Source: a virus
DNA length: 64,000 nucleotides
Virus record (IMG/VR): IMGVR_UViG_3300032224_000723
Coordinates: 92,994 to 156,993 of that record
Direction: 5' to 3' (one strand)
Positions within the stretch are counted from its first letter, which is position 1. Each line of letters opens with the position of its first letter. The translations under genes were made by a program, and so were the position numbers. The notes beneath the pieces were generated by a model. The model did no database searches. It was not told where the DNA came from and was given only the letters and a program-made list of their open reading frames with translations. This document shows positions 1 to 64,000 of the stretch, piece by piece.

Positions 1-146
1 GCCAATGCTACGACTCGGCCGCTGAGTACTACTACATCATGAAGGATGGTGTTTGGTATTGTGGTGACACTTATGGCTCTACCCCATTAAGCACACAATT
101 AACAGTTTTGGCTGAAGCACTGGCGTTAGATGAGGCTGTGGCATAA
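1..146 (+). CDS. Small phage protein, C-terminal fragment
   Basis: An open frame enters from the left edge (first full codon at base 3) and stops with TAA at 144-146, leaving 47 residues. The visible part is acidic and aromatic, with a YYYIMKDGVWYC stretch. I do not recognise the family. It is on the same strand as the AAA ATPase gene that follows 60 bases later. Confidence 0.55.
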   Translation, partial: QCYDSAAEYYYIMKDGVWYCGDTYGSTPLSTQLTVLAEALALDEAVA

Positions 147-152
147 TAACTA

Positions 153-181
153 CAGACAATAAATCCAAGATTTTGTATAAT
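153..181 (+). promoter_or_regulatory. Sigma70-type promoter for the MoxR-like ATPase gene
   Basis: CAGACA (153-158, 4/6 to TTGACA) lies 17 bases from a perfect TATAAT (176-181). Start of transcription would be near 188, just ahead of the AAAGGAG ribosome site (194-200) and the ATG at 207. The same layout recurs at 1677 and 62349. Confidence 0.6.
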
Positions 182-206
182 ATAGTTTTTAACAAAGGAG
201 TTTGAG

Positions 207-1316
207 ATGGCTAAAGAGATGATGACAGAGCACCGTACGGTGACCAGTGAAACTGCTCGACGTGTAATCGTCAAGTGTTTTAAGAAACAACGACCTGCTT
301 TCCTGTGGGGTCCTCCAGGCATTGGTAAAAGTGAAGTTGTAGACAGTATTGCCAAGGACCTTGGCGGTGCTATGATTGATTTGCGTCTTGCACAGATGGA
401 ACCCACGGATTTACGTGGCATTCCATATTTTAATAAAGACTTGGGTTTAATGGATTGGGCGGCTCCCATTGACTTGCCCGATGAAGAATTTGCAAGCCAG
501 TATCCTATTGTGGTGCTGTTCTTAGATGAAATGAACTCAGCGGCTCCTAGTATTAAGGCAGCGGCTTATCAGCTGATTTTGAATCGCCGTATTGGCAAAT
601 ATAAACTGCCCGACAATGTGGTAGTTATTGCGGCTGGTAATCGTGAGTCAGACAAAGGTGTTACTTATCGTATGCCTGCTCCGTTGGCTAATCGTTTTGT
701 TCACTTGGAAATGCGAGTGGATCATGCTAGCTGGGAGACATGGGCTACTATTAATCGTATCCACACAGACGTGGTAGGTTACATTGGCTTTGCTAAACAA
801 GACTTGTATGACTTTGACCCACGTTCAAGCTCACGCTCGTTTGCTACACCACGTAGCTGGACCTTTGTCAGCGAACTGTTGGAAGACAACGATGTCAGCG
901 ACAGCGACTTGACTGACTTGATCTCAGGTGCAGTTGGTGAAGGTGTTGCAGTTAAGTTTATGGCACACCGCAAGGTTGCAGGTCAATTGCCTAAGCCAGA
1001 AGCAATTTTGGCAGGTACTGTTAAAGAGTTGAAGATTAAAGAAATCTCAGCTATGTACAGTTTGGTGATTGGTATGTGCTATGAGTTGAAGGATCAAACT
1101 GACAAGTTGGGTGGCAAGCCTAATGAAGCATGGCACGGCATGGCAGATAACTTCTTCAAGTTTATGATGGATAACTTTACTACTGAGTTGACTGTTATGG
1201 GTGCTCGTACTGCATTGACTACTTATAACTTGCCCTTTGTACCTGGCAAGTTGAAGAACTTCGACGAGTTCCATAAGCGTTTCGGCAAGTACATTGTTGC
1301 CGCGGCACAGAAGTAA
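207..1316 (+). CDS. MoxR-family AAA+ ATPase
   Basis: An ATP-driven chaperone-like ATPase of the MoxR group. Visible motifs are Walker A GPPGIGKS at residues 35-42 and Walker B VVLFLDE at 102-108, followed by an arginine-containing sensor region (PAPLANRFVHLEM). At 369 residues it is normal for a single-AAA MoxR protein. An AAAGGAG site six bases before the ATG supports the start. MoxR ATPases typically act with a VWA-domain partner on a target complex, often for metal insertion or activation. The second gene downstream encodes such a partner, so the two probably work together. The substrate in a phage is unknown. Confidence 0.88.
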   Translation: MAKEMMTEHRTVTSETARRVIVKCFKKQRPAFLWGPPGIGKSEVVDSIAKDLGGAMIDLRLAQMEPTDLRGIPYFNKDLGLMDWAAPIDLPDEEFASQYPIVVLFLDEMNSAAPSIKAAAYQLILNRRIGKYKLPDNVVVIAAGNRESDKGVTYRMPAPLANRFVHLEMRVDHASWETWATINRIHTDVVGYIGFAKQDLYDFDPRSSSRSFATPRSWTFVSELLEDNDVSDSDLTDLISGAVGEGVAVKFMAHRKVAGQLPKPEAILAGTVKELKIKEISAMYSLVIGMCYELKDQTDKLGGKPNEAWHGMADNFFKFMMDNFTTELTVMGARTALTTYNLPFVPGKLKNFDEFHKRFGKYIVAAAQK

Positions 1317-1374
1317 TTAGTTTAGGGGGCAGGGCTTTGTAACTCCTTTCAACCGTAAGTCCCCCATTTATATC

Positions 1375-1662
1375 ATGGCTTTAAAATTAGAACCTTTAGA
1401 CGGTCGCCACAGTGGCAAGATCTTTTTCAAATACCGTGTATGGGTATATGGTCCTGACAGAATTCGAGACTTTATTCAAATACGTAACTGGTGTTGGGAA
1501 GTGTGGGGACCGAGCTGTGAACGTGACGACCATATGCTGTCATACAACAACCCAGAAGTAGAAAATAATCTGCATTGGGCATGGCATACATATGAACGCT
1601 CACGTTATATCTATTTGGTCAATGACCAAGCACTGGCATTTTTCAAACTCAAATGGTTGTAA
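1375..1662 (+). CDS. Small phage protein with a C-terminal FxLKW motif
   Basis: A 95-residue hypothetical rich in Trp and Tyr. It carries an IRNWCWEVWG segment in the middle and ends in QALAFFKLKWL. The tail resembles those of the genes at 3036 (DATAFALKWC) and 9614 (YYNLKWGIK), and the NWCWE part resembles DWVWENLEG in the gene at 5172. These may be divergent members of one small phage family. No catalytic motif is visible. It sits between the MoxR ATPase and its metallopeptidase/VWA partner, on the same strand. Confidence 0.75.
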   Translation: MALKLEPLDGRHSGKIFFKYRVWVYGPDRIRDFIQIRNWCWEVWGPSCERDDHMLSYNNPEVENNLHWAWHTYERSRYIYLVNDQALAFFKLKWL

Positions 1663-1676
1663 CAACAAAGTGTTAC

Positions 1677-1705
1677 TCGACAATAATTCATTCTTGTGCT
1701 ATAAT
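1677..1705 (+). promoter_or_regulatory. Sigma70-type promoter for the metallopeptidase/VWA gene
   Basis: TCGACA (1677-1682, 5/6) is followed after 17 bases by TATAAT (1700-1705), preceded by TGC as an extended -10. Transcription would start near 1712, before an AAGGA ribosome site and the ATG at 1729. This is one of the best promoter matches in the window. Confidence 0.7.
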
Positions 1706-1728
1706 ATATACACTAACAAGGAACAAAG

Positions 1729-3033
1729 ATGACTACAACAAATTCAGCAGACAAGCGTAATCCCAAAGCAAATGGTGGTCGCTTAACAGAGAACACAGAT
1801 CCCACATTGGATCGAACTGTACGTGAAAAATTAATTACTGCCCGCATTGGCTTGCTATTGCGGGCTCCTTTCTTTGGTAACCTTGCTACTCGCTTAGAGT
1901 TGGTTAATGCGGACAGTTGGTTACCCACTGCGGCTACAGATGGTCGTAAGTTTTACTATAACACAGAGTTTGTCAATAAACTCAAACCCAAAGAAGTTGA
2001 ATTCTTGTTTGGGCACGAAGTCCTGCACAATGTCTATGACCACATTGGACGCACCGGCGACTTCCGTGACCGTAGACTGTTTAATTGTGCCGCTGACTTT
2101 TGTGTCAACGCAGACTTGATTGAACACAAAATTGGTGACAAGATTACTCCATGTTTGTATGATGCAAAGTACAAAGGTTGGAGTGCTGAAGAAGTTTACG
2201 ATGATCTGTACGAAAAAGCAGACAAGATTGACATCAGTGACTTACTGGACCAAATGCTGGACGAGCACATGGATGGTGATGGCGACAGTGACGGTGATGG
2301 CGACGGCGATGAAAAAGACGGCAAGGGTAAAGGTCGCGGTCCCAAGTTGACTGAAGAAGAAAAGCGTCAGATCCGAGACGAGATTCGCGAAGCATTGTTG
2401 CAGGCAGCACAGGCCACTGGCGCAGGTAACTTGCCCATGGGTGTTAAACGTCTTATCAAAGACTTGACCAAGCCTGTTGTTAACTGGCGTGAACTGTTGG
2501 AACAACAAATCCAAAGCACTGTTAAAGATGACTTTAGCTGGATGCGTCCTAATCGTCGTAGCTGGCACTTGGATGCTGTGATGCCTGGCATGAAGCCCGG
2601 TACACAGATCGACGTATGCGTAGCAATTGACACTTCAGGTTCTATCAGTGAACAAGACTTAAAAGACTTTCTAAGTGAAGTTAAAGGCATCATGGAGAGC
2701 TATGATGAGTATCGTGTACGTGTAATTACATGGGACACTGAAGTTTACAATCCCGAAGAGTTTACCAGTGACAACATGGCAGACATTGCTGAGTATGTGC
2801 CTGGTGGCGGTGGTGGTACTGACCCGCATTGTGTGTGGGAATGGTTGAAGGAAAACGACATCGAGCCTAAGAAGCTGATTATGTTTACTGACTACTGTTT
2901 CTTTGGTTGGGATCCTAAGTCCGTTGAAGACTACTGCGACACTGTTTGGGTTATCAAAGGCAATCCAGATGTTGAACCTGAGTTTGGTGTTTGGGCTCAC
3001 TACGAACAAGCCAAAAAAGAAGCCAAAGCGTAA
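1729..3033 (+). CDS. Metallopeptidase-like protein with C-terminal VWA domain (DUF2201 type)
   Basis: The N-terminal half has an HExxH zinc motif, HEVLH at 96-100, as in the putative metallopeptidase domain of the DUF2201 family. An Asp/Gly-rich linker (about 182-204) follows. The C-terminal half is a VWA-like domain with an intact metal-binding DTSGS at 301-305. Proteins of this kind are commonly encoded next to MoxR ATPases, as here, and are thought to be their adaptor or effector. The linker is encoded by a repetitive GAT/GGT/GAC run near 2271-2312. Whether the peptidase centre is active cannot be told from sequence. It has its own promoter at 1677. Confidence 0.85.
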   Translation: MTTTNSADKRNPKANGGRLTENTDPTLDRTVREKLITARIGLLLRAPFFGNLATRLELVNADSWLPTAATDGRKFYYNTEFVNKLKPKEVEFLFGHEVLHNVYDHIGRTGDFRDRRLFNCAADFCVNADLIEHKIGDKITPCLYDAKYKGWSAEEVYDDLYEKADKIDISDLLDQMLDEHMDGDGDSDGDGDGDEKDGKGKGRGPKLTEEEKRQIRDEIREALLQAAQATGAGNLPMGVKRLIKDLTKPVVNWRELLEQQIQSTVKDDFSWMRPNRRSWHLDAVMPGMKPGTQIDVCVAIDTSGSISEQDLKDFLSEVKGIMESYDEYRVRVITWDTEVYNPEEFTSDNMADIAEYVPGGGGGTDPHCVWEWLKENDIEPKKLIMFTDYCFFGWDPKSVEDYCDTVWVIKGNPDVEPEFGVWAHYEQAKKEAKA

Positions 3034-3035
3034 GT

Positions 3036-3290
3036 GTGCAAAATAACTTAGAAGACGAGTTGATCCGCCGGCATAGTCAAGAGTTTGCGGATCAACTTGA
3101 CTTTGAAGTAATGCATGAGCTATTTGAATGGACTCGGCTAGAAAGATCACCATGGGTGACAGAGCAAGAATTCCTGGATTTTAAAAAATGGTTAAAGGAG
3201 TCATGCATGGGAAAATATGCGGGTAAGCAGGGTGTTTGGTTCTTTGAGCTAGAAGAAGATGCCACAGCATTTGCTCTTAAATGGTGTTAA
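3036..3290 (+). CDS. Small phage protein with FALKW tail
   Basis: The frame is open from an ATG at 2991, inside the upstream gene. I prefer the GTG at 3036, two bases after the upstream TAA, giving 84 residues beginning with QNNLEDEL. The ATG at 3111 is a further option. The C-terminus (GVWFFELEEDATAFALKWC) resembles those of the genes at 1375 and 9614. Function is unknown. Confidence 0.65.
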   Translation: MQNNLEDELIRRHSQEFADQLDFEVMHELFEWTRLERSPWVTEQEFLDFKKWLKESCMGKYAGKQGVWFFELEEDATAFALKWC

Positions 3291-3299
3291 CTGTATAAT
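3271..3299 (+). promoter_or_regulatory. Possible promoter giving a leaderless transcript
   Basis: A perfect TATAAT (3294-3299) ends five bases before the ATG at 3305. The -35 position, 17 bases upstream, reads TTGCTC (3/6). No ribosome site precedes that ATG. If used, the transcript would begin at or next to the start codon. Confidence 0.4.
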
Positions 3300-3304
3300 G
3301 TACT

Positions 3305-3595
3305 ATGAGTAACGAACAAGCAAAATTTATCAATTCAAGACGTCGTCACAAAAATGACGTAGCAGTGGCAAGGCAAATGAAGATTGCCAAGGCCGCTGGC
3401 ATGACAGTTAAAGAGCCGCACAAGCTGGTTAAACATCATGCCATGGACTGTGGTAATCCTCATTGTTTTTTATGCGGTAATCCACGTAAAACACATAAAG
3501 ATAAACTGACACAGCAAGAAAAACGCCTGTTCCAAGATATAGAGCAAGTGCGTGACAAACATAGCAATGGACTAACACCTAATGATCAATCTTAA
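3305..3595 (+). CDS. Small basic phage protein with CxxxxCxxC cluster
   Basis: A 96-residue protein. The first half is basic (NSRRRHKND), and a CGNPHCFLC cluster near residues 49-57 could bind a metal together with nearby histidines (KHHAMDCGN). Proteins with a CGNPHC...C centre are common hypotheticals in T4-like phages. Function is unknown. Its stop overlaps the start of the next gene by 14 bases, suggesting translational coupling. Confidence 0.75.
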   Translation: MSNEQAKFINSRRRHKNDVAVARQMKIAKAAGMTVKEPHKLVKHHAMDCGNPHCFLCGNPRKTHKDKLTQQEKRLFQDIEQVRDKHSNGLTPNDQS

Positions 3596-3872
3596 CTTTA
3601 CTATCTCTAATCCATGGAGCAGTCGATGGGATATTCTTTGGAACAAAAGTAAATTCATTGGCAAGAATTACTACAGAAATAAGGCCGTGGAATTCAATGG
3701 CTATCGTACCAATCACATCATCAACGTAGATTTTAATTTCAAGCCTGTGGGTGATCATGGGGGTGCTAGGATCATGCTTGGTGTATTTGGGTTTGATGTT
3801 GAACTACACTTCTACGATACCCGCCACTGGGACTATGACACCAACACTTGGGAGACATATAATGGACACTGA
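3582..3872 (+). CDS. Conserved phage hypothetical (NPWSSRWDILW type)
   Basis: A 96-residue protein rich in aromatic residues, starting MINLNFTISNPWSSRWDILW and ending in a GFDVELHFYDTRHWDYDT region. This pattern is familiar from small unknown proteins of T4-like phages. No catalytic signature or membrane segment is visible. It overlaps the genes on both sides by 14 and 11 bases. Confidence 0.72.
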   Translation: MINLNFTISNPWSSRWDILWNKSKFIGKNYYRNKAVEFNGYRTNHIINVDFNFKPVGDHGGARIMLGVFGFDVELHFYDTRHWDYDTNTWETYNGH

Positions 3873-4020
3873 TATGAAATGGTATGCGATTGTTATGATT
3901 TTTATTATTGGTTTACCTATGGCTGGCCTAGCTCTCAAAGAGTACCAACTGAGCCAATGCCGTATTGAAGCTATCAAGGTAGGTATGGACACAGACAAGA
4001 TTTTGCAAGTGTGCAAATAA
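3862..4020 (+). CDS. Small single-pass membrane protein
   Basis: A 52-residue protein with one hydrophobic helix at about residues 6-24 (YAIVMIFIIGLPMAGLAL), followed by a polar tail with two cysteines. The frame is open further upstream, but the ATG at 3862 has GGAG seven bases before it (3851-3854), so I place the start there. It overlaps the previous gene by 11 bases, and its TAA shares a base with the next ATG. Confidence 0.7.
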   Translation: MDTDMKWYAIVMIFIIGLPMAGLALKEYQLSQCRIEAIKVGMDTDKILQVCK

Positions 4021-4484
4021 TGGATAATAGTGCTAAAGGCCGTGACAGTTTTGATGCTACCACTGGTAATACATTGGTGCATTTTTTCAATCGTAATGTT
4101 ACGCCTTATGCCACTAGTACACTGGGACCTAAGTTTGATCTAGTGCCTGTTGAAAGCCAAAAAGACCTTATGGTCAATGCGGCACGTATGCATGCCCAAC
4201 AAGAATACGATCGTATCATGCAGTTGGTCACAGTGTTGCAACAACAAGCAGATGACATACGTAGGCGTTTGGATATCACAGACATGGTACGTGCTGCCAA
4301 ATACGAGTTTCAAACCTATCATGGACAAATCTACTGGTTAGTACAGGACAACCGACACAACTGTACACGCCTAGTTCATACTGGTCCCACAGACTGGAAC
4401 ACTGGAGTTCCTGAAGGATATCAATATATTTGCCAAGTACAATGGCTAGGTGATTATACTTGGCAGGAAGTTAAAAATGACTAA
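4020..4484 (+). CDS. Phage hypothetical, possibly DUF2452
   Basis: A 154-residue protein started from the ATG of a TAATG junction at 4020; an in-frame GTG lies at 4011. The central part (VNAARMHAQQEYDRIMQLVTVLQQQADDI) looks helical or coiled-coil. The C-terminal part (QIYWLVQDNRHNCTRLVHTGPTDW) resembles the pattern I associate with DUF2452, an uncharacterised phage and bacterial family. That assignment is from memory and tentative. Confidence 0.7.
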   Translation: MDNSAKGRDSFDATTGNTLVHFFNRNVTPYATSTLGPKFDLVPVESQKDLMVNAARMHAQQEYDRIMQLVTVLQQQADDIRRRLDITDMVRAAKYEFQTYHGQIYWLVQDNRHNCTRLVHTGPTDWNTGVPEGYQYICQVQWLGDYTWQEVKND

Positions 4485-4941
4485 GAAAATCTTTTACGAA
4501 AAAGTTGGACGTAGGTATAAACCTGTGTTAGAAAACGACAACGAATTCTACGATGCATTGCCCCACGGTAATCATTTAATCATGTGTTATCCAGGCGGTC
4601 GTACCACACGCTACAACGTTGATCCTGCACTGGCACCTATGATTGCCGCAAGCCGTGTAGCTGAAGATCGCATGAGCGAAGCAGTTCGCCGAGCCAGTGA
4701 ACTAAGGCCTCGCAACAAGCCTGTCACAGAAAACCAAAAAAAGGCATGGACTAATCTAAGCAAAGCCTTTGGTGATGAAATATACACTATGGAAATTGCC
4801 AGTGCCAGAGAGGTTGCAGAAGCTGGTATTAAAGCCATGCAAGAAGAAGCAGAAAAATTAATGACTCACGCAAGTGTGCGGGCCGCATACGAACAGTTTC
4901 TTTTTGTCTGTAAACTCTGCGCCGAAGAGAACAACGAGTAA
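4477..4941 (+). CDS. Conserved phage hypothetical
   Basis: A 154-residue protein. The frame opens at 4450, but the ATG at 4477 has AGGAAG six bases upstream and starts MTKKIFYEKVGRRYKPV, so I use it. The N-terminal part is beta-like with a CYPGGRTTRYNVDPA segment, and the rest is helical and Ala/Glu-rich. Similar proteins occur in T4-like phages without known function. It overlaps the previous gene by eight bases. Confidence 0.72.
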   Translation: MTKKIFYEKVGRRYKPVLENDNEFYDALPHGNHLIMCYPGGRTTRYNVDPALAPMIAASRVAEDRMSEAVRRASELRPRNKPVTENQKKAWTNLSKAFGDEIYTMEIASAREVAEAGIKAMQEEAEKLMTHASVRAAYEQFLFVCKLCAEENNE

Positions 4942-4948
4942 ATACGGT

Positions 4949-5170
4949 ATGACTACAAAATTCGAACAGTTGCTAGCAATATTTTTAGGTACCATAGTAG
5001 TATGGACATCGATACTATTTCTTTTGAGATATGAAAACGACGAAGAAGATGCAGACTATGAGTTAACTATCACCTACGACTGTAGAGCTGTTTTAAGTGA
5101 AAACAAAGACGAGGCTAACAAGTATCCTAAAGATATTAAAAATGAATGCCGTGAGTTAATGCACAATTAA
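4949..5170 (+). CDS. Small membrane-anchored protein
   Basis: A 73-residue protein with an N-terminal hydrophobic helix at about residues 7-27 (QLLAIFLGTIVVWTSILFLL) followed by an acidic, soluble tail containing two cysteines. It is probably anchored in the inner membrane by its N-terminus. The ATG at 4949 lies seven bases after the preceding stop. Function is unknown. Confidence 0.68.
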   Translation: MTTKFEQLLAIFLGTIVVWTSILFLLRYENDEEDADYELTITYDCRAVLSENKDEANKYPKDIKNECRELMHN

Positions 5171-5171
5171 T

Positions 5172-5462
5172 ATGTTAAAAAACGGCGAAGTCAATCCTTT
5201 AAATGTATTTGGTCTACGTAGACTAGAACACTGCCCTCCCCACTTTGCAAGAATCTGCTTTGATCTGCGAGTAGGAGAAAAAGCTATCTCGGACTGGGTT
5301 TGGGAAAACCTCGAAGGTAGATTTTGGATGGGTGATCAGTACTACAAAACAGGATCAAACACAGTTATGCAGAAGTGTGTGGCATTCGAAGTTCCCAGCG
5401 AATCTAGCTACTTTGCACTATTCCTAGATCAAATCAATAAGTCAAGCTACGACGAATTCTAA
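5172..5462 (+). CDS. Small phage protein, possible relative of the FxLKW family
   Basis: A 96-residue hypothetical. ISDWVWENLEGRFWMGD lies in the middle and CVAFEVPSESSYFALFL near the end. The DWVWE part resembles NWCWEVWG in the gene at 1375, and the end resembles the FALKW tails of 3036 and 1375, so these may be diverged copies. No enzymatic motif is visible. Confidence 0.7.
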   Translation: MLKNGEVNPLNVFGLRRLEHCPPHFARICFDLRVGEKAISDWVWENLEGRFWMGDQYYKTGSNTVMQKCVAFEVPSESSYFALFLDQINKSSYDEF

Positions 5463-5521
5463 AAATTTTTCTTCGATCTTATACAAGGTTAAATATTTGT
5501 ATATTATTATCGGAGCTAAAA

Positions 5522-5755
5522 ATGACAGAAGAAACTACTGGTGAACAGGTACAACCTAATCTAGGGTTGAATGACTTAATCGTAGTATTACAAACACTGC
5601 AACTCGCAAGTAGCCGAGGTGCATTTAAGCCGGAAGAATTTACTACCATTGGCGGATGTTATGAAAGAATTTTTGCTTTCTTATCTGCCAGCGGAGCAAT
5701 TAATCCGCCTGAACAAACGCCAGAGCAACCTGCCGCTGATTCAGTTCAACAATAA
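5522..5755 (+). CDS. Small phage hypothetical, acidic tail
   Basis: A 77-residue protein with a helical core (LNDLIVVLQTLQLASSRGAF...IGGCYERIFAFLSASG) and a Pro/Glu/Gln-rich C-terminus. The core resembles small proteins found near structural genes in T4-like cyanophages. A CGGAG site (5511-5515) precedes the ATG. The preceding 59 bases are AT-rich with a TATATT (5500-5505) but no convincing -35. Confidence 0.72.
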   Translation: MTEETTGEQVQPNLGLNDLIVVLQTLQLASSRGAFKPEEFTTIGGCYERIFAFLSASGAINPPEQTPEQPAADSVQQ

Positions 5756-5766
5756 GGAAAATCAAA

Positions 5767-6438
5767 ATGATTAAACACGTAGGCAAACACAGTAACAAGA
5801 AATGTATCATTCTTTGGAGGAAAGTTCCAAATGAAGATCATATGGCCCTGGTTGTATATCCAGACTTAATGGCACGTCACATTCATGACGATATTATGAA
5901 ATATTTAGAATCTGATTCAGGACAACAATCCGACCAATTCAGTGACTACTTGTTCAGAGTCAATTTAAGTGATGGTGAAAATGCACTGACAAAACTTCAT
6001 AAAGAAGGTATGATTAAAAAAGTACCGACAAATCAAGTTGTTGTTACTCCTAATAATAAGAGCACAGTCAGACTAGATGAACTTAATGGTATTCTAGACA
6101 AAATGGCCATGGGTGAGGAAGCTGTTAAAGAAATGGCCGAACTTGACTCTAAATCCGGACTACAAACTAAACGTAGTAATGTTAAAGAAGTAGGTGTGCC
6201 TAGAAATAGTCGCAGTGCGCCAGCTGAAGTTGTTAATGAAAATATAAGTATTAATGATGTGTTGTCAGATGAACAGTTAGCCACTCAACGTCTAGCACAA
6301 GCACAGAAGATGCAAGCAGATGCTCGAGCACTATTAGCAGAAGCAGACCGCTTACAAAAAGAAGCAATGACATTAACCGGCTCAGACAAAGATGGCACAA
6401 CAAAAACCAAAAAAACCCGCCAAGCCAAAGCGGCTTAA
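5767..6438 (+). CDS. Conserved phage protein with basic tail
   Basis: A 223-residue protein. The conserved-looking N-terminal domain (about 1-130) includes KKCIILWRKVPNEDHMALVVYPDL, FRVNLSDGENALTKLH and VVVTPNNKSTVRLDELNGIL. The rest is a predicted coiled coil (about 160-205) and a Lys-rich tail (TKTKKTRQAKAA). Similar proteins are widespread in T4-like cyanophages, with no function known to me. Its last 47 bases also encode the start of the next gene in another frame, so both basic tails come from the same DNA. Confidence 0.78.
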   Translation: MIKHVGKHSNKKCIILWRKVPNEDHMALVVYPDLMARHIHDDIMKYLESDSGQQSDQFSDYLFRVNLSDGENALTKLHKEGMIKKVPTNQVVVTPNNKSTVRLDELNGILDKMAMGEEAVKEMAELDSKSGLQTKRSNVKEVGVPRNSRSAPAEVVNENISINDVLSDEQLATQRLAQAQKMQADARALLAEADRLQKEAMTLTGSDKDGTTKTKKTRQAKAA

Positions 6439-6730
6439 TCTTAACACAAAAACAGCTTGGCGAAATATTCTTAAAGACGTAGATAAACAAGAAGTACCAA
6501 TACACGTTTTAGAAAAACTAATGGTATATCTCAAGGACGGCACACAGGTTACAGTTGACATTAAACGACTATTGGCCGAAGGTGCTGATCCTGACGAGAT
6601 TGAATTGCATGTTGATCGTCGATTACAAGAATTAGATGCATATATAGACAATGTAGACTTTTTCGTAGATGTTGATCTAGTGCAACAAACAGTCCAACCT
6701 GAGACAGACAAGATACTATCAAAATTATGA
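6392..6730 (+). CDS. Conserved phage hypothetical
   Basis: A 112-residue protein. A basic start (QQKPKKPAKPKR) is followed by WRNILKDVDKQEVPIHVLEKLMVYLKDGTQVTVDI and an acidic C-terminus ending DKILSKL. The pattern matches small proteins common in T4-like phages of aquatic hosts. It overlaps the upstream gene by 47 bases and the downstream DHFR gene by an ATGA, so translation is probably coupled. Confidence 0.75.
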   Translation: MAQQKPKKPAKPKRLNLNTKTAWRNILKDVDKQEVPIHVLEKLMVYLKDGTQVTVDIKRLLAEGADPDEIELHVDRRLQELDAYIDNVDFFVDVDLVQQTVQPETDKILSKL

Positions 6731-7233
6731 TCAAGGCAATATTTGCCGTAGACTACTGGGGAGGCATGGGGTTAAATGGTTCTTTACCGTGGCCCCATCA
6801 CTCAGAGGATCTACAATACTTTAAAGAACAAACTGATGGGCAGGTAGTTGTAATGGGTCGCAGGACCTGGGACGATCCTAAGATGCCTAAGCCCTTACCC
6901 AATCGAATTACATACGTTGCTACCAATAGACCATTATTCGGTTACAGCGGAGTAAAAACTATTCGTGGCGATTTAGAACAACAGGTTCTAAAAATCAAAG
7001 CCGCACATCCCGACAAAATTGTATGGGTTATTGGTGGACCTGAAATTCTGCTAGCAACTAAAGGAGTAGTCGACGAAGCACATATTACACATTTCAAAAG
7101 CCAATATAAAACCGATATTCAAATTGACTTAAGAAAATACTTGAGCTTGTTCCAAGCAACTGGTGCAGCACCTAGTTTGGATCGTAAGTGCAATTGGACC
7201 ACTTACAAAAACATTGACATTTTCCGCGCTTAG
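6727..7233 (+). CDS. folA: Dihydrofolate reductase
   Basis: Reduces dihydrofolate to tetrahydrofolate with NADPH, regenerating the folate oxidised by thymidylate synthase. DHFR signatures are present: GGMGLNGSLPW at 12-22, VVMGRRTW at 41-48 and the NADPH-site GGPEIL at 102-107. At 168 residues it has the usual bacterial and phage length. It starts in an ATGA overlap with the gene before it, and thyA follows 15 bases later. Confidence 0.95.
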   Translation: MIKAIFAVDYWGGMGLNGSLPWPHHSEDLQYFKEQTDGQVVVMGRRTWDDPKMPKPLPNRITYVATNRPLFGYSGVKTIRGDLEQQVLKIKAAHPDKIVWVIGGPEILLATKGVVDEAHITHFKSQYKTDIQIDLRKYLSLFQATGAAPSLDRKCNWTTYKNIDIFRA

Positions 7234-7248
7234 TAGTAAACTAACACT

Positions 7249-8109
7249 ATGAAAACATATTTAGACGCAATGCAAGAAGTGCTGGCCAAAGGCACGGTTA
7301 CTGAAGACAGAACTGGTGTTGGTACTATTAGTTATTTTGGTATGCAACAACGCTATGACCTTAGTAAGGGATTTCCTGCGGTAACAACAAAGAAACTAGC
7401 ATGGAAAAGTGTTGTGTCAGAATTACTATGGTTTATTGAGGGATCCGGCGACGAACGTAGACTACGTGAAATATTACATGGTAGCAGAGACTCTGAAAAA
7501 ACCACTATCTGGACCGCTAATGCTGAAGCAGACTACTGGAAACCTAAAGCTAAGTTTCCAGGAGACTTGGGTCGTGTTTACGGAGTACAGTGGAGACACT
7601 GGCGCCCAGGTAACGAGGAAGTTGATCAATTATTAGACCTAATCAACGGAATCAAAGCAGATCCACACGGACGACGACATATATTAACAGCGTGGAACCC
7701 AGGAGAGTTAAAATCTATGACCCTGCCACCGTGTCATTGCTTTGCCCAGTTTTATGTGCAACACAGATCAGGTGCAGAACGCGATGCACTGAGTTGCCAA
7801 ATGTATCAACGTAGTTGCGACATGTTTCTTGGAGTCCCATTCAACATTGCAAGCTACAGTCTATTAACCCACATGATTGCACAAGTCTGTGACTTAGACG
7901 TAGGCGAGTTCGTTCACGTTCTTGGCGACGCCCATATATACTTGAATCATGTAGAGCAGGTAAATGAACAATTAAGACGTGAACCCTTGCCTGCTCCGCA
8001 ACTATGGCTGAATCCTGACATTAAGGATATTACTAAGTTTACTATGTCCGATATTCGACTAGAGAATTATGTTAGTCACAATGCTATTCGAGCAGAGATG
8101 GCAGTATGA
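7249..8109 (+). CDS. thyA: Thymidylate synthase (ThyA)
   Basis: Methylates dUMP to dTMP using methylene-tetrahydrofolate. Visible hallmarks are the RTGVGT phosphate loop (21-26), VYGVQWRHW (110-118), the catalytic Cys162 in LPPCHCFAQF, and RSCDMFLGVPFNIASY (189-204). The 286-residue length is normal. With DHFR just upstream and dCMP deaminase at 13535 it completes a dTMP supply route. It overlaps the next gene by four bases (ATGA). Confidence 0.97.
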   Translation: MKTYLDAMQEVLAKGTVTEDRTGVGTISYFGMQQRYDLSKGFPAVTTKKLAWKSVVSELLWFIEGSGDERRLREILHGSRDSEKTTIWTANAEADYWKPKAKFPGDLGRVYGVQWRHWRPGNEEVDQLLDLINGIKADPHGRRHILTAWNPGELKSMTLPPCHCFAQFYVQHRSGAERDALSCQMYQRSCDMFLGVPFNIASYSLLTHMIAQVCDLDVGEFVHVLGDAHIYLNHVEQVNEQLRREPLPAPQLWLNPDIKDITKFTMSDIRLENYVSHNAIRAEMAV

Positions 8110-9617
8110 CTTTTAATCAAAAAATTCTATGCGTCGGAAATGAAACAGAAGATACTGACATAAAAGTCAATCAACTATCTCAGGATCATAACACTGTTAA
8201 TCACGGTGTCATAACTGATACAGTGGTTGTCCCAGTACACCCAGGATATTATCATACTACATTGGCAGACATCCAACCTGGTGGCATTGCACACATAGCT
8301 AAAAACTTCGACGAAATCATAATGTTGGATCAATCACCAGAATCGTATCCTCATTGGAAATCGTTTGTTGGTACTTTTAGGTTAATGTACGATCTAGAAC
8401 AAACTGGAAACAAAGTTACATATAGAAACAATGAAGGTAATAAAGTTATTTCGTATTGGCATGACTTATTAAGAGAAAATAAAAGTGTTTGCTTTTATCC
8501 ATTCTTAGGACTAATAGATAATCTTACATCTGCAGGAGTATGTCCTAAAAACTTTGACCCGTTTACAGACATAAACAGTATACATGATTGGCAAGTTGAT
8601 GCCAAATATAATGTTATACGTAATAAAATGTTACGAGGAGAATTAGTCAATGAATGGTGTGAAGATTGCTACAGTCAAGAAAGTTTAGGTCAAGAAAGCA
8701 CAAGACAATTCGAAACACTTGAGTGGATGTCAAGATTAAATTTTAAATCAATTAACGATCTTGCTGACGTAGAATCACCTGCATACTATGAAATTCGCCC
8801 CAACAACAAATGCAATGTCATGTGCAGAACTTGTGACAACGCTCGCAGTCACTTAATTGAAAAAGAATGGAAAACTATTAATATTCCATTACTGCATTAT
8901 AAAGACGGAAATATAAAATTTGAGCACGTAGATTTTAACACAGTTAAAAGAATTTATGTTGGTGGGGGCGAACCAACAGTAATGGCAGAATTTTATGATT
9001 TCCTAACTAAGTGTATCAAACAAAACCGCACTGATTTTGAACTTGTAATTGGTACAAATGGTATGAAGTTCAGTGATAAAATTATGGGACTCTTTAGTCA
9101 TTTCAGTGATGTTTGTTTTTCTGTTAGTTTTGATGGCTATAAAAAAGTAGGCGACTATATTCGTTGGGGCACTGATTTTGACACAGTTGTTAAGAATTCG
9201 CACATGCTGTTGGCACAAGGACATAAAGTATCGCTACAAACTGTGTTTTCCATTTACAATTCAACTCGTATGCATGAGATTTTTGAATTTTACGATAGAG
9301 AATTTCCCACTTCAAGTCTACTAGTACAGTACGCTGGATTTGAGGAAGACATAATGAATCCATATAACAATCCTTGTCGAGAAATGGTAATAGAATCCAT
9401 GTATAAATGTATGCAAACAAAAGTCTATTACTCCAATGGCAGATCATGCAAAACACAAGTGGATGCTATGTTGGATTGGTATGAAAACAACTATCAATTT
9501 GATGTCAATAAATTAAAAAAGTTTTTTGAGTTTAATGATAAAATTGATCGTCAAAGAAATAGTCTACTAGGTAATTACATACCCGAGCTTGAACAAGCAA
9601 GACATTTAATTAAATGA
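8106..9617 (+). CDS. Radical SAM protein with extra N-terminal domain
   Basis: The 4Fe-4S/SAM motif CNVMCRTC is at Cys236, Cys240 and Cys243, followed by a YVGGGEPT element typical of radical SAM barrels. Upstream cysteines (Cys129, Cys146, and CEDC at 185-188) fit the N-terminal 'twitch' region that would bind an auxiliary cluster. The first ~125 residues (starting ILCVGNETEDTDIK, with IAKNFDEIIMLDQSPE) are an added domain of unknown role, absent from the other radical SAM proteins here. The substrate is unknown. It overlaps thyA by four bases and the next gene by four. It is the only radical SAM gene in the rightward 5' block. Confidence 0.85.
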   Translation: MTFNQKILCVGNETEDTDIKVNQLSQDHNTVNHGVITDTVVVPVHPGYYHTTLADIQPGGIAHIAKNFDEIIMLDQSPESYPHWKSFVGTFRLMYDLEQTGNKVTYRNNEGNKVISYWHDLLRENKSVCFYPFLGLIDNLTSAGVCPKNFDPFTDINSIHDWQVDAKYNVIRNKMLRGELVNEWCEDCYSQESLGQESTRQFETLEWMSRLNFKSINDLADVESPAYYEIRPNNKCNVMCRTCDNARSHLIEKEWKTINIPLLHYKDGNIKFEHVDFNTVKRIYVGGGEPTVMAEFYDFLTKCIKQNRTDFELVIGTNGMKFSDKIMGLFSHFSDVCFSVSFDGYKKVGDYIRWGTDFDTVVKNSHMLLAQGHKVSLQTVFSIYNSTRMHEIFEFYDREFPTSSLLVQYAGFEEDIMNPYNNPCREMVIESMYKCMQTKVYYSNGRSCKTQVDAMLDWYENNYQFDVNKLKKFFEFNDKIDRQRNSLLGNYIPELEQARHLIK

Positions 9618-9868
9618 AATTATTTGAAACAATGGTACTGCACGAATTTAATATGGGCGATGTAGAAGATCCGTATTTGTATGCGGCATTTCCTATTGGC
9701 GACTGGCAAAAGACAGAACAAGGTCAGTGGGTCATGGACAATGTTATCGGTGAGCCAACTTTTCACTGCATGCCAGATCCGCATCAATATGGGTACCGTG
9801 TAGTTATTACTGGAGAGCTATCTCCAAAAAATCAAACTTACTATAATTTAAAATGGGGCATTAAATGA
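9614..9868 (+). CDS. Small phage protein with LKWG tail
   Basis: An 84-residue protein containing FPIGDWQKTEQGQWVMDN and ending YYNLKWGIK. The end recalls the FxLKW tails of the genes at 1375 and 3036. It overlaps both neighbours by four bases (ATGA), so it is translated with the radical SAM and epimerase genes. Function is unknown. Confidence 0.75.
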   Translation: MKLFETMVLHEFNMGDVEDPYLYAAFPIGDWQKTEQGQWVMDNVIGEPTFHCMPDPHQYGYRVVITGELSPKNQTYYNLKWGIK

Positions 9869-10839
9869 AATTTTTAGTAACTGGCGGTGCAGGCTTTATT
9901 GGCCACAACGTAGTTAGACAATTAGAGCAACAAGGGCACGAATGCTTTGTATTAGATTGCATAACTAATTATGGGTTTGTGCCACAAGACGAGTTAACAT
10001 ATCTAGCACGTGAACGTAAGCAACGTATGAAAGCTAATGTAGCACATATAGATCTACGTGATACTGAGGCTGTTATTAATTGGTTTAAAACTTTTAGTTT
10101 TAGAGCAGATGCCGTAATTCACCTTGCTAGTTTTCCTAGACAAAAAGTTGTAAGTCAAAATCCTGTTATGGCGTCAGAAGTTATGAGCACAGGACTAGTT
10201 AACTTGTTGGAACTTACTCGTCAACTTAAAATTCCTAAGTTTGTTTATATCAGCAGTAGCATGGTCTACGGAGATTTTGACAATGATGTCACAGAGAGTA
10301 GTCCGTGTAAGCCGCAAGGACAATACGGTATTATGAAATATATGGGAGAGAAACTTGTTGAAGATTATACTCGCCGTGGTTGTTTTAGCCACGTTATTAT
10401 CCGCCCCAGTGCTGTTTATGGCGAATACGACGTCGAAGACCGCGTCGTGTCCAAATTCATGCTCGGAGCAATGCGTGGTGAAACATTAAAGATTAAAGGT
10501 GCCAATGAAGTTCTGGACTTTACATACGTAGAAGATACTGCACAAGGTATTGTGTTGGCTGCAACTAAAACAGAAGCTGACAATAAAATCTATAACATCA
10601 CAAGAGCAGATACAAAACTATACACATTGTTAGATGCCGCAAATATTGCATTAAGCATTGCAGGCAAAGGCAGCATAGTTATACAAGACAAAGATGCCGA
10701 CTTTCCCAGTCGCGGAAGATTAAGCATTGATAGGGCTGTTGCTGATTTAGGATACAAGCCCACTGTCAGCGTTGAAGAAGGTTTTAAACGCTATTACGAA
10801 TGGTTTAAAAAGAGCGCATTTTGGCAGCAACGAATGTAA
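9865..10839 (+). CDS. NAD-dependent sugar epimerase/dehydratase (extended SDR)
   Basis: A 324-residue extended short-chain dehydrogenase, probably acting on a nucleotide sugar. It has the Rossmann NAD motif GGAGFIG (7-13), SSSMVYGD, and the catalytic YGIMK (YxxxK) followed by MGE. GalE/RfbB-type enzymes share this arrangement. The precise reaction cannot be inferred. The next gene is a DegT-type aminotransferase overlapping by 19 bases, as expected for an amino-sugar pathway. Confidence 0.88.
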   Translation: MKFLVTGGAGFIGHNVVRQLEQQGHECFVLDCITNYGFVPQDELTYLARERKQRMKANVAHIDLRDTEAVINWFKTFSFRADAVIHLASFPRQKVVSQNPVMASEVMSTGLVNLLELTRQLKIPKFVYISSSMVYGDFDNDVTESSPCKPQGQYGIMKYMGEKLVEDYTRRGCFSHVIIRPSAVYGEYDVEDRVVSKFMLGAMRGETLKIKGANEVLDFTYVEDTAQGIVLAATKTEADNKIYNITRADTKLYTLLDAANIALSIAGKGSIVIQDKDADFPSRGRLSIDRAVADLGYKPTVSVEEGFKRYYEWFKKSAFWQQRM

Positions 10840-11930
10840 TTCCTTTCTTTGGTGTTAATCGCCAATATCAAAACTTACGTGAAGAACTATTAGAAGTAAT
10901 AGATCAAGTATACAGTACTGGCCAAGTTCTAGACGGTAATTACACTAAAGAATTTGAAAGGCAAATTGCTGCCAGATGCCATAGACGTTATGCTGTGGCT
11001 GTGGGCAGTTGCACTCAAGCATTGATATTTGCCCAGCAAGTATTGTTCCAAGAACCCACAAAAATTCTAATACCCACTGTTAGTTTTGTTGCCACTATCA
11101 ACAGTGTGTTACTAAATGGCAATACTCCTGTGTTTTGTGATGTAGATGATCAAGCACTGATGAATTTAGAAAGCGTGGACTATGCTATCAAAGGATCAGG
11201 TGTTGACGGTATCATGTATGCTAACTTGTTTGGCAATACTGTGGACTACGATAGGTTTACCATGACTGCGGGATTCTTTAACAGTGATTTAAAAGTAATT
11301 GAAGATGCCGCTCAAAGTTTTGGTGCTAGCTACAAAGGTCAACCCAGTGGCAGTTTAGGTGACGTCAGTGTATTAAGTTTTGATCCCACTAAAAATTTAA
11401 ACAACTACGGATCGGGTGGCATGGTTTTAGTAGATGATTTGCCCACTGCTAAATTGTTGCGTGACTTACGTGACAATGGCAAAGAACTAAATCACGACAA
11501 TCCTGGTACTAACAGTAAGATGAGCGAAGCAGATTGTGCTCAAATGTTGGTTAAGTTAAAACATTTTGATGCTTGGCAGCGGCGCAGAACTGAAATTGCA
11601 GAATACTATAACGCAGAGCTGTCTAATTACGTAGATACTCCAAAAACTACAACTGGCACGGTACATGCGTGGAGCAAGTATGTGATTAAAACTGCAGATA
11701 GATCTGCCCTTAAAGAACAATTAAGCAAACAAGGCATTGAAACAAAAGTAAACTATCACACACCATTGTATGATCTGCAGGTAGGATATTCTTACATTAA
11801 CTATGCCATGGACTTGTATAGAGAAGCCAGCGCATTTTGTGTTGAGTGTTTGTCATTGCCTATCTATCCCGAGATGACTGACACGGAAGTAGAACGTGTA
11901 GTTGATGCGATTATTTCGTATACCGCTTAA
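10821..11930 (+). CDS. DegT/DnrJ/EryC1/StrS-family PLP aminotransferase
   Basis: A sugar-type aminotransferase that would transaminate a keto-sugar. Visible features are EDAAQ (161-165), which contacts PLP, and the Schiff-base lysine Lys191 in SFDPTKNLNNYGSGG. The length (369) is normal for the family. No ATG is available: the start is TTG at 10821, inside the end of the epimerase gene. Its 3' end overlaps the convergent gene at 11911 by 20 bases, leaving no room for a terminator between the two. Confidence 0.9.
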   Translation: MAATNVIPFFGVNRQYQNLREELLEVIDQVYSTGQVLDGNYTKEFERQIAARCHRRYAVAVGSCTQALIFAQQVLFQEPTKILIPTVSFVATINSVLLNGNTPVFCDVDDQALMNLESVDYAIKGSGVDGIMYANLFGNTVDYDRFTMTAGFFNSDLKVIEDAAQSFGASYKGQPSGSLGDVSVLSFDPTKNLNNYGSGGMVLVDDLPTAKLLRDLRDNGKELNHDNPGTNSKMSEADCAQMLVKLKHFDAWQRRRTEIAEYYNAELSNYVDTPKTTTGTVHAWSKYVIKTADRSALKEQLSKQGIETKVNYHTPLYDLQVGYSYINYAMDLYREASAFCVECLSLPIYPEMTDTEVERVVDAIISYTA

Positions 11931-13542
11931 AGTATTCCTGTAGCCAAGCCCATTCAAAAGTTAACATCAACGCATCATAGTCTCCGTTAACTGACTCATA
12001 ATACTCCACAGCATCTGCGGCTCCACGCAAACACCATTCAGCATAATCACCTTGAGCTTTGGTTAACCAAGTCTTAAGTCTATATTCTGTTTCTACATTA
12101 GGTTCAGTAACACTAAAATGTTTTAACTTAACGACTTCACGAAACGCAGTACGCCAAGTCATCCATGCACTTTGATTGAAGTGTGCAATGCCGCTAAGAA
12201 TAGGCACTACTTCATGTGCTTTGCTTAATGTAAAGTCTAATCCACTATCGATAGTTTCTAATACCAATCTCTTGTTATATGCAATCATAGCTTGATGTCC
12301 GTAGACTAATCCATTCACGGGATTCTTAGCATGGAAGATATAGTGTTTGGGTTCTTGGAAATAGTCTGGTTGCCAGTGCCAAGGAAAACTCCCACCCAAG
12401 ACTTCCAATTTGGCAAACACAGTTAAAAACCATGGAGTAGTACTAGCTTCGGCTGCTGCCTTGTAAGCATTAGCACGACCATTGACTCCGCGTATCCACT
12501 TAACATCTCTGTTGCTTTGGTATTCAGTGTTCTCAAACCATTTTTGTTCGTCAGGTTCTCCGTTGCTGATGTAGATAATATCCAGCTCTTTTTCAGTGAA
12601 ATGTTGCTGTTCTTGGCTCTTAACGTAGGGATAATCGTATACTTGTGACTGCAAATGTGCCTTAATATCACGGGGTACTACACAGACAGCGTGACTACGT
12701 GTAAATGTCTCTACAGACCTGTCTTTTTCACTCCAAAGACAGGGTTGGTAATAAACAGTTAAATCAGACTGATTGGTAAACAGCGCATACGGGCCAGTAA
12801 ATTCGAATTTTTTAATTTCATCAACTAAGTTATCCGAATCATACTCACAGCGTGGCATGGAATGTCTCTCAACTCGCATGCGGTCACAGTAGTTGATTAC
12901 ATTAAACCAATCCAACAACTCTAGTTCTGCCATTTGACGTTTAAATGATTCCACATGAATGTAAAACGTATCTCCACGTTTTTGATTGCCGCTGGGAAAC
13001 ACATGAACCATTTCTTCTGTCCACTGGGCAGGATGCCAGGTAAAATCAAATGCCGCATAATCACATAGACTACTAATGATCCATACGTACTCTGTGGCGG
13101 CAAGATTTATTATGCGTTTGAATACGTTTAAGTGACTGTCAACATATCTAGTGGATTTTATATTGGACCAAGATTCTCTAAGTAATGCTAGATCAACTTG
13201 GCTTCCAGTATTCATAAAGTCCATGTAGAATATGTCTGTGGCTTGTGCTCTATTTACAATATCCTGTGCTTCAGTGTGCCAATGCCATTGATGTTCTTTA
13301 GTATGTTTAGGAACAAAATAAGTGCCACCATTATCTTGCCATTGACTGGCCCAAATATGTGTGTGCTCTGCTTCCCACGGCACAGGAACAAAGTCGAAGT
13401 CAAAGTCTGTGTAATCGTTTAAGCCGTTAACAAACCAACAGAACTTAGTGCGGCTCTGTGACTGTGCATCTACTAGGTCTCGAGCTGGACGTTCAAATGC
13501 AAATAAGTTGGGTTTTGGTCCTGTATAGAATACGTCAAACAT
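11911..13542 (-). CDS. Repeat protein with a glycosyltransferase-like C-terminal domain
   Basis: A 543-residue protein. The N-terminal half has two similar units at about 33-80 and 151-200. Both contain a W/V aromatic strand, an F-D-F segment, a PxxW, an H(I/V) and a G-x-T/F strand; a weaker third copy may lie at 250-292. The C-terminal part, from about 318, resembles the gene at 27497 (DIIYISNGEPDEQKWF; RGVNGRANAYKAAAEAS; NPVNGLVYGHQ). However, the DGDN found there is replaced by FAKLE at 376-380, so transferase activity may be lost. It overlaps dCMP deaminase by eight bases. Confidence 0.7.
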   Translation of the reverse strand: MFDVFYTGPKPNLFAFERPARDLVDAQSQSRTKFCWFVNGLNDYTDFDFDFVPVPWEAEHTHIWASQWQDNGGTYFVPKHTKEHQWHWHTEAQDIVNRAQATDIFYMDFMNTGSQVDLALLRESWSNIKSTRYVDSHLNVFKRIINLAATEYVWIISSLCDYAAFDFTWHPAQWTEEMVHVFPSGNQKRGDTFYIHVESFKRQMAELELLDWFNVINYCDRMRVERHSMPRCEYDSDNLVDEIKKFEFTGPYALFTNQSDLTVYYQPCLWSEKDRSVETFTRSHAVCVVPRDIKAHLQSQVYDYPYVKSQEQQHFTEKELDIIYISNGEPDEQKWFENTEYQSNRDVKWIRGVNGRANAYKAAAEASTTPWFLTVFAKLEVLGGSFPWHWQPDYFQEPKHYIFHAKNPVNGLVYGHQAMIAYNKRLVLETIDSGLDFTLSKAHEVVPILSGIAHFNQSAWMTWRTAFREVVKLKHFSVTEPNVETEYRLKTWLTKAQGDYAEWCLRGAADAVEYYESVNGDYDALMLTFEWAWLQEYFKRYTK

Positions 13543-13987
13543 CTACTTGTTTTATATCAATGTTGCACTTTTTAAGAAAGTCTACTCCCGCCATGTCCCG
13601 ATAACTATTGCGATAGTATACGCTAGATATACCGCTTTGGTATATAAGTTTGGCACAATCCAAACAAGGAGCGTGAGTAATAAAAATACTAGCATCACTA
13701 CCGCTTTGGCTTGATTTGGCCAGCTTTGCAATCGCATTGGATTCAGCATGTAATACCTCTTTTCTTGTTACTAATTCTTCTATCTTTGTTTGGGGGTGTC
13801 TAAAGACGTATTCACAATTATTATCCCAACCACTGGGCATACCATTATAACCAATGCTAATGATTGTATCATCTTTAACTATAATAGCACCTACATGTAA
13901 ACGTGTTGCTGTACTACATTCAGCAAATATCTCCGCTGTTTTCATGTATGCTTTAATGTGTTTTTCTTTTATGACCAATTTGTCCAT
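13535..13987 (-). CDS. cd: Deoxycytidylate (dCMP) deaminase
   Basis: Converts dCMP to dUMP, the substrate of ThyA. The zinc-dependent deaminase motifs HAE (80-82) and PCLDC (107-111) are intact, and the N-terminal CSTATRLHVGAIIVKD matches phage dCMP deaminases. At 150 residues it is shorter than T4 Cd (193) but covers the domain. It lies among accessory genes and is oriented opposite to DHFR and ThyA. Confidence 0.93.
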   Translation of the reverse strand: MDKLVIKEKHIKAYMKTAEIFAECSTATRLHVGAIIVKDDTIISIGYNGMPSGWDNNCEYVFRHPQTKIEELVTRKEVLHAESNAIAKLAKSSQSGSDASIFITHAPCLDCAKLIYQSGISSVYYRNSYRDMAGVDFLKKCNIDIKQVDV

Positions 13988-14631
13988 TTATCTGTTAGTT
14001 GATGAAATTTTGATAGATCTAGGTGTTTATCACCAGGCATATAATTATTAATCATTTCAACAAGTTGGTTTGCTAGTTCTTGATTGTTGTCTATGCTTAA
14101 ATGATTTTCCCTAGAGTCATGGAACAAAGCAAATTCTTTAGCATTTATTTCATTTAAACTTATAGATGTCAAACTAGGCCAAACATTAATTCCCGCCAAC
14201 GCAGATCTTTGACTCCATGTCCACGGAAAACAATGTAAGTTTACTATCTTTGTGTGTGCCCACCTAACGGTAATTTCTTCAAACCATTTTTTATGTGCCC
14301 AATGTACAAAATCACTGTCGTGTATATATTTGAAATAAAGTGCGACGGCAAGTTCTATTTCATTATTTTTATTCAATTGAGAATGATTAATCTTACCAAT
14401 TGTTTTATTACTAGTCGGAATTCTGTCAGAGTTAGTATGTGCAAATATCACTGCTTCACAGTTTTCAATATCAGCCTCACTAACTGAATTTAAAAAACAT
14501 TTTACAGCCCACCAAGGTTGACCACCGCCGCCATAACAGATTAAATTTAAATTTAATTGTTTAGCTACCATAGTTGGCCAAAATTGATAGTAAGTTGAGA
14601 AACTGTCACCTAATACAATTAAATTTTTCAT
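13969..14631 (-). CDS. SGNH/GDSL-type hydrolase-like protein
   Basis: A 220-residue protein with the SGNH block I motif GDSFS (8-12), a glycine block YGGGG (33-37) and an asparagine in FAHTNSD (64-68). A late DSRENHLS (172-179) may provide the catalytic His. Members are esterases or acyl-hydrolases, often acting on sugars. The spacing of the final Asp/His differs from the classical DxxH, so activity is not certain. It abuts the carbamoyltransferase gene (start and stop share a base) and overlaps dCMP deaminase by 19 bases. Confidence 0.7.
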   Translation of the reverse strand: MKNLIVLGDSFSTYYQFWPTMVAKQLNLNLICYGGGGQPWWAVKCFLNSVSEADIENCEAVIFAHTNSDRIPTSNKTIGKINHSQLNKNNEIELAVALYFKYIHDSDFVHWAHKKWFEEITVRWAHTKIVNLHCFPWTWSQRSALAGINVWPSLTSISLNEINAKEFALFHDSRENHLSIDNNQELANQLVEMINNYMPGDKHLDLSKFHQLTDKWTNWS

Positions 14632-16154
14632 TAGCTAACTACCTTTATTCCATATAGAGTTTCAAATCTATCTGCATCTGCGCGGTCGTTGACCATAGGC
14701 TCACCGCGTATATTTAGACTAGTGTTCAACAACATAGGACAGCCAGTCATCACGTACCACTTCTCTAGTAGTTCTCTTATACCGCTACCGTCTTTGGCGA
14801 CAGTTTGTACACGACTAGATCCATCAACATGCACAATAGCAGGAAATAAATTAGGTCGTTTACACCAAGCAACGGACTGCATGTAAGGACTAGTTTCCCA
14901 TCCCTTGTGCATATCGAAATACTCGTCGGCTAATTCAGCCAATATCACAGGTGCAAAAGGTCTAAACTTTTGTCTACGTTTGATTTCGTTTACACGATCT
15001 TTGATATCAGGACCACGCGGGTCTGCAAGTAAACTTCTATTGCCTAGCGCCCGCGGACCAAATTCTGCACGTCCACTCGCCACACCAACAATGCCAGTAG
15101 TGACGAGATGGTCAAGGGCATCATTAACAGGATACCCACCAGGGATGTCATGACCCAAAAAAGCAGTAGTCCAATTAATACGCTGACCGTAAGCAAGGGC
15201 CGCGGCGCCAAGGCTACTGCCAGCATCACCAGGATTAGGCATAATCCATATATTATCATAATAATCTCCTAAGTTTCTATTTGCTAAACAATTTAGGGCA
15301 ACACCGCCCATGTAAACAAGATTTGTACTCCAGTCAAAACTTTTGGACCGGCGTATAACATTATATATCAACTTTTCCACAATCTCTTGTGCGGCCCATG
15401 CCCAAGCTTCATTATCTATTCTCCAATTACTTGTAATTCCCGTGTGTAAATTATCTCTGAAAATAATTTCTTGGTCATCTTTGATATAAACTCTACTCAA
15501 TATGTCTGGTAGTAACTCTGTAGTTTTTCCATATGCAGCCATACCCATAAGTATGTATTCTTCTTCGTTGGGTTTTAGGCCCACTTCTTTGGTTATTGCA
15601 CTATAAAATAATCCAATGCTGTGTGGATATTTTTGTCCCCACAATTTTTTATACTTTGCCTGTCCTTTTTTATTGTACTCTGCGCCCCAAATACTTATAG
15701 TATCCCATTCGCCAATAGCATCGATGACAACTACTGTAGCACGATTGAACGGACTTGTTTGAAAGCCTGCGGATGCATGACTTAGATGATGATTATAACT
15801 ACTAGTTGATATATTAGTTAAAGGTCGAATCTCATCAGTTACTTGTTTATTTTTTAATTCCGTATACCAACTACCAAGTTGTTTTCGTAAAGATTGTTCT
15901 ACGGTCAATGACTGCCACTGGATACCTTCGCCACTGTATAACCTACGTAGTTGTTTAGCCCATGGGCGTTCGTAGTATGCAATTTCATTAATATCAAATT
16001 TAGAAATTTCTTCAATAAGTCCAGCACTGATATTGGCGTCATTCTTTACTTTGCTATAACGTTCGCTATGGCCAGCAAAAAGTATATCGCCATGGCGATT
16101 TATAACTGTAGCGGCTGCATCGTGAAATCCAGCCGAAATTCCTAATATATTCAT
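14631..16154 (-). CDS. NodU/CmcH-family carbamoyltransferase
   Basis: Transfers a carbamoyl group from carbamoyl phosphate to a hydroxyl of a sugar or natural product, via an adenylate. The N-terminal ASKHA/Kae1-like domain starts ILGISAGFHDAAAT and has the metal-binding HHLSHA at 122-127. The C-terminal YrdC-like domain has the signature GRAEFGPRALGNRSLLADPR at about 362-380. At 507 residues it is slightly short but complete. The acceptor is unknown, though neighbouring sugar genes suggest a glycan. Its ATG overlaps the stop of the 33-residue gene upstream. Confidence 0.93.
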   Translation of the reverse strand: MNILGISAGFHDAAATVINRHGDILFAGHSERYSKVKNDANISAGLIEEISKFDINEIAYYERPWAKQLRRLYSGEGIQWQSLTVEQSLRKQLGSWYTELKNKQVTDEIRPLTNISTSSYNHHLSHASAGFQTSPFNRATVVVIDAIGEWDTISIWGAEYNKKGQAKYKKLWGQKYPHSIGLFYSAITKEVGLKPNEEEYILMGMAAYGKTTELLPDILSRVYIKDDQEIIFRDNLHTGITSNWRIDNEAWAWAAQEIVEKLIYNVIRRSKSFDWSTNLVYMGGVALNCLANRNLGDYYDNIWIMPNPGDAGSSLGAAALAYGQRINWTTAFLGHDIPGGYPVNDALDHLVTTGIVGVASGRAEFGPRALGNRSLLADPRGPDIKDRVNEIKRRQKFRPFAPVILAELADEYFDMHKGWETSPYMQSVAWCKRPNLFPAIVHVDGSSRVQTVAKDGSGIRELLEKWYVMTGCPMLLNTSLNIRGEPMVNDRADADRFETLYGIKVVS

Positions 16155-16252
16155 TTATAGATAAATGGATCTCGTTTACGTAGTTCTTTTAGTTTTTTAC
16201 GATATCGAATTTCTAATCGAATTCTGTTCCAAATGTTTCTTAACCAGTTCAT
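16151..16252 (-). CDS. 33-residue basic peptide in the radical SAM block
   Basis: A short open frame read from the sequence. ATG (complement of 16250-16252) to TGA gives 33 residues, starting MNWLRNIWNRIRLEIRY and ending KRDPFIYK. An AAGGA-type site sits about nine bases upstream. Its TGA overlaps the carbamoyltransferase ATG, and the preceding gene stops five bases before its start, so it fits the operon exactly. It is amphipathic and highly basic, with a distinct non-basic DPFIY end. It could be a small structural or regulatory protein or a peptide substrate. No function is assigned. Confidence 0.65.
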   Translation of the reverse strand: MNWLRNIWNRIRLEIRYRKKLKELRKRDPFIYK

Positions 16253-16257
16253 TGATT

Positions 16258-17385
16258 TTATCCTTCAGTAATATTTATAGTGCTACTGTAGTCATACCCC
16301 GGTTTCATCATATCAATCTGCATTTGTTTGTATCCAGAATCAGCCCAACTATAATTAAACGTATTTGACACACCGTTAACTTCAATTTTATAGATGTCTA
16401 AGTGTGAACCTAATATGTTCCATATAGTTTGATAGTCTTCAGTACCAAAACTCTCTTTTAACATAACTTGGCCAATTGGCAAATATCCTAAACTTAACTT
16501 AGGATCCATTGGATCTCTTCCGTTGTCAATTAACCAATCATGAAATCTTTGTTGTTCTGTATTGTGCCAAGGCACTGGGCCACCGAGCTTAACATCGTTG
16601 CCCCATTCAACATCAAATTCCCCGCTATAATATTTTAGTTCAGTTATGGCTTCACATACTGTGTCTGTTAATTCTGGTGCACCTTCATCTCTAAAAACTT
16701 CAAATAGTGTTTTACCTATTTGTGTCCAATGCATATATACACCGCCTATTACACGATCATATCCATTTTGTAAAAATAACTGTCTATGATTATCTGTTAA
16801 ATCAAATCTAGGACTATTAATAAATGTTGTAATTTGACTGGGTCGTACCCAATAAGGAACTGTGGTTAATTTACGTTGGCTCAGTATTAAATTTTCTATT
16901 TCGTGACAAATGTTATTCAATTGTCGTATTGCATATTTTGTTTCGTAGTCAGCACGACGATAGTAATCACTTAGATTCCAAACTGTGCCTTGCAACTGTT
17001 CAAAATGATTGTGTAGTTTGTTCAACAATTCATGATTTGGTCCCAATGTACCCACATTAAATCCTTCTGTGGCTGTGTCAGGTGCTAATAAATTGTCGGG
17101 CTGTATATCCAAATCAATTTGATAATCTGGAAAATAGTTATTGATTGTAACTACATGCATTTGCAATTCTGTGCATAGGTATTCTAAACTACGGGAAGTT
17201 TTTGGAAAACCCATAAAGCAAAAATTCTTTTCTAATAAATTATTAGACTGCAACAAACCTTTAAGTGCATGTGTCCAATCCCTTGCTAGTTCATTGTCTG
17301 CAGGTTGAATTACATAATCAATTTGATCGTTATAATTTAATGGATTACGTAGTACTACTTTAATTGATTGATTGCCACCACTCAT
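16258..17385 (-). CDS. Unknown protein of the radical SAM block (375 residues)
   Basis: I do not recognise this protein. It has a predominantly helical middle (LLNKLHNHFEQLQG ... AIRQLNNICHEIENLI) and a C-terminal part with DVKLGGPVPWHN, FHDWLIDNGRDP and GYLPIGQV. Comparable elements occur in the same order in the 269-residue protein at 20226 (ILHKSVETLVG, LVHELHYCLHLVQNGI, DVKLQNPF, LLDFFLKHDP, GYPVVGKV), so the two are probably distant homologues. No cofactor motif is visible. It overlaps the next radical SAM gene by 26 bases. Confidence 0.75.
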   Translation of the reverse strand: MSGGNQSIKVVLRNPLNYNDQIDYVIQPADNELARDWTHALKGLLQSNNLLEKNFCFMGFPKTSRSLEYLCTELQMHVVTINNYFPDYQIDLDIQPDNLLAPDTATEGFNVGTLGPNHELLNKLHNHFEQLQGTVWNLSDYYRRADYETKYAIRQLNNICHEIENLILSQRKLTTVPYWVRPSQITTFINSPRFDLTDNHRQLFLQNGYDRVIGGVYMHWTQIGKTLFEVFRDEGAPELTDTVCEAITELKYYSGEFDVEWGNDVKLGGPVPWHNTEQQRFHDWLIDNGRDPMDPKLSLGYLPIGQVMLKESFGTEDYQTIWNILGSHLDIYKIEVNGVSNTFNYSWADSGYKQMQIDMMKPGYDYSSTINITEG

Positions 17386-18658
17386 ATACGTCCGGTCTTT
17401 GTTTTAGTATGTCCGCCATGGTATAAGTATCACCGCGGATCTTCTCTAATTGTAACACACGGGCTTTACCTTTTGCAAGACCTTTGGCATATTCATCAGG
17501 CCAAGATTCAGCGAAAGTGGGTCTGGTTTTTAGCTGAACTAAGATATCCTGTAGGGCGTTGCCAGAAATCTTTAACTGGTCAATCATTTCGTCTACCCAA
17601 GGATGTAATAGTTCCCGGGGTAGTGCTAACGGTGACATAACTATGTCCGGTGTAAAACTAAACACCACTTTTGCTAAAACATCTACATCTAACTCTTGTG
17701 CGAGTCTCCCAATATGTGCAACCTCGAACATTCCGGGCAAAGTGAGCGTAAAGTCAATTCGGACTTGACGACTGTGACGTCTGATTTTAAGTCCCTCACG
17801 GAAGTTTTCAAGCCACGTAGTATAGTCAAGGCCTGTTCTAATATATTCACCGATTGCGCCTGTTCCGTCGAGGCTTGCACATATCTGCCAATCCCGAAGC
17901 CTGCTAAGAATATCATTGTAAAGATTGATACCTTTATAATTAACCCTAGAAAGGTTAGTGTTGTATCGAGCATAAACATTTGGTCCGTCTCCCAATTCTA
18001 TTATCCGTTTCATATAACGCCAATGTTGTTCGTACATTAAAGGTTCACCACCAACCCAATATACTTCTTCAACACGGTGTTCTTCGACGGCTTGACTAAA
18101 CTCTGCCTCAATTTGTGTATCTTGAAACTGTTCAATCTGTTTTTTGATATCAGGCTGCATCCAATTATTCTTTGGATTATGCCAATTGATCATGTTGTGT
18201 TGGCGTTGCTCGCTTTCCCAAGCACTGCTTAACATGTCACCGCACATACGACATTTGAAATTACATAAGTTACTAAACCTATAATCCCAACTCACAGGCT
18301 TCATTGTAGTATAACCTGTAGTGTCTGTACTTGCGACTACTTCATTGTACTTATTCCCAAATAAACTATCAAAATAACTGCGGTAAACGGCAGTGTTTAA
18401 AAGTTTGTCATTACATACTTCACATTCAGGCAAAGTTTCACCTGCCATCATACGCCTACGCACAGACTTCATGTGTTCACTGTTCCAATGTTCGTCTAAT
18501 GTGATAGGTATATATTTGCCAGTGCCAGCACTTGTGTCAATATACTGCTGAAAGTTTTGTGCAGGCTCTCTACTGGCGCAACACATTCTACGCTCAGTTT
18601 GTGGACTTAGATATGTATGGGTCCAAGGGGCCAAACATAGTGTATTAGGTTTTGTCAT
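17360..18658 (-). CDS. Radical SAM protein with N-terminal twitch region
   Basis: A 432-residue enzyme that would cleave S-adenosylmethionine at a 4Fe-4S cluster. The cluster motif CNFKCRMC is at Cys132, Cys136 and Cys139, and YWVGGEPLMY follows as the GGE element. The N-terminus carries a second cysteine set (Cys8 in CLAPWTH, Cys26-Cys27, and Cys79/Cys82 in CEVC), the arrangement of N-terminal twitch radical SAM proteins that hold an auxiliary cluster. The substrate is unknown. It overlaps the oxygenase gene upstream by 14 bases. Confidence 0.88.
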   Translation of the reverse strand: MTKPNTLCLAPWTHTYLSPQTERRMCCASREPAQNFQQYIDTSAGTGKYIPITLDEHWNSEHMKSVRRRMMAGETLPECEVCNDKLLNTAVYRSYFDSLFGNKYNEVVASTDTTGYTTMKPVSWDYRFSNLCNFKCRMCGDMLSSAWESEQRQHNMINWHNPKNNWMQPDIKKQIEQFQDTQIEAEFSQAVEEHRVEEVYWVGGEPLMYEQHWRYMKRIIELGDGPNVYARYNTNLSRVNYKGINLYNDILSRLRDWQICASLDGTGAIGEYIRTGLDYTTWLENFREGLKIRRHSRQVRIDFTLTLPGMFEVAHIGRLAQELDVDVLAKVVFSFTPDIVMSPLALPRELLHPWVDEMIDQLKISGNALQDILVQLKTRPTFAESWPDEYAKGLAKGKARVLQLEKIRGDTYTMADILKQRPDVYEWWQSIN

Positions 18659-19163
18659 TGATCCAATTTATGTAAAGTGATTTTCGAATTATACCTGCAG
18701 GAACACTACCAACCATTCCGTGAAATATTTTGTCGCTGTTTAACAATATTAATCCGGTGTTTTTCTTATAAGGAATTTTGAAACGGACACCTTCTTCATA
18801 TTCTGTGCCGATTTCTAATTCCTCATCCCCTAAATAAATTATCATTACATTCTGTACACTTGGGGCATCATAATGAAAAGGATTAATATATCCTGGATGA
18901 TCTCTCCATAATTCCATTCCCCTAATCCTCGGTTTTTCAGTAACTGTGTGTATTATAAAAGATATCGAATCAAGTATACGATGGCGTAGGTCAGTGTTGT
19001 CACGAATAAAACATACTTCTCTAGGATTATCACCGTTTGGTTGGCTTGGTCGAATCTGGTTACGAAAAAATGTATTACATCTATCAACTATGTCAGTTAA
19101 TAGCACAGGATCAAATACATTTGATAATGCAAAGCCATTAGTTGATAAATTATTAATTTCCAT
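18645..19163 (-). CDS. 2-oxoglutarate/Fe(II)-dependent oxygenase-like protein
   Basis: A 172-residue protein with the iron triad and co-substrate arginine in the expected order: His97 and Asp99 (HYD), His148 (FHGMVGS) and Arg160. This fits prolyl-hydroxylase-like 2OG oxygenases, which hydroxylate a peptide or small molecule. It lies between two radical SAM genes, four bases after one and overlapping the other by 14, suggesting action on the same substrate. The substrate is not inferable. Confidence 0.8.
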   Translation of the reverse strand: MEINNLSTNGFALSNVFDPVLLTDIVDRCNTFFRNQIRPSQPNGDNPREVCFIRDNTDLRHRILDSISFIIHTVTEKPRIRGMELWRDHPGYINPFHYDAPSVQNVMIIYLGDEELEIGTEYEEGVRFKIPYKKNTGLILLNSDKIFHGMVGSVPAGIIRKSLYINWINDKT

Positions 19164-19167
19164 TTGC

Positions 19168-20229
19168 TTATATACTTTGAAGAATGCCTAAATTATGATT
19201 TTTAAATATCGGATCTAACATGATTTCTTTTAATTCAGTATAATGAGGAGATTCTGGAATATGCACACACTGTTTAGAAAAATTGTGCCATGTGCCCCAG
19301 TCAGACAAATGAGAAAAGTTGGCATACATATTATAGTTTTCACATAAGTAAACAAATTCTTTCATTTCTTTATAATTAGAAATCTGAACTACAAAATTGC
19401 CTATCTTATCTACATGATTCAATGATGACAAGTATCCTAAGTTTTCCAGCAAATTGTCCCATCGTCCCCCACGTCTAACTTTTTCGTAAGTTGTTTTGGT
19501 GGCTGCATCTATACTAACTTCTATTTTCTTAATATTTGAAATAAAGTTTGTATCTAGTTCAGACAGTCGAGTTTTTAAAAATGATCCATTGGATCTAATA
19601 TTAAATCTTATGTTTTTTAAGTGCTGGACTTGTTCAATGAAGAATAGATAAATTTTACTAACAAAAGGTTCACCGTTGGATCCTATCATGATATTAAATG
19701 TTTGGTCTTGCGCTGATCTAATCCACAATACTATTTTTTCAATCCATTTTTTTCTTACTTCGATATACTCTGAGGACGAATCCATTATCACCCTTTCTCT
19801 ACAACTGGGGCAACTTAAATTACAACTCATATCAATTCCAACATTTAAAGTAATGCCATTAGCTTCGTTGATCATGTTTTGAATTTTTATCCCACATGAG
19901 TCAACTACACAATATGTAAACTTTTTTTCTGTAATAGATTTTTGTATAGCCTGTGCTATTGGAGAATTAAAAACTTCTTCTATAGAATCGAATCCTTCAA
20001 TAAGCCCCACTGGGTAAGGTAACCACCCATCACAGTTACACAAGAATATCCTACCTTTATGATCTAAATTTAAACTAGTCCAAGGTATTTTACAAGAATT
20101 TGCTATCCCTTGCTTGTCTGAAGGTAAGTTATGGACTTTTCTTATATACTCAAGATCATGATTGATGTTGCTAAGATAGCCATCTGGCATAGTTATCGTG
20201 GACCAACTTCCTGCTGTGGGTTTCATCAT
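19168..20229 (-). CDS. Radical SAM protein, divergent twitch type
   Basis: A 353-residue protein with the cluster motif CNLSCPSC at Cys136, Cys140 and Cys143. An auxiliary cysteine set precedes it: Cys46 in CKIPWTSLNLDHKG, Cys64 and Cys66, and Cys107/Cys112. The expected CC pair is instead CNC, and the GGEP element is the changed GSNGEPFV, so it is a divergent member. The CKIPW...GR start is typical of SPASM/twitch proteins. It overlaps the upstream unknown gene by four bases (ATGA). Confidence 0.83.
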   Translation of the reverse strand: MMKPTAGSWSTITMPDGYLSNINHDLEYIRKVHNLPSDKQGIANSCKIPWTSLNLDHKGRIFLCNCDGWLPYPVGLIEGFDSIEEVFNSPIAQAIQKSITEKKFTYCVVDSCGIKIQNMINEANGITLNVGIDMSCNLSCPSCRERVIMDSSSEYIEVRKKWIEKIVLWIRSAQDQTFNIMIGSNGEPFVSKIYLFFIEQVQHLKNIRFNIRSNGSFLKTRLSELDTNFISNIKKIEVSIDAATKTTYEKVRRGGRWDNLLENLGYLSSLNHVDKIGNFVVQISNYKEMKEFVYLCENYNMYANFSHLSDWGTWHNFSKQCVHIPESPHYTELKEIMLDPIFKNHNLGILQSI

Positions 20230-21035
20230 TCAAATTCCAAACTATCAAATTCTAATTCTTTAATATTTAACACCACATGTAGATCATCTAGATTAGTAAC
20301 TTTACCAACAACAGGATATCCTGTGTAATGCAATATTTTTTCTGTCCCATGTAATTCAACAAACCCAGGATCGTGTTTTAAAAAGAAATCTAAAAGTTCA
20401 TTGTGTTGGGTGAATGTACCGTAATTAGTTTGTGCTATATTGATACCTGGTTTAACCATGTCATGAAATTTACAAGTCTGTGTTATGTTAACCCCATCTT
20501 GTTCTTGAAAAATTTGTAATGGGCCGTGCCCCACAAAAGGATTTTGTAATTTAACATCCCCGATATTTAAATCATTTTTAAATTTAAAATCTAGGGGTAG
20601 ACTAAATCCTTCGTCGTTGAACCATTCTATTTGTAACCATGATCCTCTAGTAGATTGAATTCCGTTTTGAACTAGGTGTAAACAGTAATGCAACTCATGT
20701 ACGAGATAGTCATGCTTTGCAGGGATATCGTCAAAACCATAGCCGACTAATGTTTCTACACTTTTGTGTAATATCGGTGCAATATCATCATCAAAACCTG
20801 TATGTAAATCCCACAGAGGGGATTCGAACTCCCATGTCCACTTGAATGCTTTTTTGGCCTTAACGATTAATTCTTTCATATACTTGTTAGTGTATTTTAG
20901 TGGGTCTCTGAATACAGGCGGGCTATGTGAATAATTTTCCTCAATTAATTTAAAATAATTATTTCCGACTTCTGAGTCTTCTATTTCTAATTTTAATGTT
21001 GGAGCATTTCGAAATTGAACTAAAATTCTACTCAT
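20226..21035 (-). CDS. Unknown protein of the radical SAM block (269 residues)
   Basis: Not a recognised family. It appears distantly related to the 375-residue protein at 16258, since several short segments occur in the same order. It contains a His-rich helix (HDYLVHELHYCLHLV), many aromatic residues and an acidic end. It sits between two radical SAM genes with 4- and 8-base overlaps. It could be a partner protein or a substrate of the radical SAM enzymes, but nothing in the sequence decides this. Confidence 0.75.
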   Translation of the reverse strand: MSRILVQFRNAPTLKLEIEDSEVGNNYFKLIEENYSHSPPVFRDPLKYTNKYMKELIVKAKKAFKWTWEFESPLWDLHTGFDDDIAPILHKSVETLVGYGFDDIPAKHDYLVHELHYCLHLVQNGIQSTRGSWLQIEWFNDEGFSLPLDFKFKNDLNIGDVKLQNPFVGHGPLQIFQEQDGVNITQTCKFHDMVKPGINIAQTNYGTFTQHNELLDFFLKHDPGFVELHGTEKILHYTGYPVVGKVTNLDDLHVVLNIKELEFDSLEFE

Positions 21036-22251
21036 AACCCATAGCCTTTGCTATCTCTGGATGTGTATCCATAAAATTCTGCCGACGATATTCGTCTGCT
21101 TGTTTCATTCGTCTTAAAAATTCTACCCCATCACTGCCTGGTCCATTTTCAATAAAGTTGATTAAATTATCTACTTCTTGTTGAAATTTATTAGATTTCC
21201 AAAACGTTAATTTTAATTTATTTAACACAAGTTCTTTTGCCTCAGGGGTCATATGTTGTATACTCATATGAGGAGGACTGTGTAGCATATTAAAGTAAAT
21301 ACTGCCAAACTTTTTAGTAATTGCCCACGACAACAATTCATCTAGATAGTAAACATTCTGAATGTTAACAGTAAAACAAAGTTGCGTAGTTATGTGACTT
21401 TGATTGGTATGCGCTGCCAATTGGAAGGAAGGCCAAGAAGCTTGGATCACTGCATCAATGTTTGCATTTGCTTCATCCCATTTTGCACCATATCGTTCAT
21501 ATTCAAATCTGTTCCCAACATTGTCTATACTAAAGGCAATGTCAACTCGTTTAAATTTGCTCCAAATTTTAAAGAACTTGTTGGGACTAACTGTAGCATT
21601 AGTGTTGTAATGTATGTCAATATTTTCAGCGTACCCGTGTTCGCTTGCATACTCCAACAAATCCCAATGCTCTTGTATCAACCATGGCTCACCACCAGTA
21701 AACTCAAAGTATTTGATGTTGGGCAACAATGATTTTAAGTTTTCCCAGAACTCAGGACTTTCTTCAGGCCACGTTCCAGCCTTGAGCCACTTATATGCAA
21801 TGTGCGATTTTTTATCAGCACCTGGGGGCAAGTAATCCATTTCTTCTGCAGCCCACTTGCTACTTGACCATGAACCACAGATACGACATTTTAAATTACA
21901 GATATTACCTAGTTTAAGATCAATGAACCATAACTGATCAGGAGTATCGTTTGCCCAATCGACTTCTGCGTATAGATCTTTTAATCGTATACGACTGTTA
22001 ATTCGTTTGCTTATACGTCCAGCAGCTTCCTCATCCCAACATTGTTGACAAGTTGCAGGCTTTTCTCCAGCACGAAATTGTCTACGTAGATCCTGCATAT
22101 ACTCACTTTTATATGCATCCTCTAAGGTATTTTGTCTTAGATCAATAACAGGAATTTCTTCTCTTGCTAAACAGCAAGGGCGAGTAGTGCCCATGGGACT
22201 GGTTTCTATACTAATCCATGGCAACATACAAATTGAATCAGGTAGGGTCAT
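21028..22251 (-). CDS. Radical SAM protein with N-terminal twitch region
   Basis: A 407-residue protein. The cluster motif CNLKCRIC is at Cys118, Cys122 and Cys125, with the FTGGEPW element after it. The auxiliary set is Cys8 (CMLPWISIE), Cys26-Cys27 and Cys68/Cys71 (CQQC). Its C-terminus (HPEIAKAMGYE) matches that of the distant gene at 60927 (HSDIAKAMGYT), and both share FDYERYGAKW/FEYQRNGAIW-like segments, so they are paralogues. It overlaps its neighbours by 8 and 14 bases. The substrate is unknown. Confidence 0.88.
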   Translation of the reverse strand: MTLPDSICMLPWISIETSPMGTTRPCCLAREEIPVIDLRQNTLEDAYKSEYMQDLRRQFRAGEKPATCQQCWDEEAAGRISKRINSRIRLKDLYAEVDWANDTPDQLWFIDLKLGNICNLKCRICGSWSSSKWAAEEMDYLPPGADKKSHIAYKWLKAGTWPEESPEFWENLKSLLPNIKYFEFTGGEPWLIQEHWDLLEYASEHGYAENIDIHYNTNATVSPNKFFKIWSKFKRVDIAFSIDNVGNRFEYERYGAKWDEANANIDAVIQASWPSFQLAAHTNQSHITTQLCFTVNIQNVYYLDELLSWAITKKFGSIYFNMLHSPPHMSIQHMTPEAKELVLNKLKLTFWKSNKFQQEVDNLINFIENGPGSDGVEFLRRMKQADEYRRQNFMDTHPEIAKAMGYE

Positions 22252-23581
22252 AATCTTTTAATGGTTGTAGTTCTGTAAAAGTTGTCCAAAAGTCTTCATT
22301 ACGTATTCTGTCTAAGTCTGCCACTTCTTTTTTAAATTTTGACCAGTGATATATTTGACTTTGATCGTTCATTAAGTTTAGTATGCTTTTAAATCCATTG
22401 GTAGCACGTTTTAACGTATCCTGTGGTTCCAGCCAAGCAATGTGCTGTTCATATGCAGGCGTAATTGTTTGTTGTTTAAACCAGTCTGGGAATATATCTA
22501 CCCTATACCAATCAGGACTTTGACATATATTTACATTAAAGTCTTTGGCGTGAATCAATCCTTGTTCAGTCCATGCTTTATGGAAATCCAGCACATGAAG
22601 TACATTCATCGCACTGATAGTTGCGCTGACATAAAAATCCACATGCGGTACTTGTTCCATCATACGACGTCGATTGTCTAGTGTTTGTGACCAATCTGTG
22701 CCTTTACGTATTAATTCTGCACGTGGCCCCATGGCATCTAAACTAGCGCCTACACTTACATTTTTAAAATGTTTCCAATACTCAAATACGTGTTTGTCTT
22801 TAAATCTCAATTCACTGAAGTTTGTGTTATACTGTATGCGAACATCTGTTTTACCTGCTTCGATTAACTTCTCTAATAAGAAATAATGTTCCTTCATAAT
22901 AAGAGGTTCGCCGCCTGCAAAATACACTTGTTCAAGATATGGTATATGCGGCATCATTTGTTCAATCATTGAATCTTCGTCGCCTGCTGTGTATTCTACA
23001 CGGGCCATGTCCCTGCCTAATACATCAGGTTTACGATCGTAGAGTTTAACATGGTCGTTGTACCAGTTACTGCTAAAGATAGGACCACAACTACGGCAAC
23101 TAAAATTACATAAGTTGCTAAATCTCACGTCCCAATATCTAATTTTAAAGTCTGGGTGTGTTCCATCAGGTTGTGTGTTATCCACTTCTTTGATATGATG
23201 ACCGTAATTACGATTACTATCGTATCGCATACTAAACGCACCATGTTGTTCCTGCTCATAGCACTTGTTACATTCTTTACAAGGTTTATCCTCAAGCATG
23301 TTTTGTCGCATTAAACGGTATGGCTCTTGATTCCATACTTGTTCCATAGTACTTTTACGTAAGTCACCTACAGGATGCCAGTAATCACTTAAACAGCACG
23401 GGTATGCACGACCATCTGGAAAAGCATGCATGTGCATCCATGGTAACATACAAAACGATTTACTCTCGGTTAGTCGTTTCCATTGTGTATCTGTTAAATC
23501 GGACTTATCAGCAAAATAAGGAGCACGTTGATTATAGTCGTAGCCCTTATTGTAAAAACCTTTTACGTCTTTATCTGTCAT
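22238..23581 (-). CDS. Radical SAM protein with N-terminal twitch region
   Basis: A 447-residue protein. The cluster motif CNFSCRSC is at Cys158, Cys162 and Cys165; YFAGGEPLI follows. The auxiliary region is textbook: CMLPWMHMHAFPDG (Cys44), Cys62-Cys63, and Cys101, Cys104 and Cys107. It has about 40 more N-terminal residues than the paralogue at 21028. The proteins at 17360 and 22238 share the VRYW/WDYRFSNLCNF pattern around the motif. It overlaps neighbours by 14 and 4 bases. Confidence 0.88.
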   Translation of the reverse strand: MTDKDVKGFYNKGYDYNQRAPYFADKSDLTDTQWKRLTESKSFCMLPWMHMHAFPDGRAYPCCLSDYWHPVGDLRKSTMEQVWNQEPYRLMRQNMLEDKPCKECNKCYEQEQHGAFSMRYDSNRNYGHHIKEVDNTQPDGTHPDFKIRYWDVRFSNLCNFSCRSCGPIFSSNWYNDHVKLYDRKPDVLGRDMARVEYTAGDEDSMIEQMMPHIPYLEQVYFAGGEPLIMKEHYFLLEKLIEAGKTDVRIQYNTNFSELRFKDKHVFEYWKHFKNVSVGASLDAMGPRAELIRKGTDWSQTLDNRRRMMEQVPHVDFYVSATISAMNVLHVLDFHKAWTEQGLIHAKDFNVNICQSPDWYRVDIFPDWFKQQTITPAYEQHIAWLEPQDTLKRATNGFKSILNLMNDQSQIYHWSKFKKEVADLDRIRNEDFWTTFTELQPLKDYDPT

Positions 23582-24957
23582 AATGTATTGTACCAGTTTG
23601 CGAGCGCAGGAAATGTTTCTGTAAAGTTTTTACCACGACGTTGATCATATTGCATGTAGAAGTTTTTAAAGTCACGTTGTAGCACAATTTGCGACATTGC
23701 TTCTTTGTGTGCTTCACTGACTTCACGAATATAGTCCAACAATCTTGTTAATTGATTCCATTCGTACTCATGCATTTCTGAGCCGTGCCTATAACTGTCA
23801 GCAAAGTCATTCAATTTGTTGTAATACATTGATCGGATATCTTCAGGAAATACAGTCAGTGATTGAAAACTAGGAAAGCGTAATATATTTAATGAAAAAT
23901 TAATTGCATCTTTTCCGTATTCACGTTTCCAATTCATAACCATTTCTAGGAAACTGTCCAGACTATCGAGACACAAAGCATTAATGGTACACATGACATG
24001 AAGCCCGCAAAATTTTCCGCTGTCCAGTAATCGTTCTACATTGTTGGCCCAGTCGTCGAATACAAGCCCGTCTCGAATATATTCTGCTTGTAGACTCATT
24101 GATTCGTTACTGGTGTACAAATCAACTTCAACACCATCAACTGCTGCCAACAATCTATCAATATCTACGTCTGTGCCTAGATTACTGTTAATGGCTAGTC
24201 GCGTCGTCGACTTGCCTTTATTGTTCTTAAACCACTCAATGAGGTTCCACGTGTGGGCGGACATGAGAGGTTCACCTCCTGTGATTCTAAGTTCTTTAAG
24301 GGTTCTATGGAGGTCTGATTCCCACCATTTGAAGAATGCTTCCACATACGGATTAGTCTCACTGAATTTATAAAGTTGACTGCTATCATGAGTGTGAGTA
24401 AAATGGTTCCTACCGTCACTAACCAATCCTGTGTAGGATCCATTTTTTCTGATGTCATTAACCCAGGTACTACTAAATGCAGGGTTACAATAAGAACAAG
24501 CGAACTGGCAAGTGCGGTCAAAAGCAATTTCAAGAGTTTGAAGGTCGATGTCTGTCGTGGGGTCTGATTTGAATGCATGGTCTAAGTCCTCATCTGAATA
24601 TATTACTGTTTTGTATACACGATCGCTAATAGGCACTGGCACATCTACACCAGTATATTTTGGATCTTTGTACATATCTTCAATCTTCCAGCAGTATTCA
24701 CAACCACTGGGACGTTCTCCTGCTTGCATTTGACTACGTTCAAATTTCTTTTTAGTAGTGTTATGCAGAGACTTGGGATTAAATTTAATTGCTTCAACAT
24801 CAACTGCATGTGGCAATGGATGATGGCAACTGGTTGTTTGCCCGCTGCCTAACCATATAGTGGCATTGTACCATTTTGCTCCGCAGAAACTTGCCGACTT
24901 AATGTCAATGACTCTGCGTTTGTATTCTAAATCTGTTTCGTTGGGTAACCTAGCCAT
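23578..24957 (-). CDS. Radical SAM protein, long subtype
   Basis: A 459-residue protein. The cluster motif is CQFACSYC at Cys150, Cys154 and Cys157, with LRITGGEPLM after it. The N-terminal set is Cys25 (FCGAKWYNATIWLGSG), Cys44 in a CHHP and Cys86/Cys89 (CEYC). This CHHP and the segment AIKFNPKSLHNT mark a subtype shared only with the gene at 26109. The tail DQRRGKNFTETFPAL also matches that gene (DKRRGTGFIRTFPEM). Substrate unknown. Confidence 0.87.
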   Translation of the reverse strand: MARLPNETDLEYKRRVIDIKSASFCGAKWYNATIWLGSGQTTSCHHPLPHAVDVEAIKFNPKSLHNTTKKKFERSQMQAGERPSGCEYCWKIEDMYKDPKYTGVDVPVPISDRVYKTVIYSDEDLDHAFKSDPTTDIDLQTLEIAFDRTCQFACSYCNPAFSSTWVNDIRKNGSYTGLVSDGRNHFTHTHDSSQLYKFSETNPYVEAFFKWWESDLHRTLKELRITGGEPLMSAHTWNLIEWFKNNKGKSTTRLAINSNLGTDVDIDRLLAAVDGVEVDLYTSNESMSLQAEYIRDGLVFDDWANNVERLLDSGKFCGLHVMCTINALCLDSLDSFLEMVMNWKREYGKDAINFSLNILRFPSFQSLTVFPEDIRSMYYNKLNDFADSYRHGSEMHEYEWNQLTRLLDYIREVSEAHKEAMSQIVLQRDFKNFYMQYDQRRGKNFTETFPALANWYNTL

Positions 24958-26125
24958 TCACATGCTCCGACAATTTTGATAATGTTGTTTTCCAATTAAT
25001 GTTTCTTAGCGAATCTATTTTTGTTAAATAATCTCTCCAGTCGTCACCACTTGTTATTCTTGCAGTTTCTAATTTAGAAATAATAGAATTTTTAATGTAA
25101 GCATAGTCATCCGAGATTGTTTGTAGATGATCTATAGCAGGTTGTTTTAATTCTTGGTCAATTGACTCTAAAGATAAAACATTCCCTCCGTAACTTTGGT
25201 CGCCCGCAAATGTTATGTATATCTCAATTGGATCTGTATTAGGTAATTCTGAGAAATGCGTGTTTTTCCAATCAATTATATCTTTTATATAAAACATATT
25301 AACCTTACTAACTGTTACCCCTAATTGTAACCACATATTAGGAATCACCGAGTTTAAATTTCTAATGTTAAACATATTTTCTTGTACTTGAGACCATTTT
25401 GCCGGATATCTAATATATTCAAATTGATTACCTATTGCATCTATACTAAAATATATTTTTACTAATTTCGTTTTCTGCCATAGTTCTACGGCTTCATCTG
25501 TAGGAAATACTGTGCCATTTGTATTATAACTCACCGTCACTTTACTTAGGTCACAACCTTGATGTTCCATCTCTTTTAAAACATTGACATGATCGTCTGT
25601 TAATAACGGTTCACCTCCTTGAAAATGCAGTAGTTGAATTTTATTCAATGGCAAAGACTTGTATATTAAATTACCATTTCCAGACACTTTTACTTCACCA
25701 CCTGTTATAGGATATCCCAGTTTTTTATAATCAGGCTTCCATAACGAACTGTATCTAGGGCCGCAAGTAACACATTTTAAATTACAAACATTTTCACAAT
25801 TATAAGAAAGACTTATTAATTCAACAGTATCATCTATGGTTATTTTATTTTGTTCAAATACCTTTTGTTGTCCTATTCTGTAGCTTTGTGTATTATGTTT
25901 TTCATGTATTAAACATCTATTACATTCTGGCACAGTTTCAATTGAATTTCTTACATAATTTAAATAATCATTGTTATAGAAATCCACTACATCATAGGCA
26001 TTATTACTGAATACTTGATCACAACACATAGCAACAAGCGCAGATTGTTTATCAACTTTTTCAATATACAGACCTTTTTTATATAAAGGACAATCAATTT
26101 TTGTTTCGTTATGTTGTTTTAGCAT
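24950..26125 (-). CDS. Radical SAM protein with N-terminal twitch region
   Basis: A 391-residue protein if started at the ATG at 26125. The frame continues to a TTG at 26152 inside the upstream gene, but the ATG gives a normal short overlap of 17 bases. The cluster motif CNLKCVTC is at Cys114, Cys118 and Cys121, with LLHFQGGEPLL following. The auxiliary set is Cys12, the CC at 34-35 and CNRC at 68-71. It is more AT-rich in codon choice than its neighbours by eye, which may indicate a separate origin. Substrate unknown. Confidence 0.85.
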   Translation of the reverse strand: MLKQHNETKIDCPLYKKGLYIEKVDKQSALVAMCCDQVFSNNAYDVVDFYNNDYLNYVRNSIETVPECNRCLIHEKHNTQSYRIGQQKVFEQNKITIDDTVELISLSYNCENVCNLKCVTCGPRYSSLWKPDYKKLGYPITGGEVKVSGNGNLIYKSLPLNKIQLLHFQGGEPLLTDDHVNVLKEMEHQGCDLSKVTVSYNTNGTVFPTDEAVELWQKTKLVKIYFSIDAIGNQFEYIRYPAKWSQVQENMFNIRNLNSVIPNMWLQLGVTVSKVNMFYIKDIIDWKNTHFSELPNTDPIEIYITFAGDQSYGGNVLSLESIDQELKQPAIDHLQTISDDYAYIKNSIISKLETARITSGDDWRDYLTKIDSLRNINWKTTLSKLSEHVNG

Positions 26126-27503
26126 GATACTCACATTCTTTCCAAAAATCAATCATCTCTGGAAAGGTTCTTATAAAGCCAGTTCCCCTGCGCTTATCGT
26201 GTTCATTAAAGAACTTATAGAAATTAGCTTTTTGCATTTTAACATACTCTGGGTCCAAATTGCAACCTTCACGCATATAATCAATCACACGTTGTAGGCG
26301 TTGTGGTTCATAATCTTTAAATCCTTTAAAAGGCTTGTCTTCTGTTTCCAATTTACTAACCATAAACGCCCATGTTTCTTCTAATCGATCCACATAACTT
26401 TCAGGTAACAACTGAACACTTTGCCATTCTGGATTACGAAGTATGGGAGTATCAAACCAAACACGTTGATATGTTTTGCTGTATATTTGTCTAAGTCCAT
26501 GTATGCAATTAATCAAATCGTGAAAACCTGTGACGTTCAAATTGTTCATGGTAATGATAAACGTCAAACTACTTCTATTAGGTACTTCATTTAAGAAACG
26601 ATTAACATTTTCCCAAAGACGTTCAAAGTTTAAACCGTCTCTTGCATATTCTGCTTTAAAGAATGTAGCATCTACACTAACATACTGCATAAAATGTTCC
26701 AAGTACTTAGGTTCGTTTGTGGTCAATTTTTTTACACAATCTAAATATTTTTCAAACAACTCAGGCTCAACACTAAAATTGCTAGTAACGTTTAGATGTA
26801 ACTTAGGACTAGGATTGGCCAATACATAATCAAATACACGATATGTATTTTTATCCATCAACGGTTCTCCGCCTGTCATCCTAAAATGTTCTAAGTTAGG
26901 ATATAATGTAGGCCACCATTCCCAAAATGCTTCTACATAGGGATTATACTCACGGGCAGGTATGAGGCGCCTGCGGCCAACAAAATGATCAGGAGCATTG
27001 TGAGGCACCAAAGTAGGATATGCACCAAGTCTAGCAACTTCATCGGCCCATGAGCTGCTAAACTGTGGACTGCAATAGCTACACCGCAGATTGCAAGCGT
27101 GATTGAAATTAACTTCAACATAACTAGGAATAACATTGTCTTCGAGTCCTGTACTATTTTTTATATTTTCAAAATCCACTGCGGCCCAAGGCTCACCGCT
27201 ACGATAGTGACGGTCGCTTAGGTTACCTAAATCTTCTTGTGTCCAACAATAATTACATTCTTGTGGACGTTCGTTTTTTAACATCAACACACGTTGCTGT
27301 TTCTTATGCTCAGTGTTATGTAAGGCTGCAGGAGTTAGTTTAATTGCATCAGCGTCAATTTGATGTAATGGAGGATGATAGCAACTGTTGTTTAGTCCTG
27401 TGGGTAAGTGTAGGCTTACCTGTTTCCATTTAGCCAAGCAAAGCGCGGGACCCAACTTAGATTTAGCATCTTCTGCGTCTGTTAGAAATACGCTTTTTAC
27501 CAT
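26109..27503 (-). CDS. Radical SAM protein, long subtype
   Basis: A 464-residue protein. The cluster motif CNLRCSYC is at Cys137, Cys141 and Cys144, with FRMTGGEPLM after it. N-terminal cysteines are Cys22 (LCLAKWKQVSLHLPTG), Cys41 (CYHPPLHQIDADAIK) and Cys83/Cys86 (CNYC). It is the closest paralogue of the gene at 23578, sharing the CxHP, LHNT and RRGxxFxxTFP segments. The two are separated by a radical SAM gene of another subtype. It overlaps the transferase-like gene by seven bases. Confidence 0.87.
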   Translation of the reverse strand: MVKSVFLTDAEDAKSKLGPALCLAKWKQVSLHLPTGLNNSCYHPPLHQIDADAIKLTPAALHNTEHKKQQRVLMLKNERPQECNYCWTQEDLGNLSDRHYRSGEPWAAVDFENIKNSTGLEDNVIPSYVEVNFNHACNLRCSYCSPQFSSSWADEVARLGAYPTLVPHNAPDHFVGRRRLIPAREYNPYVEAFWEWWPTLYPNLEHFRMTGGEPLMDKNTYRVFDYVLANPSPKLHLNVTSNFSVEPELFEKYLDCVKKLTTNEPKYLEHFMQYVSVDATFFKAEYARDGLNFERLWENVNRFLNEVPNRSSLTFIITMNNLNVTGFHDLINCIHGLRQIYSKTYQRVWFDTPILRNPEWQSVQLLPESYVDRLEETWAFMVSKLETEDKPFKGFKDYEPQRLQRVIDYMREGCNLDPEYVKMQKANFYKFFNEHDKRRGTGFIRTFPEMIDFWKECEYHAKTT

Positions 27504-28423
27504 CCTTCAGCCTTACGAATAATTTCCATTTCTGACACTGTGGTGCCTAAATTCTTCTGTACTTTACTATAGTGATGTTTAAAGAAACGACTTTGCTCCG
27601 CTGTCATATCTACTATGGGCAATGCTAGCCTTTGTTGTAATGTTTGTCCTAAACTTACACAAGCAGATTCAGTGTCTCGTTGGAATGAACTCCATAATGA
27701 TGCCAATTGATCAAAGTCTTGCACTAATCGATAATCCCATTCACGTAGCATTGTAAGATATGTCCCTAGCCTTGCGCCATATATGGCCCAGAATCCGTTG
27801 TCAACATCCATGCCTACACTTTGCCATATACACAAGTGATCGTAGTTTCTAGCATGTACTTTTTGTTCAAATTCTTGCAGGCTAGGTTTCTTGCCTCGGT
27901 CCAAGCACATCTTAACACCTTCGCGGAATCCTGCTCTCCATGCCTGAAAGGGTGTGGCATTGGGATAAGTTGTGCTGTAACAATCATGCATAGGAACGTA
28001 TAATGGATCAAAGCAAAACTCAACCACAGTTTCATCTCTACCATCTGTGTTTTCATGTGTACGCATGTTGTTAACAAAGTCTTTGGTCCAGCAACTAAGT
28101 CCACCGTTGCCGTACATTAATCCATTAATGTGGTTACGTGCTTTCCAACGGAACACACAATCTTTGTTATTGTCATTTAATTTTAATTGTAGATTAAAAA
28201 ACTCAGGGTCAGGTATGTTGTCACCATCAATTAATACAAACCTATCTGTGTCACTGGCTGCTGCCGCGGCTTTGTGTGCGGCATCACTGCCTTTAACACC
28301 ATCTACACGTTTGGCCCATGGAACCATATTTTGAATCTTAATCCAAAATTCTTCCTTTTTAGGTTCGTCATAAGTTAAAAATATGCAGTCAAGATCTGCA
28401 ATGTCAATTAGTTCTTCTGTCAT
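27497..28423 (-). CDS. Glycosyltransferase-like protein with DGDN motif
   Basis: A 308-residue protein that looks like a GT-A-fold nucleotide-sugar transferase. A strand DCIFLTYDEP opens the protein, AHKAAAAASDTDRFVLIDGDN (DGDN at 66-69) gives the DxD-type metal site, and NHINGLMYGNGGL follows. The same domain ends the 543-residue protein at 11911, which has lost the DGDN. The sugar donor and acceptor are unknown. It lies at the upstream edge of the radical SAM block. Confidence 0.75.
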   Translation of the reverse strand: MTEELIDIADLDCIFLTYDEPKKEEFWIKIQNMVPWAKRVDGVKGSDAAHKAAAAASDTDRFVLIDGDNIPDPEFFNLQLKLNDNNKDCVFRWKARNHINGLMYGNGGLSCWTKDFVNNMRTHENTDGRDETVVEFCFDPLYVPMHDCYSTTYPNATPFQAWRAGFREGVKMCLDRGKKPSLQEFEQKVHARNYDHLCIWQSVGMDVDNGFWAIYGARLGTYLTMLREWDYRLVQDFDQLASLWSSFQRDTESACVSLGQTLQQRLALPIVDMTAEQSRFFKHHYSKVQKNLGTTVSEMEIIRKAEGW

Positions 28424-28757
28424 AATATTCTATATCTGGATATGTTTCATTTTCTTCGAGTAGCAATGCCGCATTATTTTTAACAACTCGGTAACCTTTA
28501 TTACTTTTAATTAGACGTGAAACAAGTCCGTTATTTTGTACAATTTTTTCTAATACACCATTAACTACATGATACCTATAGTACATATCATATGTTTCTT
28601 TATCGACCACAACATATTGGGTCGATTCTGGATGTTGTACCATAGTACACAAATAAATGTCACCCAATTCATTATAATGAAGACGATACTCTATGGGTTC
28701 ATCCTCTGTTACAATCATTGAATTGAGTGCTTTAAGTAATTCCGATTCGCTGTTCAT
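28404..28757 (-). CDS. Phage hypothetical
   Basis: A 117-residue protein with mixed beta character (IEYRLHYNELGDIYLCTMVQHPES; YVVVDKETYDMYYRY) and a C-terminal DIEYYDRRTN. The pattern resembles small proteins from T4-like cyanophages. No function is suggested. It overlaps the genes on either side by 20 and 26 bases. Confidence 0.75.
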   Translation of the reverse strand: MNSESELLKALNSMIVTEDEPIEYRLHYNELGDIYLCTMVQHPESTQYVVVDKETYDMYYRYHVVNGVLEKIVQNNGLVSRLIKSNKGYRVVKNNAALLLEENETYPDIEYYDRRTN

Positions 28758-29592
28758 AGTATTTAATTATTTCATCTGTGGCAAAATTTTTATCAAAATA
28801 ATGCACTGGGTAGTATTGATTTAAATTGTTAACCCTAATAATATCACCGTCAAATTCCCCAATAACTGAATCAGCCCATGATCTATTTTCATCCAGCCCG
28901 TTTATGCTAGATTTCATATGTACAAAATTGATAAAATCTGCACTGGGAATCGTGCAATGTTCTCTGCCAATGACTTCAGTGACTATTGCGTACAATACAT
29001 CAGTGCTGGGTTTATCTTCTCTACAGTTCTTTAAAATTTGATCTTTTATTTCTAGCCAATTCAATGTTAATTGTTTTGCAAGCACAAAAAAATCTACCGC
29101 TGTTTTACTATATCTAAAGTACATTAATCCATTGTAGACATCAGGTAAATTGTTGTCATCAAACAACTGCCTATATGTTCTAACATTGGACATTTTTCCA
29201 AGATAATTTTTACAGCCCGTACTTAGTACAATATCTTTTAATCTAAATGTATTCCACCAATGATCAATACTTCTACCAAACAACAAATCACTTTCCAACT
29301 TAATTGTTTCTTTAAAAGGTGTTAACCAAAATACCTGCCATTCATTCGATAACTTCCAGTTGCTGTCCGGATCATTATAATCATCAGTTAGTTCTATCAC
29401 ATAGTCAAACACTTGCCTATGTTGATCTGTTACTAGTTGTGCTGTTGATTTGTCTACGATAACTGCATACTCGGCTGAAGGTTGTGTTGATTTTATGTTC
29501 ATTGCCTGCAGGTATGCAAGTTTGAGATAGTCCACAGATTCTGTGTTTTGTGCAAAGGTTACAAAACCTCGTTGTGATTTATGCTGACTCAT
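28732..29592 (-). CDS. Glycosyltransferase-like protein (GT8-like)
   Basis: A 286-residue protein started at the ATG at 29592 (MSQHKSQRGFVTFAQN). The frame extends to a TTG at 29619, but this start matches that of its paralogue at 29579. The order of segments is GFVTFAQN, YAVIVD, WQVFWLTPFKETIKLESDLLF, resembling GT8-type transferases. The DxD is ESD here, so metal binding may be altered. It overlaps the paralogue by 14 bases. Donor and acceptor are unknown. Confidence 0.72.
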   Translation of the reverse strand: MSQHKSQRGFVTFAQNTESVDYLKLAYLQAMNIKSTQPSAEYAVIVDKSTAQLVTDQHRQVFDYVIELTDDYNDPDSNWKLSNEWQVFWLTPFKETIKLESDLLFGRSIDHWWNTFRLKDIVLSTGCKNYLGKMSNVRTYRQLFDDNNLPDVYNGLMYFRYSKTAVDFFVLAKQLTLNWLEIKDQILKNCREDKPSTDVLYAIVTEVIGREHCTIPSADFINFVHMKSSINGLDENRSWADSVIGEFDGDIIRVNNLNQYYPVHYFDKNFATDEIIKYYEQRIGIT

Positions 29593-30403
29593 TACAAAAC
29601 CCATCAACAAAATATTCAAAGTCTCTGCTAGATAAAAACTTTTTATCCATTATGTGTATGTTTTGTTTAGCAACTACATCTGCAGATTCTTTATGTCTTA
29701 GGATAATAAAATTATTTTTAATTTCAATTGATTCAATCCCTTGATCGACGGTGAGCATGGACCATGGGATACCCCTATGCTCGTTTAGATCATATCCATT
29801 TAAAATTAAATTGGCCATAGCAAATGCATGATCATTTCTATATGACCCCACACAATTAAATAATATAGAGTAATAAAGATAATTCTGTTGAATTCTACCA
29901 ATTAAATCAAAGTATTGTTTAGATAGTTCAGATTTGTTAAACAGAACCACAGTCGCCCATACAAAGGGTAGACCTAGTGTACCCATGATTTGATACATTT
30001 CTTCTTTTGGTCTATGACTATTGTGCATTAATCTGTAATCAAATTGTTGATCCAATAGATTTAATAAAGAATTATCCAGTACCAAATAGTCGCAGTCAAG
30101 TAAGATAGTAGTGTCGTATGGACTTAGCTCATATGCAAGGTACCTATCAAAATTACGCCACTCAACTAGTTCTCCACTGGAGCTGTTTCTAAGATTCCCT
30201 GTTTGACTATCAACTTTAATCACACGGTCATAATTAAATTTTGGGTCTGCGTTGATATCTGTTATTAATGTTATTGGCAGTTTTAAATTAGCATCAATTA
30301 GTCTACTAGATTGATCTGCTATCTTTACATAATTTACTGTTGTCGAGTTAAATGCAAATACAACTACACCTTTAGATTTTTCTAATTCTTTTGAGTTCGT
30401 CAT
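29579..30403 (-). CDS. Glycosyltransferase-like protein (GT8-like) with DCD motif
   Basis: A 274-residue paralogue of the gene at 28732. Matching segments are GVVVFAFNSTTVNYVKIA, PITLITD and YELSPYDTTILLDCDYLVLD, with the DxD-type motif DCD at 103-105. The intact motif suggests that this copy is the more likely active transferase. It overlaps the gene upstream by 32 bases. The acceptor is unknown. Confidence 0.74.
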   Translation of the reverse strand: MTNSKELEKSKGVVVFAFNSTTVNYVKIADQSSRLIDANLKLPITLITDINADPKFNYDRVIKVDSQTGNLRNSSSGELVEWRNFDRYLAYELSPYDTTILLDCDYLVLDNSLLNLLDQQFDYRLMHNSHRPKEEMYQIMGTLGLPFVWATVVLFNKSELSKQYFDLIGRIQQNYLYYSILFNCVGSYRNDHAFAMANLILNGYDLNEHRGIPWSMLTVDQGIESIEIKNNFIILRHKESADVVAKQNIHIMDKKFLSSRDFEYFVDGFCNESA

Positions 30404-30689
30404 GTTGTTGATGCCAAGTGTTCATAACTTTTTGATAATGCTGTTGGGCTGTTACTAAAAATATTTGCCGATCGATTTCTATGGGATTCTGATAAACATC
30501 TTCAAGATATAATATATCTAATGGCCATGTTGCAACAAAGGCCAATAGTTCTGGAGAAATTTTGAAAAGACCATTGTTGTATGGTAAATGCAGATCTGTT
30601 TGTATTTTTTCTCTGAGCAATCTTTTATTTGATTGGTAATCAGTTGCTTGCTTGACTTGAGCCACTAAGTTTTTTAGATCAGTATTCAT
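30372..30689 (-). CDS. Phage hypothetical at the tail/accessory boundary
   Basis: A 105-residue protein started at the ATG at 30689; a TTG lies six bases upstream in frame. It is helical and polar, with LPYNNGLFKISPELLAFVATWP and NPIEIDRQIFLVTAQQHYQKVMN. Similar small proteins occur beside tail fibre genes in cyanophages. It may be a tail-related accessory protein, but this is only positional. The 53-base gap upstream holds no clear hairpin. Confidence 0.72.
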   Translation of the reverse strand: MNTDLKNLVAQVKQATDYQSNKRLLREKIQTDLHLPYNNGLFKISPELLAFVATWPLDILYLEDVYQNPIEIDRQIFLVTAQQHYQKVMNTWHQQHDELKRIRKI

Positions 30690-30742
30690 AGACAAATAAT
30701 AACATCTAATAGATCAAAAGTCAATTGATTTAATCTACCAAA

Positions 30743-31681
30743 TTATGCAATAGTAACTGCACCCCAGGTATTGGCTAAGAATGTGGTTGCTGGATAAATT
30801 ACATCAACTCGATGGTTTAATGTAACATTAATTGATTGATTGAATGTGACTGCTTTTGCGGCACTGGTCAAATCCACACCAAAGGAAAAAATTGTGCCGT
30901 TGTCTGAGTTACTACCTTGCACTCCATTGGTTTTTCCATATAAAATTATGTTATCACCAGTATATGTATATGTTGTGGCAGTAATCTGTGTTAATGCAAC
31001 GTTGGAAGTGGTTCTAACATAATACCCTGTGTTCTGCAACAAATCAGTATTTAATGTTCCGCCGGTGCCAGTTCTCGCTGTGCAATCTTGTGCTGATACG
31101 TTTTTACTTCCTAAATTATTTACAGCCAAAGTAATCATGTCAGCGCCACGAGTAGTAGCGCCAGTGTTTGTACCACTGATAAACACAAAGTTTAAAGATC
31201 CCCCGGCGTTCCAAAAATATCTAGCTGCATCTGCATTGGCAAAGGTTGCTGTTCGAGTTAATTGAAATGTTACTGCGGCTGTTTGTGCAGGAATAGTGAA
31301 TACTGGGCTAAAAGTGGCACCTGTAACTGTTGTGCCGGCTGCTGCTGATGACAACCGACTACCAAATGCCGTAGATAAGTTTCCGCTAATATCATTGGTA
31401 GCATTAATAATACCCCCTGCGGTATATGTACCAATATTAGCAAATCCCGCACCACTTTGATGTTTACGTACAGTATTAACAGCATTAACTAATGTAGTCC
31501 ACTGTGTAGCTGTTATGTCAGTTGCTCCCGCAACGTTTGCTATAGTACCTTGCCCATAACCTGCGTTACCTTTGCCAATTGAATATACTGTGTTTATTTG
31601 ACCATTAACATTGGCGGCGGTATTACCAGCAAGAAAGTTATAATCACTTGATTGTATAAGGCCGCCGGAAGAGTATGTCAT
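30743..31681 (-). CDS. Virion (tail fibre-type) protein, tandem copy 2
   Basis: A 312-residue Thr/Ala/Gly/Asn-rich beta protein beginning MTYSSGGLIQSSDYN and ending FLANTWGAVTIA. It aligns along its whole length with the gene at 31691, also 312 residues, so the two are a tandem duplication. The last ~170 residues (LTRTATFAN..., LNFVFISGTN, NHRVDVIYPA) are the most conserved. Composition and position among tail genes suggest a fibre or baseplate appendage. The exact role is unknown. Confidence 0.75.
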   Translation of the reverse strand: MTYSSGGLIQSSDYNFLAGNTAANVNGQINTVYSIGKGNAGYGQGTIANVAGATDITATQWTTLVNAVNTVRKHQSGAGFANIGTYTAGGIINATNDISGNLSTAFGSRLSSAAAGTTVTGATFSPVFTIPAQTAAVTFQLTRTATFANADAARYFWNAGGSLNFVFISGTNTGATTRGADMITLAVNNLGSKNVSAQDCTARTGTGGTLNTDLLQNTGYYVRTTSNVALTQITATTYTYTGDNIILYGKTNGVQGSNSDNGTIFSFGVDLTSAAKAVTFNQSINVTLNHRVDVIYPATTFLANTWGAVTIA

Positions 31682-31690
31682 TTGGCCCCT

Positions 31691-32629
31691 TTATGCAATG
31701 GTAACTGCACCCCATGTATTGGCCAAAAATCCGCCAGCTGGGTATATAACATCAACCCTGTAGTTTAGTGTAACATCAACTTCTTGATTAAATGAGGATC
31801 CTCTGGCTCCAGTGGTTAAATCAACGCCAAAACTAACAACAGTTCCATTGTCTGCATTGGTGCCTTGTGCGCCGTTGGTTTTTGCATACAATTTAATGTT
31901 ATCACCAGTATATGTGTATACTGTACTAGTTATATCTGTCAACGCCACATTACTGGTTGTTCTAACATAGTAGCCTGTATTTTGTAATAAGTCAGTGTTT
32001 AACGTACCACCTGTACCAGTTCTTGCTGTACAGTCTTGCCCTGCTAGTTTTTTACTACCTAAATAATTAACAGCCAATGTAATTAAGTCAGCACTACGAG
32101 TGGTACTATTATTATTGGTCCCGCTGATAAAAACAAAGTTTAATGCACCACCTGCATTAAAGAAATAACGGGCTCGGTCTGCACTGGCAAATGTTGCTGT
32201 TCGAGTTAGTTGGAATGTTTGTGATGAAGTTGTTGCAGCAAGAGTAAAATTTGAAGTATAAGTTGACCCAGTGGTAGTTGTTGTGGTATTGGCAGTTAAT
32301 CGACTACCGAATGCTGCGCTTAAATTTGATGCAAAATTGGTAGTGGCATTGACTAGTGTACCAGCAGTGTATGTACCTAAATTAGAAAATCCAGCACCAC
32401 TTTGATGTTTACGTACAGTATTGAGAGCATTAACCAGTGTTGTCCATTGAGTTGCTGTTACAAGATTGGCGGCGGCTGTTACATTTGCTATTGCAGTTTG
32501 TCCGTAGCCTGCATTACCACTGCCTGTACTAAGTATGGTGTTGATTTGCCCATTTACGTTGGCCGTGCTACCACCAGCAAAATTATTATAGTCTGAAGCT
32601 TGAACTAAACTACCACTTGTATATGTCAT
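31691..32629 (-). CDS. Virion (tail fibre-type) protein, tandem copy 1
   Basis: A 312-residue paralogue of the gene at 30743, beginning MTYTSGSLVQASDYN and ending FLANTWGAVTIA. Differences cluster in the middle (residues ~105-145), where the copies differ in TTTTTGSTY-type stretches. The nine-base gap to the second copy contains a GGGG-type ribosome site. The two may form hetero-oligomers or be alternative fibre subunits, but this is speculative. Confidence 0.75.
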   Translation of the reverse strand: MTYTSGSLVQASDYNNFAGGSTANVNGQINTILSTGSGNAGYGQTAIANVTAAANLVTATQWTTLVNALNTVRKHQSGAGFSNLGTYTAGTLVNATTNFASNLSAAFGSRLTANTTTTTTGSTYTSNFTLAATTSSQTFQLTRTATFASADRARYFFNAGGALNFVFISGTNNNSTTRSADLITLAVNYLGSKKLAGQDCTARTGTGGTLNTDLLQNTGYYVRTTSNVALTDITSTVYTYTGDNIKLYAKTNGAQGTNADNGTVVSFGVDLTTGARGSSFNQEVDVTLNYRVDVIYPAGGFLANTWGAVTIA

Positions 32630-32642
32630 TTTTTATTTCCAA

Positions 32643-34202
32643 TTAACTATTTAATTTAACAATAGCAGTTACTACACCTTCACCAATGGTTAATTTATCT
32701 TCTAAGCTGCGGCCAAGCACATTAAATGCTGTAATTTCTGATTTTGATCCTGCTCTTGCTAGGCCACTTCCTGCACTAACTAAACGGTCACCTTTTTTAA
32801 TTTTGCCAATTACTCTAACTGGAACTCGACCGTTTACCGCAACCTGTGGGTGTGTGCTATTTGAACCAGCACTGCCGTTTAACAAGAATCCTGCATTAGT
32901 ACTTATAACGCCGAATACGTTTTCACTTAGTTCTTGATTTTCTATAGTTACTTCTGCACTTCCACCAATAGCCAAAACTGTTCCTGGAGAATAATCAGCA
33001 TCTGCTTCAAACCTTTCTGCCAAGTCAGCGTAAAAAGATTGGATAGCAGTACCAATTAGATATGATGCATTAATATTACCACTAGTGATATAGTTTGCGG
33101 CTGTAACGTTTCCGCTATAGATACCAGCCACAGCATTGACGTTGGCTGTTACCACTACATTGGCGGCTTTTACATTAGAGCTAAACACACCTTGACTGGC
33201 GTTAACATTGGCACTAACTGTTACGTTTGCGGCTGTTACGTTACCAGTAGCCACAGCATTTGTAAACACGCCATTGGTTGCATTAACGTTACTGGATACC
33301 AATAAGTTTGCAGCCATTGTTACGTTTGATGTAGACCCGTCGATTAATATCGAGTTTACATAACTTCCCGCAGTATTTGCTCTAATCGCAATATTGGAAT
33401 TATTAACGGTATTGTTTAATTGGACAACGTTACCATTTAAGTTAAGATTAAATGTGGATGATGGCCCAACAGTCAATCCGCTAGCACTAGAAATAGTCAC
33501 TGGTGCTGTGAATGTTGTATTAGTATCAGTTCTTGCATAACTAGCCGCTACAACACCGCCTAATTGGTCTGCTGTGTATGCAGTGCCCCAAACTTTGGTG
33601 TTAGCTAGTGTAGAGCTTAAATTTAATCCAGGATAAATTGTTGTGAATCCGCTGATAGTTGCAGATGGAGTATAAGAATCCTTGCTGAATATACCAACCA
33701 ATGTACTAGATACATAAACGTTGACAGCAACGTGAGTTGCAAGATTACCTGCATTGTCTGATATAGAACCAACAATTGCACCTGATGTACCTTGGCTGGC
33801 AGTGGCCGCTGGTCCAATTAGTGCCCATCCTGCATTGGATGAGTAATTAGGATCGTATACATAGAACTGCTGGTTAACAGTATCCCACCAGCTATTGCCT
33901 GTCACTGCACTACTAGGTTTGGCGTTTGCGGCAGTTATACTACCTAAATTTTTAAATGCTGATCCAGTGTAAACTTTAAGGTTACCTGCGGTATCCCACC
34001 AAAGTTGGCCTGTTAAAGGAGTAGTAGGAGCAGTACTGTTACTAGCATTTTCTAATATGTGTACTAGATTGTCGTTTAAAAACGTACCGTATCCGGCATA
34101 ATTTTTACCAATCAGCGTCAATGACGTTGTGGTACTATTGATTGTACCATCTGCGATTGTAGCTAAAATATTGCCGTTTGTTAAATTTATCGTATATGCC
34201 AT
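32643..34202 (-). CDS. Tail fibre-like virion protein
   Basis: A 519-residue protein. The N-terminal segment includes GQLWWDTAGNLKVYTGSAFKNLG and NSWWDTVNQQFYVYDPN, a repeat pattern common in phage fibres. A middle beta-repeat region has many VTANVNA/GNVTAANV units (about 290-385). The C-terminal ~120-residue module, FYADLAERFEADADYSPGTVLAIGG...GDRLVSAGSG, is shared with the gene at 35022. It is likely part of a trimeric fibre. A CATAAATA box lies 21 bases upstream. Confidence 0.78.
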   Translation of the reverse strand: MAYTINLTNGNILATIADGTINSTTTSLTLIGKNYAGYGTFLNDNLVHILENASNSTAPTTPLTGQLWWDTAGNLKVYTGSAFKNLGSITAANAKPSSAVTGNSWWDTVNQQFYVYDPNYSSNAGWALIGPAATASQGTSGAIVGSISDNAGNLATHVAVNVYVSSTLVGIFSKDSYTPSATISGFTTIYPGLNLSSTLANTKVWGTAYTADQLGGVVAASYARTDTNTTFTAPVTISSASGLTVGPSSTFNLNLNGNVVQLNNTVNNSNIAIRANTAGSYVNSILIDGSTSNVTMAANLLVSSNVNATNGVFTNAVATGNVTAANVTVSANVNASQGVFSSNVKAANVVVTANVNAVAGIYSGNVTAANYITSGNINASYLIGTAIQSFYADLAERFEADADYSPGTVLAIGGSAEVTIENQELSENVFGVISTNAGFLLNGSAGSNSTHPQVAVNGRVPVRVIGKIKKGDRLVSAGSGLARAGSKSEITAFNVLGRSLEDKLTIGEGVVTAIVKLNS

Positions 34203-34222
34203 TGCAATGTTTCCATTTTATA

Positions 34223-34230
34223 TATTTATG
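34223..34230 (-). promoter_or_regulatory. Late-promoter-like box CATAAATA
   Basis: On the - strand the sequence is CATAAATA, 7/8 to the T4 late consensus TATAAATA, followed by AT-rich DNA and then the ATG at 34202. It fits recognition by the gp55-type sigma factor encoded at 60071. In AT-rich DNA such boxes also arise by chance. Confidence 0.45.
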
Positions 34231-34234
34231 TGCT

Positions 34235-34828
34235 TTACAGATTGCTACTCAAGTTAGTCAAAGTTTGAATTCTAACTGTGTAGTCAATTTGTATCAATCT
34301 ATTCAACGCTTTTTGCACAGGGTGAAAAATAACATGGGTTAGCAATTTTCCGCTAGAACTAAGCAAACCTAGCTCGTCAAAAACGTATGATCCCTGCATG
34401 GTGGAGCTATTATCAAATGCTTGTTGATCGCTGGGCTCTGCGTAATCTAGCAAGCAACTAACAAAAATATCAGTATAAATTAAACCTGGAGTATGTCTTA
34501 TTTCTAAGTAATTTCTAGCAGGATCTAAGTTTAATGCACTGGTATTGTCTACAATTTTACTGTAAGTTTGATTATAAAGACTAGCATTTTGCCCAAAAGT
34601 ATTAGTGGGCAAATATGTAATAACCCCAGTGCTGTCCACAGCAGTTGCACCGTTACCAAATGCCATACTTTGAATGGTACCTGTTCCTTTGTTGCCTAAA
34701 CTTTGTGCTAATGCTTCACTCATATTTTCATAGTGGATAGCATTGGGCTTGTCCTGTAAAATTTCGCCGGTGACTGGATCCCAAATTTTAATGTGTCCTT
34801 GTACCATTGTATTGTTTTTATCTAGCAT
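34235..34828 (-). CDS. Virion-associated protein, tail region
   Basis: A 197-residue protein started at the ATG at 34828; the open frame reaches a TTG at 34858. The N-terminal HIKIWDPVTGEILQDKPNAIHYENMSEALAQSLG resembles proteins found with tail fibre genes of T4-like phages. The segment GHIKIWDPVTGEI is also echoed in the 48-residue gene just upstream (GFVKISDPDTGEV). It is probably a tail component or assembly factor, inferred from position. Confidence 0.72.
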   Translation of the reverse strand: MLDKNNTMVQGHIKIWDPVTGEILQDKPNAIHYENMSEALAQSLGNKGTGTIQSMAFGNGATAVDSTGVITYLPTNTFGQNASLYNQTYSKIVDNTSALNLDPARNYLEIRHTPGLIYTDIFVSCLLDYAEPSDQQAFDNSSTMQGSYVFDELGLLSSSGKLLTHVIFHPVQKALNRLIQIDYTVRIQTLTNLSSNL

Positions 34829-34838
34829 ATTTGATCCA

Positions 34839-34985
34839 TTAATTTGCTGTTTGCACAATTACTTCACCAGTATCTGGGTCAGAAATTTTCACAAAGCCAC
34901 GCACGTAAATTCCCGAAGATTCATCAGCTTTGGGCCTAGGCTCATTGGCTTCAACCTGTTCTTTTTGCTGCTTTTCTGAATCCAT
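34839..34985 (-). CDS. Small protein with DPDTGEV motif (48 residues)
   Basis: A short open frame from ATG (complement of 34983-34985) to TAA (34839-34841), 48 residues. The N-terminal half is charged (EKQQKEQVEANEPRPKADE), then GFVKISDPDTGEVIVQTAN. The latter copies the GHIKIWDPVTGEIL motif at the N-terminus of the next gene, so it may be a partial duplicate or a standalone form of that module. Good codon flow and tight placement support it, but no strong ribosome site is visible. Confidence 0.6.
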   Translation of the reverse strand: MDSEKQQKEQVEANEPRPKADESSGIYVRGFVKISDPDTGEVIVQTAN

Positions 34986-34990
34986 ATGGT

Positions 34991-34998
34991 TATTTATC
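34991..34998 (-). promoter_or_regulatory. Late-promoter-like box GATAAATA
   Basis: GATAAATA on the - strand (7/8 to the T4 late consensus) lies five bases before the ATG at 34985. Transcription would start at or inside that codon, so it may instead serve the gene at 34235. Confidence 0.4.
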
Positions 34999-35021
34999 AC
35001 TGTTTTTACACCTTTTTTAAC

Positions 35022-36458
35022 TTATAGTATCACTGCCATAATTTGGCGTTTTTCGTAATTTCTATCTTCTACTAGAGATTTGGCAAAAATGCTATGACCT
35101 TTAACATCTCTAAATGCCGCACTTTCTGCATATCCTGGCTCATCTGATGTTACCAATGGGTCACCTTTGGATACTTGTCCCACCACATTAACCAGCACCT
35201 TACCACGCAATGCTACTGGTAAGCCAGTGCTTTCGCTGTTCATTAAATATGCTGGATCTGTAGAAATTACTCCCGCTACCCTAGTATCCGCAAAACTAGT
35301 AGTTGTAGTGATCTCTTGTGCTCCGCCAAATATAACCACAGTGCCAGGCAAATAATTATTATCTGCTAGATATTTTTCTGCCAAGTCAGCATAATTGGAC
35401 TGCATTGCTGTTGCATATACTGTGCTATACCAGCTTGCACTACTACCCAACGTATAGGTATTTGCTGTTGTTGGTACAATATTTTGAGAATTTAATTGTC
35501 CACCTAATCCCAAAGTAGATCCAATGGTTACCGAATTGTTTACAGTTAATGCGCTGGCTGTTATATTGGCATTTGATGTAATTGCTGCCGCTGTTGTTGC
35601 GCCTGATATACCAAGTGTAGTACCAATTGTCACTGAATTATTAACTGCTAATCCATTTACTGTGGTATTTCCAGATGTTACAAGAGTAGTGCCTATAGTA
35701 GCAAATGTGTTAACTTGCAAAGAAGCCGCAGTACCTTTGCCCGTCACCGTTAATGCACCGCCTATTGTTTCGCTGCCTGAAATATTTGTATTAGAAAAAG
35801 AACCAATTGTTGTAGATATATTACCAACAGTGGCATTACCTACAATCCATAGGTTACCACCAGCACTGATACCCCCACCTACTTGTAATGCACCAGTTGC
35901 ATTGGCAGTGGTTGCAGAAGCATTGCTGATTAGCATCTGACCCACTTGCATTGTGCCTAATGTGGCCCCACCGCTGATAATACCAGTATTAGCATTGCCT
36001 GCTGTTGCACCAGCATAAACTAAATATCCTGTGCTGTTTTGACGATATAAGGCAGCAGTGGATGCCGTTGTACCTACATAATAGTAAAATCTAAATCCAA
36101 TGTCTCTACCATCATCACTGGTCCATGGTGCTAAATTACTATTAAACGTGTGCAAATCAATGATACTACTATTAGAACTTAAATTTTGACTGCTGGTACT
36201 TGTTGTTGTTCCAATAACGTTCAAATTTCCAGTTACAGTAAGGTTAGCAACTGTGCTGGTTAAATTTGCAGTAATCGCGCCAGTTAGATTCAAATTACCA
36301 GTTTGTACGTAAGATTTAACATTTGAAAATGACGTTTGGTATGTAGTAACATTTCCGCTAGCAACACTAGCTATCAAAGGCATTGACAATGATGTAGTAG
36401 TACCCGACGTAAGCTGGGTTGACGTAATATTGGGTAATTGACTAATTTGTACTGACAT
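35022..36458 (-). CDS. Tail fibre-like virion protein
   Basis: A 478-residue protein made mostly of short beta repeats (TVNGLAVNNSVTIGTTLGISG, LTVNNSVTIGSTLGLGG). The C-terminal ~120-residue module is NYADLAEKYLADNNYLPGT...ALRGKVLVNVVGQVSKGDPL, shared with the gene at 32643. Around 85-150 a segment TSDDGRDIGFRFYYYVG resembles fibre domains. It is likely a trimeric appendage. The shared end module may assist folding or attachment, which is inference. An AATAAATA box lies upstream. Confidence 0.78.
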   Translation of the reverse strand: MSVQISQLPNITSTQLTSGTTTSLSMPLIASVASGNVTTYQTSFSNVKSYVQTGNLNLTGAITANLTSTVANLTVTGNLNVIGTTTSTSSQNLSSNSSIIDLHTFNSNLAPWTSDDGRDIGFRFYYYVGTTASTAALYRQNSTGYLVYAGATAGNANTGIISGGATLGTMQVGQMLISNASATTANATGALQVGGGISAGGNLWIVGNATVGNISTTIGSFSNTNISGSETIGGALTVTGKGTAASLQVNTFATIGTTLVTSGNTTVNGLAVNNSVTIGTTLGISGATTAAAITSNANITASALTVNNSVTIGSTLGLGGQLNSQNIVPTTANTYTLGSSASWYSTVYATAMQSNYADLAEKYLADNNYLPGTVVIFGGAQEITTTTSFADTRVAGVISTDPAYLMNSESTGLPVALRGKVLVNVVGQVSKGDPLVTSDEPGYAESAAFRDVKGHSIFAKSLVEDRNYEKRQIMAVIL

Positions 36459-36479
36459 TTTTAACCTTTTATATCTTTA

Positions 36480-36487
36480 TATTTATT
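36480..36487 (-). promoter_or_regulatory. Late-promoter-like box AATAAATA
   Basis: AATAAATA on the - strand, 21 bases before the ATG at 36458, within the 48-base gap after the giant gene. It is one of five similar boxes before leftward tail genes. Confidence 0.42.
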
Positions 36488-36506
36488 TTAAAATAACAAT
36501 GCACGA

Positions 36507-39500
36507 TTACTCTCTAACAAAGATAGCTTGTTCTTGACTGCTTACATATAATCCTAATCCATTTGTTGGGCTAGAGTATGTAGGTTCTGAGGTCAACAGT
36601 TCTGGAGTTTCTGTAGCTAATAGCGTTTCAGCAGTAAACAATCCAGCTTCAATAGCTAAACTAGAGACACCATACCCTGTATCATACCATAAATTGCTGG
36701 TAATATAAGTTTGTCCAGCTTTAAATGTTGCGTATCCTGTGGATGTTAATTGTTTTAATGTATCTACGTTCGGAGTCCAAGTATAATTATCGCTGTATGG
36801 GACTAATTGAACCGCACTTTCATCGTATACTGCTGACCCTGCTGTCAATGTACTTACACCTGTTCCCAATGTTGCTCTACGAATATTACTCAAAGTATTT
36901 GTAGTGGTATTGTTAGTCCAATATGTAATTCTTTCGCCGTTTACAAATATTACCCCAGGAACTGTTGCACTAGGGTTTGGATGTGATAGCACTGAAGAAT
37001 TGGCCACTGTAATTGTGTTTGAAGTTGTAGAAATTATGTTAGTCGAAGCATTGGCAGACACTCTATAGTAACCATAGTTATCATTCATGTCTTTGAATAT
37101 CTTATAGCTAAACGTAGGATAATCATTTTGAGTCAAAATAGCAGTCGCAGTTGCTGGGCTTACATTGCTTCCAGTTATTATGACATTGGGGATAGTTGTA
37201 TACTGTGTACCTGCTGAGACAATACTGATAGACATAATACTACCATTCGCGTCTAAAATTGGGGTTACTGTTGCCCCAGTTCCTGTTGTACCTGATATAG
37301 TTACAGATATAGTGTTTGCGGTATATCCCAATCCGCCATCAACTACTTCAATACTACCAACTTCAAAGCCGTTGGTTGCAACCCAACTAGAATAACTCAA
37401 TGAAGCTGCGTTTGTTGCAAATGTAGTAACAGTTATATCTAGTGTGTCAAACACTCTACCTGGTATTAGTTCTTCAGGAGCATGGCTGCTGTATGTGTCA
37501 ACATATCCGCCGCCGTCGATAATAATATCTTCAGGTCTAATACCCAAACTAGTGTCAGTGTATGAGCTTTGAATTACACTGTCAAGTATACTGTCACTTA
37601 TTACAGGATTCCCTTCTGCGTCAATGTCAAACGGATCAAACGGTGAAGAATCAAATCCTGCTACCGCAAACCCACCAGTGTCAGTATATAGTAATCCGTC
37701 AACCAATACGCCTGGATAATTTATTCCACTTTGTAATAATGAAGGATTTTTACCTGCTTGTCCCACTCCCGGATTGTAGTATGCTTGTATCCTGTCATTT
37801 GCATTGTTAAATTTATAAGCAGGGTATACAGTCAAATAATTTCCATTGAATGATGATCCGCTAGTAAAGTTTGAGTTTACAAAATATCCAACACCGTTGT
37901 AACTAATAATAGTTCCAGTTGTATAACTTGTATTAGCAGTCCAATCTAACACAGTGGTGCTGTAAGTTATACGGTCGTATGTTAGGGTTGTTTTTACTTT
38001 TCTAATAGTTTCATTGGCTAATTGAGCATATGCAACTGCACCTGTGCCATTGCCACCAGATATAGTTACTGTTGGTTGAGTAATATAATTTGATCCACCA
38101 TACAATACTTCTATTTTACTGACTTTTCCGTTTGAAATTAACGCCCTTGCTACGGCATCATTCCCAATAGAGCTCCCTGTTATAGTAACTACTGGTGCTT
38201 GAGTATAACCGCTGCCACTGTTTTCAATTGTGATGTAATCAACATAGTATTCGTAAGTTAACAACCAGTCTCTATATTGTGGAGACTGTAGCTCGGTAGC
38301 ATCTTGAATAAATGTTCCACTTGGGCTGCGATATACACCCAATACTTTATCATAGAAAGGAGGAACATCAAAGTCTGTGACATATCCTGTTAAGTTGTCA
38401 CTTCCTTGATAATCTAATACGTATTCTCTGATAGTAGTTTTATAAGGCTTAACTTCTTCAATGTATTGTTTATAGTATTCTTGGTTATCTTTAGTGTAAA
38501 TTTGAGGTTGATTTAATCCTCTGAATTTGTGCAGCACATCAATGAAGCTAGTTTTAAATACCCAGTCTACATATTTTTGTTCGTCAAGCACATAGTAAAT
38601 GAACACATAGAACAACTCTAAGAAGTTTTCTCTTAATTGATTTATAAATAAATCATTTCTTAGTGCGCTGAGAATATTTCGAAGTTCAATACTAGGATTT
38701 TGGTCAAAGCGTTGAGTATCAAAATTATCGTTACCAAAGCCCATGCCATAGTCTACTAAATTGTATAAGTTTTCAGTTAATGCAATGGTACCAGACTGTA
38801 TGCCGACTGTGTTTACAATATTAGGAAATACTTGCAACAACAACCAGTTACCTTGTCCGTTATTTAGAACTTTGACAATGTCTTGTGACTTTAACGGCAA
38901 GGTAGACAAATCAGCATAGGTGTTAACTGTGTATTTTGGCCTTGTTGTTTTATCAAATCCAGTAGCATACCAATCAACATATTTCCAGTAATCAGAAGTT
39001 CTATAACTCTGTACTCTAGACAACAACCAAGTATTGTTAGATTGTTTAGTATAGATAGACCATAAATTGTTTACAGTGCTGTCAGAAACAACCAACACTT
39101 TGTAATTTGCAGGCTGAATAATAATATTCAAATATGTAAGTTCTTCGTAGGTATTAACAGACAAATCAAATACATCAGTGCCTGCAACAGGTAAAAGTTC
39201 TCCTGAACTTAGAGTAGTTAAATTATATCCTTGACTTATGATGTTTTTAGCAAAAACACTGTTAACATAAGTCACCATCTCTTTGACTGCTTGCAGTCTG
39301 TCAATGAACACGGACTGACGAGGACGAATATCAATACCATATCTATTTTGTACAGCTAGTTTTGGATCAGGTACAGGATTTCCAAATAAATCTTGTCCGC
39401 TGACACTGTCCACTAACTTGTTGTAAATGTTATTTGGTATATCACTGGCTTTGCCGCCTTTTTCAGGAACCAGTGCGTATTCACTGTGTATTATGTTGTT

Positions 39501-42500
39501 ATTGATCTGCGATGCATAATCAATGTGTAATATAACATCTTTGCCTGATACATCTTTATTAAGATTATAAACAGCCACACTGTCATCTCGCAATGCCGCC
39601 ATGTATTTTATACCACTAGATTTAGGATTAGTGATATAATCAGCAATCGTTACCGTAGGTATTAATCTACCAAATTTATTTTCAGTGACTGTGGTTTTAT
39701 TTTTTACCCAGTAATAATAAGTTACTGTTGGGATGTTTGTATTAGGATCAACATAAATTAATGTCGAATATGCAGTATTATCTGCGTACTTAGGCTCGCC
39801 ATCGCCACCTTTGGCTATGTACTGGCTTGGTGGATATATACTCTCTACCCATTCATATACATCTACGCTACTGCCTGGGAATAATCTACCCCAGTTTGTA
39901 GTTCTATATTTTATAGATCCTTGTTCGTAGTCAATGAATCTTACTGTTGAAAGATCCCACCAAACTTGACCAACTTGGGTGTCATTCCAATGTAGGCTTG
40001 TGCTACTAGATACTGTGGTAGCATTGGCTACGTTATAAACAGCAGGATCGTAGTCTGTTTTATAGGTAATATCTTGTTCAGCAACACCCAGTATCTTACC
40101 TTTCAAAGGATCAATGTAATCTAAATTATACATTATGGTTTGAGAAGATGCGCTGTAAACGTAATTCTTTAATATTGAGTCAATGTCTACTTTAGGCCCA
40201 CCTGAACGAATAACGTCCCAACCGTTTAATCCTTGTGTATTTTTAAATTGATATACTATACCAGTGTTTTTGTTATACGTACTATCTGTGTATGATCCAA
40301 CTATCAAGTTGTAGGTATTAACATCTATGTCATGCCCAAATCCTACCTTAGATTTCAATCCAGGATAAGGTGTTAGACGCTCAACAAAATTAAATGCTCC
40401 AGGATAGTTAATAGAATTTCTGCTGTCTAGTAGATAGCTGAATGTCCATACACTTCCGCTGGTTTGTATGTAGTCCTTGAATTTTGTAGCAGTTCCGTCA
40501 AATGTAACTTCAAATGTTGCTGTATTTGTTGCATCAAATGTAGTGGGTTCTAATGTGTTTGCAATGTCGCTACCAACAAACAGCACATCGCTGTTATTAT
40601 TAATTTTAACTTTTTTACCAAAATAATCATATGAGTGATTATCATTGTTAAGAATTTGTTGTGTTTCAACAAATACATTTGCACCAATGTCGGTCAGTGC
40701 TGTTCCCACACCCGGTAATAAATTCAATTTATCGAATGCAAGTCTAGAGTCACTGATTAATACCAATTGTCCATCTACTCCAACGGCAGTAACACCAGGA
40801 ATATTTTTAGAATTAATTGCACTCACTACATAACTCAATCTAGTGTCACTGAATGTAACTTCAAAATTGTTAATACGAATACTGTCGCCGCTTTTTATTC
40901 TTGCAAAAGTTAGACTTGCGCCTACGTAGGCCTGGCCAGCTACGTTTTTATTCAACGTAACTATTTTGTTGGTTGTGTCAATAGACGAAATAGTATAACT
41001 ATTAGTTGAACTTATATTGCTGGTAGTTGAGTTTATTAAGTACATGCCAACAGTTAAACCAGCTACTGATGAAACTGTAACATTTGCTGTAGAGGCCGCA
41101 ACGTTAGTAGATATAGTTGTTGTTTGTTCAATTACGTTAGAGCAAATTACATTTCCATATACTTTGCCTTGATTCACTAGTCTATATACTGCACCATTAA
41201 AAACACCTGCTGTTGATTGATACGGAGCGCCAGCATATACACTACAGTTACGTGGGCAAAGGTCAACACTATAACCAAATTGCTGGTTGCTGTAACTAAC
41301 AGTTGGAGCAAGCTCTTGTATCTTGTTGAATTGATTTGTTTCTATACTAACAATAGCACCAGCATGAGGTGCTGTTGTAAACGTAACTTGGTTGCCCAGA
41401 GTTACAACATAATCAACTCCTATTGTTTTTAATGCTTTGTCAACATAAACTTTACTAACTGATAACAGTGAACGTTTAGTGGTAAAAATAGTTTGATTTG
41501 CGCCAGCAATAAAGTTTTCTACAGAACGATCATATACACTTACACTACCATAAATTCCAGAAGTGTTACCTACTACTATGTTGGCAAGTGGTGCACCTAT
41601 TACAACTTGTGCACCATCTGTTGAACTAGCAACACTGTAACCAAATTGGCTAGATGCATTTGAATGAGCAATACTTGTAATGTATCTATACCCAGGATTT
41701 TGTCTAACAACAATATTACCAAGTCCAGTGTTGGAGGTAAACGTTATAGTATTTCCACTGATAGTAAAATCAACATTGGGGACATAATCTCTTGTGCTTC
41801 TTGCAACATATAAAAATTCTTGACTGCTAGGAGTAAAGTTTAATGTAAATGTTTTTGTGGTTGCATTAGCAGGAGCAATAGTATAACTTAGAGCAGTAAC
41901 AGAACTGTCATATGCATATACATAAACTTTGCCTGCGCCAGGAGCACCCACATACAACCACTGTTCGTCATCACTTAGTGATACACTAGTACCAAATTGT
42001 GATGCTGCAACATTGGCTGTTAAAATTTGATTTGTAGTCAGTGTACCAGTAAAGTCTTTAGTAAAGCCAACTACATACCCTATATTACTGCTACTGGTAG
42101 GTGCTCCAACTAATACATTGGTGCGGCCAAAGTCAATACTAGAGCCCATTCCTGACGCATTGGCAGCTAGTGTGCTTGTTGTTCCGCCTTCGTAAAAATC
42201 GCCAGTATATGACTGCAACATAGTAGTAACTGCACCAGTATTTGAACTGTATCCAGGTTGACCAATTAATGCGAATGTCCCGTCTGTTGATATCTTTACA
42301 GCTGACCCATAGTTAACATTGGCATCGGACTGACTTTGGGGTAATCGTTTTAAAAATGTCCATGGTTCAGACTTATTATAGACTTCCCACTGACTGTTAG
42401 CGCCTTCATTTATCCATACTTTATTATTAACCGACCAACCATTTGCAGGAGTATAGGATGTTACTTGACTCGCATAATCAAATCGCATGCTGACCAATTT

Positions 42501-45500
42501 GTATAATGGGCTAAATCCTGTTACTTTGCTAAAGCCTGTTAACGAACCAGTAAAATCTGCCACAAAGGTAGTTAAAGATGGAACATATGATATCTTGTAA
42601 AATCCCTTGTAGGTATTGTATCCAGTAACCACTACAACATCGCCAACTGCAAGATTATGATTTTTATCTGTAGTAAATTGAAGTTTATTGTTTAATGCAT
42701 TGGCGATTTCAGTTACATTTTTATTTGTATCAGATACTCTATATACATTCCAGTCTTGATTGAAATCGGCCACAGTCCAAATAGTTGAGCCTACGTCAAT
42801 ATTTGCTATATTTCCACTTAGTGTGGAGAAATTTGATAGATCAAATACTGTGTAGTCAATGTCATCAATATTAACAAAACCTGCAGACTTCAAATCCTCG
42901 ACATAAGAACTTTCGGCAGTTCTGTTTAATAAAAATGGAGGAGCCCATGTGGGAGATGATGTTTTATAAATTTCAAAATCTTCTGTGTACACAGAAGAAT
43001 AAGTCACAGTGTGATCATCAACTACCTCTAAACTGGTAGGATTGTTTAATACATACTGTTCGTCTAGAACTAATTCAACAAACTGATTGGTGTCTAAACT
43101 TCCATAAGCACCAACTCTAAATGCCCAATTTTCAGTGATAGTATAACTGGTTTGATCTGGGCCTAGTTTAACTCTGCCCAACGCATCTATGGCGTTCAAT
43201 GTGCCTTTTTCTTTAATAAACCCTTGGTAGAATTTGACCTGAGTTACGTCATCCAAAGCCAAATCATTCAAATAGTTTCTGTTTCTGTAACCAATAAGTC
43301 CTAAACCAAATAAGTCAAATTCGTTTTCTAAATTTACTTTGTCTACATTGTAGAAGTTTTTACTTAATGAGCTGTTACGAGCAAAATTGCTTAGTAAACC
43401 AGTTTTAATTTTAGCTTTTTCTACTGGTAGCCAGTTGTTAAAATTAAATTCGTCTGTGCCTGGTAAGTTTTTACTAGCGGCATAGTAAATGTTTTTGTAT
43501 TCTACTAGATCACCTTTAAGGTAATCAGTAGAAGGCATCCAACTTTCAACACCTTCTTTGTTATATATAAAACCTGGAGGAGCAAACGTACCTGTCCATC
43601 CTGCGGTCTTGTTACCAATTAGCTTTAATTTAAATTGTCTTTGCCCAACAGTTGGATCATAGATAATGTCATTGAATTGTGTAGTATTTTCAAAAATTAT
43701 CACATGTTCATATTGAACAGTCCTCAAGTCCAAGAACCCTATCATGTCGCCATTCTTAACGTCAATGGATACCGTAAAATTGTTGTCTTGTCTAACTACT
43801 GAGTATGCATCAGAATCTAATACTGTGTAATTCTGCGTCATTACTTTGCTGCCATAAAAACTATTTGTAATAGCATCTACAACAGAATCAGCAGACCTAA
43901 ATTTAATTGTATCACCAGCTGGGTTTAACACTAAAATACTGTCTACTGCCCAGCCTTGCTGTGCCCAGAATAAAAATTCTTTTGTGCTTAATTCCCAGTT
44001 ACGAATTTGTCCTAAATCTGGATCATATGTATTGAACAAGAATCCCAAACTAATCAAATATCTTTCATATCCTGCTAGGAATGATGCAACTTGCTGATAG
44101 TTGGTGAATGTTGTGCCATAAGGAACAATAACTTTATAACTTGCAAATTCTTCATAGTATTGAACAGATTTTCCTACTGTAGTCACTGTTATACTTGTGC
44201 CAGTGATAACTGGTGGTGCTATAACAAAATACGGGTGTGTGGTGTCGTATCCGCTTACTTGCCACCCATCACTGCGTTTTTCTATTATTACTGCACTATA
44301 TCTTGGATTTCCCATTGGTGTTGATTTATTCAACACTAAATCAATATCAGCGTCTGGTATCAAAATAGATTCATTAGTACTATTTGGACTGTTTTGTTCT
44401 GCCAAAACTTTAAAATATTGTTTACCACTGAACCCAGCCATACGATAACTCAATTGAATATTATAGTTACGTATATAATTCAACAAATCTGTTTTATCTG
44501 TTATTCCTAGGCCAGTCAAATAATCACTGATCCAGTTAATATAACTAGAACTTCTACTGGTAACACCCGATGATGATGTGTAACTGTTAACATCAATATC
44601 TGCAGGAGTCAGTCGTTGATTGGTTGTGGTTACCAAATACTGATCTAATGTTGTATTGTATTTGTATTTGCTGGTAGCAATACCCAATGCAAAATATTTT
44701 GCTGGGTGAATAAGAGCAGAAATATATTGCAATGCAAACGGATAATCGCTGCTGTTACGCCATGCGGTTTCAGTTGGGCTATATTGACCCACTTGCCAGT
44801 TGTTGTCAAAGCTGTTTAAATCATACTTTTGAGTCAGCAAGCCAATTGGCGGTTTCAATTCACCATTTTCATTAACTGGGATAATGTTTAATAATCCAGG
44901 GCGGGCAAACCTCAAGTCTATACCTTGTCGTTCACCATCTGCGATGTAACCATTTTGTAAATCTGTCCACAATACAGTATTACCGCCAGTGTATGGTGCT
45001 GGCCCATAATATGTTTCCCACCAGTCTGGTTTTGTACTGAATCCCAACATTTCCCATGGGTGAGTATGCGGCTGAGTGGTATCATAGAAATATTGAAAAC
45101 ATGCACGCCAAGACCCTGGTAATTTTGATCCGTCTATTACATCTAAGGCAGAACCGTAGTTATATGTAAATGGCACATCAAATTGATACGTTGAGTTTGT
45201 AATATAATCTAAGTTGTTGTGCCCTACCCACTGCAAATATGATTTTGTCAATACTGCATTGTATTCAGGAAGGCTGTACCCAATGTCTCTAAATTTTCCA
45301 GGAATATTATCATAGATATTGAGCAAGTTAGGATCATAACTAATTTTAATATTGTTGTAAATTCTTTTTTCTAGTTCCAATAATAAATCGTCACGGAAGT
45401 CACCAAATGTTGGGGTTAAACTTCCGTCGTGTCCTACAATGAATGTTTGTGGAATTAAGTAAGTGTAGTCTGTTATGATCTCAGGTTGGTATTTTGGATA

Positions 45501-48500
45501 TAGGCCCAATTTACTAGGAGTTTCTGGTACATAGCATCCGTCGGTGTCATAATATTCGACTATAGTTAATACATCGTCTATATTTGGAAAATATGTGCTG
45601 GTAAAAGAAATACCAGGCGCTTGGGCTAAGAATGTATAGTCTTTGCCATAGATAAGTTGAGCACCATTGACATAAACAAGTACCGCTTTATTTGTTAACT
45701 CATTATTTGTAAACAAATTTGTAATTTCGTAATTACGCTGTGCAGGATCAAAAATATTATAAGAAATTGTATTTTTATTTGCGCCGTATGGAATCATATC
45801 ACTATAATACCAAGGGAACATTTTATTTTTAGAAATGTTTATTTGCCCTATGATAACGTCAACTGCACTGGCAGGGTCAGCGTAGTCTATGGCATTGCTA
45901 TGTGATGCTATAGTTAAAAACTTATTCTTAAATCTAGTATATTCTTGGCTAGCAGATGTAACTGAATTTACAAAATTATAATTGTTATCACACAAGAACA
46001 TTGAGGCATAACTTGTTGGCGCACTTTGTTGAACAATAGTGCCTCCTTGATTAGTCAATGTAATGTCTCTGATATTGCTTGCACCAGGGAAAGCACCTTT
46101 AAAAGCCAGTGAACTCTCTGCTAGTTTACCTAAATGGTTACGCATTTCCCCAAGTGTTGGACTAACAAAAGGAGAATTTTTAGCATTTAAATTTAAATTA
46201 TCAGGTATTTGATAAAAACCCAATTTGCTAACAGATCCACTGTATACTAAAAGATCTACTCTATCATTTGTTTTTAACTTGGCAGGGTTGATACTAATAA
46301 GTTTTGAATTATTGGGTATGTTATAAATTTGATAGCCTGTGCTAGATATCCTTTTATAATTTATAAACACCAATAGATTGTGTGAATATTGACTTAGGGC
46401 CGGGGTTACGTCAATAGCAAATGAATTATCAATACCATCGTATATGTATGAGATATCCTGATATTGTTTTGTGTTTTCTGATACTTTGGACCATACATTT
46501 AATTTTTGCACAGAGCCATTAACATTATTTTTATATAAAAATCCAATGTTTACTTTATCATTGTATGTTATACCATTTACAGTATAAACAAATGTATCAT
46601 TGTCAAAATTATTTTCAAATTCAATATCACCCACATTGTTAAAATTTCTATAGGACAATGGGAATCCTAATATAGGGTCTATTGTTCCAGTTCCTTCTTT
46701 ATAACTGAATATTTTTGTTCCAAGGAACGCATCAGTGGTATTAGCAATAGGATATTTTGAAGTATCACCTAAGCTAACGCCGTCGGAATCGAATACATCA
46801 AAACGTGGTGCTTGATTTATTGTAGTTTTTGTTTGTCCTGTTTCCCAATTGGCGCCGTTATACCAATAACTTTTACCTGCATTAGATAAACCAGACAACA
46901 CTGTAATAGTATCACCTTCTTGGACATCATGATCTGTGGGCTTTTCTAAGTGCAAGTGAATAACTGTAGGATCATTGGGACTATTGCCGACTTGGTCATA
47001 GAAATTTGCAACCCAAATTTTATGCACTGTTGCGGGGTCTTGGTCCGCGGCAAAAATAATACGCATACCATCAACGACTTTTACCCCGTCGATATACAAT
47101 CCTTCTTGTCCTTCTACAGTTAAAAACGGAGTTGTAATAGTATTGTCAAATAAATCAACAGGTTTTAACCCATTTCTACCAAAATCATATAACTGATAAT
47201 TAGGATTAAATTCAATGATGGGACGGGTTGCTCGCTGCGTTTGATCAAGAATTGCGACAGTGTTATTGTACCTTGCGGCAGCGTCAATTACATTTTTATG
47301 GAACCAACGATTATGTTTTGACCATAAATTAATATCTCTACTAGATCTGTTGATAGTAATATAATCTTGAGTTGCAAGGCTGGTTGAAGTATCTATACTT
47401 AGACTACCGTAAAAAGCACTGCCCACAAAGTAAGGATAAACTGGATTGCTGCCGTAGTCCTGTACAGCAAAATAAGCATATGTACCTAAAGGAAACTCAG
47501 GAGTTACACAATATCTTCCGTTGAATCTATCTAATGATCCTGTGCCTGTATATGAATAATCTTCAATAAATGCGCCTGGTAAAAATTCAAAGTCTACACT
47601 AGTACCAGCCACTACTGTAACATTGGTGTTTAATTGAACTTGATTAACGCCCTGTGTAAATTGACCTGGACCAACGGCAGAATGTAGACCGCAGTTTAAA
47701 ATCCATATATCGCCAGTGGGCAAGCCTGCTGTGTTGTTAGTGATCCGCATACCAGGATTTAAACCAAAAGTAGACGATACTGTAATTGTATTAGTAGAAT
47801 CAGCATTGGCACTTATAGTCACAGTTTGCTTAATAGGACGACCATACCCGTTACTTGTTGAAACGTAAGAGCTGGTCATTCGAATTGCACCGCTGTCTGC
47901 ATTTAAAGGATTGGCATAGCCAAATGGACCATAGATAGGATATCCGTCTGCTGCCCATCCGATTAATTTACTGTGCCCTGAATTATCAGTACTAAAATAG
48001 CCATTTAAGTTACTGGTAAAATATCCAAAATTTCCCCAAGCATTGGCTGTGATAAATGTACTGTCTCTGTAATGATATATTCCTTGATCGTCAGGACTTC
48101 CGCCATATTGGTCTTCACCGTTGATCAATACTTGACTGGCGTCATAGTGCCAATTTGTTCCATTTGTTCCTGGCACATACCAATCATTGCTAGGACCATA
48201 GATCACAATACCAGGTAAGGATACACCGATAATTCCAGATTGTAATATATTGCTTACGTGAGTACCTTGTGTATTTTGGCCAGCTCTATAAGGATAATGT
48301 AATGTAATATCTTGTGGAACAATGTAATTAGAATTATCTAAATTAGGGAAAGTGCCGCAGAGTATGTTAGTGCCATCAGGAATATCTGTTGTAGAAATTG
48401 TTAATTGATCTTTGGCTGTGTTTAATCTTGCAGTAACAGGTGCACCTGACGTGTTTGCATTTGCAAACCAAGTGGTTGGATTGTAGTTTGTGGTATATCC

Positions 48501-49904
48501 AGGATAACTAATGGCTAATTGGTCAACTGAAGTTAATGATATGCCATCAGCCGTGCCAACTCCGTCAACATACCATTCTCTGTCTTGATAATCTACTGGT
48601 AGTACACTGGTATCAAATCTAACTTTTAAACCGTTAGTAAACGTTATACCATTGGGGCTTACATAATTTTGTTTTCCTAATATTTCAGTGTCTATGTTAA
48701 TAGCATTATTTGATGGGTCAACTAATTTAATGACACCATATTGACTTGGATCACTACCGTCTTGATAGTATAGAGTATCTAAATTAGCAGTTATAATAGG
48801 TGCTTGAATAAGAACGTTGGTAGAATCAGTATACCAAGTGGTGCTGGCATAAACAACACCAGTTGTGATGACAACTTTATTGTTAACAGGAATGCTGGTT
48901 ACATAACTTAGACTTATTGTTCCACCAGTTGTGGAAATTTGCCATATACCATAACGTTGATTTGCAGGAACAGTGCTGCCCACAGTCCAAGATGCGGCGT
49001 CAGTGTACTGTACTCCAAAAATTAAGTATTTGCCGTTGAGGTAAGTTTGCCCGTCTATGCCATTATATGTACTATTAAATGTGGATAAAGACTGTCCTTG
49101 TATTTGCGAATACATCAATGTTGTTACTAGATCTACATTTTGCACCAATGGCATATTGATGTAGAAATCTTGTGCTGTTTTAAGCGGTACGTTAAACGTA
49201 ACTGTGCCTACATCATCACCGTTGTTACTAACTCCTAGAACTTGTCTACTAGAAAAATTGGAATGTGCTGTTTGTACACCGCTAGTGCCCGGATCAGTTT
49301 GAATGTAGAAAGGCTTAGTGTATTGGTTAACAATAAAATTATAAGTGCCGCCTCTAGCTAAAATCAATTCTGGATTAGAAATGGTACTATAGCCACTGAT
49401 GTTATAAACATTGGTATTGTTGTTAGGGTATATATAATATGTTTTCTGTAGATCTGCAGATCCTGCAAATACATCTACAGCATCTGGCCCATTTGGTAAC
49501 CAGTAGTACTGACTGAAGTTTATAAATGCATCATAATTTATATGAGGATTGTAACTATAATATTCGCTGGCCCACAATCTATCGTGGTCGTTGATCTTAC
49601 CGCCATAGAAGCTAATTTGTTGTAAAACTTCAGGATATGTGGCATTAAATTCTACATTGCCAGTTATAGAATTTTTAACAACAATACTAGGCTCTAACTG
49701 ATAGTCTGCACGATCAGCAGTAGGTTCTTTGATAAAAGCATCTATAGGCCGTTGCCCAGGACCAAATTTTCTCCCAACATACCCGTTAACGGGTTTAAGA
49801 TTAGGTTCTGTTACTAGTTGATCCAGTGTTGCATTTAAGAATTTCTTATTTGCATCACTTTGAAAAACTGCTGGTAAAAAATTTCCGGTTTTAGTTGTAG
49901 CCAT
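36507..49904 (-). CDS. Giant tail/baseplate structural protein (4465 residues)
   Basis: One uninterrupted frame of 13.4 kb immediately downstream of gp6. The N-terminus (PAVFQSDANKKFLNATLDQLV) resembles very large structural proteins that follow gp6 in aquatic T4-like phages. Around 555-680 there is a YHYH-like domain (DQGIYHYRD, GWAADGYPIYGPFGY). About 2530-3210 contains seven FG-GAP-like units such as QFGYSVASSTDGAQVVIGAP, suggesting a seven-bladed propeller. From about 3890 onward there are GSGYTQAPVVTITG-type beta repeats. It may replace gp7/gp8/gp10 wedge or fibre proteins of T4, none of which is recognisable here. No intein or frameshift was seen. Confidence 0.85.
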   Translation of the reverse strand: MATTKTGNFLPAVFQSDANKKFLNATLDQLVTEPNLKPVNGYVGRKFGPGQRPIDAFIKEPTADRADYQLEPSIVVKNSITGNVEFNATYPEVLQQISFYGGKINDHDRLWASEYYSYNPHINYDAFINFSQYYWLPNGPDAVDVFAGSADLQKTYYIYPNNNTNVYNISGYSTISNPELILARGGTYNFIVNQYTKPFYIQTDPGTSGVQTAHSNFSSRQVLGVSNNGDDVGTVTFNVPLKTAQDFYINMPLVQNVDLVTTLMYSQIQGQSLSTFNSTYNGIDGQTYLNGKYLIFGVQYTDAASWTVGSTVPANQRYGIWQISTTGGTISLSYVTSIPVNNKVVITTGVVYASTTWYTDSTNVLIQAPIITANLDTLYYQDGSDPSQYGVIKLVDPSNNAINIDTEILGKQNYVSPNGITFTNGLKVRFDTSVLPVDYQDREWYVDGVGTADGISLTSVDQLAISYPGYTTNYNPTTWFANANTSGAPVTARLNTAKDQLTISTTDIPDGTNILCGTFPNLDNSNYIVPQDITLHYPYRAGQNTQGTHVSNILQSGIIGVSLPGIVIYGPSNDWYVPGTNGTNWHYDASQVLINGEDQYGGSPDDQGIYHYRDSTFITANAWGNFGYFTSNLNGYFSTDNSGHSKLIGWAADGYPIYGPFGYANPLNADSGAIRMTSSYVSTSNGYGRPIKQTVTISANADSTNTITVSSTFGLNPGMRITNNTAGLPTGDIWILNCGLHSAVGPGQFTQGVNQVQLNTNVTVVAGTSVDFEFLPGAFIEDYSYTGTGSLDRFNGRYCVTPEFPLGTYAYFAVQDYGSNPVYPYFVGSAFYGSLSIDTSTSLATQDYITINRSSRDINLWSKHNRWFHKNVIDAAARYNNTVAILDQTQRATRPIIEFNPNYQLYDFGRNGLKPVDLFDNTITTPFLTVEGQEGLYIDGVKVVDGMRIIFAADQDPATVHKIWVANFYDQVGNSPNDPTVIHLHLEKPTDHDVQEGDTITVLSGLSNAGKSYWYNGANWETGQTKTTINQAPRFDVFDSDGVSLGDTSKYPIANTTDAFLGTKIFSYKEGTGTIDPILGFPLSYRNFNNVGDIEFENNFDNDTFVYTVNGITYNDKVNIGFLYKNNVNGSVQKLNVWSKVSENTKQYQDISYIYDGIDNSFAIDVTPALSQYSHNLLVFINYKRISSTGYQIYNIPNNSKLISINPAKLKTNDRVDLLVYSGSVSKLGFYQIPDNLNLNAKNSPFVSPTLGEMRNHLGKLAESSLAFKGAFPGASNIRDITLTNQGGTIVQQSAPTSYASMFLCDNNYNFVNSVTSASQEYTRFKNKFLTIASHSNAIDYADPASAVDVIIGQINISKNKMFPWYYSDMIPYGANKNTISYNIFDPAQRNYEITNLFTNNELTNKAVLVYVNGAQLIYGKDYTFLAQAPGISFTSTYFPNIDDVLTIVEYYDTDGCYVPETPSKLGLYPKYQPEIITDYTYLIPQTFIVGHDGSLTPTFGDFRDDLLLELEKRIYNNIKISYDPNLLNIYDNIPGKFRDIGYSLPEYNAVLTKSYLQWVGHNNLDYITNSTYQFDVPFTYNYGSALDVIDGSKLPGSWRACFQYFYDTTQPHTHPWEMLGFSTKPDWWETYYGPAPYTGGNTVLWTDLQNGYIADGERQGIDLRFARPGLLNIIPVNENGELKPPIGLLTQKYDLNSFDNNWQVGQYSPTETAWRNSSDYPFALQYISALIHPAKYFALGIATSKYKYNTTLDQYLVTTTNQRLTPADIDVNSYTSSSGVTSRSSSYINWISDYLTGLGITDKTDLLNYIRNYNIQLSYRMAGFSGKQYFKVLAEQNSPNSTNESILIPDADIDLVLNKSTPMGNPRYSAVIIEKRSDGWQVSGYDTTHPYFVIAPPVITGTSITVTTVGKSVQYYEEFASYKVIVPYGTTFTNYQQVASFLAGYERYLISLGFLFNTYDPDLGQIRNWELSTKEFLFWAQQGWAVDSILVLNPAGDTIKFRSADSVVDAITNSFYGSKVMTQNYTVLDSDAYSVVRQDNNFTVSIDVKNGDMIGFLDLRTVQYEHVIIFENTTQFNDIIYDPTVGQRQFKLKLIGNKTAGWTGTFAPPGFIYNKEGVESWMPSTDYLKGDLVEYKNIYYAASKNLPGTDEFNFNNWLPVEKAKIKTGLLSNFARNSSLSKNFYNVDKVNLENEFDLFGLGLIGYRNRNYLNDLALDDVTQVKFYQGFIKEKGTLNAIDALGRVKLGPDQTSYTITENWAFRVGAYGSLDTNQFVELVLDEQYVLNNPTSLEVVDDHTVTYSSVYTEDFEIYKTSSPTWAPPFLLNRTAESSYVEDLKSAGFVNIDDIDYTVFDLSNFSTLSGNIANIDVGSTIWTVADFNQDWNVYRVSDTNKNVTEIANALNNKLQFTTDKNHNLAVGDVVVVTGYNTYKGFYKISYVPSLTTFVADFTGSLTGFSKVTGFSPLYKLVSMRFDYASQVTSYTPANGWSVNNKVWINEGANSQWEVYNKSEPWTFLKRLPQSQSDANVNYGSAVKISTDGTFALIGQPGYSSNTGAVTTMLQSYTGDFYEGGTTSTLAANASGMGSSIDFGRTNVLVGAPTSSSNIGYVVGFTKDFTGTLTTNQILTANVAASQFGTSVSLSDDEQWLYVGAPGAGKVYVYAYDSSVTALSYTIAPANATTKTFTLNFTPSSQEFLYVARSTRDYVPNVDFTISGNTITFTSNTGLGNIVVRQNPGYRYITSIAHSNASSQFGYSVASSTDGAQVVIGAPLANIVVGNTSGIYGSVSVYDRSVENFIAGANQTIFTTKRSLLSVSKVYVDKALKTIGVDYVVTLGNQVTFTTAPHAGAIVSIETNQFNKIQELAPTVSYSNQQFGYSVDLCPRNCSVYAGAPYQSTAGVFNGAVYRLVNQGKVYGNVICSNVIEQTTTISTNVAASTANVTVSSVAGLTVGMYLINSTTSNISSTNSYTISSIDTTNKIVTLNKNVAGQAYVGASLTFARIKSGDSIRINNFEVTFSDTRLSYVVSAINSKNIPGVTAVGVDGQLVLISDSRLAFDKLNLLPGVGTALTDIGANVFVETQQILNNDNHSYDYFGKKVKINNNSDVLFVGSDIANTLEPTTFDATNTATFEVTFDGTATKFKDYIQTSGSVWTFSYLLDSRNSINYPGAFNFVERLTPYPGLKSKVGFGHDIDVNTYNLIVGSYTDSTYNKNTGIVYQFKNTQGLNGWDVIRSGGPKVDIDSILKNYVYSASSQTIMYNLDYIDPLKGKILGVAEQDITYKTDYDPAVYNVANATTVSSSTSLHWNDTQVGQVWWDLSTVRFIDYEQGSIKYRTTNWGRLFPGSSVDVYEWVESIYPPSQYIAKGGDGEPKYADNTAYSTLIYVDPNTNIPTVTYYYWVKNKTTVTENKFGRLIPTVTIADYITNPKSSGIKYMAALRDDSVAVYNLNKDVSGKDVILHIDYASQINNNIIHSEYALVPEKGGKASDIPNNIYNKLVDSVSGQDLFGNPVPDPKLAVQNRYGIDIRPRQSVFIDRLQAVKEMVTYVNSVFAKNIISQGYNLTTLSSGELLPVAGTDVFDLSVNTYEELTYLNIIIQPANYKVLVVSDSTVNNLWSIYTKQSNNTWLLSRVQSYRTSDYWKYVDWYATGFDKTTRPKYTVNTYADLSTLPLKSQDIVKVLNNGQGNWLLLQVFPNIVNTVGIQSGTIALTENLYNLVDYGMGFGNDNFDTQRFDQNPSIELRNILSALRNDLFINQLRENFLELFYVFIYYVLDEQKYVDWVFKTSFIDVLHKFRGLNQPQIYTKDNQEYYKQYIEEVKPYKTTIREYVLDYQGSDNLTGYVTDFDVPPFYDKVLGVYRSPSGTFIQDATELQSPQYRDWLLTYEYYVDYITIENSGSGYTQAPVVTITGSSIGNDAVARALISNGKVSKIEVLYGGSNYITQPTVTISGGNGTGAVAYAQLANETIRKVKTTLTYDRITYSTTVLDWTANTSYTTGTIISYNGVGYFVNSNFTSGSSFNGNYLTVYPAYKFNNANDRIQAYYNPGVGQAGKNPSLLQSGINYPGVLVDGLLYTDTGGFAVAGFDSSPFDPFDIDAEGNPVISDSILDSVIQSSYTDTSLGIRPEDIIIDGGGYVDTYSSHAPEELIPGRVFDTLDITVTTFATNAASLSYSSWVATNGFEVGSIEVVDGGLGYTANTISVTISGTTGTGATVTPILDANGSIMSISIVSAGTQYTTIPNVIITGSNVSPATATAILTQNDYPTFSYKIFKDMNDNYGYYRVSANASTNIISTTSNTITVANSSVLSHPNPSATVPGVIFVNGERITYWTNNTTTNTLSNIRRATLGTGVSTLTAGSAVYDESAVQLVPYSDNYTWTPNVDTLKQLTSTGYATFKAGQTYITSNLWYDTGYGVSSLAIEAGLFTAETLLATETPELLTSEPTYSSPTNGLGLYVSSQEQAIFVRE

Positions 49905-49913
49905 TTGTTTTTA

Positions 49914-52900
49914 TTATGTAATAATAGTATTTACCGCTGTAGATTGAAGGTTTAATTGCGCCGCAGTAATTGCCGTAATAACTTCAATATTTTCCACTGT
50001 TGCACAGCTCAAGAAAATTTCATTAGCTTCAGAACCAATTTGTTGCAAGGATCCATATACTTGGCTTTGACTGTTGGGCACAATAACAATACTACTGATA
50101 TTAGGCGCCAATGCTTGTTGAATATAAGTAGCAAGTTCAGTGAAGTAAAAAGTTTCCCCAAAGTCCCAGTTTGCTGTTTGGAAGAATGAATTGATGTAAG
50201 CCAACACTTGACTTCTAATTTCAGTGTCGCTTAAATTTATATTGGTATTTTTAACTACTTTAAATGTTGCTTGTAATTCAGGTTTAGATTTTTTACCAAA
50301 CAACAATTTAAATTGTGCAGAATTGTAAATGATAGCATCACTTACACTTTTATAATTTTCTAAATCGTTAAATTCTAATCTTAAAGATTCACTGGTTAAG
50401 CGTTCTGGCTGTGGGATTGTTCCTGTTGTATCCAATGCCCATGCCCTATAGTCTGCTTCATATTCTTTGGTCAATAGATAGATATCTATTAAATTATTTG
50501 GGCTAGGATCTAAACGTCTGTTACCTGGTGCATTGTGTCTATACTGGAAATACAAATTAGAGCGACCAACTTTTGCAAGGTAGTTACTGTTTTGAACTAG
50601 GCTGTAGACATTATTTGTTACTGTTAACACATAAAACAAATCTTCGCTGGTGGCGTAAAAAATTTGACCTACCAAGTAATTGTTGATATTTGGTAGTATA
50701 GCTGCTTTAGTTGGGAAATTAATATTAACTAAGGTACTGTCCACAGGAGTAAATGTTACAAAACTTTCATACCCATATGATTTTTCAAAGAATACATGTT
50801 TTGTTAACGGGTTAATATTGGGTTGAACTATGGTTGTAAAAATGTCTGGATTGTCAGGAACCCCATCGTCATTGACATCACTGAACGTAATATAAACTTT
50901 TCCTTGATCCACATAACCATCAGATTCTGTAGCTTGACTATAAATGAACCACGGTAAGTTTTCTGTTAAAATTGTCCCTGTGTCAGGATCTCCATTGACT
51001 TTTAAAATATTGATTTCATCGTTTACAGTGCGGCCTGTGATTGGATCAAATACTTTAAGTTGATTGTCAAAATAGAATTTTGTTTCACGTACACTGGCAA
51101 ATACATAGTTTAATCCTCTAGAAATCACTGAATACAAAGTGCCATTAACCGTAAATGCTAATAGCCAACTAGAGTCAAGTCCTTGGCCTGATAAGGAACC
51201 TTGATTTGCTTGACTAAATGCTCCGTTTAAATCTATATCTTGAGCTGAAATTATTTGCCAAGTACGTGTATTTTGATCATATCTAATACCAAACTCTGTA
51301 TAAGAAGAGATCAAAGAAATTAATTGTGTTGTAAATGCTGTGGTAAAACTATTACTCCAAGCAGGTATAACTGTAGTTGCTATGGCACCAGTAGGAATAT
51401 TTTCACTTAGTGCAACAGGTCCGAACCCAGTGGTTAATACACCCTGACCACCATTGCCCACTAATCTAGTTATTGACACATACAATAAACTTTTTCCATT
51501 CTGTGGAAGAACTCCTGATGCTGGTAAAGTTAAAATATTATTTTGAGCATCAAAATAATTGCCAGTACCTGGACTAAAAACGATAATACTGTTTTCAGTT
51601 GCATACGACAAATTGCCAGACACTCCTGCACCTATTTGTTGGGCAACACCAGATGAGTTTACAAACCATCCAGTGGATGAACTAGAACCTGCTGTTTGTT
51701 TATACCAGCTTACATTTAAATTAGTTAAGTCAAATCTATTATAGTTTGCATAATAGTAATGCATCAAACTTTTTGTTTCAATAATGGGAATGATTTGATT
51801 TTGAATTTCTCTATTAATGTCCGCTGTTGTAGACCATGTGAAACTAAAACTAGTTGTGTTATCTTCTTCAAATAATATACCGTCTTGTGCAAAAATATTT
51901 GTACTAGAATATCTACCAGTAGTGTCAATAATGTCCAAGTATCTGCTTACACCGCTACTGGTTCTATTAACAGCTTTGACTTTACTAACAGTGTTGAAAT
52001 TTGCGTAAGGAAATATATTGTAATCTTCCCCTGTGACCATACGATTTTGTGTATAGTATAATTGAGGGGCTTTAGTTCTAATGTCGTTGACGCTTTCACG
52101 AGAGACTGCATTGGCTATTGTGTATTTCAAACTAGCAACTACAGACAATGTTTCTGATCTGCCTGTTTTGCTAATATAAGGAATATTAATCCTTATGTTT
52201 TGCATTTCATCAGGAGTAATTTTATAAGTTAGTCCTGTGCTGGTTCTAAAATAAGTTCTAAAATTGCCTTGAGGTATAGCAGCAAAAGTGCCGTCGCCAA
52301 AAATTAAGTCAACTTGGTCATTTCCTCGACTACTTGCTTGATAACTTTTCTTAACTGCATTGTTATTATAAATGATGTTGGTCCCAACAACTGTAGGCAA
52401 TTGACTCCATATTATGTTAGGGGTACCAGTATTAGTCAATTCCCATAGCCAAACATCAGTATTATTAATGTTATCAAAATTTATATTAACTAGATTATTA
52501 GGAATGCTTTCAGTAATTGCAAAATCTTGACTTTGTAGATTTCCTTGTTTGAAGTAAAAGAAAAACCCAGTGCTGTTACTGGCATTGCCTAAGTTGTCGT
52601 TTTTATATAATATGTTCAGTGGGCGGCCAGGTGCAGGTGGTACTTCATATATGTAATTTTGATTGGCACTAGTTGGACTTACAACTTCAAATCCTAAACT
52701 AACTGTTTCAATTTGAGCATTGTATTTAAAAATAGGCAGATTATTGGCGGGCAAGTTAATATTGTATTCTTCGTTGACAATCCCCGCTATGGTTTTGGTA
52801 TTTGCAGAGCGGCCCACTTGTTGATTAGAGGGCAATGCCCCGTTTAATATTGTAATAAACTGTTCATACCAATTAACATTGGCGCTGTCATTCCACTTAA

Positions 52901-53324
52901 CAATCAAATTAGTTAGATCTGTACCATTGCTGTCTATTAGAGTTTGTGTGGTCTGCACACTGTCAAATTTTAAATATCCTGTGGCAGTTTGGTTACGTTT
53001 AGGGATATAGCTGATAAGTTTAGCTAGTTTTAGTACACTGTCTCTACGTTCAGCAGTGTCAATAAAGTTTTCACGAGCATTTAAGTCTGTGCGAAATGCT
53101 AGGCTTTGTCCTAAATATGCAATTAAATCTATCAGCGCAACATATTCGCTGGATTCGATGAAATCGTTAAAATCTTCAGGAAAATAAATCTGAAGATAAT
53201 CAATCATGCTCTTTCTCAGAGTCTGATAGTCGTAGCTCTGAAAATCTGCATTTCTAAAACTTTCGTAAATTTTAGTCCAGTCTTGATTTACTAAAAGATT
53301 GTTTTGTCTGGTGGTACTAGGCAT
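49914..53324 (-). CDS. gp6: Baseplate wedge protein, gp6-like
   Basis: A 1136-residue protein whose N-terminus (WTKIYESFRNADFQSYDYQTLRKSMIDYLQ; SLAFRTDLNARENFIDTAERRDSVLKLAKLISYIP at about 75-109) is typical of T4 gp6, the wedge protein that forms the baseplate ring. T4 gp6 has 660 residues, so this one carries about 480 extra residues, as in some aquatic relatives. The C-terminal GETFYFTELATYIQQA also fits the family. gp25 lies directly upstream, the usual gp25-gp6 order. An AATAAATA box precedes it. Confidence 0.9.
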   Translation of the reverse strand: MPSTTRQNNLLVNQDWTKIYESFRNADFQSYDYQTLRKSMIDYLQIYFPEDFNDFIESSEYVALIDLIAYLGQSLAFRTDLNARENFIDTAERRDSVLKLAKLISYIPKRNQTATGYLKFDSVQTTQTLIDSNGTDLTNLIVKWNDSANVNWYEQFITILNGALPSNQQVGRSANTKTIAGIVNEEYNINLPANNLPIFKYNAQIETVSLGFEVVSPTSANQNYIYEVPPAPGRPLNILYKNDNLGNASNSTGFFFYFKQGNLQSQDFAITESIPNNLVNINFDNINNTDVWLWELTNTGTPNIIWSQLPTVVGTNIIYNNNAVKKSYQASSRGNDQVDLIFGDGTFAAIPQGNFRTYFRTSTGLTYKITPDEMQNIRINIPYISKTGRSETLSVVASLKYTIANAVSRESVNDIRTKAPQLYYTQNRMVTGEDYNIFPYANFNTVSKVKAVNRTSSGVSRYLDIIDTTGRYSSTNIFAQDGILFEEDNTTSFSFTWSTTADINREIQNQIIPIIETKSLMHYYYANYNRFDLTNLNVSWYKQTAGSSSSTGWFVNSSGVAQQIGAGVSGNLSYATENSIIVFSPGTGNYFDAQNNILTLPASGVLPQNGKSLLYVSITRLVGNGGQGVLTTGFGPVALSENIPTGAIATTVIPAWSNSFTTAFTTQLISLISSYTEFGIRYDQNTRTWQIISAQDIDLNGAFSQANQGSLSGQGLDSSWLLAFTVNGTLYSVISRGLNYVFASVRETKFYFDNQLKVFDPITGRTVNDEINILKVNGDPDTGTILTENLPWFIYSQATESDGYVDQGKVYITFSDVNDDGVPDNPDIFTTIVQPNINPLTKHVFFEKSYGYESFVTFTPVDSTLVNINFPTKAAILPNINNYLVGQIFYATSEDLFYVLTVTNNVYSLVQNSNYLAKVGRSNLYFQYRHNAPGNRRLDPSPNNLIDIYLLTKEYEADYRAWALDTTGTIPQPERLTSESLRLEFNDLENYKSVSDAIIYNSAQFKLLFGKKSKPELQATFKVVKNTNINLSDTEIRSQVLAYINSFFQTANWDFGETFYFTELATYIQQALAPNISSIVIVPNSQSQVYGSLQQIGSEANEIFLSCATVENIEVITAITAAQLNLQSTAVNTIIT

Positions 53325-53341
53325 ACTGTCCTCGTTTTAAG

Positions 53342-53349
53342 TATTTATT
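53342..53349 (-). promoter_or_regulatory. Late-promoter-like box AATAAATA
   Basis: AATAAATA on the - strand, 17 bases before the gp6 ATG, in the 44-base gap after gp25. A GAGGA-type ribosome site lies between box and start. Confidence 0.42.
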
Positions 53350-53368
53350 GCAGACAAAATATGCTAGT

Positions 53369-53746
53369 TTAAAGGGCTTGTAATTGGTTTGAATTTTGCT
53401 GATCAAATAGTAATTGCATGGTGCCTGTTTGTCCATTAGCTATGTACAACAGCACTACTTCAATTTGAATGCCTTTTTCAAATTGAGTTACTATGACATT
53501 TTGTGCAGATACCCTACTGTCAAATGCTATAATTCGCTTAACGTCTTTGATTATGCGATTTTTTGTGTCATCGTCAAAAGGGTCAAATAAAGTATCCCAT
53601 ATAATAGTGCCGAAATCAGGTTGCATCAACTTTTCGCCTTTGCGTATATTGAAATGATTAGTTATATCTTGTTTAACCAAGTCAAAATCAGTCAAGCGAA
53701 AATGCTTGGATCTATTATATGTGCTGAATCCTTTATATTGTGTCAT
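53369..53746 (-). CDS. gp25: Baseplate wedge protein, gp25-like
   Basis: A 125-residue protein of the gp25/lysozyme-like wedge family. The hallmark RKGEKLMQPDFGTIIWDTLFDPFDDDTKNRI spans about 35-65, and VKRIIAFDSRV follows. gp25 nucleates the wedge and contacts the sheath. The T4 protein has 132 residues, so length is normal. It sits between the spike gene and gp6. A weak GGTAAATA lies just upstream. Confidence 0.92.
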   Translation of the reverse strand: MTQYKGFSTYNRSKHFRLTDFDLVKQDITNHFNIRKGEKLMQPDFGTIIWDTLFDPFDDDTKNRIIKDVKRIIAFDSRVSAQNVIVTQFEKGIQIEVVLLYIANGQTGTMQLLFDQQNSNQLQAL

Positions 53747-53760
53747 ATGTATATTTACCC

Positions 53761-55890
53761 TTACTTGTTCACCTTAGATGCGTTGCTTGATATTATGATA
53801 GGCACTTGTGTTTGACTATATCGTCCTTGATTATAATTAGCACTTGCTGTAACACCGTTAGCATCTCTGACATTTTGACCTGTTTTGACCCAATTTATTG
53901 TCCCATCTACACCGATTGTATCATTATGACTGGATGCTAAGAATCCTGCTACTTGATCCGTTGTATTTTTATTTGTAATTACACCTGCACTTTGTAGTGC
54001 CGCATAGTTGTCTTGCGTGTGTTCGTACATTGCTAGATCCTGAATATCGGGGCTAGCACGGAAATCAGCAGCACTATATACTCCGTTTCTACCAGTCCAA
54101 TTATTGGGATTACTTAATGCTTCTGCAGTTTGCGGAGTACCTGGATTAACGTACCCTAATTGAGCCAATGCCGTTGCCCCAAGTTGATATTTTCCTTGAT
54201 ACCCTTGTGCATTTTCTGTATCGTATACCCCACCAGAATTGTTTCCTACTTGTGCCATATATGCTCTCAAAGCATCTTTGTTTAAAATTCCCAGCTCTTG
54301 ACTAGGCTCTGTTTGCATAATAAATGCTGAAGTGGGCGCTGGATCTGGCACTGGTTCAGTGATAGCTTGATTTGTACCTACAGTGGTATCCACTGTTTCA
54401 GGTTTAATCACATCCCCCAATACATTGGTTTCATTGGTAGCTGCGGCTGCTGCCGCATCCTCTTGTTGCTGTATTAATGCAGATATATTGCCCCTAATAT
54501 ATGGCTCATGTGTTGGGACTTTATTATTAATAGATCTTAATACTTCTGTTTCCACAGTCCACCCAGTGCTGGTAAAAACGACATCTGGCAGATTAAATTC
54601 TGGTATTGGACTAGGGGGAGCAGATGCCGCACCACCACCACCCCCATTTAGACTGATAGTTCCGCCTTGAATACCTATAGAGCCACCAGAATGTATTGAC
54701 ATACTACCAGCAGCAGATACACTCATCGACGATCCGCTTTTTAATTGTGCTTGTCTTCCGTAAAAATTTAAAAATTGGCTGGCATTATTAGTAATAGTTG
54801 GGCCTTGCATTTTTATACTAGATCCTGCATGTACTTTAAAACTGCCGCCGGCATTAAAACTCATGTTACGATCACTGTGCATCATCAAATTGCCCTGTGT
54901 TCTGATACTCATGTCCCTTTGCCCGTAGATTAATATATCTCCATTTTTTGTTAATTCAACCCACGCTGTACCTTCAGAATTACTGATGTATATAAACCCC
55001 GCAGTGTCATGCATTAATATCTGATGCCCAGCGGCAGTTTTAAGTCTGACTAAATCATTGTCACCAAATAAATCACCGTCGTCCATAGTCAAACTATGGC
55101 CGCCAACACGGGTTGTTACTTTTAACGTATCAGGATTAAAGTTTCCGCTGATAATTTGTTCTCTGGTATAAGTGAATTTTGCATCTTGTGATTTAATTGG
55201 TCTACCTGGGGTACTAAATCCAAACACCGCACTGACTGGATCACGTTGAGCACTACTGGTTATTGCGCCTCGTAATACATCACTGTCTAATCCTTGAGTA
55301 ATTAAACGTATAGTTTGTGGAATATGTAAAGGCTTAGGTGTATTAATCCAGTCTGAATCTGTGTAACCTTTAGTTATTTCTTGATTCCATTCTCCCACTG
55401 GATATCTATTTCCATCTTTAAGATAGGGGAGAAGATCTGCAGGAACTGTGTTTCTGTCGATGTCGTCTACAGCAACAGAGCCAATGGCAGGCACCATGTA
55501 TCTACTTAGATTGGGATTTATACAAGCAAACCAGTAACCTTCTGTTCTGCTACCATTTGGGAAACAACATAATACTATGCTACCCAAATCTGGAGGGGTC
55601 ATATAAAACCCATAAGTCTGCTGTGTATTATAGAAGTCATTGTTTACTGCATTCAGCGGACCGCGAGTTACTCCACCAAAAGGACTTGCATAACTAACCA
55701 AAGTCCAATTTTTTTCGTCATCTGAGTCGTCGCCACCAAACTCAGGAATATAAACGTATACCCTGCCACTGCGTGTACCTGTGTCTATTTTTCTAATAAC
55801 ACCTTTGTAAATTGAAAATGTCAAAGGAAAATCCGATTTACTGGGATCAGCAAATTCTGGAAGTTTTGTCCCCATGTAGGGTTTATTCAT
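53761..55890 (-). CDS. gp5: Baseplate central spike, gp5-like, with C-terminal lysozyme-like domain
   Basis: A 709-residue protein. An OB-fold segment (KGVIRKIDTGTRSGRVYVYIPEFGG) opens it, as in gp5 and VgrG proteins. A triple-strand beta-helix is suggested by KVHAGSSIKMQGPTI and SMSIHSGGSIGIQGGTIS (about 350-425). The C-terminal ~170 residues, from about 533, look like a phage muramidase/transglycosylase domain (YQGKYQLGATALAQLGYV). In relatives that domain usually has ESGG; here the position reads NNSGG (about 549-553), so catalysis is uncertain. It would puncture the envelope and locally cut peptidoglycan. Confidence 0.85.
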   Translation of the reverse strand: MNKPYMGTKLPEFADPSKSDFPLTFSIYKGVIRKIDTGTRSGRVYVYIPEFGGDDSDDEKNWTLVSYASPFGGVTRGPLNAVNNDFYNTQQTYGFYMTPPDLGSIVLCCFPNGSRTEGYWFACINPNLSRYMVPAIGSVAVDDIDRNTVPADLLPYLKDGNRYPVGEWNQEITKGYTDSDWINTPKPLHIPQTIRLITQGLDSDVLRGAITSSAQRDPVSAVFGFSTPGRPIKSQDAKFTYTREQIISGNFNPDTLKVTTRVGGHSLTMDDGDLFGDNDLVRLKTAAGHQILMHDTAGFIYISNSEGTAWVELTKNGDILIYGQRDMSIRTQGNLMMHSDRNMSFNAGGSFKVHAGSSIKMQGPTITNNASQFLNFYGRQAQLKSGSSMSVSAAGSMSIHSGGSIGIQGGTISLNGGGGGAASAPPSPIPEFNLPDVVFTSTGWTVETEVLRSINNKVPTHEPYIRGNISALIQQQEDAAAAAATNETNVLGDVIKPETVDTTVGTNQAITEPVPDPAPTSAFIMQTEPSQELGILNKDALRAYMAQVGNNSGGVYDTENAQGYQGKYQLGATALAQLGYVNPGTPQTAEALSNPNNWTGRNGVYSAADFRASPDIQDLAMYEHTQDNYAALQSAGVITNKNTTDQVAGFLASSHNDTIGVDGTINWVKTGQNVRDANGVTASANYNQGRYSQTQVPIIISSNASKVNK

Positions 55891-55906
55891 TTAAATTATC
55901 TCCGTA

Positions 55907-58747
55907 TTATCCAATTAAGTCGCCACCGAAGTCGCCACCGAAGTCGCCACCTAAGTCAAGGTCTGCTACATCAACATCAACTGCACCATCAACGCCAACA
56001 CCATCATTAAATTCAATGTCTTCCCCACCACCAAACGCATCACCATTTGGATCAGTAGACTCATTGTTCCATTCTTCACTGGCTTGATTCATAGCCGATT
56101 GTTCCGGTGCATGTTGGTCAGGTATATTGCCCGAACTAGAACTAGCGGCGCCATCTGCACCACCCCCACCACCCAATGTACTAGTAGATCCAAACCCCAA
56201 AGAATCTTTAATTTTATTAAAAGCATCTTTAGCATAAGCACCTGCTTTGTCCACTAATGGCTTAGTAACATCGCTAATCGCTTTATTTACTGCATTACCG
56301 GCAACTTGTTGAAGTTGTCCCGTTAAACCACTAAGTAATCCACCGCCACCGCCGCCCGATGATCCTGCAGTCAGACTTGCCCCGACACCAGCGCCGCCGC
56401 CAATTAAGGTATTTTGTATAACATTAGGCCCTGAGAATCTAGTAGCAGTAAATCCTTTGGGTGTGTAGTTCTGTAATATCAATGATTCAATTCTTTGTAT
56501 AGCATTATCGCGTGTAGAATTACTGGCTTCTTCAATCGTAATCAACACTAAATCTAAAGTTTGTTCAAATTTTCCTCTAGCAAAATCATTGCTAACTGTG
56601 ATTAGTTTGTATATTCCACTGAATTCATTTTTGCTATAGGGATTATTTCCTGGTATAGCTAAACCTATGGTTTCATCATAATCTGCAGGAGTGTCAAACA
56701 ATACCCTTATATACAACTCTCCGTTGTCCATCCAAAGGCTATTATTATCAGTTAATAAATTAGTGTCTTTGCCAGACCCTCTGCCCATGTAAAACAAGTC
56801 GTCTTGTTTAATAAAATGTGGATCACCAATGATTCGTAATTTAAGATTTACCATGTCCCCCCTAGCGGACAGTGTAAAAGATCGTTGCACATCTGCCGCA
56901 GTAGCTGAATCACTTTGATCTGCTCCTGCTCGTCCTTGCATATATCTACTAGAGACATAAGAAGTCGCAACTGGGGATACTTGCCTATATCTAGGAACAC
57001 CTGTTGACCCGGCATCCACTGCTTGTGCAGAGTCGGGGTTATCATCGCCCGCTTGTCTAAGATTGGGGTCGCCCACATTCTTAGCTGTGTCTGTTAATTT
57101 AGTTTTATTTCTAAATGCTTGTAATTCATTAAAATATAACAAATCAAAGTCAATTTGCATGTCTAATACATCTTTATTTTGACCAGTATAGAACCATGCA
57201 TATTCTTTAACAAAACCTGGAGCTCGGCCTTGCGGAGCATATGGGTGTTTAGCTGACAGTGTCCACATTTTTACATAGTAAGTAATTGCTAATGAATAAC
57301 GATTAGTTAACGGATCAAATGACTTAATTAGAATGCGAGGTACAATTTTATACCAGTTAAGTGGTTTTGACCTATCAGCATTAATGTCAAAAGTTTTTCC
57401 AGTGCTGGGATCACTTAACTGATTTCCTATGTAACTACTATTCCTTACGGCCCAGTCTATTAACTTGTCTATGGTCATACCTGCAGGGATTGATATTTTA
57501 CCAGAACGAAAATCAATTTGGCCTTTGGCTTGCCCTGCGGCATTTTGTGCGACTGTTTTTGCATTATCGTTAGATGTAGCTTGTGCTGTATTAATGGGAC
57601 CAGTTGTTGGATATAATGTAGCATTGGCAATCTCATCGTCAAATACCACAGATATAGTATCAATTGTTTGAACGGATCCTTTGGCCAATAATCCCTTCGA
57701 CCACCCGTTTATGCCATCAGTATATCCCGTGGATTGAAGATTTGTTGATAGTGCGGCCAGTTGTTTATCGATGGCCGCTAATTGGCTTTGTGAATTGGCA
57801 ATACCAAAGCCCCCTCTACCGTCATTGCCTGGTGATGCTGTGGCAGCTGCCAATCGCTGACGTTCTTGTTCTAATTCAATTCTTTGATTTGCTATAGTGG
57901 TAGCATTTTGATCAGCAGTACCTGACCCAAATACTTCCTGCACTGTTTTGGCTGCTATAGTAAATGCAGCTGGACTGGTAACATAAATTTGATTAAATGC
58001 ATGGTGATTATAGGGAACTGCTTGAATACTGTATTCAGTGCCGCGTGTTGTAATACGACTTTTTAAATCAGTTAATTTGATCGGTATTACTTTAGTCATG
58101 CTATCCAGTGGACCAGGATTTACAAAGTTATTTCCCTCGCCCACTCGAATAAATTTATTACCAGTGCCACTGGGCATGATATCGCCGTCTTTAAAACCAA
58201 AAAAATCAATTTGTATTACAAACGGCATTAGCAAATAACTACCACCAGTGTTTAATTCGTTGGCGGCAGCGATCAAACGATTAATAAATGTAAAACCTAA
58301 TGGTTCTATTAGAGTAAAGCTACATTCAACTAAGTTAGTACTTCTATTTCTAGTAGTTGTATTAATGACTGTGCTCATCTTAAAATTGTCAAAGTAAAAA
58401 TCTTCAGTGAAATGTCTATTTCTAACAAAATCTCTACCATAACGGCCAGCACTGCTCACTAACACATTTTGAGGATAATATAATTTTTTTTGGCCAAGAA
58501 TTTCAGTGCCTGTCATTAAATCATTATATTCGTCAATACTTAATAAGTGTAAACTTAAACAGTATGTATAGGAGTCATAATCGTTGAGTGGATTAGTCTG
58601 TTGATCTTGAACATAGACCGTTACATTGGTCATTTCATTAGACGAAGTTGATGGACTAGTCGCAGTTGATGCAGGACCAGTGGTGCCTGTTTGTGAGCCT
58701 GCCGCATTTATTGCGGCACTCAAATCTGCTGAATTCATCACTGCCAT
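55907..58747 (-). CDS. Large baseplate hub-region structural protein
   Basis: A 946-residue protein between the spike and gp53-like genes, probably a hub component. The central region (YLLMPFVIQIDFFGFKDGD; TYYVKMWTLSAKHPYAPQGRAPG; FARGKFEQTLDLVLI) resembles structural proteins of cyanophage-type myoviruses. A coiled coil is likely at about 280-325 (RIELEQERQRLAAATAS). The last ~170 residues are low complexity, with Gly/Ser runs and Asp-Gly-rich repeats ending GGDFGGDFGGDLIG. A gp27-like role is possible but not shown. Confidence 0.72.
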   Translation of the reverse strand: MAVMNSADLSAAINAAGSQTGTTGPASTATSPSTSSNEMTNVTVYVQDQQTNPLNDYDSYTYCLSLHLLSIDEYNDLMTGTEILGQKKLYYPQNVLVSSAGRYGRDFVRNRHFTEDFYFDNFKMSTVINTTTRNRSTNLVECSFTLIEPLGFTFINRLIAAANELNTGGSYLLMPFVIQIDFFGFKDGDIMPSGTGNKFIRVGEGNNFVNPGPLDSMTKVIPIKLTDLKSRITTRGTEYSIQAVPYNHHAFNQIYVTSPAAFTIAAKTVQEVFGSGTADQNATTIANQRIELEQERQRLAAATASPGNDGRGGFGIANSQSQLAAIDKQLAALSTNLQSTGYTDGINGWSKGLLAKGSVQTIDTISVVFDDEIANATLYPTTGPINTAQATSNDNAKTVAQNAAGQAKGQIDFRSGKISIPAGMTIDKLIDWAVRNSSYIGNQLSDPSTGKTFDINADRSKPLNWYKIVPRILIKSFDPLTNRYSLAITYYVKMWTLSAKHPYAPQGRAPGFVKEYAWFYTGQNKDVLDMQIDFDLLYFNELQAFRNKTKLTDTAKNVGDPNLRQAGDDNPDSAQAVDAGSTGVPRYRQVSPVATSYVSSRYMQGRAGADQSDSATAADVQRSFTLSARGDMVNLKLRIIGDPHFIKQDDLFYMGRGSGKDTNLLTDNNSLWMDNGELYIRVLFDTPADYDETIGLAIPGNNPYSKNEFSGIYKLITVSNDFARGKFEQTLDLVLITIEEASNSTRDNAIQRIESLILQNYTPKGFTATRFSGPNVIQNTLIGGGAGVGASLTAGSSGGGGGGLLSGLTGQLQQVAGNAVNKAISDVTKPLVDKAGAYAKDAFNKIKDSLGFGSTSTLGGGGGADGAASSSSGNIPDQHAPEQSAMNQASEEWNNESTDPNGDAFGGGEDIEFNDGVGVDGAVDVDVADLDLGGDFGGDFGGDLIG
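55919..55954. repeat. 12-bp tandem repeat, three units
   Basis: GTCGCCACCGAA repeats at 55919, 55931 and 55943; the third unit differs by one base. It encodes the GGDF-like repeats at the C-terminus of the 946-residue protein and so keeps frame. Unit number may vary between related phages. Confidence 0.75.
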
Positions 58748-58748
58748 G

Positions 58749-59054
58749 TTATTTTATTACCGATAAGATAGAAGTTTTTTTAGGCAAATAAATGCGTTTA
58801 CCTATTTTCATGTCAAATACTGGGTCTTCTATGTAGTCAGGATTACGTAATGCAAACACCCACCACAAGCCAGCATCGTTGTATAAGTCATAGGCTAATA
58901 AGTCAGGTCTAAACTGATAAGTTTTGTTAATGGTAAAAATAACGTCGTCAAATTCAGCAGGTATGGCAGGAAATTTAGCTACATCTAAAAAGCTACCATA
59001 AAATTGTGTTAGAAAATAAGGACTACTTCTATTGTATTGAACTGATATCGACAT
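58749..59054 (-). CDS. gp53: Baseplate wedge protein, gp53-like
   Basis: A 101-residue protein with RSSPYFLTQFYGSFLD, YQFRPDLLAYDLYNDAGLWWVFALRNPD and a C-terminal IGKRIYLPK, the pattern of gp53 family wedge proteins. T4 gp53 is longer (196 residues). The conserved module corresponds to its N-terminal half, as in many aquatic T4-like phages. The gene is nested tightly between two structural genes, sharing a base with one. Confidence 0.88.
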   Translation of the reverse strand: MSISVQYNRSSPYFLTQFYGSFLDVAKFPAIPAEFDDVIFTINKTYQFRPDLLAYDLYNDAGLWWVFALRNPDYIEDPVFDMKIGKRIYLPKKTSILSVIK

Positions 59055-59956
59055 TATATAAATCCCCCCAATGCGCCACCGGAGCCTTGCATTAGTAAGC
59101 CCTGTGCATATTTTTCCAATGTAAAGTTGTCATAGATGTTAGCTCTGCTGTATACCGGTTGTAATACAATTGACATGGTACTACTAGTAGGCAAACGTGT
59201 TAATACTCCTGAAGTGTCGGGCATTATACTGCCTGCAGGAGTATTCAATACTGTAGCTATTGGAATGTCTACATAGTCAACATCAGCTGGCATAGTATGC
59301 TCAAAACTCTGCACTACGCAAGGAACGTTAGGTAGATAAGCAGGCCCGTATCCATTTAAAAATACCATGGGAGGAGGAGTTCCTGCAAAATCACTACTGC
59401 CATAGAACATTTTTGTTGTTGCCCGCATAAAATGAATAGCAGCCATTAGGTATTGGCCTTCCCATATATTTTGCACAGTAAAATCAGCACTAATTCTAAT
59501 AGATCCAATTTCACTGCCTTCATAAAAATAACTGCTATAGTTACTGTGAGTTAATTGTGATGGATTGTATCTTGCACTGTGCGTTATTGTTATATTAGGA
59601 GTATATGGAAACACTAGGCCTTTGGTTTGACTTAATGCATACATAATGAGATTGCTTTGATTATTATAAAATATGCTGGCCAACAATGGTTGCATACTAA
59701 TTCTCACACGCCAATCAGAATCCATAGGTAAAGGATTTCCGTTTGTCCCCAAGAAATCAAAGTTAAATACTTGTCCAGCTGACCCAGCCAGTGCATTTAC
59801 AGCGCCGGATACCAATCCTGACCCAAATAATCTGGCTGCACTGGGGTTATCCGGCGATGGTGGTATTGGGCTGTCTAGTCCGTTAGGATTATACGCTTGT
59901 GACGACACTCCGTCGGGTGTGGTGTTGTTTGAATTATAGCCAGTGGTATCTGCCAT
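59054..59956 (-). CDS. Baseplate tail-tube initiator-like protein (gp48/gp54 type)
   Basis: A 300-residue protein started at the ATG at 59956 (MADTTGYNS); the frame runs back to 60031 through the divergent promoter, which is unlikely to be translated. The order of C-terminal features (NIWEGQYLMAAIHFMRATTKMFYG; VPCVVQSFEHTMPADVDYVDIP; STMSIVLQPVYSRANIYDNF) follows that of T4 gp48, the tube-associated baseplate protein. The similarity is weak. It is the first gene of the leftward tail block and has a GATAAATA box upstream. Confidence 0.65.
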   Translation of the reverse strand: MADTTGYNSNNTTPDGVSSQAYNPNGLDSPIPPSPDNPSAARLFGSGLVSGAVNALAGSAGQVFNFDFLGTNGNPLPMDSDWRVRISMQPLLASIFYNNQSNLIMYALSQTKGLVFPYTPNITITHSARYNPSQLTHSNYSSYFYEGSEIGSIRISADFTVQNIWEGQYLMAAIHFMRATTKMFYGSSDFAGTPPPMVFLNGYGPAYLPNVPCVVQSFEHTMPADVDYVDIPIATVLNTPAGSIMPDTSGVLTRLPTSSTMSIVLQPVYSRANIYDNFTLEKYAQGLLMQGSGGALGGFI

Positions 59957-59975
59957 TGTTTTACTCGTTATCAAA

Positions 59976-59983
59976 TATTTATC
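59976..59983 (-). promoter_or_regulatory. Late-promoter-like box GATAAATA
   Basis: GATAAATA on the - strand (7/8 to TATAAATA) is 19 bases before the ATG at 59956, at the head of the leftward structural block. With a start about six bases beyond the box, a short leader including an ACGAG ribosome site results. This is the most convincing late box by position. Confidence 0.52.
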
Positions 59984-60014
59984 GATTGAAAAATAGCAGT
60001 ATTTTATAAAAAGG

Positions 60015-60044
60015 TTGACAAAGTTTGTCAAAAGATGTTAGTAT
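60015..60044 (+). promoter_or_regulatory. Strong sigma70-type promoter for the late sigma gene
   Basis: A perfect TTGACA (60015-60020), an 18-base spacer and TAGTAT (60039-60044, 4/6 with the key T, A and final T) preceded by TGT as an extended -10. Transcription would start near 60051, downstream of the ATG at 60035 and upstream of the AAGGAG at 60058. The host polymerase could thus drive gp55. Confidence 0.65.
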
Positions 60045-60052
60045 GTACTAAC
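60015..60052. promoter_or_regulatory. Two palindromes covering the gp55 promoter
   Basis: TTGACAAAGTTTGTCAA (60015-60031) is a perfect palindrome around one central G. GTTAGTATGTACTAAC (60037-60052) has perfect seven-base arms around TG. Their centres are about 21-22 bases apart, close to two helical turns. They overlap the -35 and -10 elements, a layout typical of repressor operators. The repressor is not identified. Confidence 0.55.
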
Positions 60053-60070
60053 TGTTTAAGGAGAACTAAA

Positions 60071-60937
60071 ATTAAACACAATTATCTTAATAACAAAGAT
60101 ATTCTTAAAGAAATACATAAAAGCAAGACTACGTACTGTGCTTACACCGATCCCTCAGATGCAGACTACGACATGATTGTGGACAGTGTCAAAAAGATCA
60201 ATAAGAAAAATATTCTAGAAGCACGTAAAAATAGGGCAGAAAGACTAACAAAATTAGCACACGAATCTGCTGTTCTTGCCACTGGTGAAAAGCAGAAAAT
60301 GAATCAGTTTGAAATCAAATATACAAAAATTTCTGCAACTGATGTGGTTTTTCGTGTTATGACTTGGGATCATATACCCATAGACGATGTAAAAACTAAC
60401 AAAGCAAGGAACACTGCCAAAGAACTTTATGAAGATGAAGATGAGGTGGCGCACACAGAATACGATGAAGAAGATCCAAAACATAACAAATATGTCAAAG
60501 TTAACTTTCCCCCTTTTTGCCACTACAAAGTAGACGAAGCTGGGGAACCTATACTAGTGGGCAAAAGCCATTGGAAGGGTCCTTTGGACACAGGATCATT
60601 TAGCAAGGATCACGGTGCAATGACTAAGAAGCTAGCACTGATGTTTATAAAATTATGCGAGCGTTATGCCACAAGATCAAATTGGAGAGGATATACCTAC
60701 AATGACGAAATGCGAAGCCAAGCCCTGTTGCAACTCAGCCAAATTGGGCTGCAATTCAACGAAAGCAAATCGCAGAACCCTTTTGCGTATTATACTGCCG
60801 CTATCACTAATAGCTTTACTCGTGTCTTAAACATCGAAAAACGTAATCAAAACTTACGTGACGATATTTTAGAAATGAACAATTTGAACCCCAGTTATAC
60901 ACGACAAGGCCAAAGTTCCAGTCATTATGATGAATGA
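60071..60937 (+). CDS. gp55: Late transcription sigma factor, gp55-like
   Basis: Directs RNA polymerase to late promoters in T4-like phages. The C-terminal half carries the family core (YTYNDEMRSQALLQLSQIGL; NPFAYYTAAITNSFTRVLNIEKRNQNLRDDIL), comparable to sigma region 2. The middle has an acidic insert (ELYEDEDEVAHTEYDEED), making it longer than T4 gp55 (185). The only upstream ATG (60035) lies inside the promoter. AAGGAG at 60058-60063 points seven bases on to ATT at 60071, starting KHNYLNNKDIL, which fits gp55 N-termini. I therefore propose an AUU start, giving about 288 residues. Confidence 0.85.
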   Translation: MKHNYLNNKDILKEIHKSKTTYCAYTDPSDADYDMIVDSVKKINKKNILEARKNRAERLTKLAHESAVLATGEKQKMNQFEIKYTKISATDVVFRVMTWDHIPIDDVKTNKARNTAKELYEDEDEVAHTEYDEEDPKHNKYVKVNFPPFCHYKVDEAGEPILVGKSHWKGPLDTGSFSKDHGAMTKKLALMFIKLCERYATRSNWRGYTYNDEMRSQALLQLSQIGLQFNESKSQNPFAYYTAAITNSFTRVLNIEKRNQNLRDDILEMNNLNPSYTRQGQSSSHYDE

Positions 60938-62351
60938 AATTTTAGCTACTCTAGATATAAACACATATAGTTCGTTAAAGGACTTGTATACAGATTTGTT
61001 ATCTCTTAAAAGAGATGTGTTTTTAGATCATACGAGAATAGTTTTAATTTATAGTTCAGATAATCAAAAAAAATTATTGACTCAACTAATTACAGTCATT
61101 GATATTCCTGAGTTTTTTGTAATTTTTCAAAAATCAGACTCTAATAAGTTAGGGTATTTAGATTTTAGTTTCAGTGATTCACATTGCGTATATGCGTGGT
61201 GTAACATGGAAATACGTAATGATGGAAGTTTTTCACCCTGTTGCAGATTTGATGGGCACATTCTAAATGATCAAGGTCAAGCATTAACTATTCAAAATTC
61301 AAATATTGAAGAAGCGTACTTGAGTGCATTTATGCAAGATCTTAGAAAAGATCTATTAGAAGGTAAAAAACCAAAAACATGCAATTACTGTTGGGTCAAT
61401 GAAAAAGGAAACAACAAAAATAAAAACAGTAGCCTACGCTATGTCGGTAATCATAAATTTAAAGATGTTTATTATATATTAGATTATAAAAAAGAAGATG
61501 TTAATAACATACGGTCCTTAGACTTGAAATTAGGCAATACTTGCAATTTATCATGTAGAATATGCAATCCTGTGCCTAGTTCTAAAATTGCTTCAATGGA
61601 TTTAACTGTTGGGCGTTTGACTTTAAAAGATTTTAAAAAAATTAGCCGGGCCACTAAGTGGGCTACCACTGATGAGTTTTGGCATCAATTCTTGCCAATT
61701 GCACAAAATTTAACATCAATAGATATAGTGGGAGGAGAACCTTTTCTAGTCAAACCCCATTATAACTTTGTAGCAAAACTAATAGAGCTAGGTCTTGCTA
61801 AAAACATAACAATGAACTACGAGTCAAATGGTACAATATATGCTGATGAATATATTGAACAATGGAAACATTTTAAAGCAGTCAAAGTTGGGTTTAGTGT
61901 AGATGATATGAATGAAAGATTTGAATATCAACGAAACGGTGCGATCTGGGAATCAGTGGTAGAAAATATTAAAAAGTACAGTTCGTTGAGATTTGAAAAT
62001 CTTTCTTTAGAAATTTATCCAACTATTAATATTCAAAATGTTTACTACCTTCCCGAACTGCTAGAGTGGGCATTAACTATGAATGTTGACACTATCAGTT
62101 ATGGGTTTTTACATGGGCCCGAGTATTTGTCCATTGAAAATTTAACTGAAGAAGCAAAAAAGTTAGTTATTGACAAACTGCTGCCATATCAAGATAGATA
62201 TGAAATGATTGATGCTACCATCAATAAAATTAAAAATTCAAAACCCATACAAACCGACTTTTTAAAACAAATGCAAAGTCGAGACGCTGAGCGAGGTCAA
62301 AATTTTGCCGCGCACCACAGTGATATTGCCAAAGCCATGGGATACACCTAG
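60927..62351 (+). CDS. Radical SAM protein with N-terminal twitch region, isolated paralogue
   Basis: A 474-residue protein. The cluster motif CNLSCRIC is at Cys206, Cys210 and Cys213, with IVGGEPFL after it. The auxiliary set is Cys87, Cys92, Cys105-Cys106 and CNYC (152-155). The first ~80 residues are an extra domain without recognisable motifs. From there on it closely follows the gene at 21028, including the C-terminal IAKAMGY. It overlaps gp55 by 11 bases and precedes gp47, far from the other radical SAM genes. Substrate unknown. Confidence 0.88.
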   Translation: MMNEILATLDINTYSSLKDLYTDLLSLKRDVFLDHTRIVLIYSSDNQKKLLTQLITVIDIPEFFVIFQKSDSNKLGYLDFSFSDSHCVYAWCNMEIRNDGSFSPCCRFDGHILNDQGQALTIQNSNIEEAYLSAFMQDLRKDLLEGKKPKTCNYCWVNEKGNNKNKNSSLRYVGNHKFKDVYYILDYKKEDVNNIRSLDLKLGNTCNLSCRICNPVPSSKIASMDLTVGRLTLKDFKKISRATKWATTDEFWHQFLPIAQNLTSIDIVGGEPFLVKPHYNFVAKLIELGLAKNITMNYESNGTIYADEYIEQWKHFKAVKVGFSVDDMNERFEYQRNGAIWESVVENIKKYSSLRFENLSLEIYPTINIQNVYYLPELLEWALTMNVDTISYGFLHGPEYLSIENLTEEAKKLVIDKLLPYQDRYEMIDATINKIKNSKPIQTDFLKQMQSRDAERGQNFAAHHSDIAKAMGYT

Positions 62352-62377
62352 ACAAAACAAACGATATAAAGTATAAT
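62349..62377 (+). promoter_or_regulatory. Sigma70-type promoter for the gp47 gene
   Basis: TAGACA (62349-62354, 5/6), a 17-base spacer and TATAAT (62372-62377). The ATG at 62376 overlaps the -10, so the transcript (start near 62384) would reach only the in-frame ATG at 62385 and be almost leaderless. The -35 begins in the last codons of the radical SAM gene. Confidence 0.6.
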
Positions 62378-62384
62378 GTCTGTT

Positions 62385-63401
62385 ATGACTAACCTTTTTA
62401 AAAAAGCCGCGGTTTTTACAGATATACATTTTGGATTGAAATCAAACAGTCAATTACACAATGAAGACTGTTTGAATTTTGTAAAATGGGCCACTGCTAA
62501 GGCCCGAGAAGAAGGCTGTGAGACTGCGCTGTTTTTAGGCGACTGGCACAACAATCGGGCCAGCATCAACATTGTTACACTTAACTACAGCCTAAAAGCA
62601 CTGGAACACTTAAATGGAAATTTTGACAGAGTGTATTTTATTCCTGGAAATCACGATCTCTATTATCGCGACAAACGTGATATACAAAGTGTGGAATGGG
62701 CACGTCATCTCCCCAATGTGGAAATATGTAACGATTGGTTTAACAGCGGTGATGTCATCATTGCTCCTTGGCTCGTGGGTGATGATCATAAAAGAATACC
62801 TAAGCTAAACGCCAAATACATGTTTGGGCATTTTGAACTGCCGCATTTTTATATGAATGCCATGGTACAGATGCCAGATCACGGGGAAGTTAAACGTGAG
62901 CACTTTGGCAACTTTGAGCATGTGTTTACTGGACACTTTCATAAACGACAAAGTAATAAGAACATCACTTATATTGGAAATTGTTTCCCCCATAACTATG
63001 CAGATGCTGGCGACGATGAACGTGGCATGATGATTTTAGAATGGGGCAAGGAACCAGAATATCACGCATGGCCCGATCAACCCCGTTATCGTGTGCTGGG
63101 ACTGGGTGCAATACTTAATAATCCTGATGATGTTTTAAAAGCAGGCATGCATGTACGTGTTAATCTTGACATTGATATCAGCTATGAAGAAGCTAACTTT
63201 ATCAAAGAAACATTTATTGGACAATATAATCTTAGAGAGATTACACTGATTCCGCAGAAAAACACAGACATAGAACAATACGAAATACAAGGCAATGTAG
63301 CATTTGAAAGTGTAGACCAAATTGTTACAAATCAATTAACTGCAATTGCCAGCGAGCACTACGATAACAAATTACTATTGGACATTTATCGAAATTTATG
63401 A
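62385..63401 (+). CDS. gp47: Recombination endonuclease subunit, gp47-like (Mre11/SbcD family)
   Basis: The nuclease half of the T4 gp46/gp47 complex that resects DNA ends for recombination-dependent replication. Mre11-type phosphoesterase motifs are in order: TDIHFG, LGDWHNN, PGNHDLYY and GHFHKR. With 338 residues it matches T4 gp47 (339). I start at 62385 because the ATG at 62376 lies within the promoter -10; either is possible, and neither has a ribosome site. The gp46 partner is not in the window and may lie downstream. Confidence 0.92.
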   Translation: MTNLFKKAAVFTDIHFGLKSNSQLHNEDCLNFVKWATAKAREEGCETALFLGDWHNNRASINIVTLNYSLKALEHLNGNFDRVYFIPGNHDLYYRDKRDIQSVEWARHLPNVEICNDWFNSGDVIIAPWLVGDDHKRIPKLNAKYMFGHFELPHFYMNAMVQMPDHGEVKREHFGNFEHVFTGHFHKRQSNKNITYIGNCFPHNYADAGDDERGMMILEWGKEPEYHAWPDQPRYRVLGLGAILNNPDDVLKAGMHVRVNLDIDISYEEANFIKETFIGQYNLREITLIPQKNTDIEQYEIQGNVAFESVDQIVTNQLTAIASEHYDNKLLLDIYRNL

Positions 63402-63871
63402 GTTGGCGCACTATTCAATTACAGGATCAAACGTGCGATCAAGACGATATCATACTAGATTTGTTTAAAGATCAAAGTGTAAACTATATCGGAATAGATG
63501 ACGAGTTTGCTGAAAAATTAATGTTGGCTAGTGATAGCGACAAATTAATTGCTATTTTTAATGGCAAAGAACAGTGGCTGTCGGAATTAATAGAGTTTGT
63601 GGAACAACAATTAAAGAACACACAATATCAAACATTCTATTTTGGTATTAACAGATACTTGATATTGGGCAACGATACAAATTTATCATTTAATCAAATT
63701 GACAGCAGTGGTGAACAAATTATCAATTTAATAACCGATATCTTTGAACAATATGGCTGCTTTGTAACGCAGTCCGGCAAATTTGATGATGACCGTGGGA
63801 GATATTTTAATTTTGTACAGCCATTAACTTGGGTATACGGACATAGATATGATAGAATCTGCACCCAATAG
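63398..63871 (+). CDS. Phage hypothetical downstream of gp47
   Basis: A 157-residue protein, not recognised. It is acidic, with YIGIDDEFAEKLM, FYFGINRYLILGNDTNL and a final FVQPLTWVYGHRYDRICTQ. There is no membrane segment or catalytic motif. It overlaps gp47 by four bases (ATGA) and the next gene by 23, so it belongs to the same transcript. Confidence 0.72.
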   Translation: MSWRTIQLQDQTCDQDDIILDLFKDQSVNYIGIDDEFAEKLMLASDSDKLIAIFNGKEQWLSELIEFVEQQLKNTQYQTFYFGINRYLILGNDTNLSFNQIDSSGEQIINLITDIFEQYGCFVTQSGKFDDDRGRYFNFVQPLTWVYGHRYDRICTQ

Positions 63872-64000
63872 TCAAAATAGAGACGATTATTATAAAACTG
63901 TTTACCCAGTGTTATCCATGTCAGAATCCCAATTAATTAACTTAACTGGGCTGAATCCTGCTAAAATAATAATCATTGATAGTTGTGCTTGGTATTATAA
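63849..64000 (+). CDS. Unidentified protein, N-terminal fragment
   Basis: An open frame from the ATG at 63849 runs off the right edge, showing 50 residues: a polar start, then LSMSESQLINLTGL and a hydrophobic strand AKIIIIDSCAWYY. The first ATG overlaps the upstream gene by 23 bases; another in-frame ATG is at 63918. The family is not recognisable from this fragment. Confidence 0.55.
   Translation, partial: MIESAPNSQNRDDYYKTVYPVLSMSESQLINLTGLNPAKIIIIDSCAWYY

Follow-up and report, generated by a model that had tools for sequence, protein, structure and literature searches.

The window analysed here is a 64,000-nt stretch of viral DNA, positions 92994-156993 of the 156,993-nt virus record IMGVR_UViG_3300032224_000723. 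Its minus strand carries a long run of genes for radical SAM (rSAM) enzymes, putative glycosyltransferases and fibre-like proteins, listed below with their flanks and two outlying rSAM genes (basis of assignment in brackets).

8106..9617, plus: rS1, N-twitch rSAM outside the minus-strand block (NF033640, 206 bits)
9865..10839, plus: NAD-dependent sugar epimerase/dehydratase (PF01370, E 1e-43)
10821..11930, plus: DegT/DnrJ/EryC1 sugar aminotransferase (PF01041, E 3e-79)
11911..13542, minus: GTx1, two-part accessory protein, C-terminal half GT-A-like and homologous to GTx2 (E 4e-6)
13535..13987, minus: deoxycytidylate-type deaminase, accessory (PF00383, E 2e-20)
13969..14631, minus: SGNH/GDSL-like hydrolase, variable slot (sequence motif; a relative matches PF13472 at E 2e-4, below cut-off)
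14631..16154, minus: NodU/TobZ-type carbamoyltransferase, core of the full module (PF02543 and PF16861 over cut-off; phrog_1601, E 1e-95)
16258..17385, minus: U162, conserved, possible rSAM partner (AF2 pLDDT 82)
17360..18658, minus: rS2, core N-twitch rSAM (NF033640, 291 bits; 67 orthologues, cluster Cys 100%)
18645..19163, minus: 2OG-oxygenase-like protein, variable slot (sequence appearance; weak homologues in other slots)
19168..20229, minus: rS3, divergent rSAM with N-terminal SPASM-like Cys, variable slot (PF04055, PF13186; NF033640, 54 bits)
20226..21035, minus: U202, variable slot (homologue in some relatives, 49-56% identity)
21028..22251, minus: rS4, core N-twitch rSAM (NF033640, 354 bits; 75 orthologues)
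22238..23581, minus: rS5, core N-twitch rSAM (NF033640, 402 bits; 78 orthologues)
23578..24957, minus: rS6, core N-twitch rSAM (NF033640, 268 bits; 80 orthologues)
24950..26152, minus: rS7, N-twitch rSAM, variable slot between rS8 and rS6 (NF033640, 203 bits)
26109..27503, minus: rS8, core N-twitch rSAM (NF033640, 312 bits; 90 orthologues)
27497..28423, minus: GTx2, GT-A-type putative glycosyltransferase, core (invariant DGDN; AF2 pLDDT 81)
28404..28757, minus: g284, small variable core protein (synteny)
28732..29619, minus: GT287, GT8/glycogenin-like putative glycosyltransferase, core (profile)
29579..30403, minus: GT295, putative glycosyltransferase, core (invariant DxD, D103/D105)
30372..30695, minus: g303, small core protein, possible fibre assembly factor (position always between fib and GT295)
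30743..31681, minus: fib1, Thr-rich (17% Thr) fibre-like protein, candidate substrate (occurs with the enzymes, missing at empty sites)
31691..32629, minus: fib2, fib1 paralogue (72%), candidate substrate
32643..34202, minus: tail fibre with intramolecular-chaperone-like domain (IMC), flank, also at empty sites (tail-fibre PHROG; Peptidase_G2, E 2e-4, below cut-off)
34235..34858, minus: g342, conserved tail/baseplate-region protein, flank marker (phrog_11259, E 1e-68)
60927..62351, plus: rS9, N-twitch rSAM outside the block (NF033640, 305 bits)

The initial annotation had described seven genes with a CxxxCxxC motif on one strand between 11911 and 28423, and two further rSAM genes at 8106 and 60927. 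Our census returned the same nine, the seven being minus-strand rSAM ORFs within 17360-27503 (starts at 17360, 19168, 21028, 22238, 23578, 24950 and 26109) and the other two lying on the plus strand; across the whole 157-kb record there were 13 Radical_SAM matches. The motif is present in 9 of the 32 window proteins of at least 250 aa, against 0.04 expected in shuffles. The second N-terminal cysteine set, also claimed at the outset, proved genuine, as eight of the nine enzymes (203-402 bits) pass the curated cut-off of 170 bits for NF033640, the NCBIfam model of 'twitch domain-containing radical SAM protein' with an N-terminal twitch; rS3 is the exception. Pairwise identity among the window paralogues is 20-34%, and they comprise five ancient orthologue groups, which form separate clades shared with Bdellovibrionota, together with variable extras such as rS7, missing in most relatives; this bears out the earlier view of a diversified set rather than simple copying. 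Instead of being lost in relatives, the N-terminal auxiliary-cluster cysteines and the CxxxCxxC motif, which the window enzymes have in common with NF033640, are 100% conserved in all five groups (67-90 distinct sequences each). NF033640 is a sequence model without a function, and we know of no product of any rSAM in this subfamily, whereas here its members appear as fixed orthologue groups in a phage operon.

Among the neighbouring genes, the carbamoyltransferase call stands, with matches to both Pfam domains (E 4e-48 and 4e-34), and the window's own 2OG and SGNH proteins, labelled from sequence appearance, gave no Pfam match (for the former, no PHROG match either). A pair of related unknown proteins had also been proposed, and homology was recovered between those at 11911 and 27497 (E 4e-6) and was not detectable between those at 16258 and 20226 (E 0.18). 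The best PDB folds for GTx2 are SunS/ThuS, RmlT, TarS and pp-GalNAc-T (Foldseek E 7e-4, with a weak TM of ~0.3), the sole profile match of GT287 is glycogenin-1 at a weak E of 0.02, and GT295 matched no PDB sequence. The U162 model found no fold match in the PDB, and its matches in BFVD are limited to phages, Atu_ph07 among them. None of the core members has a characterised close homologue. The phage also encodes an A-type Fe-S carrier (PF01521, E 2e-20). Genes of the block overlap save for one gap of ~100 bp at 16154-16258, and g284 and g303 (107-117 aa) are not precursor-like. The few-base overlaps noted throughout recur in relatives, where 92% of 1,140 neighbouring pairs overlap and the median gap is -14 bp.

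The block is a syntenic module found in at least 535 viral contigs, the count of those with GTx2. Loci were sampled among the closest search matches, and in 115 unique contigs their gene order is constant (fibre - g303 - GT295 - GT287 - GTx2 - rS8 - rS6 - rS5 - rS4 - rS2 - U162 - carbamoyltransferase), a fixed synteny rather than homologues scattered singly among unshared neighbours. The module occupies a single site, between the tail fibres and a convergent thymidylate synthase, and shares its strand with the baseplate and fibre genes, with overlapping reading frames; fib lies between g342, whose homologue in fEgEco12 is annotated 'baseplate protein', and GTx2 in 36 of the 36 g342 loci with GTx2 in view. 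In several relatives a convergent DegT/DnrJ/EryC1 aminotransferase gene adjoins it. Five phages have an empty site at which g342 and the IMC fibres are kept, and nowhere in their records (the three largest being 58, 102 and 168 kb) is there a fib, a GTx2 or an N-twitch rSAM above the cut-off. Three others carry a minimal module, consisting of fib, g303, glycosyltransferases and rS8 as the sole rSAM. The smallest unit to be gained or lost as a whole at this one site consists of fib, g303, the three putative glycosyltransferases and rS8. Most sampled phages have it enlarged to five core rSAMs, U162 and the carbamoyltransferase, plus swappable slots that hold SGNH proteins (SGNH/GDSL-like being the largest slot family), oxygenases, a halogenase, extra rSAMs and others, including in relatives a Trp halogenase (E 2e-59) and a B12-rSAM.

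Since fib is missing at empty sites and present in minimal modules, we infer from these sequence patterns that it is the best substrate candidate, although its gain together with the enzymes could also reflect one common function without an enzyme-substrate relation. The fib homologue of the minimal modules is divergent (hmmsearch values down to 2.5e-12, hhalign 3e-14), and searches of PHROG and PDB gave no informative relative. Because the enzyme block comes and goes with one fibre-like gene, these phages probably assemble a decorated fibre whose chemistry they then alter. We favor, with a probability of roughly 60%, a late, virion-linked tailoring module that combines fibre glycosylation with radical tailoring. 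In such a scheme GT295, GT287 and GTx2 would attach sugars to fib or assemble a chain there, after which rS8 first, and then rS6, rS5, rS4 and rS2, would each carry out one radical C-H step on the glycan or on fib residues (candidate steps being epimerisation, oxidation, deoxygenation, cross-linking or similar), with the phage-encoded A-type carrier supplied alongside. The carbamoyltransferase and slot enzymes would add caps, and the fibre would end up with a chemically varied surface that could serve host recognition or protection. Tailoring of a glycan, peptide or virion component had been suggested at the outset, and, as a prediction, it gains support from the synteny, the all-or-none linkage to fib and a parallel tagged system described below. 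Relatives in Bdellovibrionota, which adjoin GTx2 homologues and carbamoyltransferases, speak for the fibre-tailoring reading as well. Against it, the bacterial relatives in one array of rSAMs (L138) have no fibre or glycosyltransferase close by, so that the rSAM chemistry may do without fib. That the shared substrates are trimeric fibres of Bdellovibrionota (S74 adhesins, PMC10769870) is speculation, the bacterial arrays having shown no adjoining fibre gene.

A different reading, which we consider unlikely, is that fib is a mere neighbour and that the module acts during infection to synthesise or alter a glycan, either free or on the host surface, or a small molecule (e.g. for superinfection block or receptor change). 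The sugar genes at 9865-11930 and the carbamoyltransferase would suit such a role, as would the Halobacteriovorax homologues, whose operon also includes genes of SIS/GmhA-like, cytidylyltransferase-like and multi-TM transferase type, and the finding that GT2 is the commonest family near bacterial homologues (6 of 114, in a Pfam survey that had no far-neighbour control and supports no claim of enrichment). However, in every case the module lies within the late tail operon and is accompanied by fib, its gain and loss are coupled to that fibre-like gene, and no membrane flippase or polymerase was seen in the block.

Modification of the RiPP type only, with fib or g284/g303 residues as the rSAM targets and the glycosyltransferases as a separate trait, appears more doubtful still. 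Twitch/SPASM rSAMs frequently modify peptides, halogenase and oxygenase slots would be at home in such a pathway, and the second system at the equivalent site appears to target a protein tail; yet even the minimal module keeps the glycosyltransferases together with rS8, and no conserved Cys was found in fib tails. DNA hypermodification is very improbable: known base-modification pathways include rSAM, glycosyltransferase and carbamoyltransferase genes, and the deaminase at 13535 and QueD-like and QueE-like genes elsewhere in the record might contribute to decorating phage bases, but PF01702 (TGT/DpdA) is absent from the (possibly incomplete) record, the gene at 7249 is a thymidylate synthase beside DHFR and not an obvious hydroxymethylase, there is no link to replication genes, and the co-gain of fib would be left unexplained.

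The enzyme types of the proposed fibre-tailoring module have counterparts in aminoglycoside pathways, where auxiliary-cluster rSAMs (BtrN, NeoN, AprD4) and the O-carbamoyltransferase TobZ act on sugars; the likeness drawn here is one of enzyme type, and in those pathways the auxiliary domain is C-terminal and the substrates are free antibiotics. SunS/ThuS, glycocin S-glycosyltransferases of GT-A fold, are the best solved match of GTx2, with a weak score, but the phage module has no glycocin-like peptide precursor. Viral rSAM enzymes are usually classed as auxiliary metabolic genes. Should those described here have virion fibres as their target, radical chemistry would be altering the fibres of hundreds of aquatic phages; the NF033640 subfamily would gain a first substrate class, and sequence-based inference of host range, receptor binding and virion stability would change. 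The contigs that carry the module are uncultured aquatic phages, in the hundreds; among 50,697 records no cultured phage with a window-type module was found, and the process is undescribed in the open literature searched. The T4-like marine phage TARA_ERS488813_N000010 has 12 rSAM genes and an A-type Fe-S carrier (PMC5332604), and pelagimyophage host-recognition clusters contain rSAM cassettes (PMC7029224). These phages resemble ours in their many rSAM genes, the A-type carrier and variation near tail-fibre genes; as far as the available portions of both papers go, they count genes and do not describe the conserved gene order, the minimal form, the empty sites, the link to fib or the set of enzymes.

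A second rSAM system lies at the equivalent site in Atu_ph07, Phosso and G016, where the probable substrates are fibre-like proteins with a C-terminal CHxSCHxSCHxSRGRR tag. As in CXXX-repeat and His-Xaa-Ser systems, an rSAM adjoins a protein that bears short Cys or His-x-Ser repeats, but here the repeats form a C-terminal tag of fibre-like phage proteins, and against HxsB/HxsC and TIGR04115 the enzymes score 18-36 bits, below cut-offs of 268-370. Our literature search found nothing relevant on the CHxS tag or on virion modification by rSAMs. Atu_ph07, a phage of A. tumefaciens C58, and Phosso are cultured relatives, and the cultured phages pPa_SNUABM_DT01 and FLC6 have the second system too, which renders the fibre-tailoring idea directly testable. 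Tentatively, and at somewhat short of even odds, rSAM maturation of tail-fibre proteins may be a general, undescribed phage layer with at least two independent solutions at one locus, a glycan plus multiple rSAMs on fib, and a C-terminal tag on unrelated fibre-like proteins that recruits SPASM rSAMs. The tag itself occurs in at least 120 viral stretches, mostly adjoining an rSAM.

The window spans positions 92994-156993 of a 156,993-bp virus record that gave 13 radical SAM (rSAM) hits, and in it seven rSAM genes lie on the minus strand within the block 11911-28423, with two further ones at 8106 and 60927. CxxxCxxC motifs occur in 9 of the window's 32 proteins of at least 250 aa, versus 0.04 in shuffles, and eight of the nine rSAMs (rS1-rS9) are members of NCBIfam NF033640, a subfamily whose auxiliary "twitch" cluster is N-terminal to the rSAM domain (N-twitch). 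Without a change of strand, and in overlapping frames, the block runs on into three putative glycosyltransferases, g303 (a small protein), fib1 and fib2 (fibre-like, Thr-rich paralogues with 72% identity), a tail fibre with an intramolecular-chaperone-like (IMC) domain, the conserved gene g342, a protein of 4,465 aa and the baseplate genes; the block therefore belongs to the late tail region. Other features of the window were as follows:

36507-49904, tail-region protein of 4,465 aa with YHYH and FG-GAP matches
1729-3033, DUF2201 metallopeptidase/VWA-like protein, paired with an AAA ATPase
207-1316, AAA ATPase, paired with the DUF2201 protein

The 4,465-aa protein has homologous regions in relatives both with and without the rSAM module, and the DUF2201/AAA ATPase pair has relatives in jumbo phages, e.g. 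PA5oct and Phosso.

The block is one form of a module that is documented across viral contigs in its set and order of genes, its cluster cysteines, its linkage as all or none and its minimal form. A scan with rS5 found 46 viral loci (69-79% identity), and a GTx2-family scan matched at least 599 stretches, of which at least 535 were relatives. Gene order, read in 126 loci (115 unique contigs, some near-identical), was fib, g303, GT295, GT287, g284, GTx2, rS8, rS6, rS5, rS4, rS2, U162 and carbamoyltransferase, and was never broken, in the sense that every neighbouring pair was in order wherever both members were found. In a deeper lineage from MAG bins (L133-L135), rS2 and rS4 are swapped. Each of the five core groups of rSAMs (67-90 distinct sequences per group) keeps all three CxxxCxxC cysteines and at least four N-terminal ligand cysteines at 100% conservation. 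The slots between core genes vary, holding SGNH proteins, a 344-aa family, extra N-twitch rSAMs, oxygenase-like proteins or a B12-rSAM, and in the window rS7, rS3, the protein U202 and a 2OG-like protein. One module-bearing phage has in such a slot a flavin-dependent tryptophan halogenase, downstream of U162 (L014:17670-19244; PF04820, E 2e-59). The module or its parts also occur in phage contigs apparently binned into bacterial or archaeal MAGs, including Pelagibacter, Rickettsiales and Pacearchaeota (L133-L137, L152, L156, L163, L179).

With g342, the gene before the fibres, as an independent site marker, fib was present between in 36 of 36 g342 loci having GTx2 in view. Five phages have an empty site (L294, L284, L219/L297, L296/L298 and L299, the last with a junction inferred from two overlapping stretches), where the fibres directly abut a thymidylate synthase gene (ThyA or ThyX) in convergent orientation, and their records held no fib, GTx2 or above-cut-off N-twitch rSAM. 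Three others (L290, L291, L295) carry a minimal module there, made up of a fib homologue, g303, GT295, GT287, a ~190-aa gene, GTx2, another GTx-like gene and a single rSAM, rS8, with ThyX next in line; g303 and the ~190-aa gene were called in only some of the three. Their fib proteins are divergent yet homologous (hmmsearch 2.5e-12 to 1.6e-6; hhalign 2.8e-14), and the smallest unit seen is therefore fib, g303, glycosyltransferases and one rSAM; a further phage (L292/L293) is in an intermediate state. On the fibre side, only fib and g303 are gained and lost along with the enzymes, g342 and the IMC fibres being retained; we infer fib as the candidate acceptor mainly from this co-gain and co-loss, which is linkage and no proof.

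The glycosyltransferases would then decorate fib, rS8 would perform the first radical step, the remaining core rSAMs, each with a separate ancient specificity, would add further ones to make five in all, on the sugar or on residues, and the carbamoyltransferase and slot enzymes may finish and diversify the product. The GTx2 model is predicted GT-A-like (pLDDT 81), its nearest PDB folds, all weak, being glycocin S-glycosyltransferases, RmlT, TarS and pp-GalNAc-transferases; GT287 matched only glycogenin (E 0.02), and the DxD of GT295 is invariant. U162 gave a good predicted model with no match among solved folds (PDB), and the viral proteins that it matched are phage proteins without a name, including one of Agrobacterium phage Atu_ph07. 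A 768-aa viral protein (BFVD A0A6J5T9P3) has a U162-like half, and the rest of that protein might identify what U162 works with. The virus also encodes an A-type Fe-S carrier (L001:17975-18316, record positions; PF01521), which fits a high Fe-S load; a previously reported 12-rSAM phage likewise encodes one (PMC5332604). The strongest rival to fib decoration is remodelling of host-surface glycans by the same enzymes. DNA hypermodification is unlikely, as the module has no link to replication genes and no TGT/DpdA was found in the virus record, despite two genes of that record:

L005:5238-5741, QueD-like (PTPS) gene
L005:6312-7217, QueE-like gene

In a quick LG+G4 tree of 114 N-twitch rSAMs, with long branches present, every core group forms a clade (support 91-100 by group), and each clade includes or joins sequences from Bdellovibrionota chromosomes; the five paralogues are therefore older than these phages. 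One Bacteriovoracaceae contig carries rS6, rS2, rS4, rS5 and rS8 types in tandem:

L138:4824-16820, eight N-twitch rSAM genes on a Bacteriovoracaceae chromosome, between ribosomal-protein/obg genes (rplU/obg) and lgt

The rSAMs have GTx2 homologues (38-41%) as neighbours in L161 and L183; in L139, L145 and L165 the neighbours are carbamoyltransferases (about 31-34%). Both associations thus turn up again in bacteria, and the bacterial arrays examined showed no adjacent fibre gene. A Bdellovibrionia genome (G005) had 33 N-twitch matches.

Marine phages rich in rSAMs were already known by gene count (PMC5332604, PMC7029224). The open literature searched, which covers few subscription journals and no preprints, yielded no account of the ordered module, of its minimal and empty states, of the fib link or of the CHxS tag described below.

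The window's module occurs in no named phage among the cultured-phage records searched. In Atu_ph07 and Sinorhizobium phage Phosso, g342 and an IMC fibre are followed directly by a different rSAM cluster, in which one fibre-like protein has the C-terminus DFCHSSCHASCHNSRSRR or DYCHTSCHASCHSSRSRR; the same site of viral contig G016 is occupied by a pair of unrelated fibre-like proteins, both ending CHAQCHSSCHNSRGRR. This tag comprises 16 C-terminal residues, C-H-x-S-C-H-x-S-C-H-x-S-R-G-R-R, and a collection scan with CHxxCHxxCHxSRxR found at least 120 viral stretches. The loci noted for the tag as a whole are:

L301:26119-27009, L302:30415-31335, L300:5432-6945, L303-L422, L423:7060-7620 and L424:7025-7561, tag-bearing loci

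In-frame tags ended exactly at the C-terminus in 140 of 142 cases, positions not fixed by the pattern were also conserved (S-13 91%, S-9 80%, G-3 91%, R-1 99%; 99 proteins), and at least eight unrelated protein bodies bear the tag. An rSAM ORF lies <500 bp from the tag protein in 69/99 and <2 kb in 85/99. Among 120 tag loci, an IMC-type fibre gene was also present in 66; the main rSAM was shared by 86 and the 260-aa partner by 81, and the window's module occurred in none. At this locus, phages of this kind thus have rSAM enzymes and fibre-like proteins as neighbours. The visible tag is likely the target sequence of the second system's rSAMs, a system which does not demonstrate what the window's enzymes do. 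The tag's usual neighbours are a SPASM rSAM, the 260-aa partner and a cupin. The tag was found in four cultured jumbo phages, and it ends Burkholderia phage FLC6 gp72 and Pseudomonas phage pPa_SNUABM_DT01 PA10_00065, adjoining cupin and rSAM genes.
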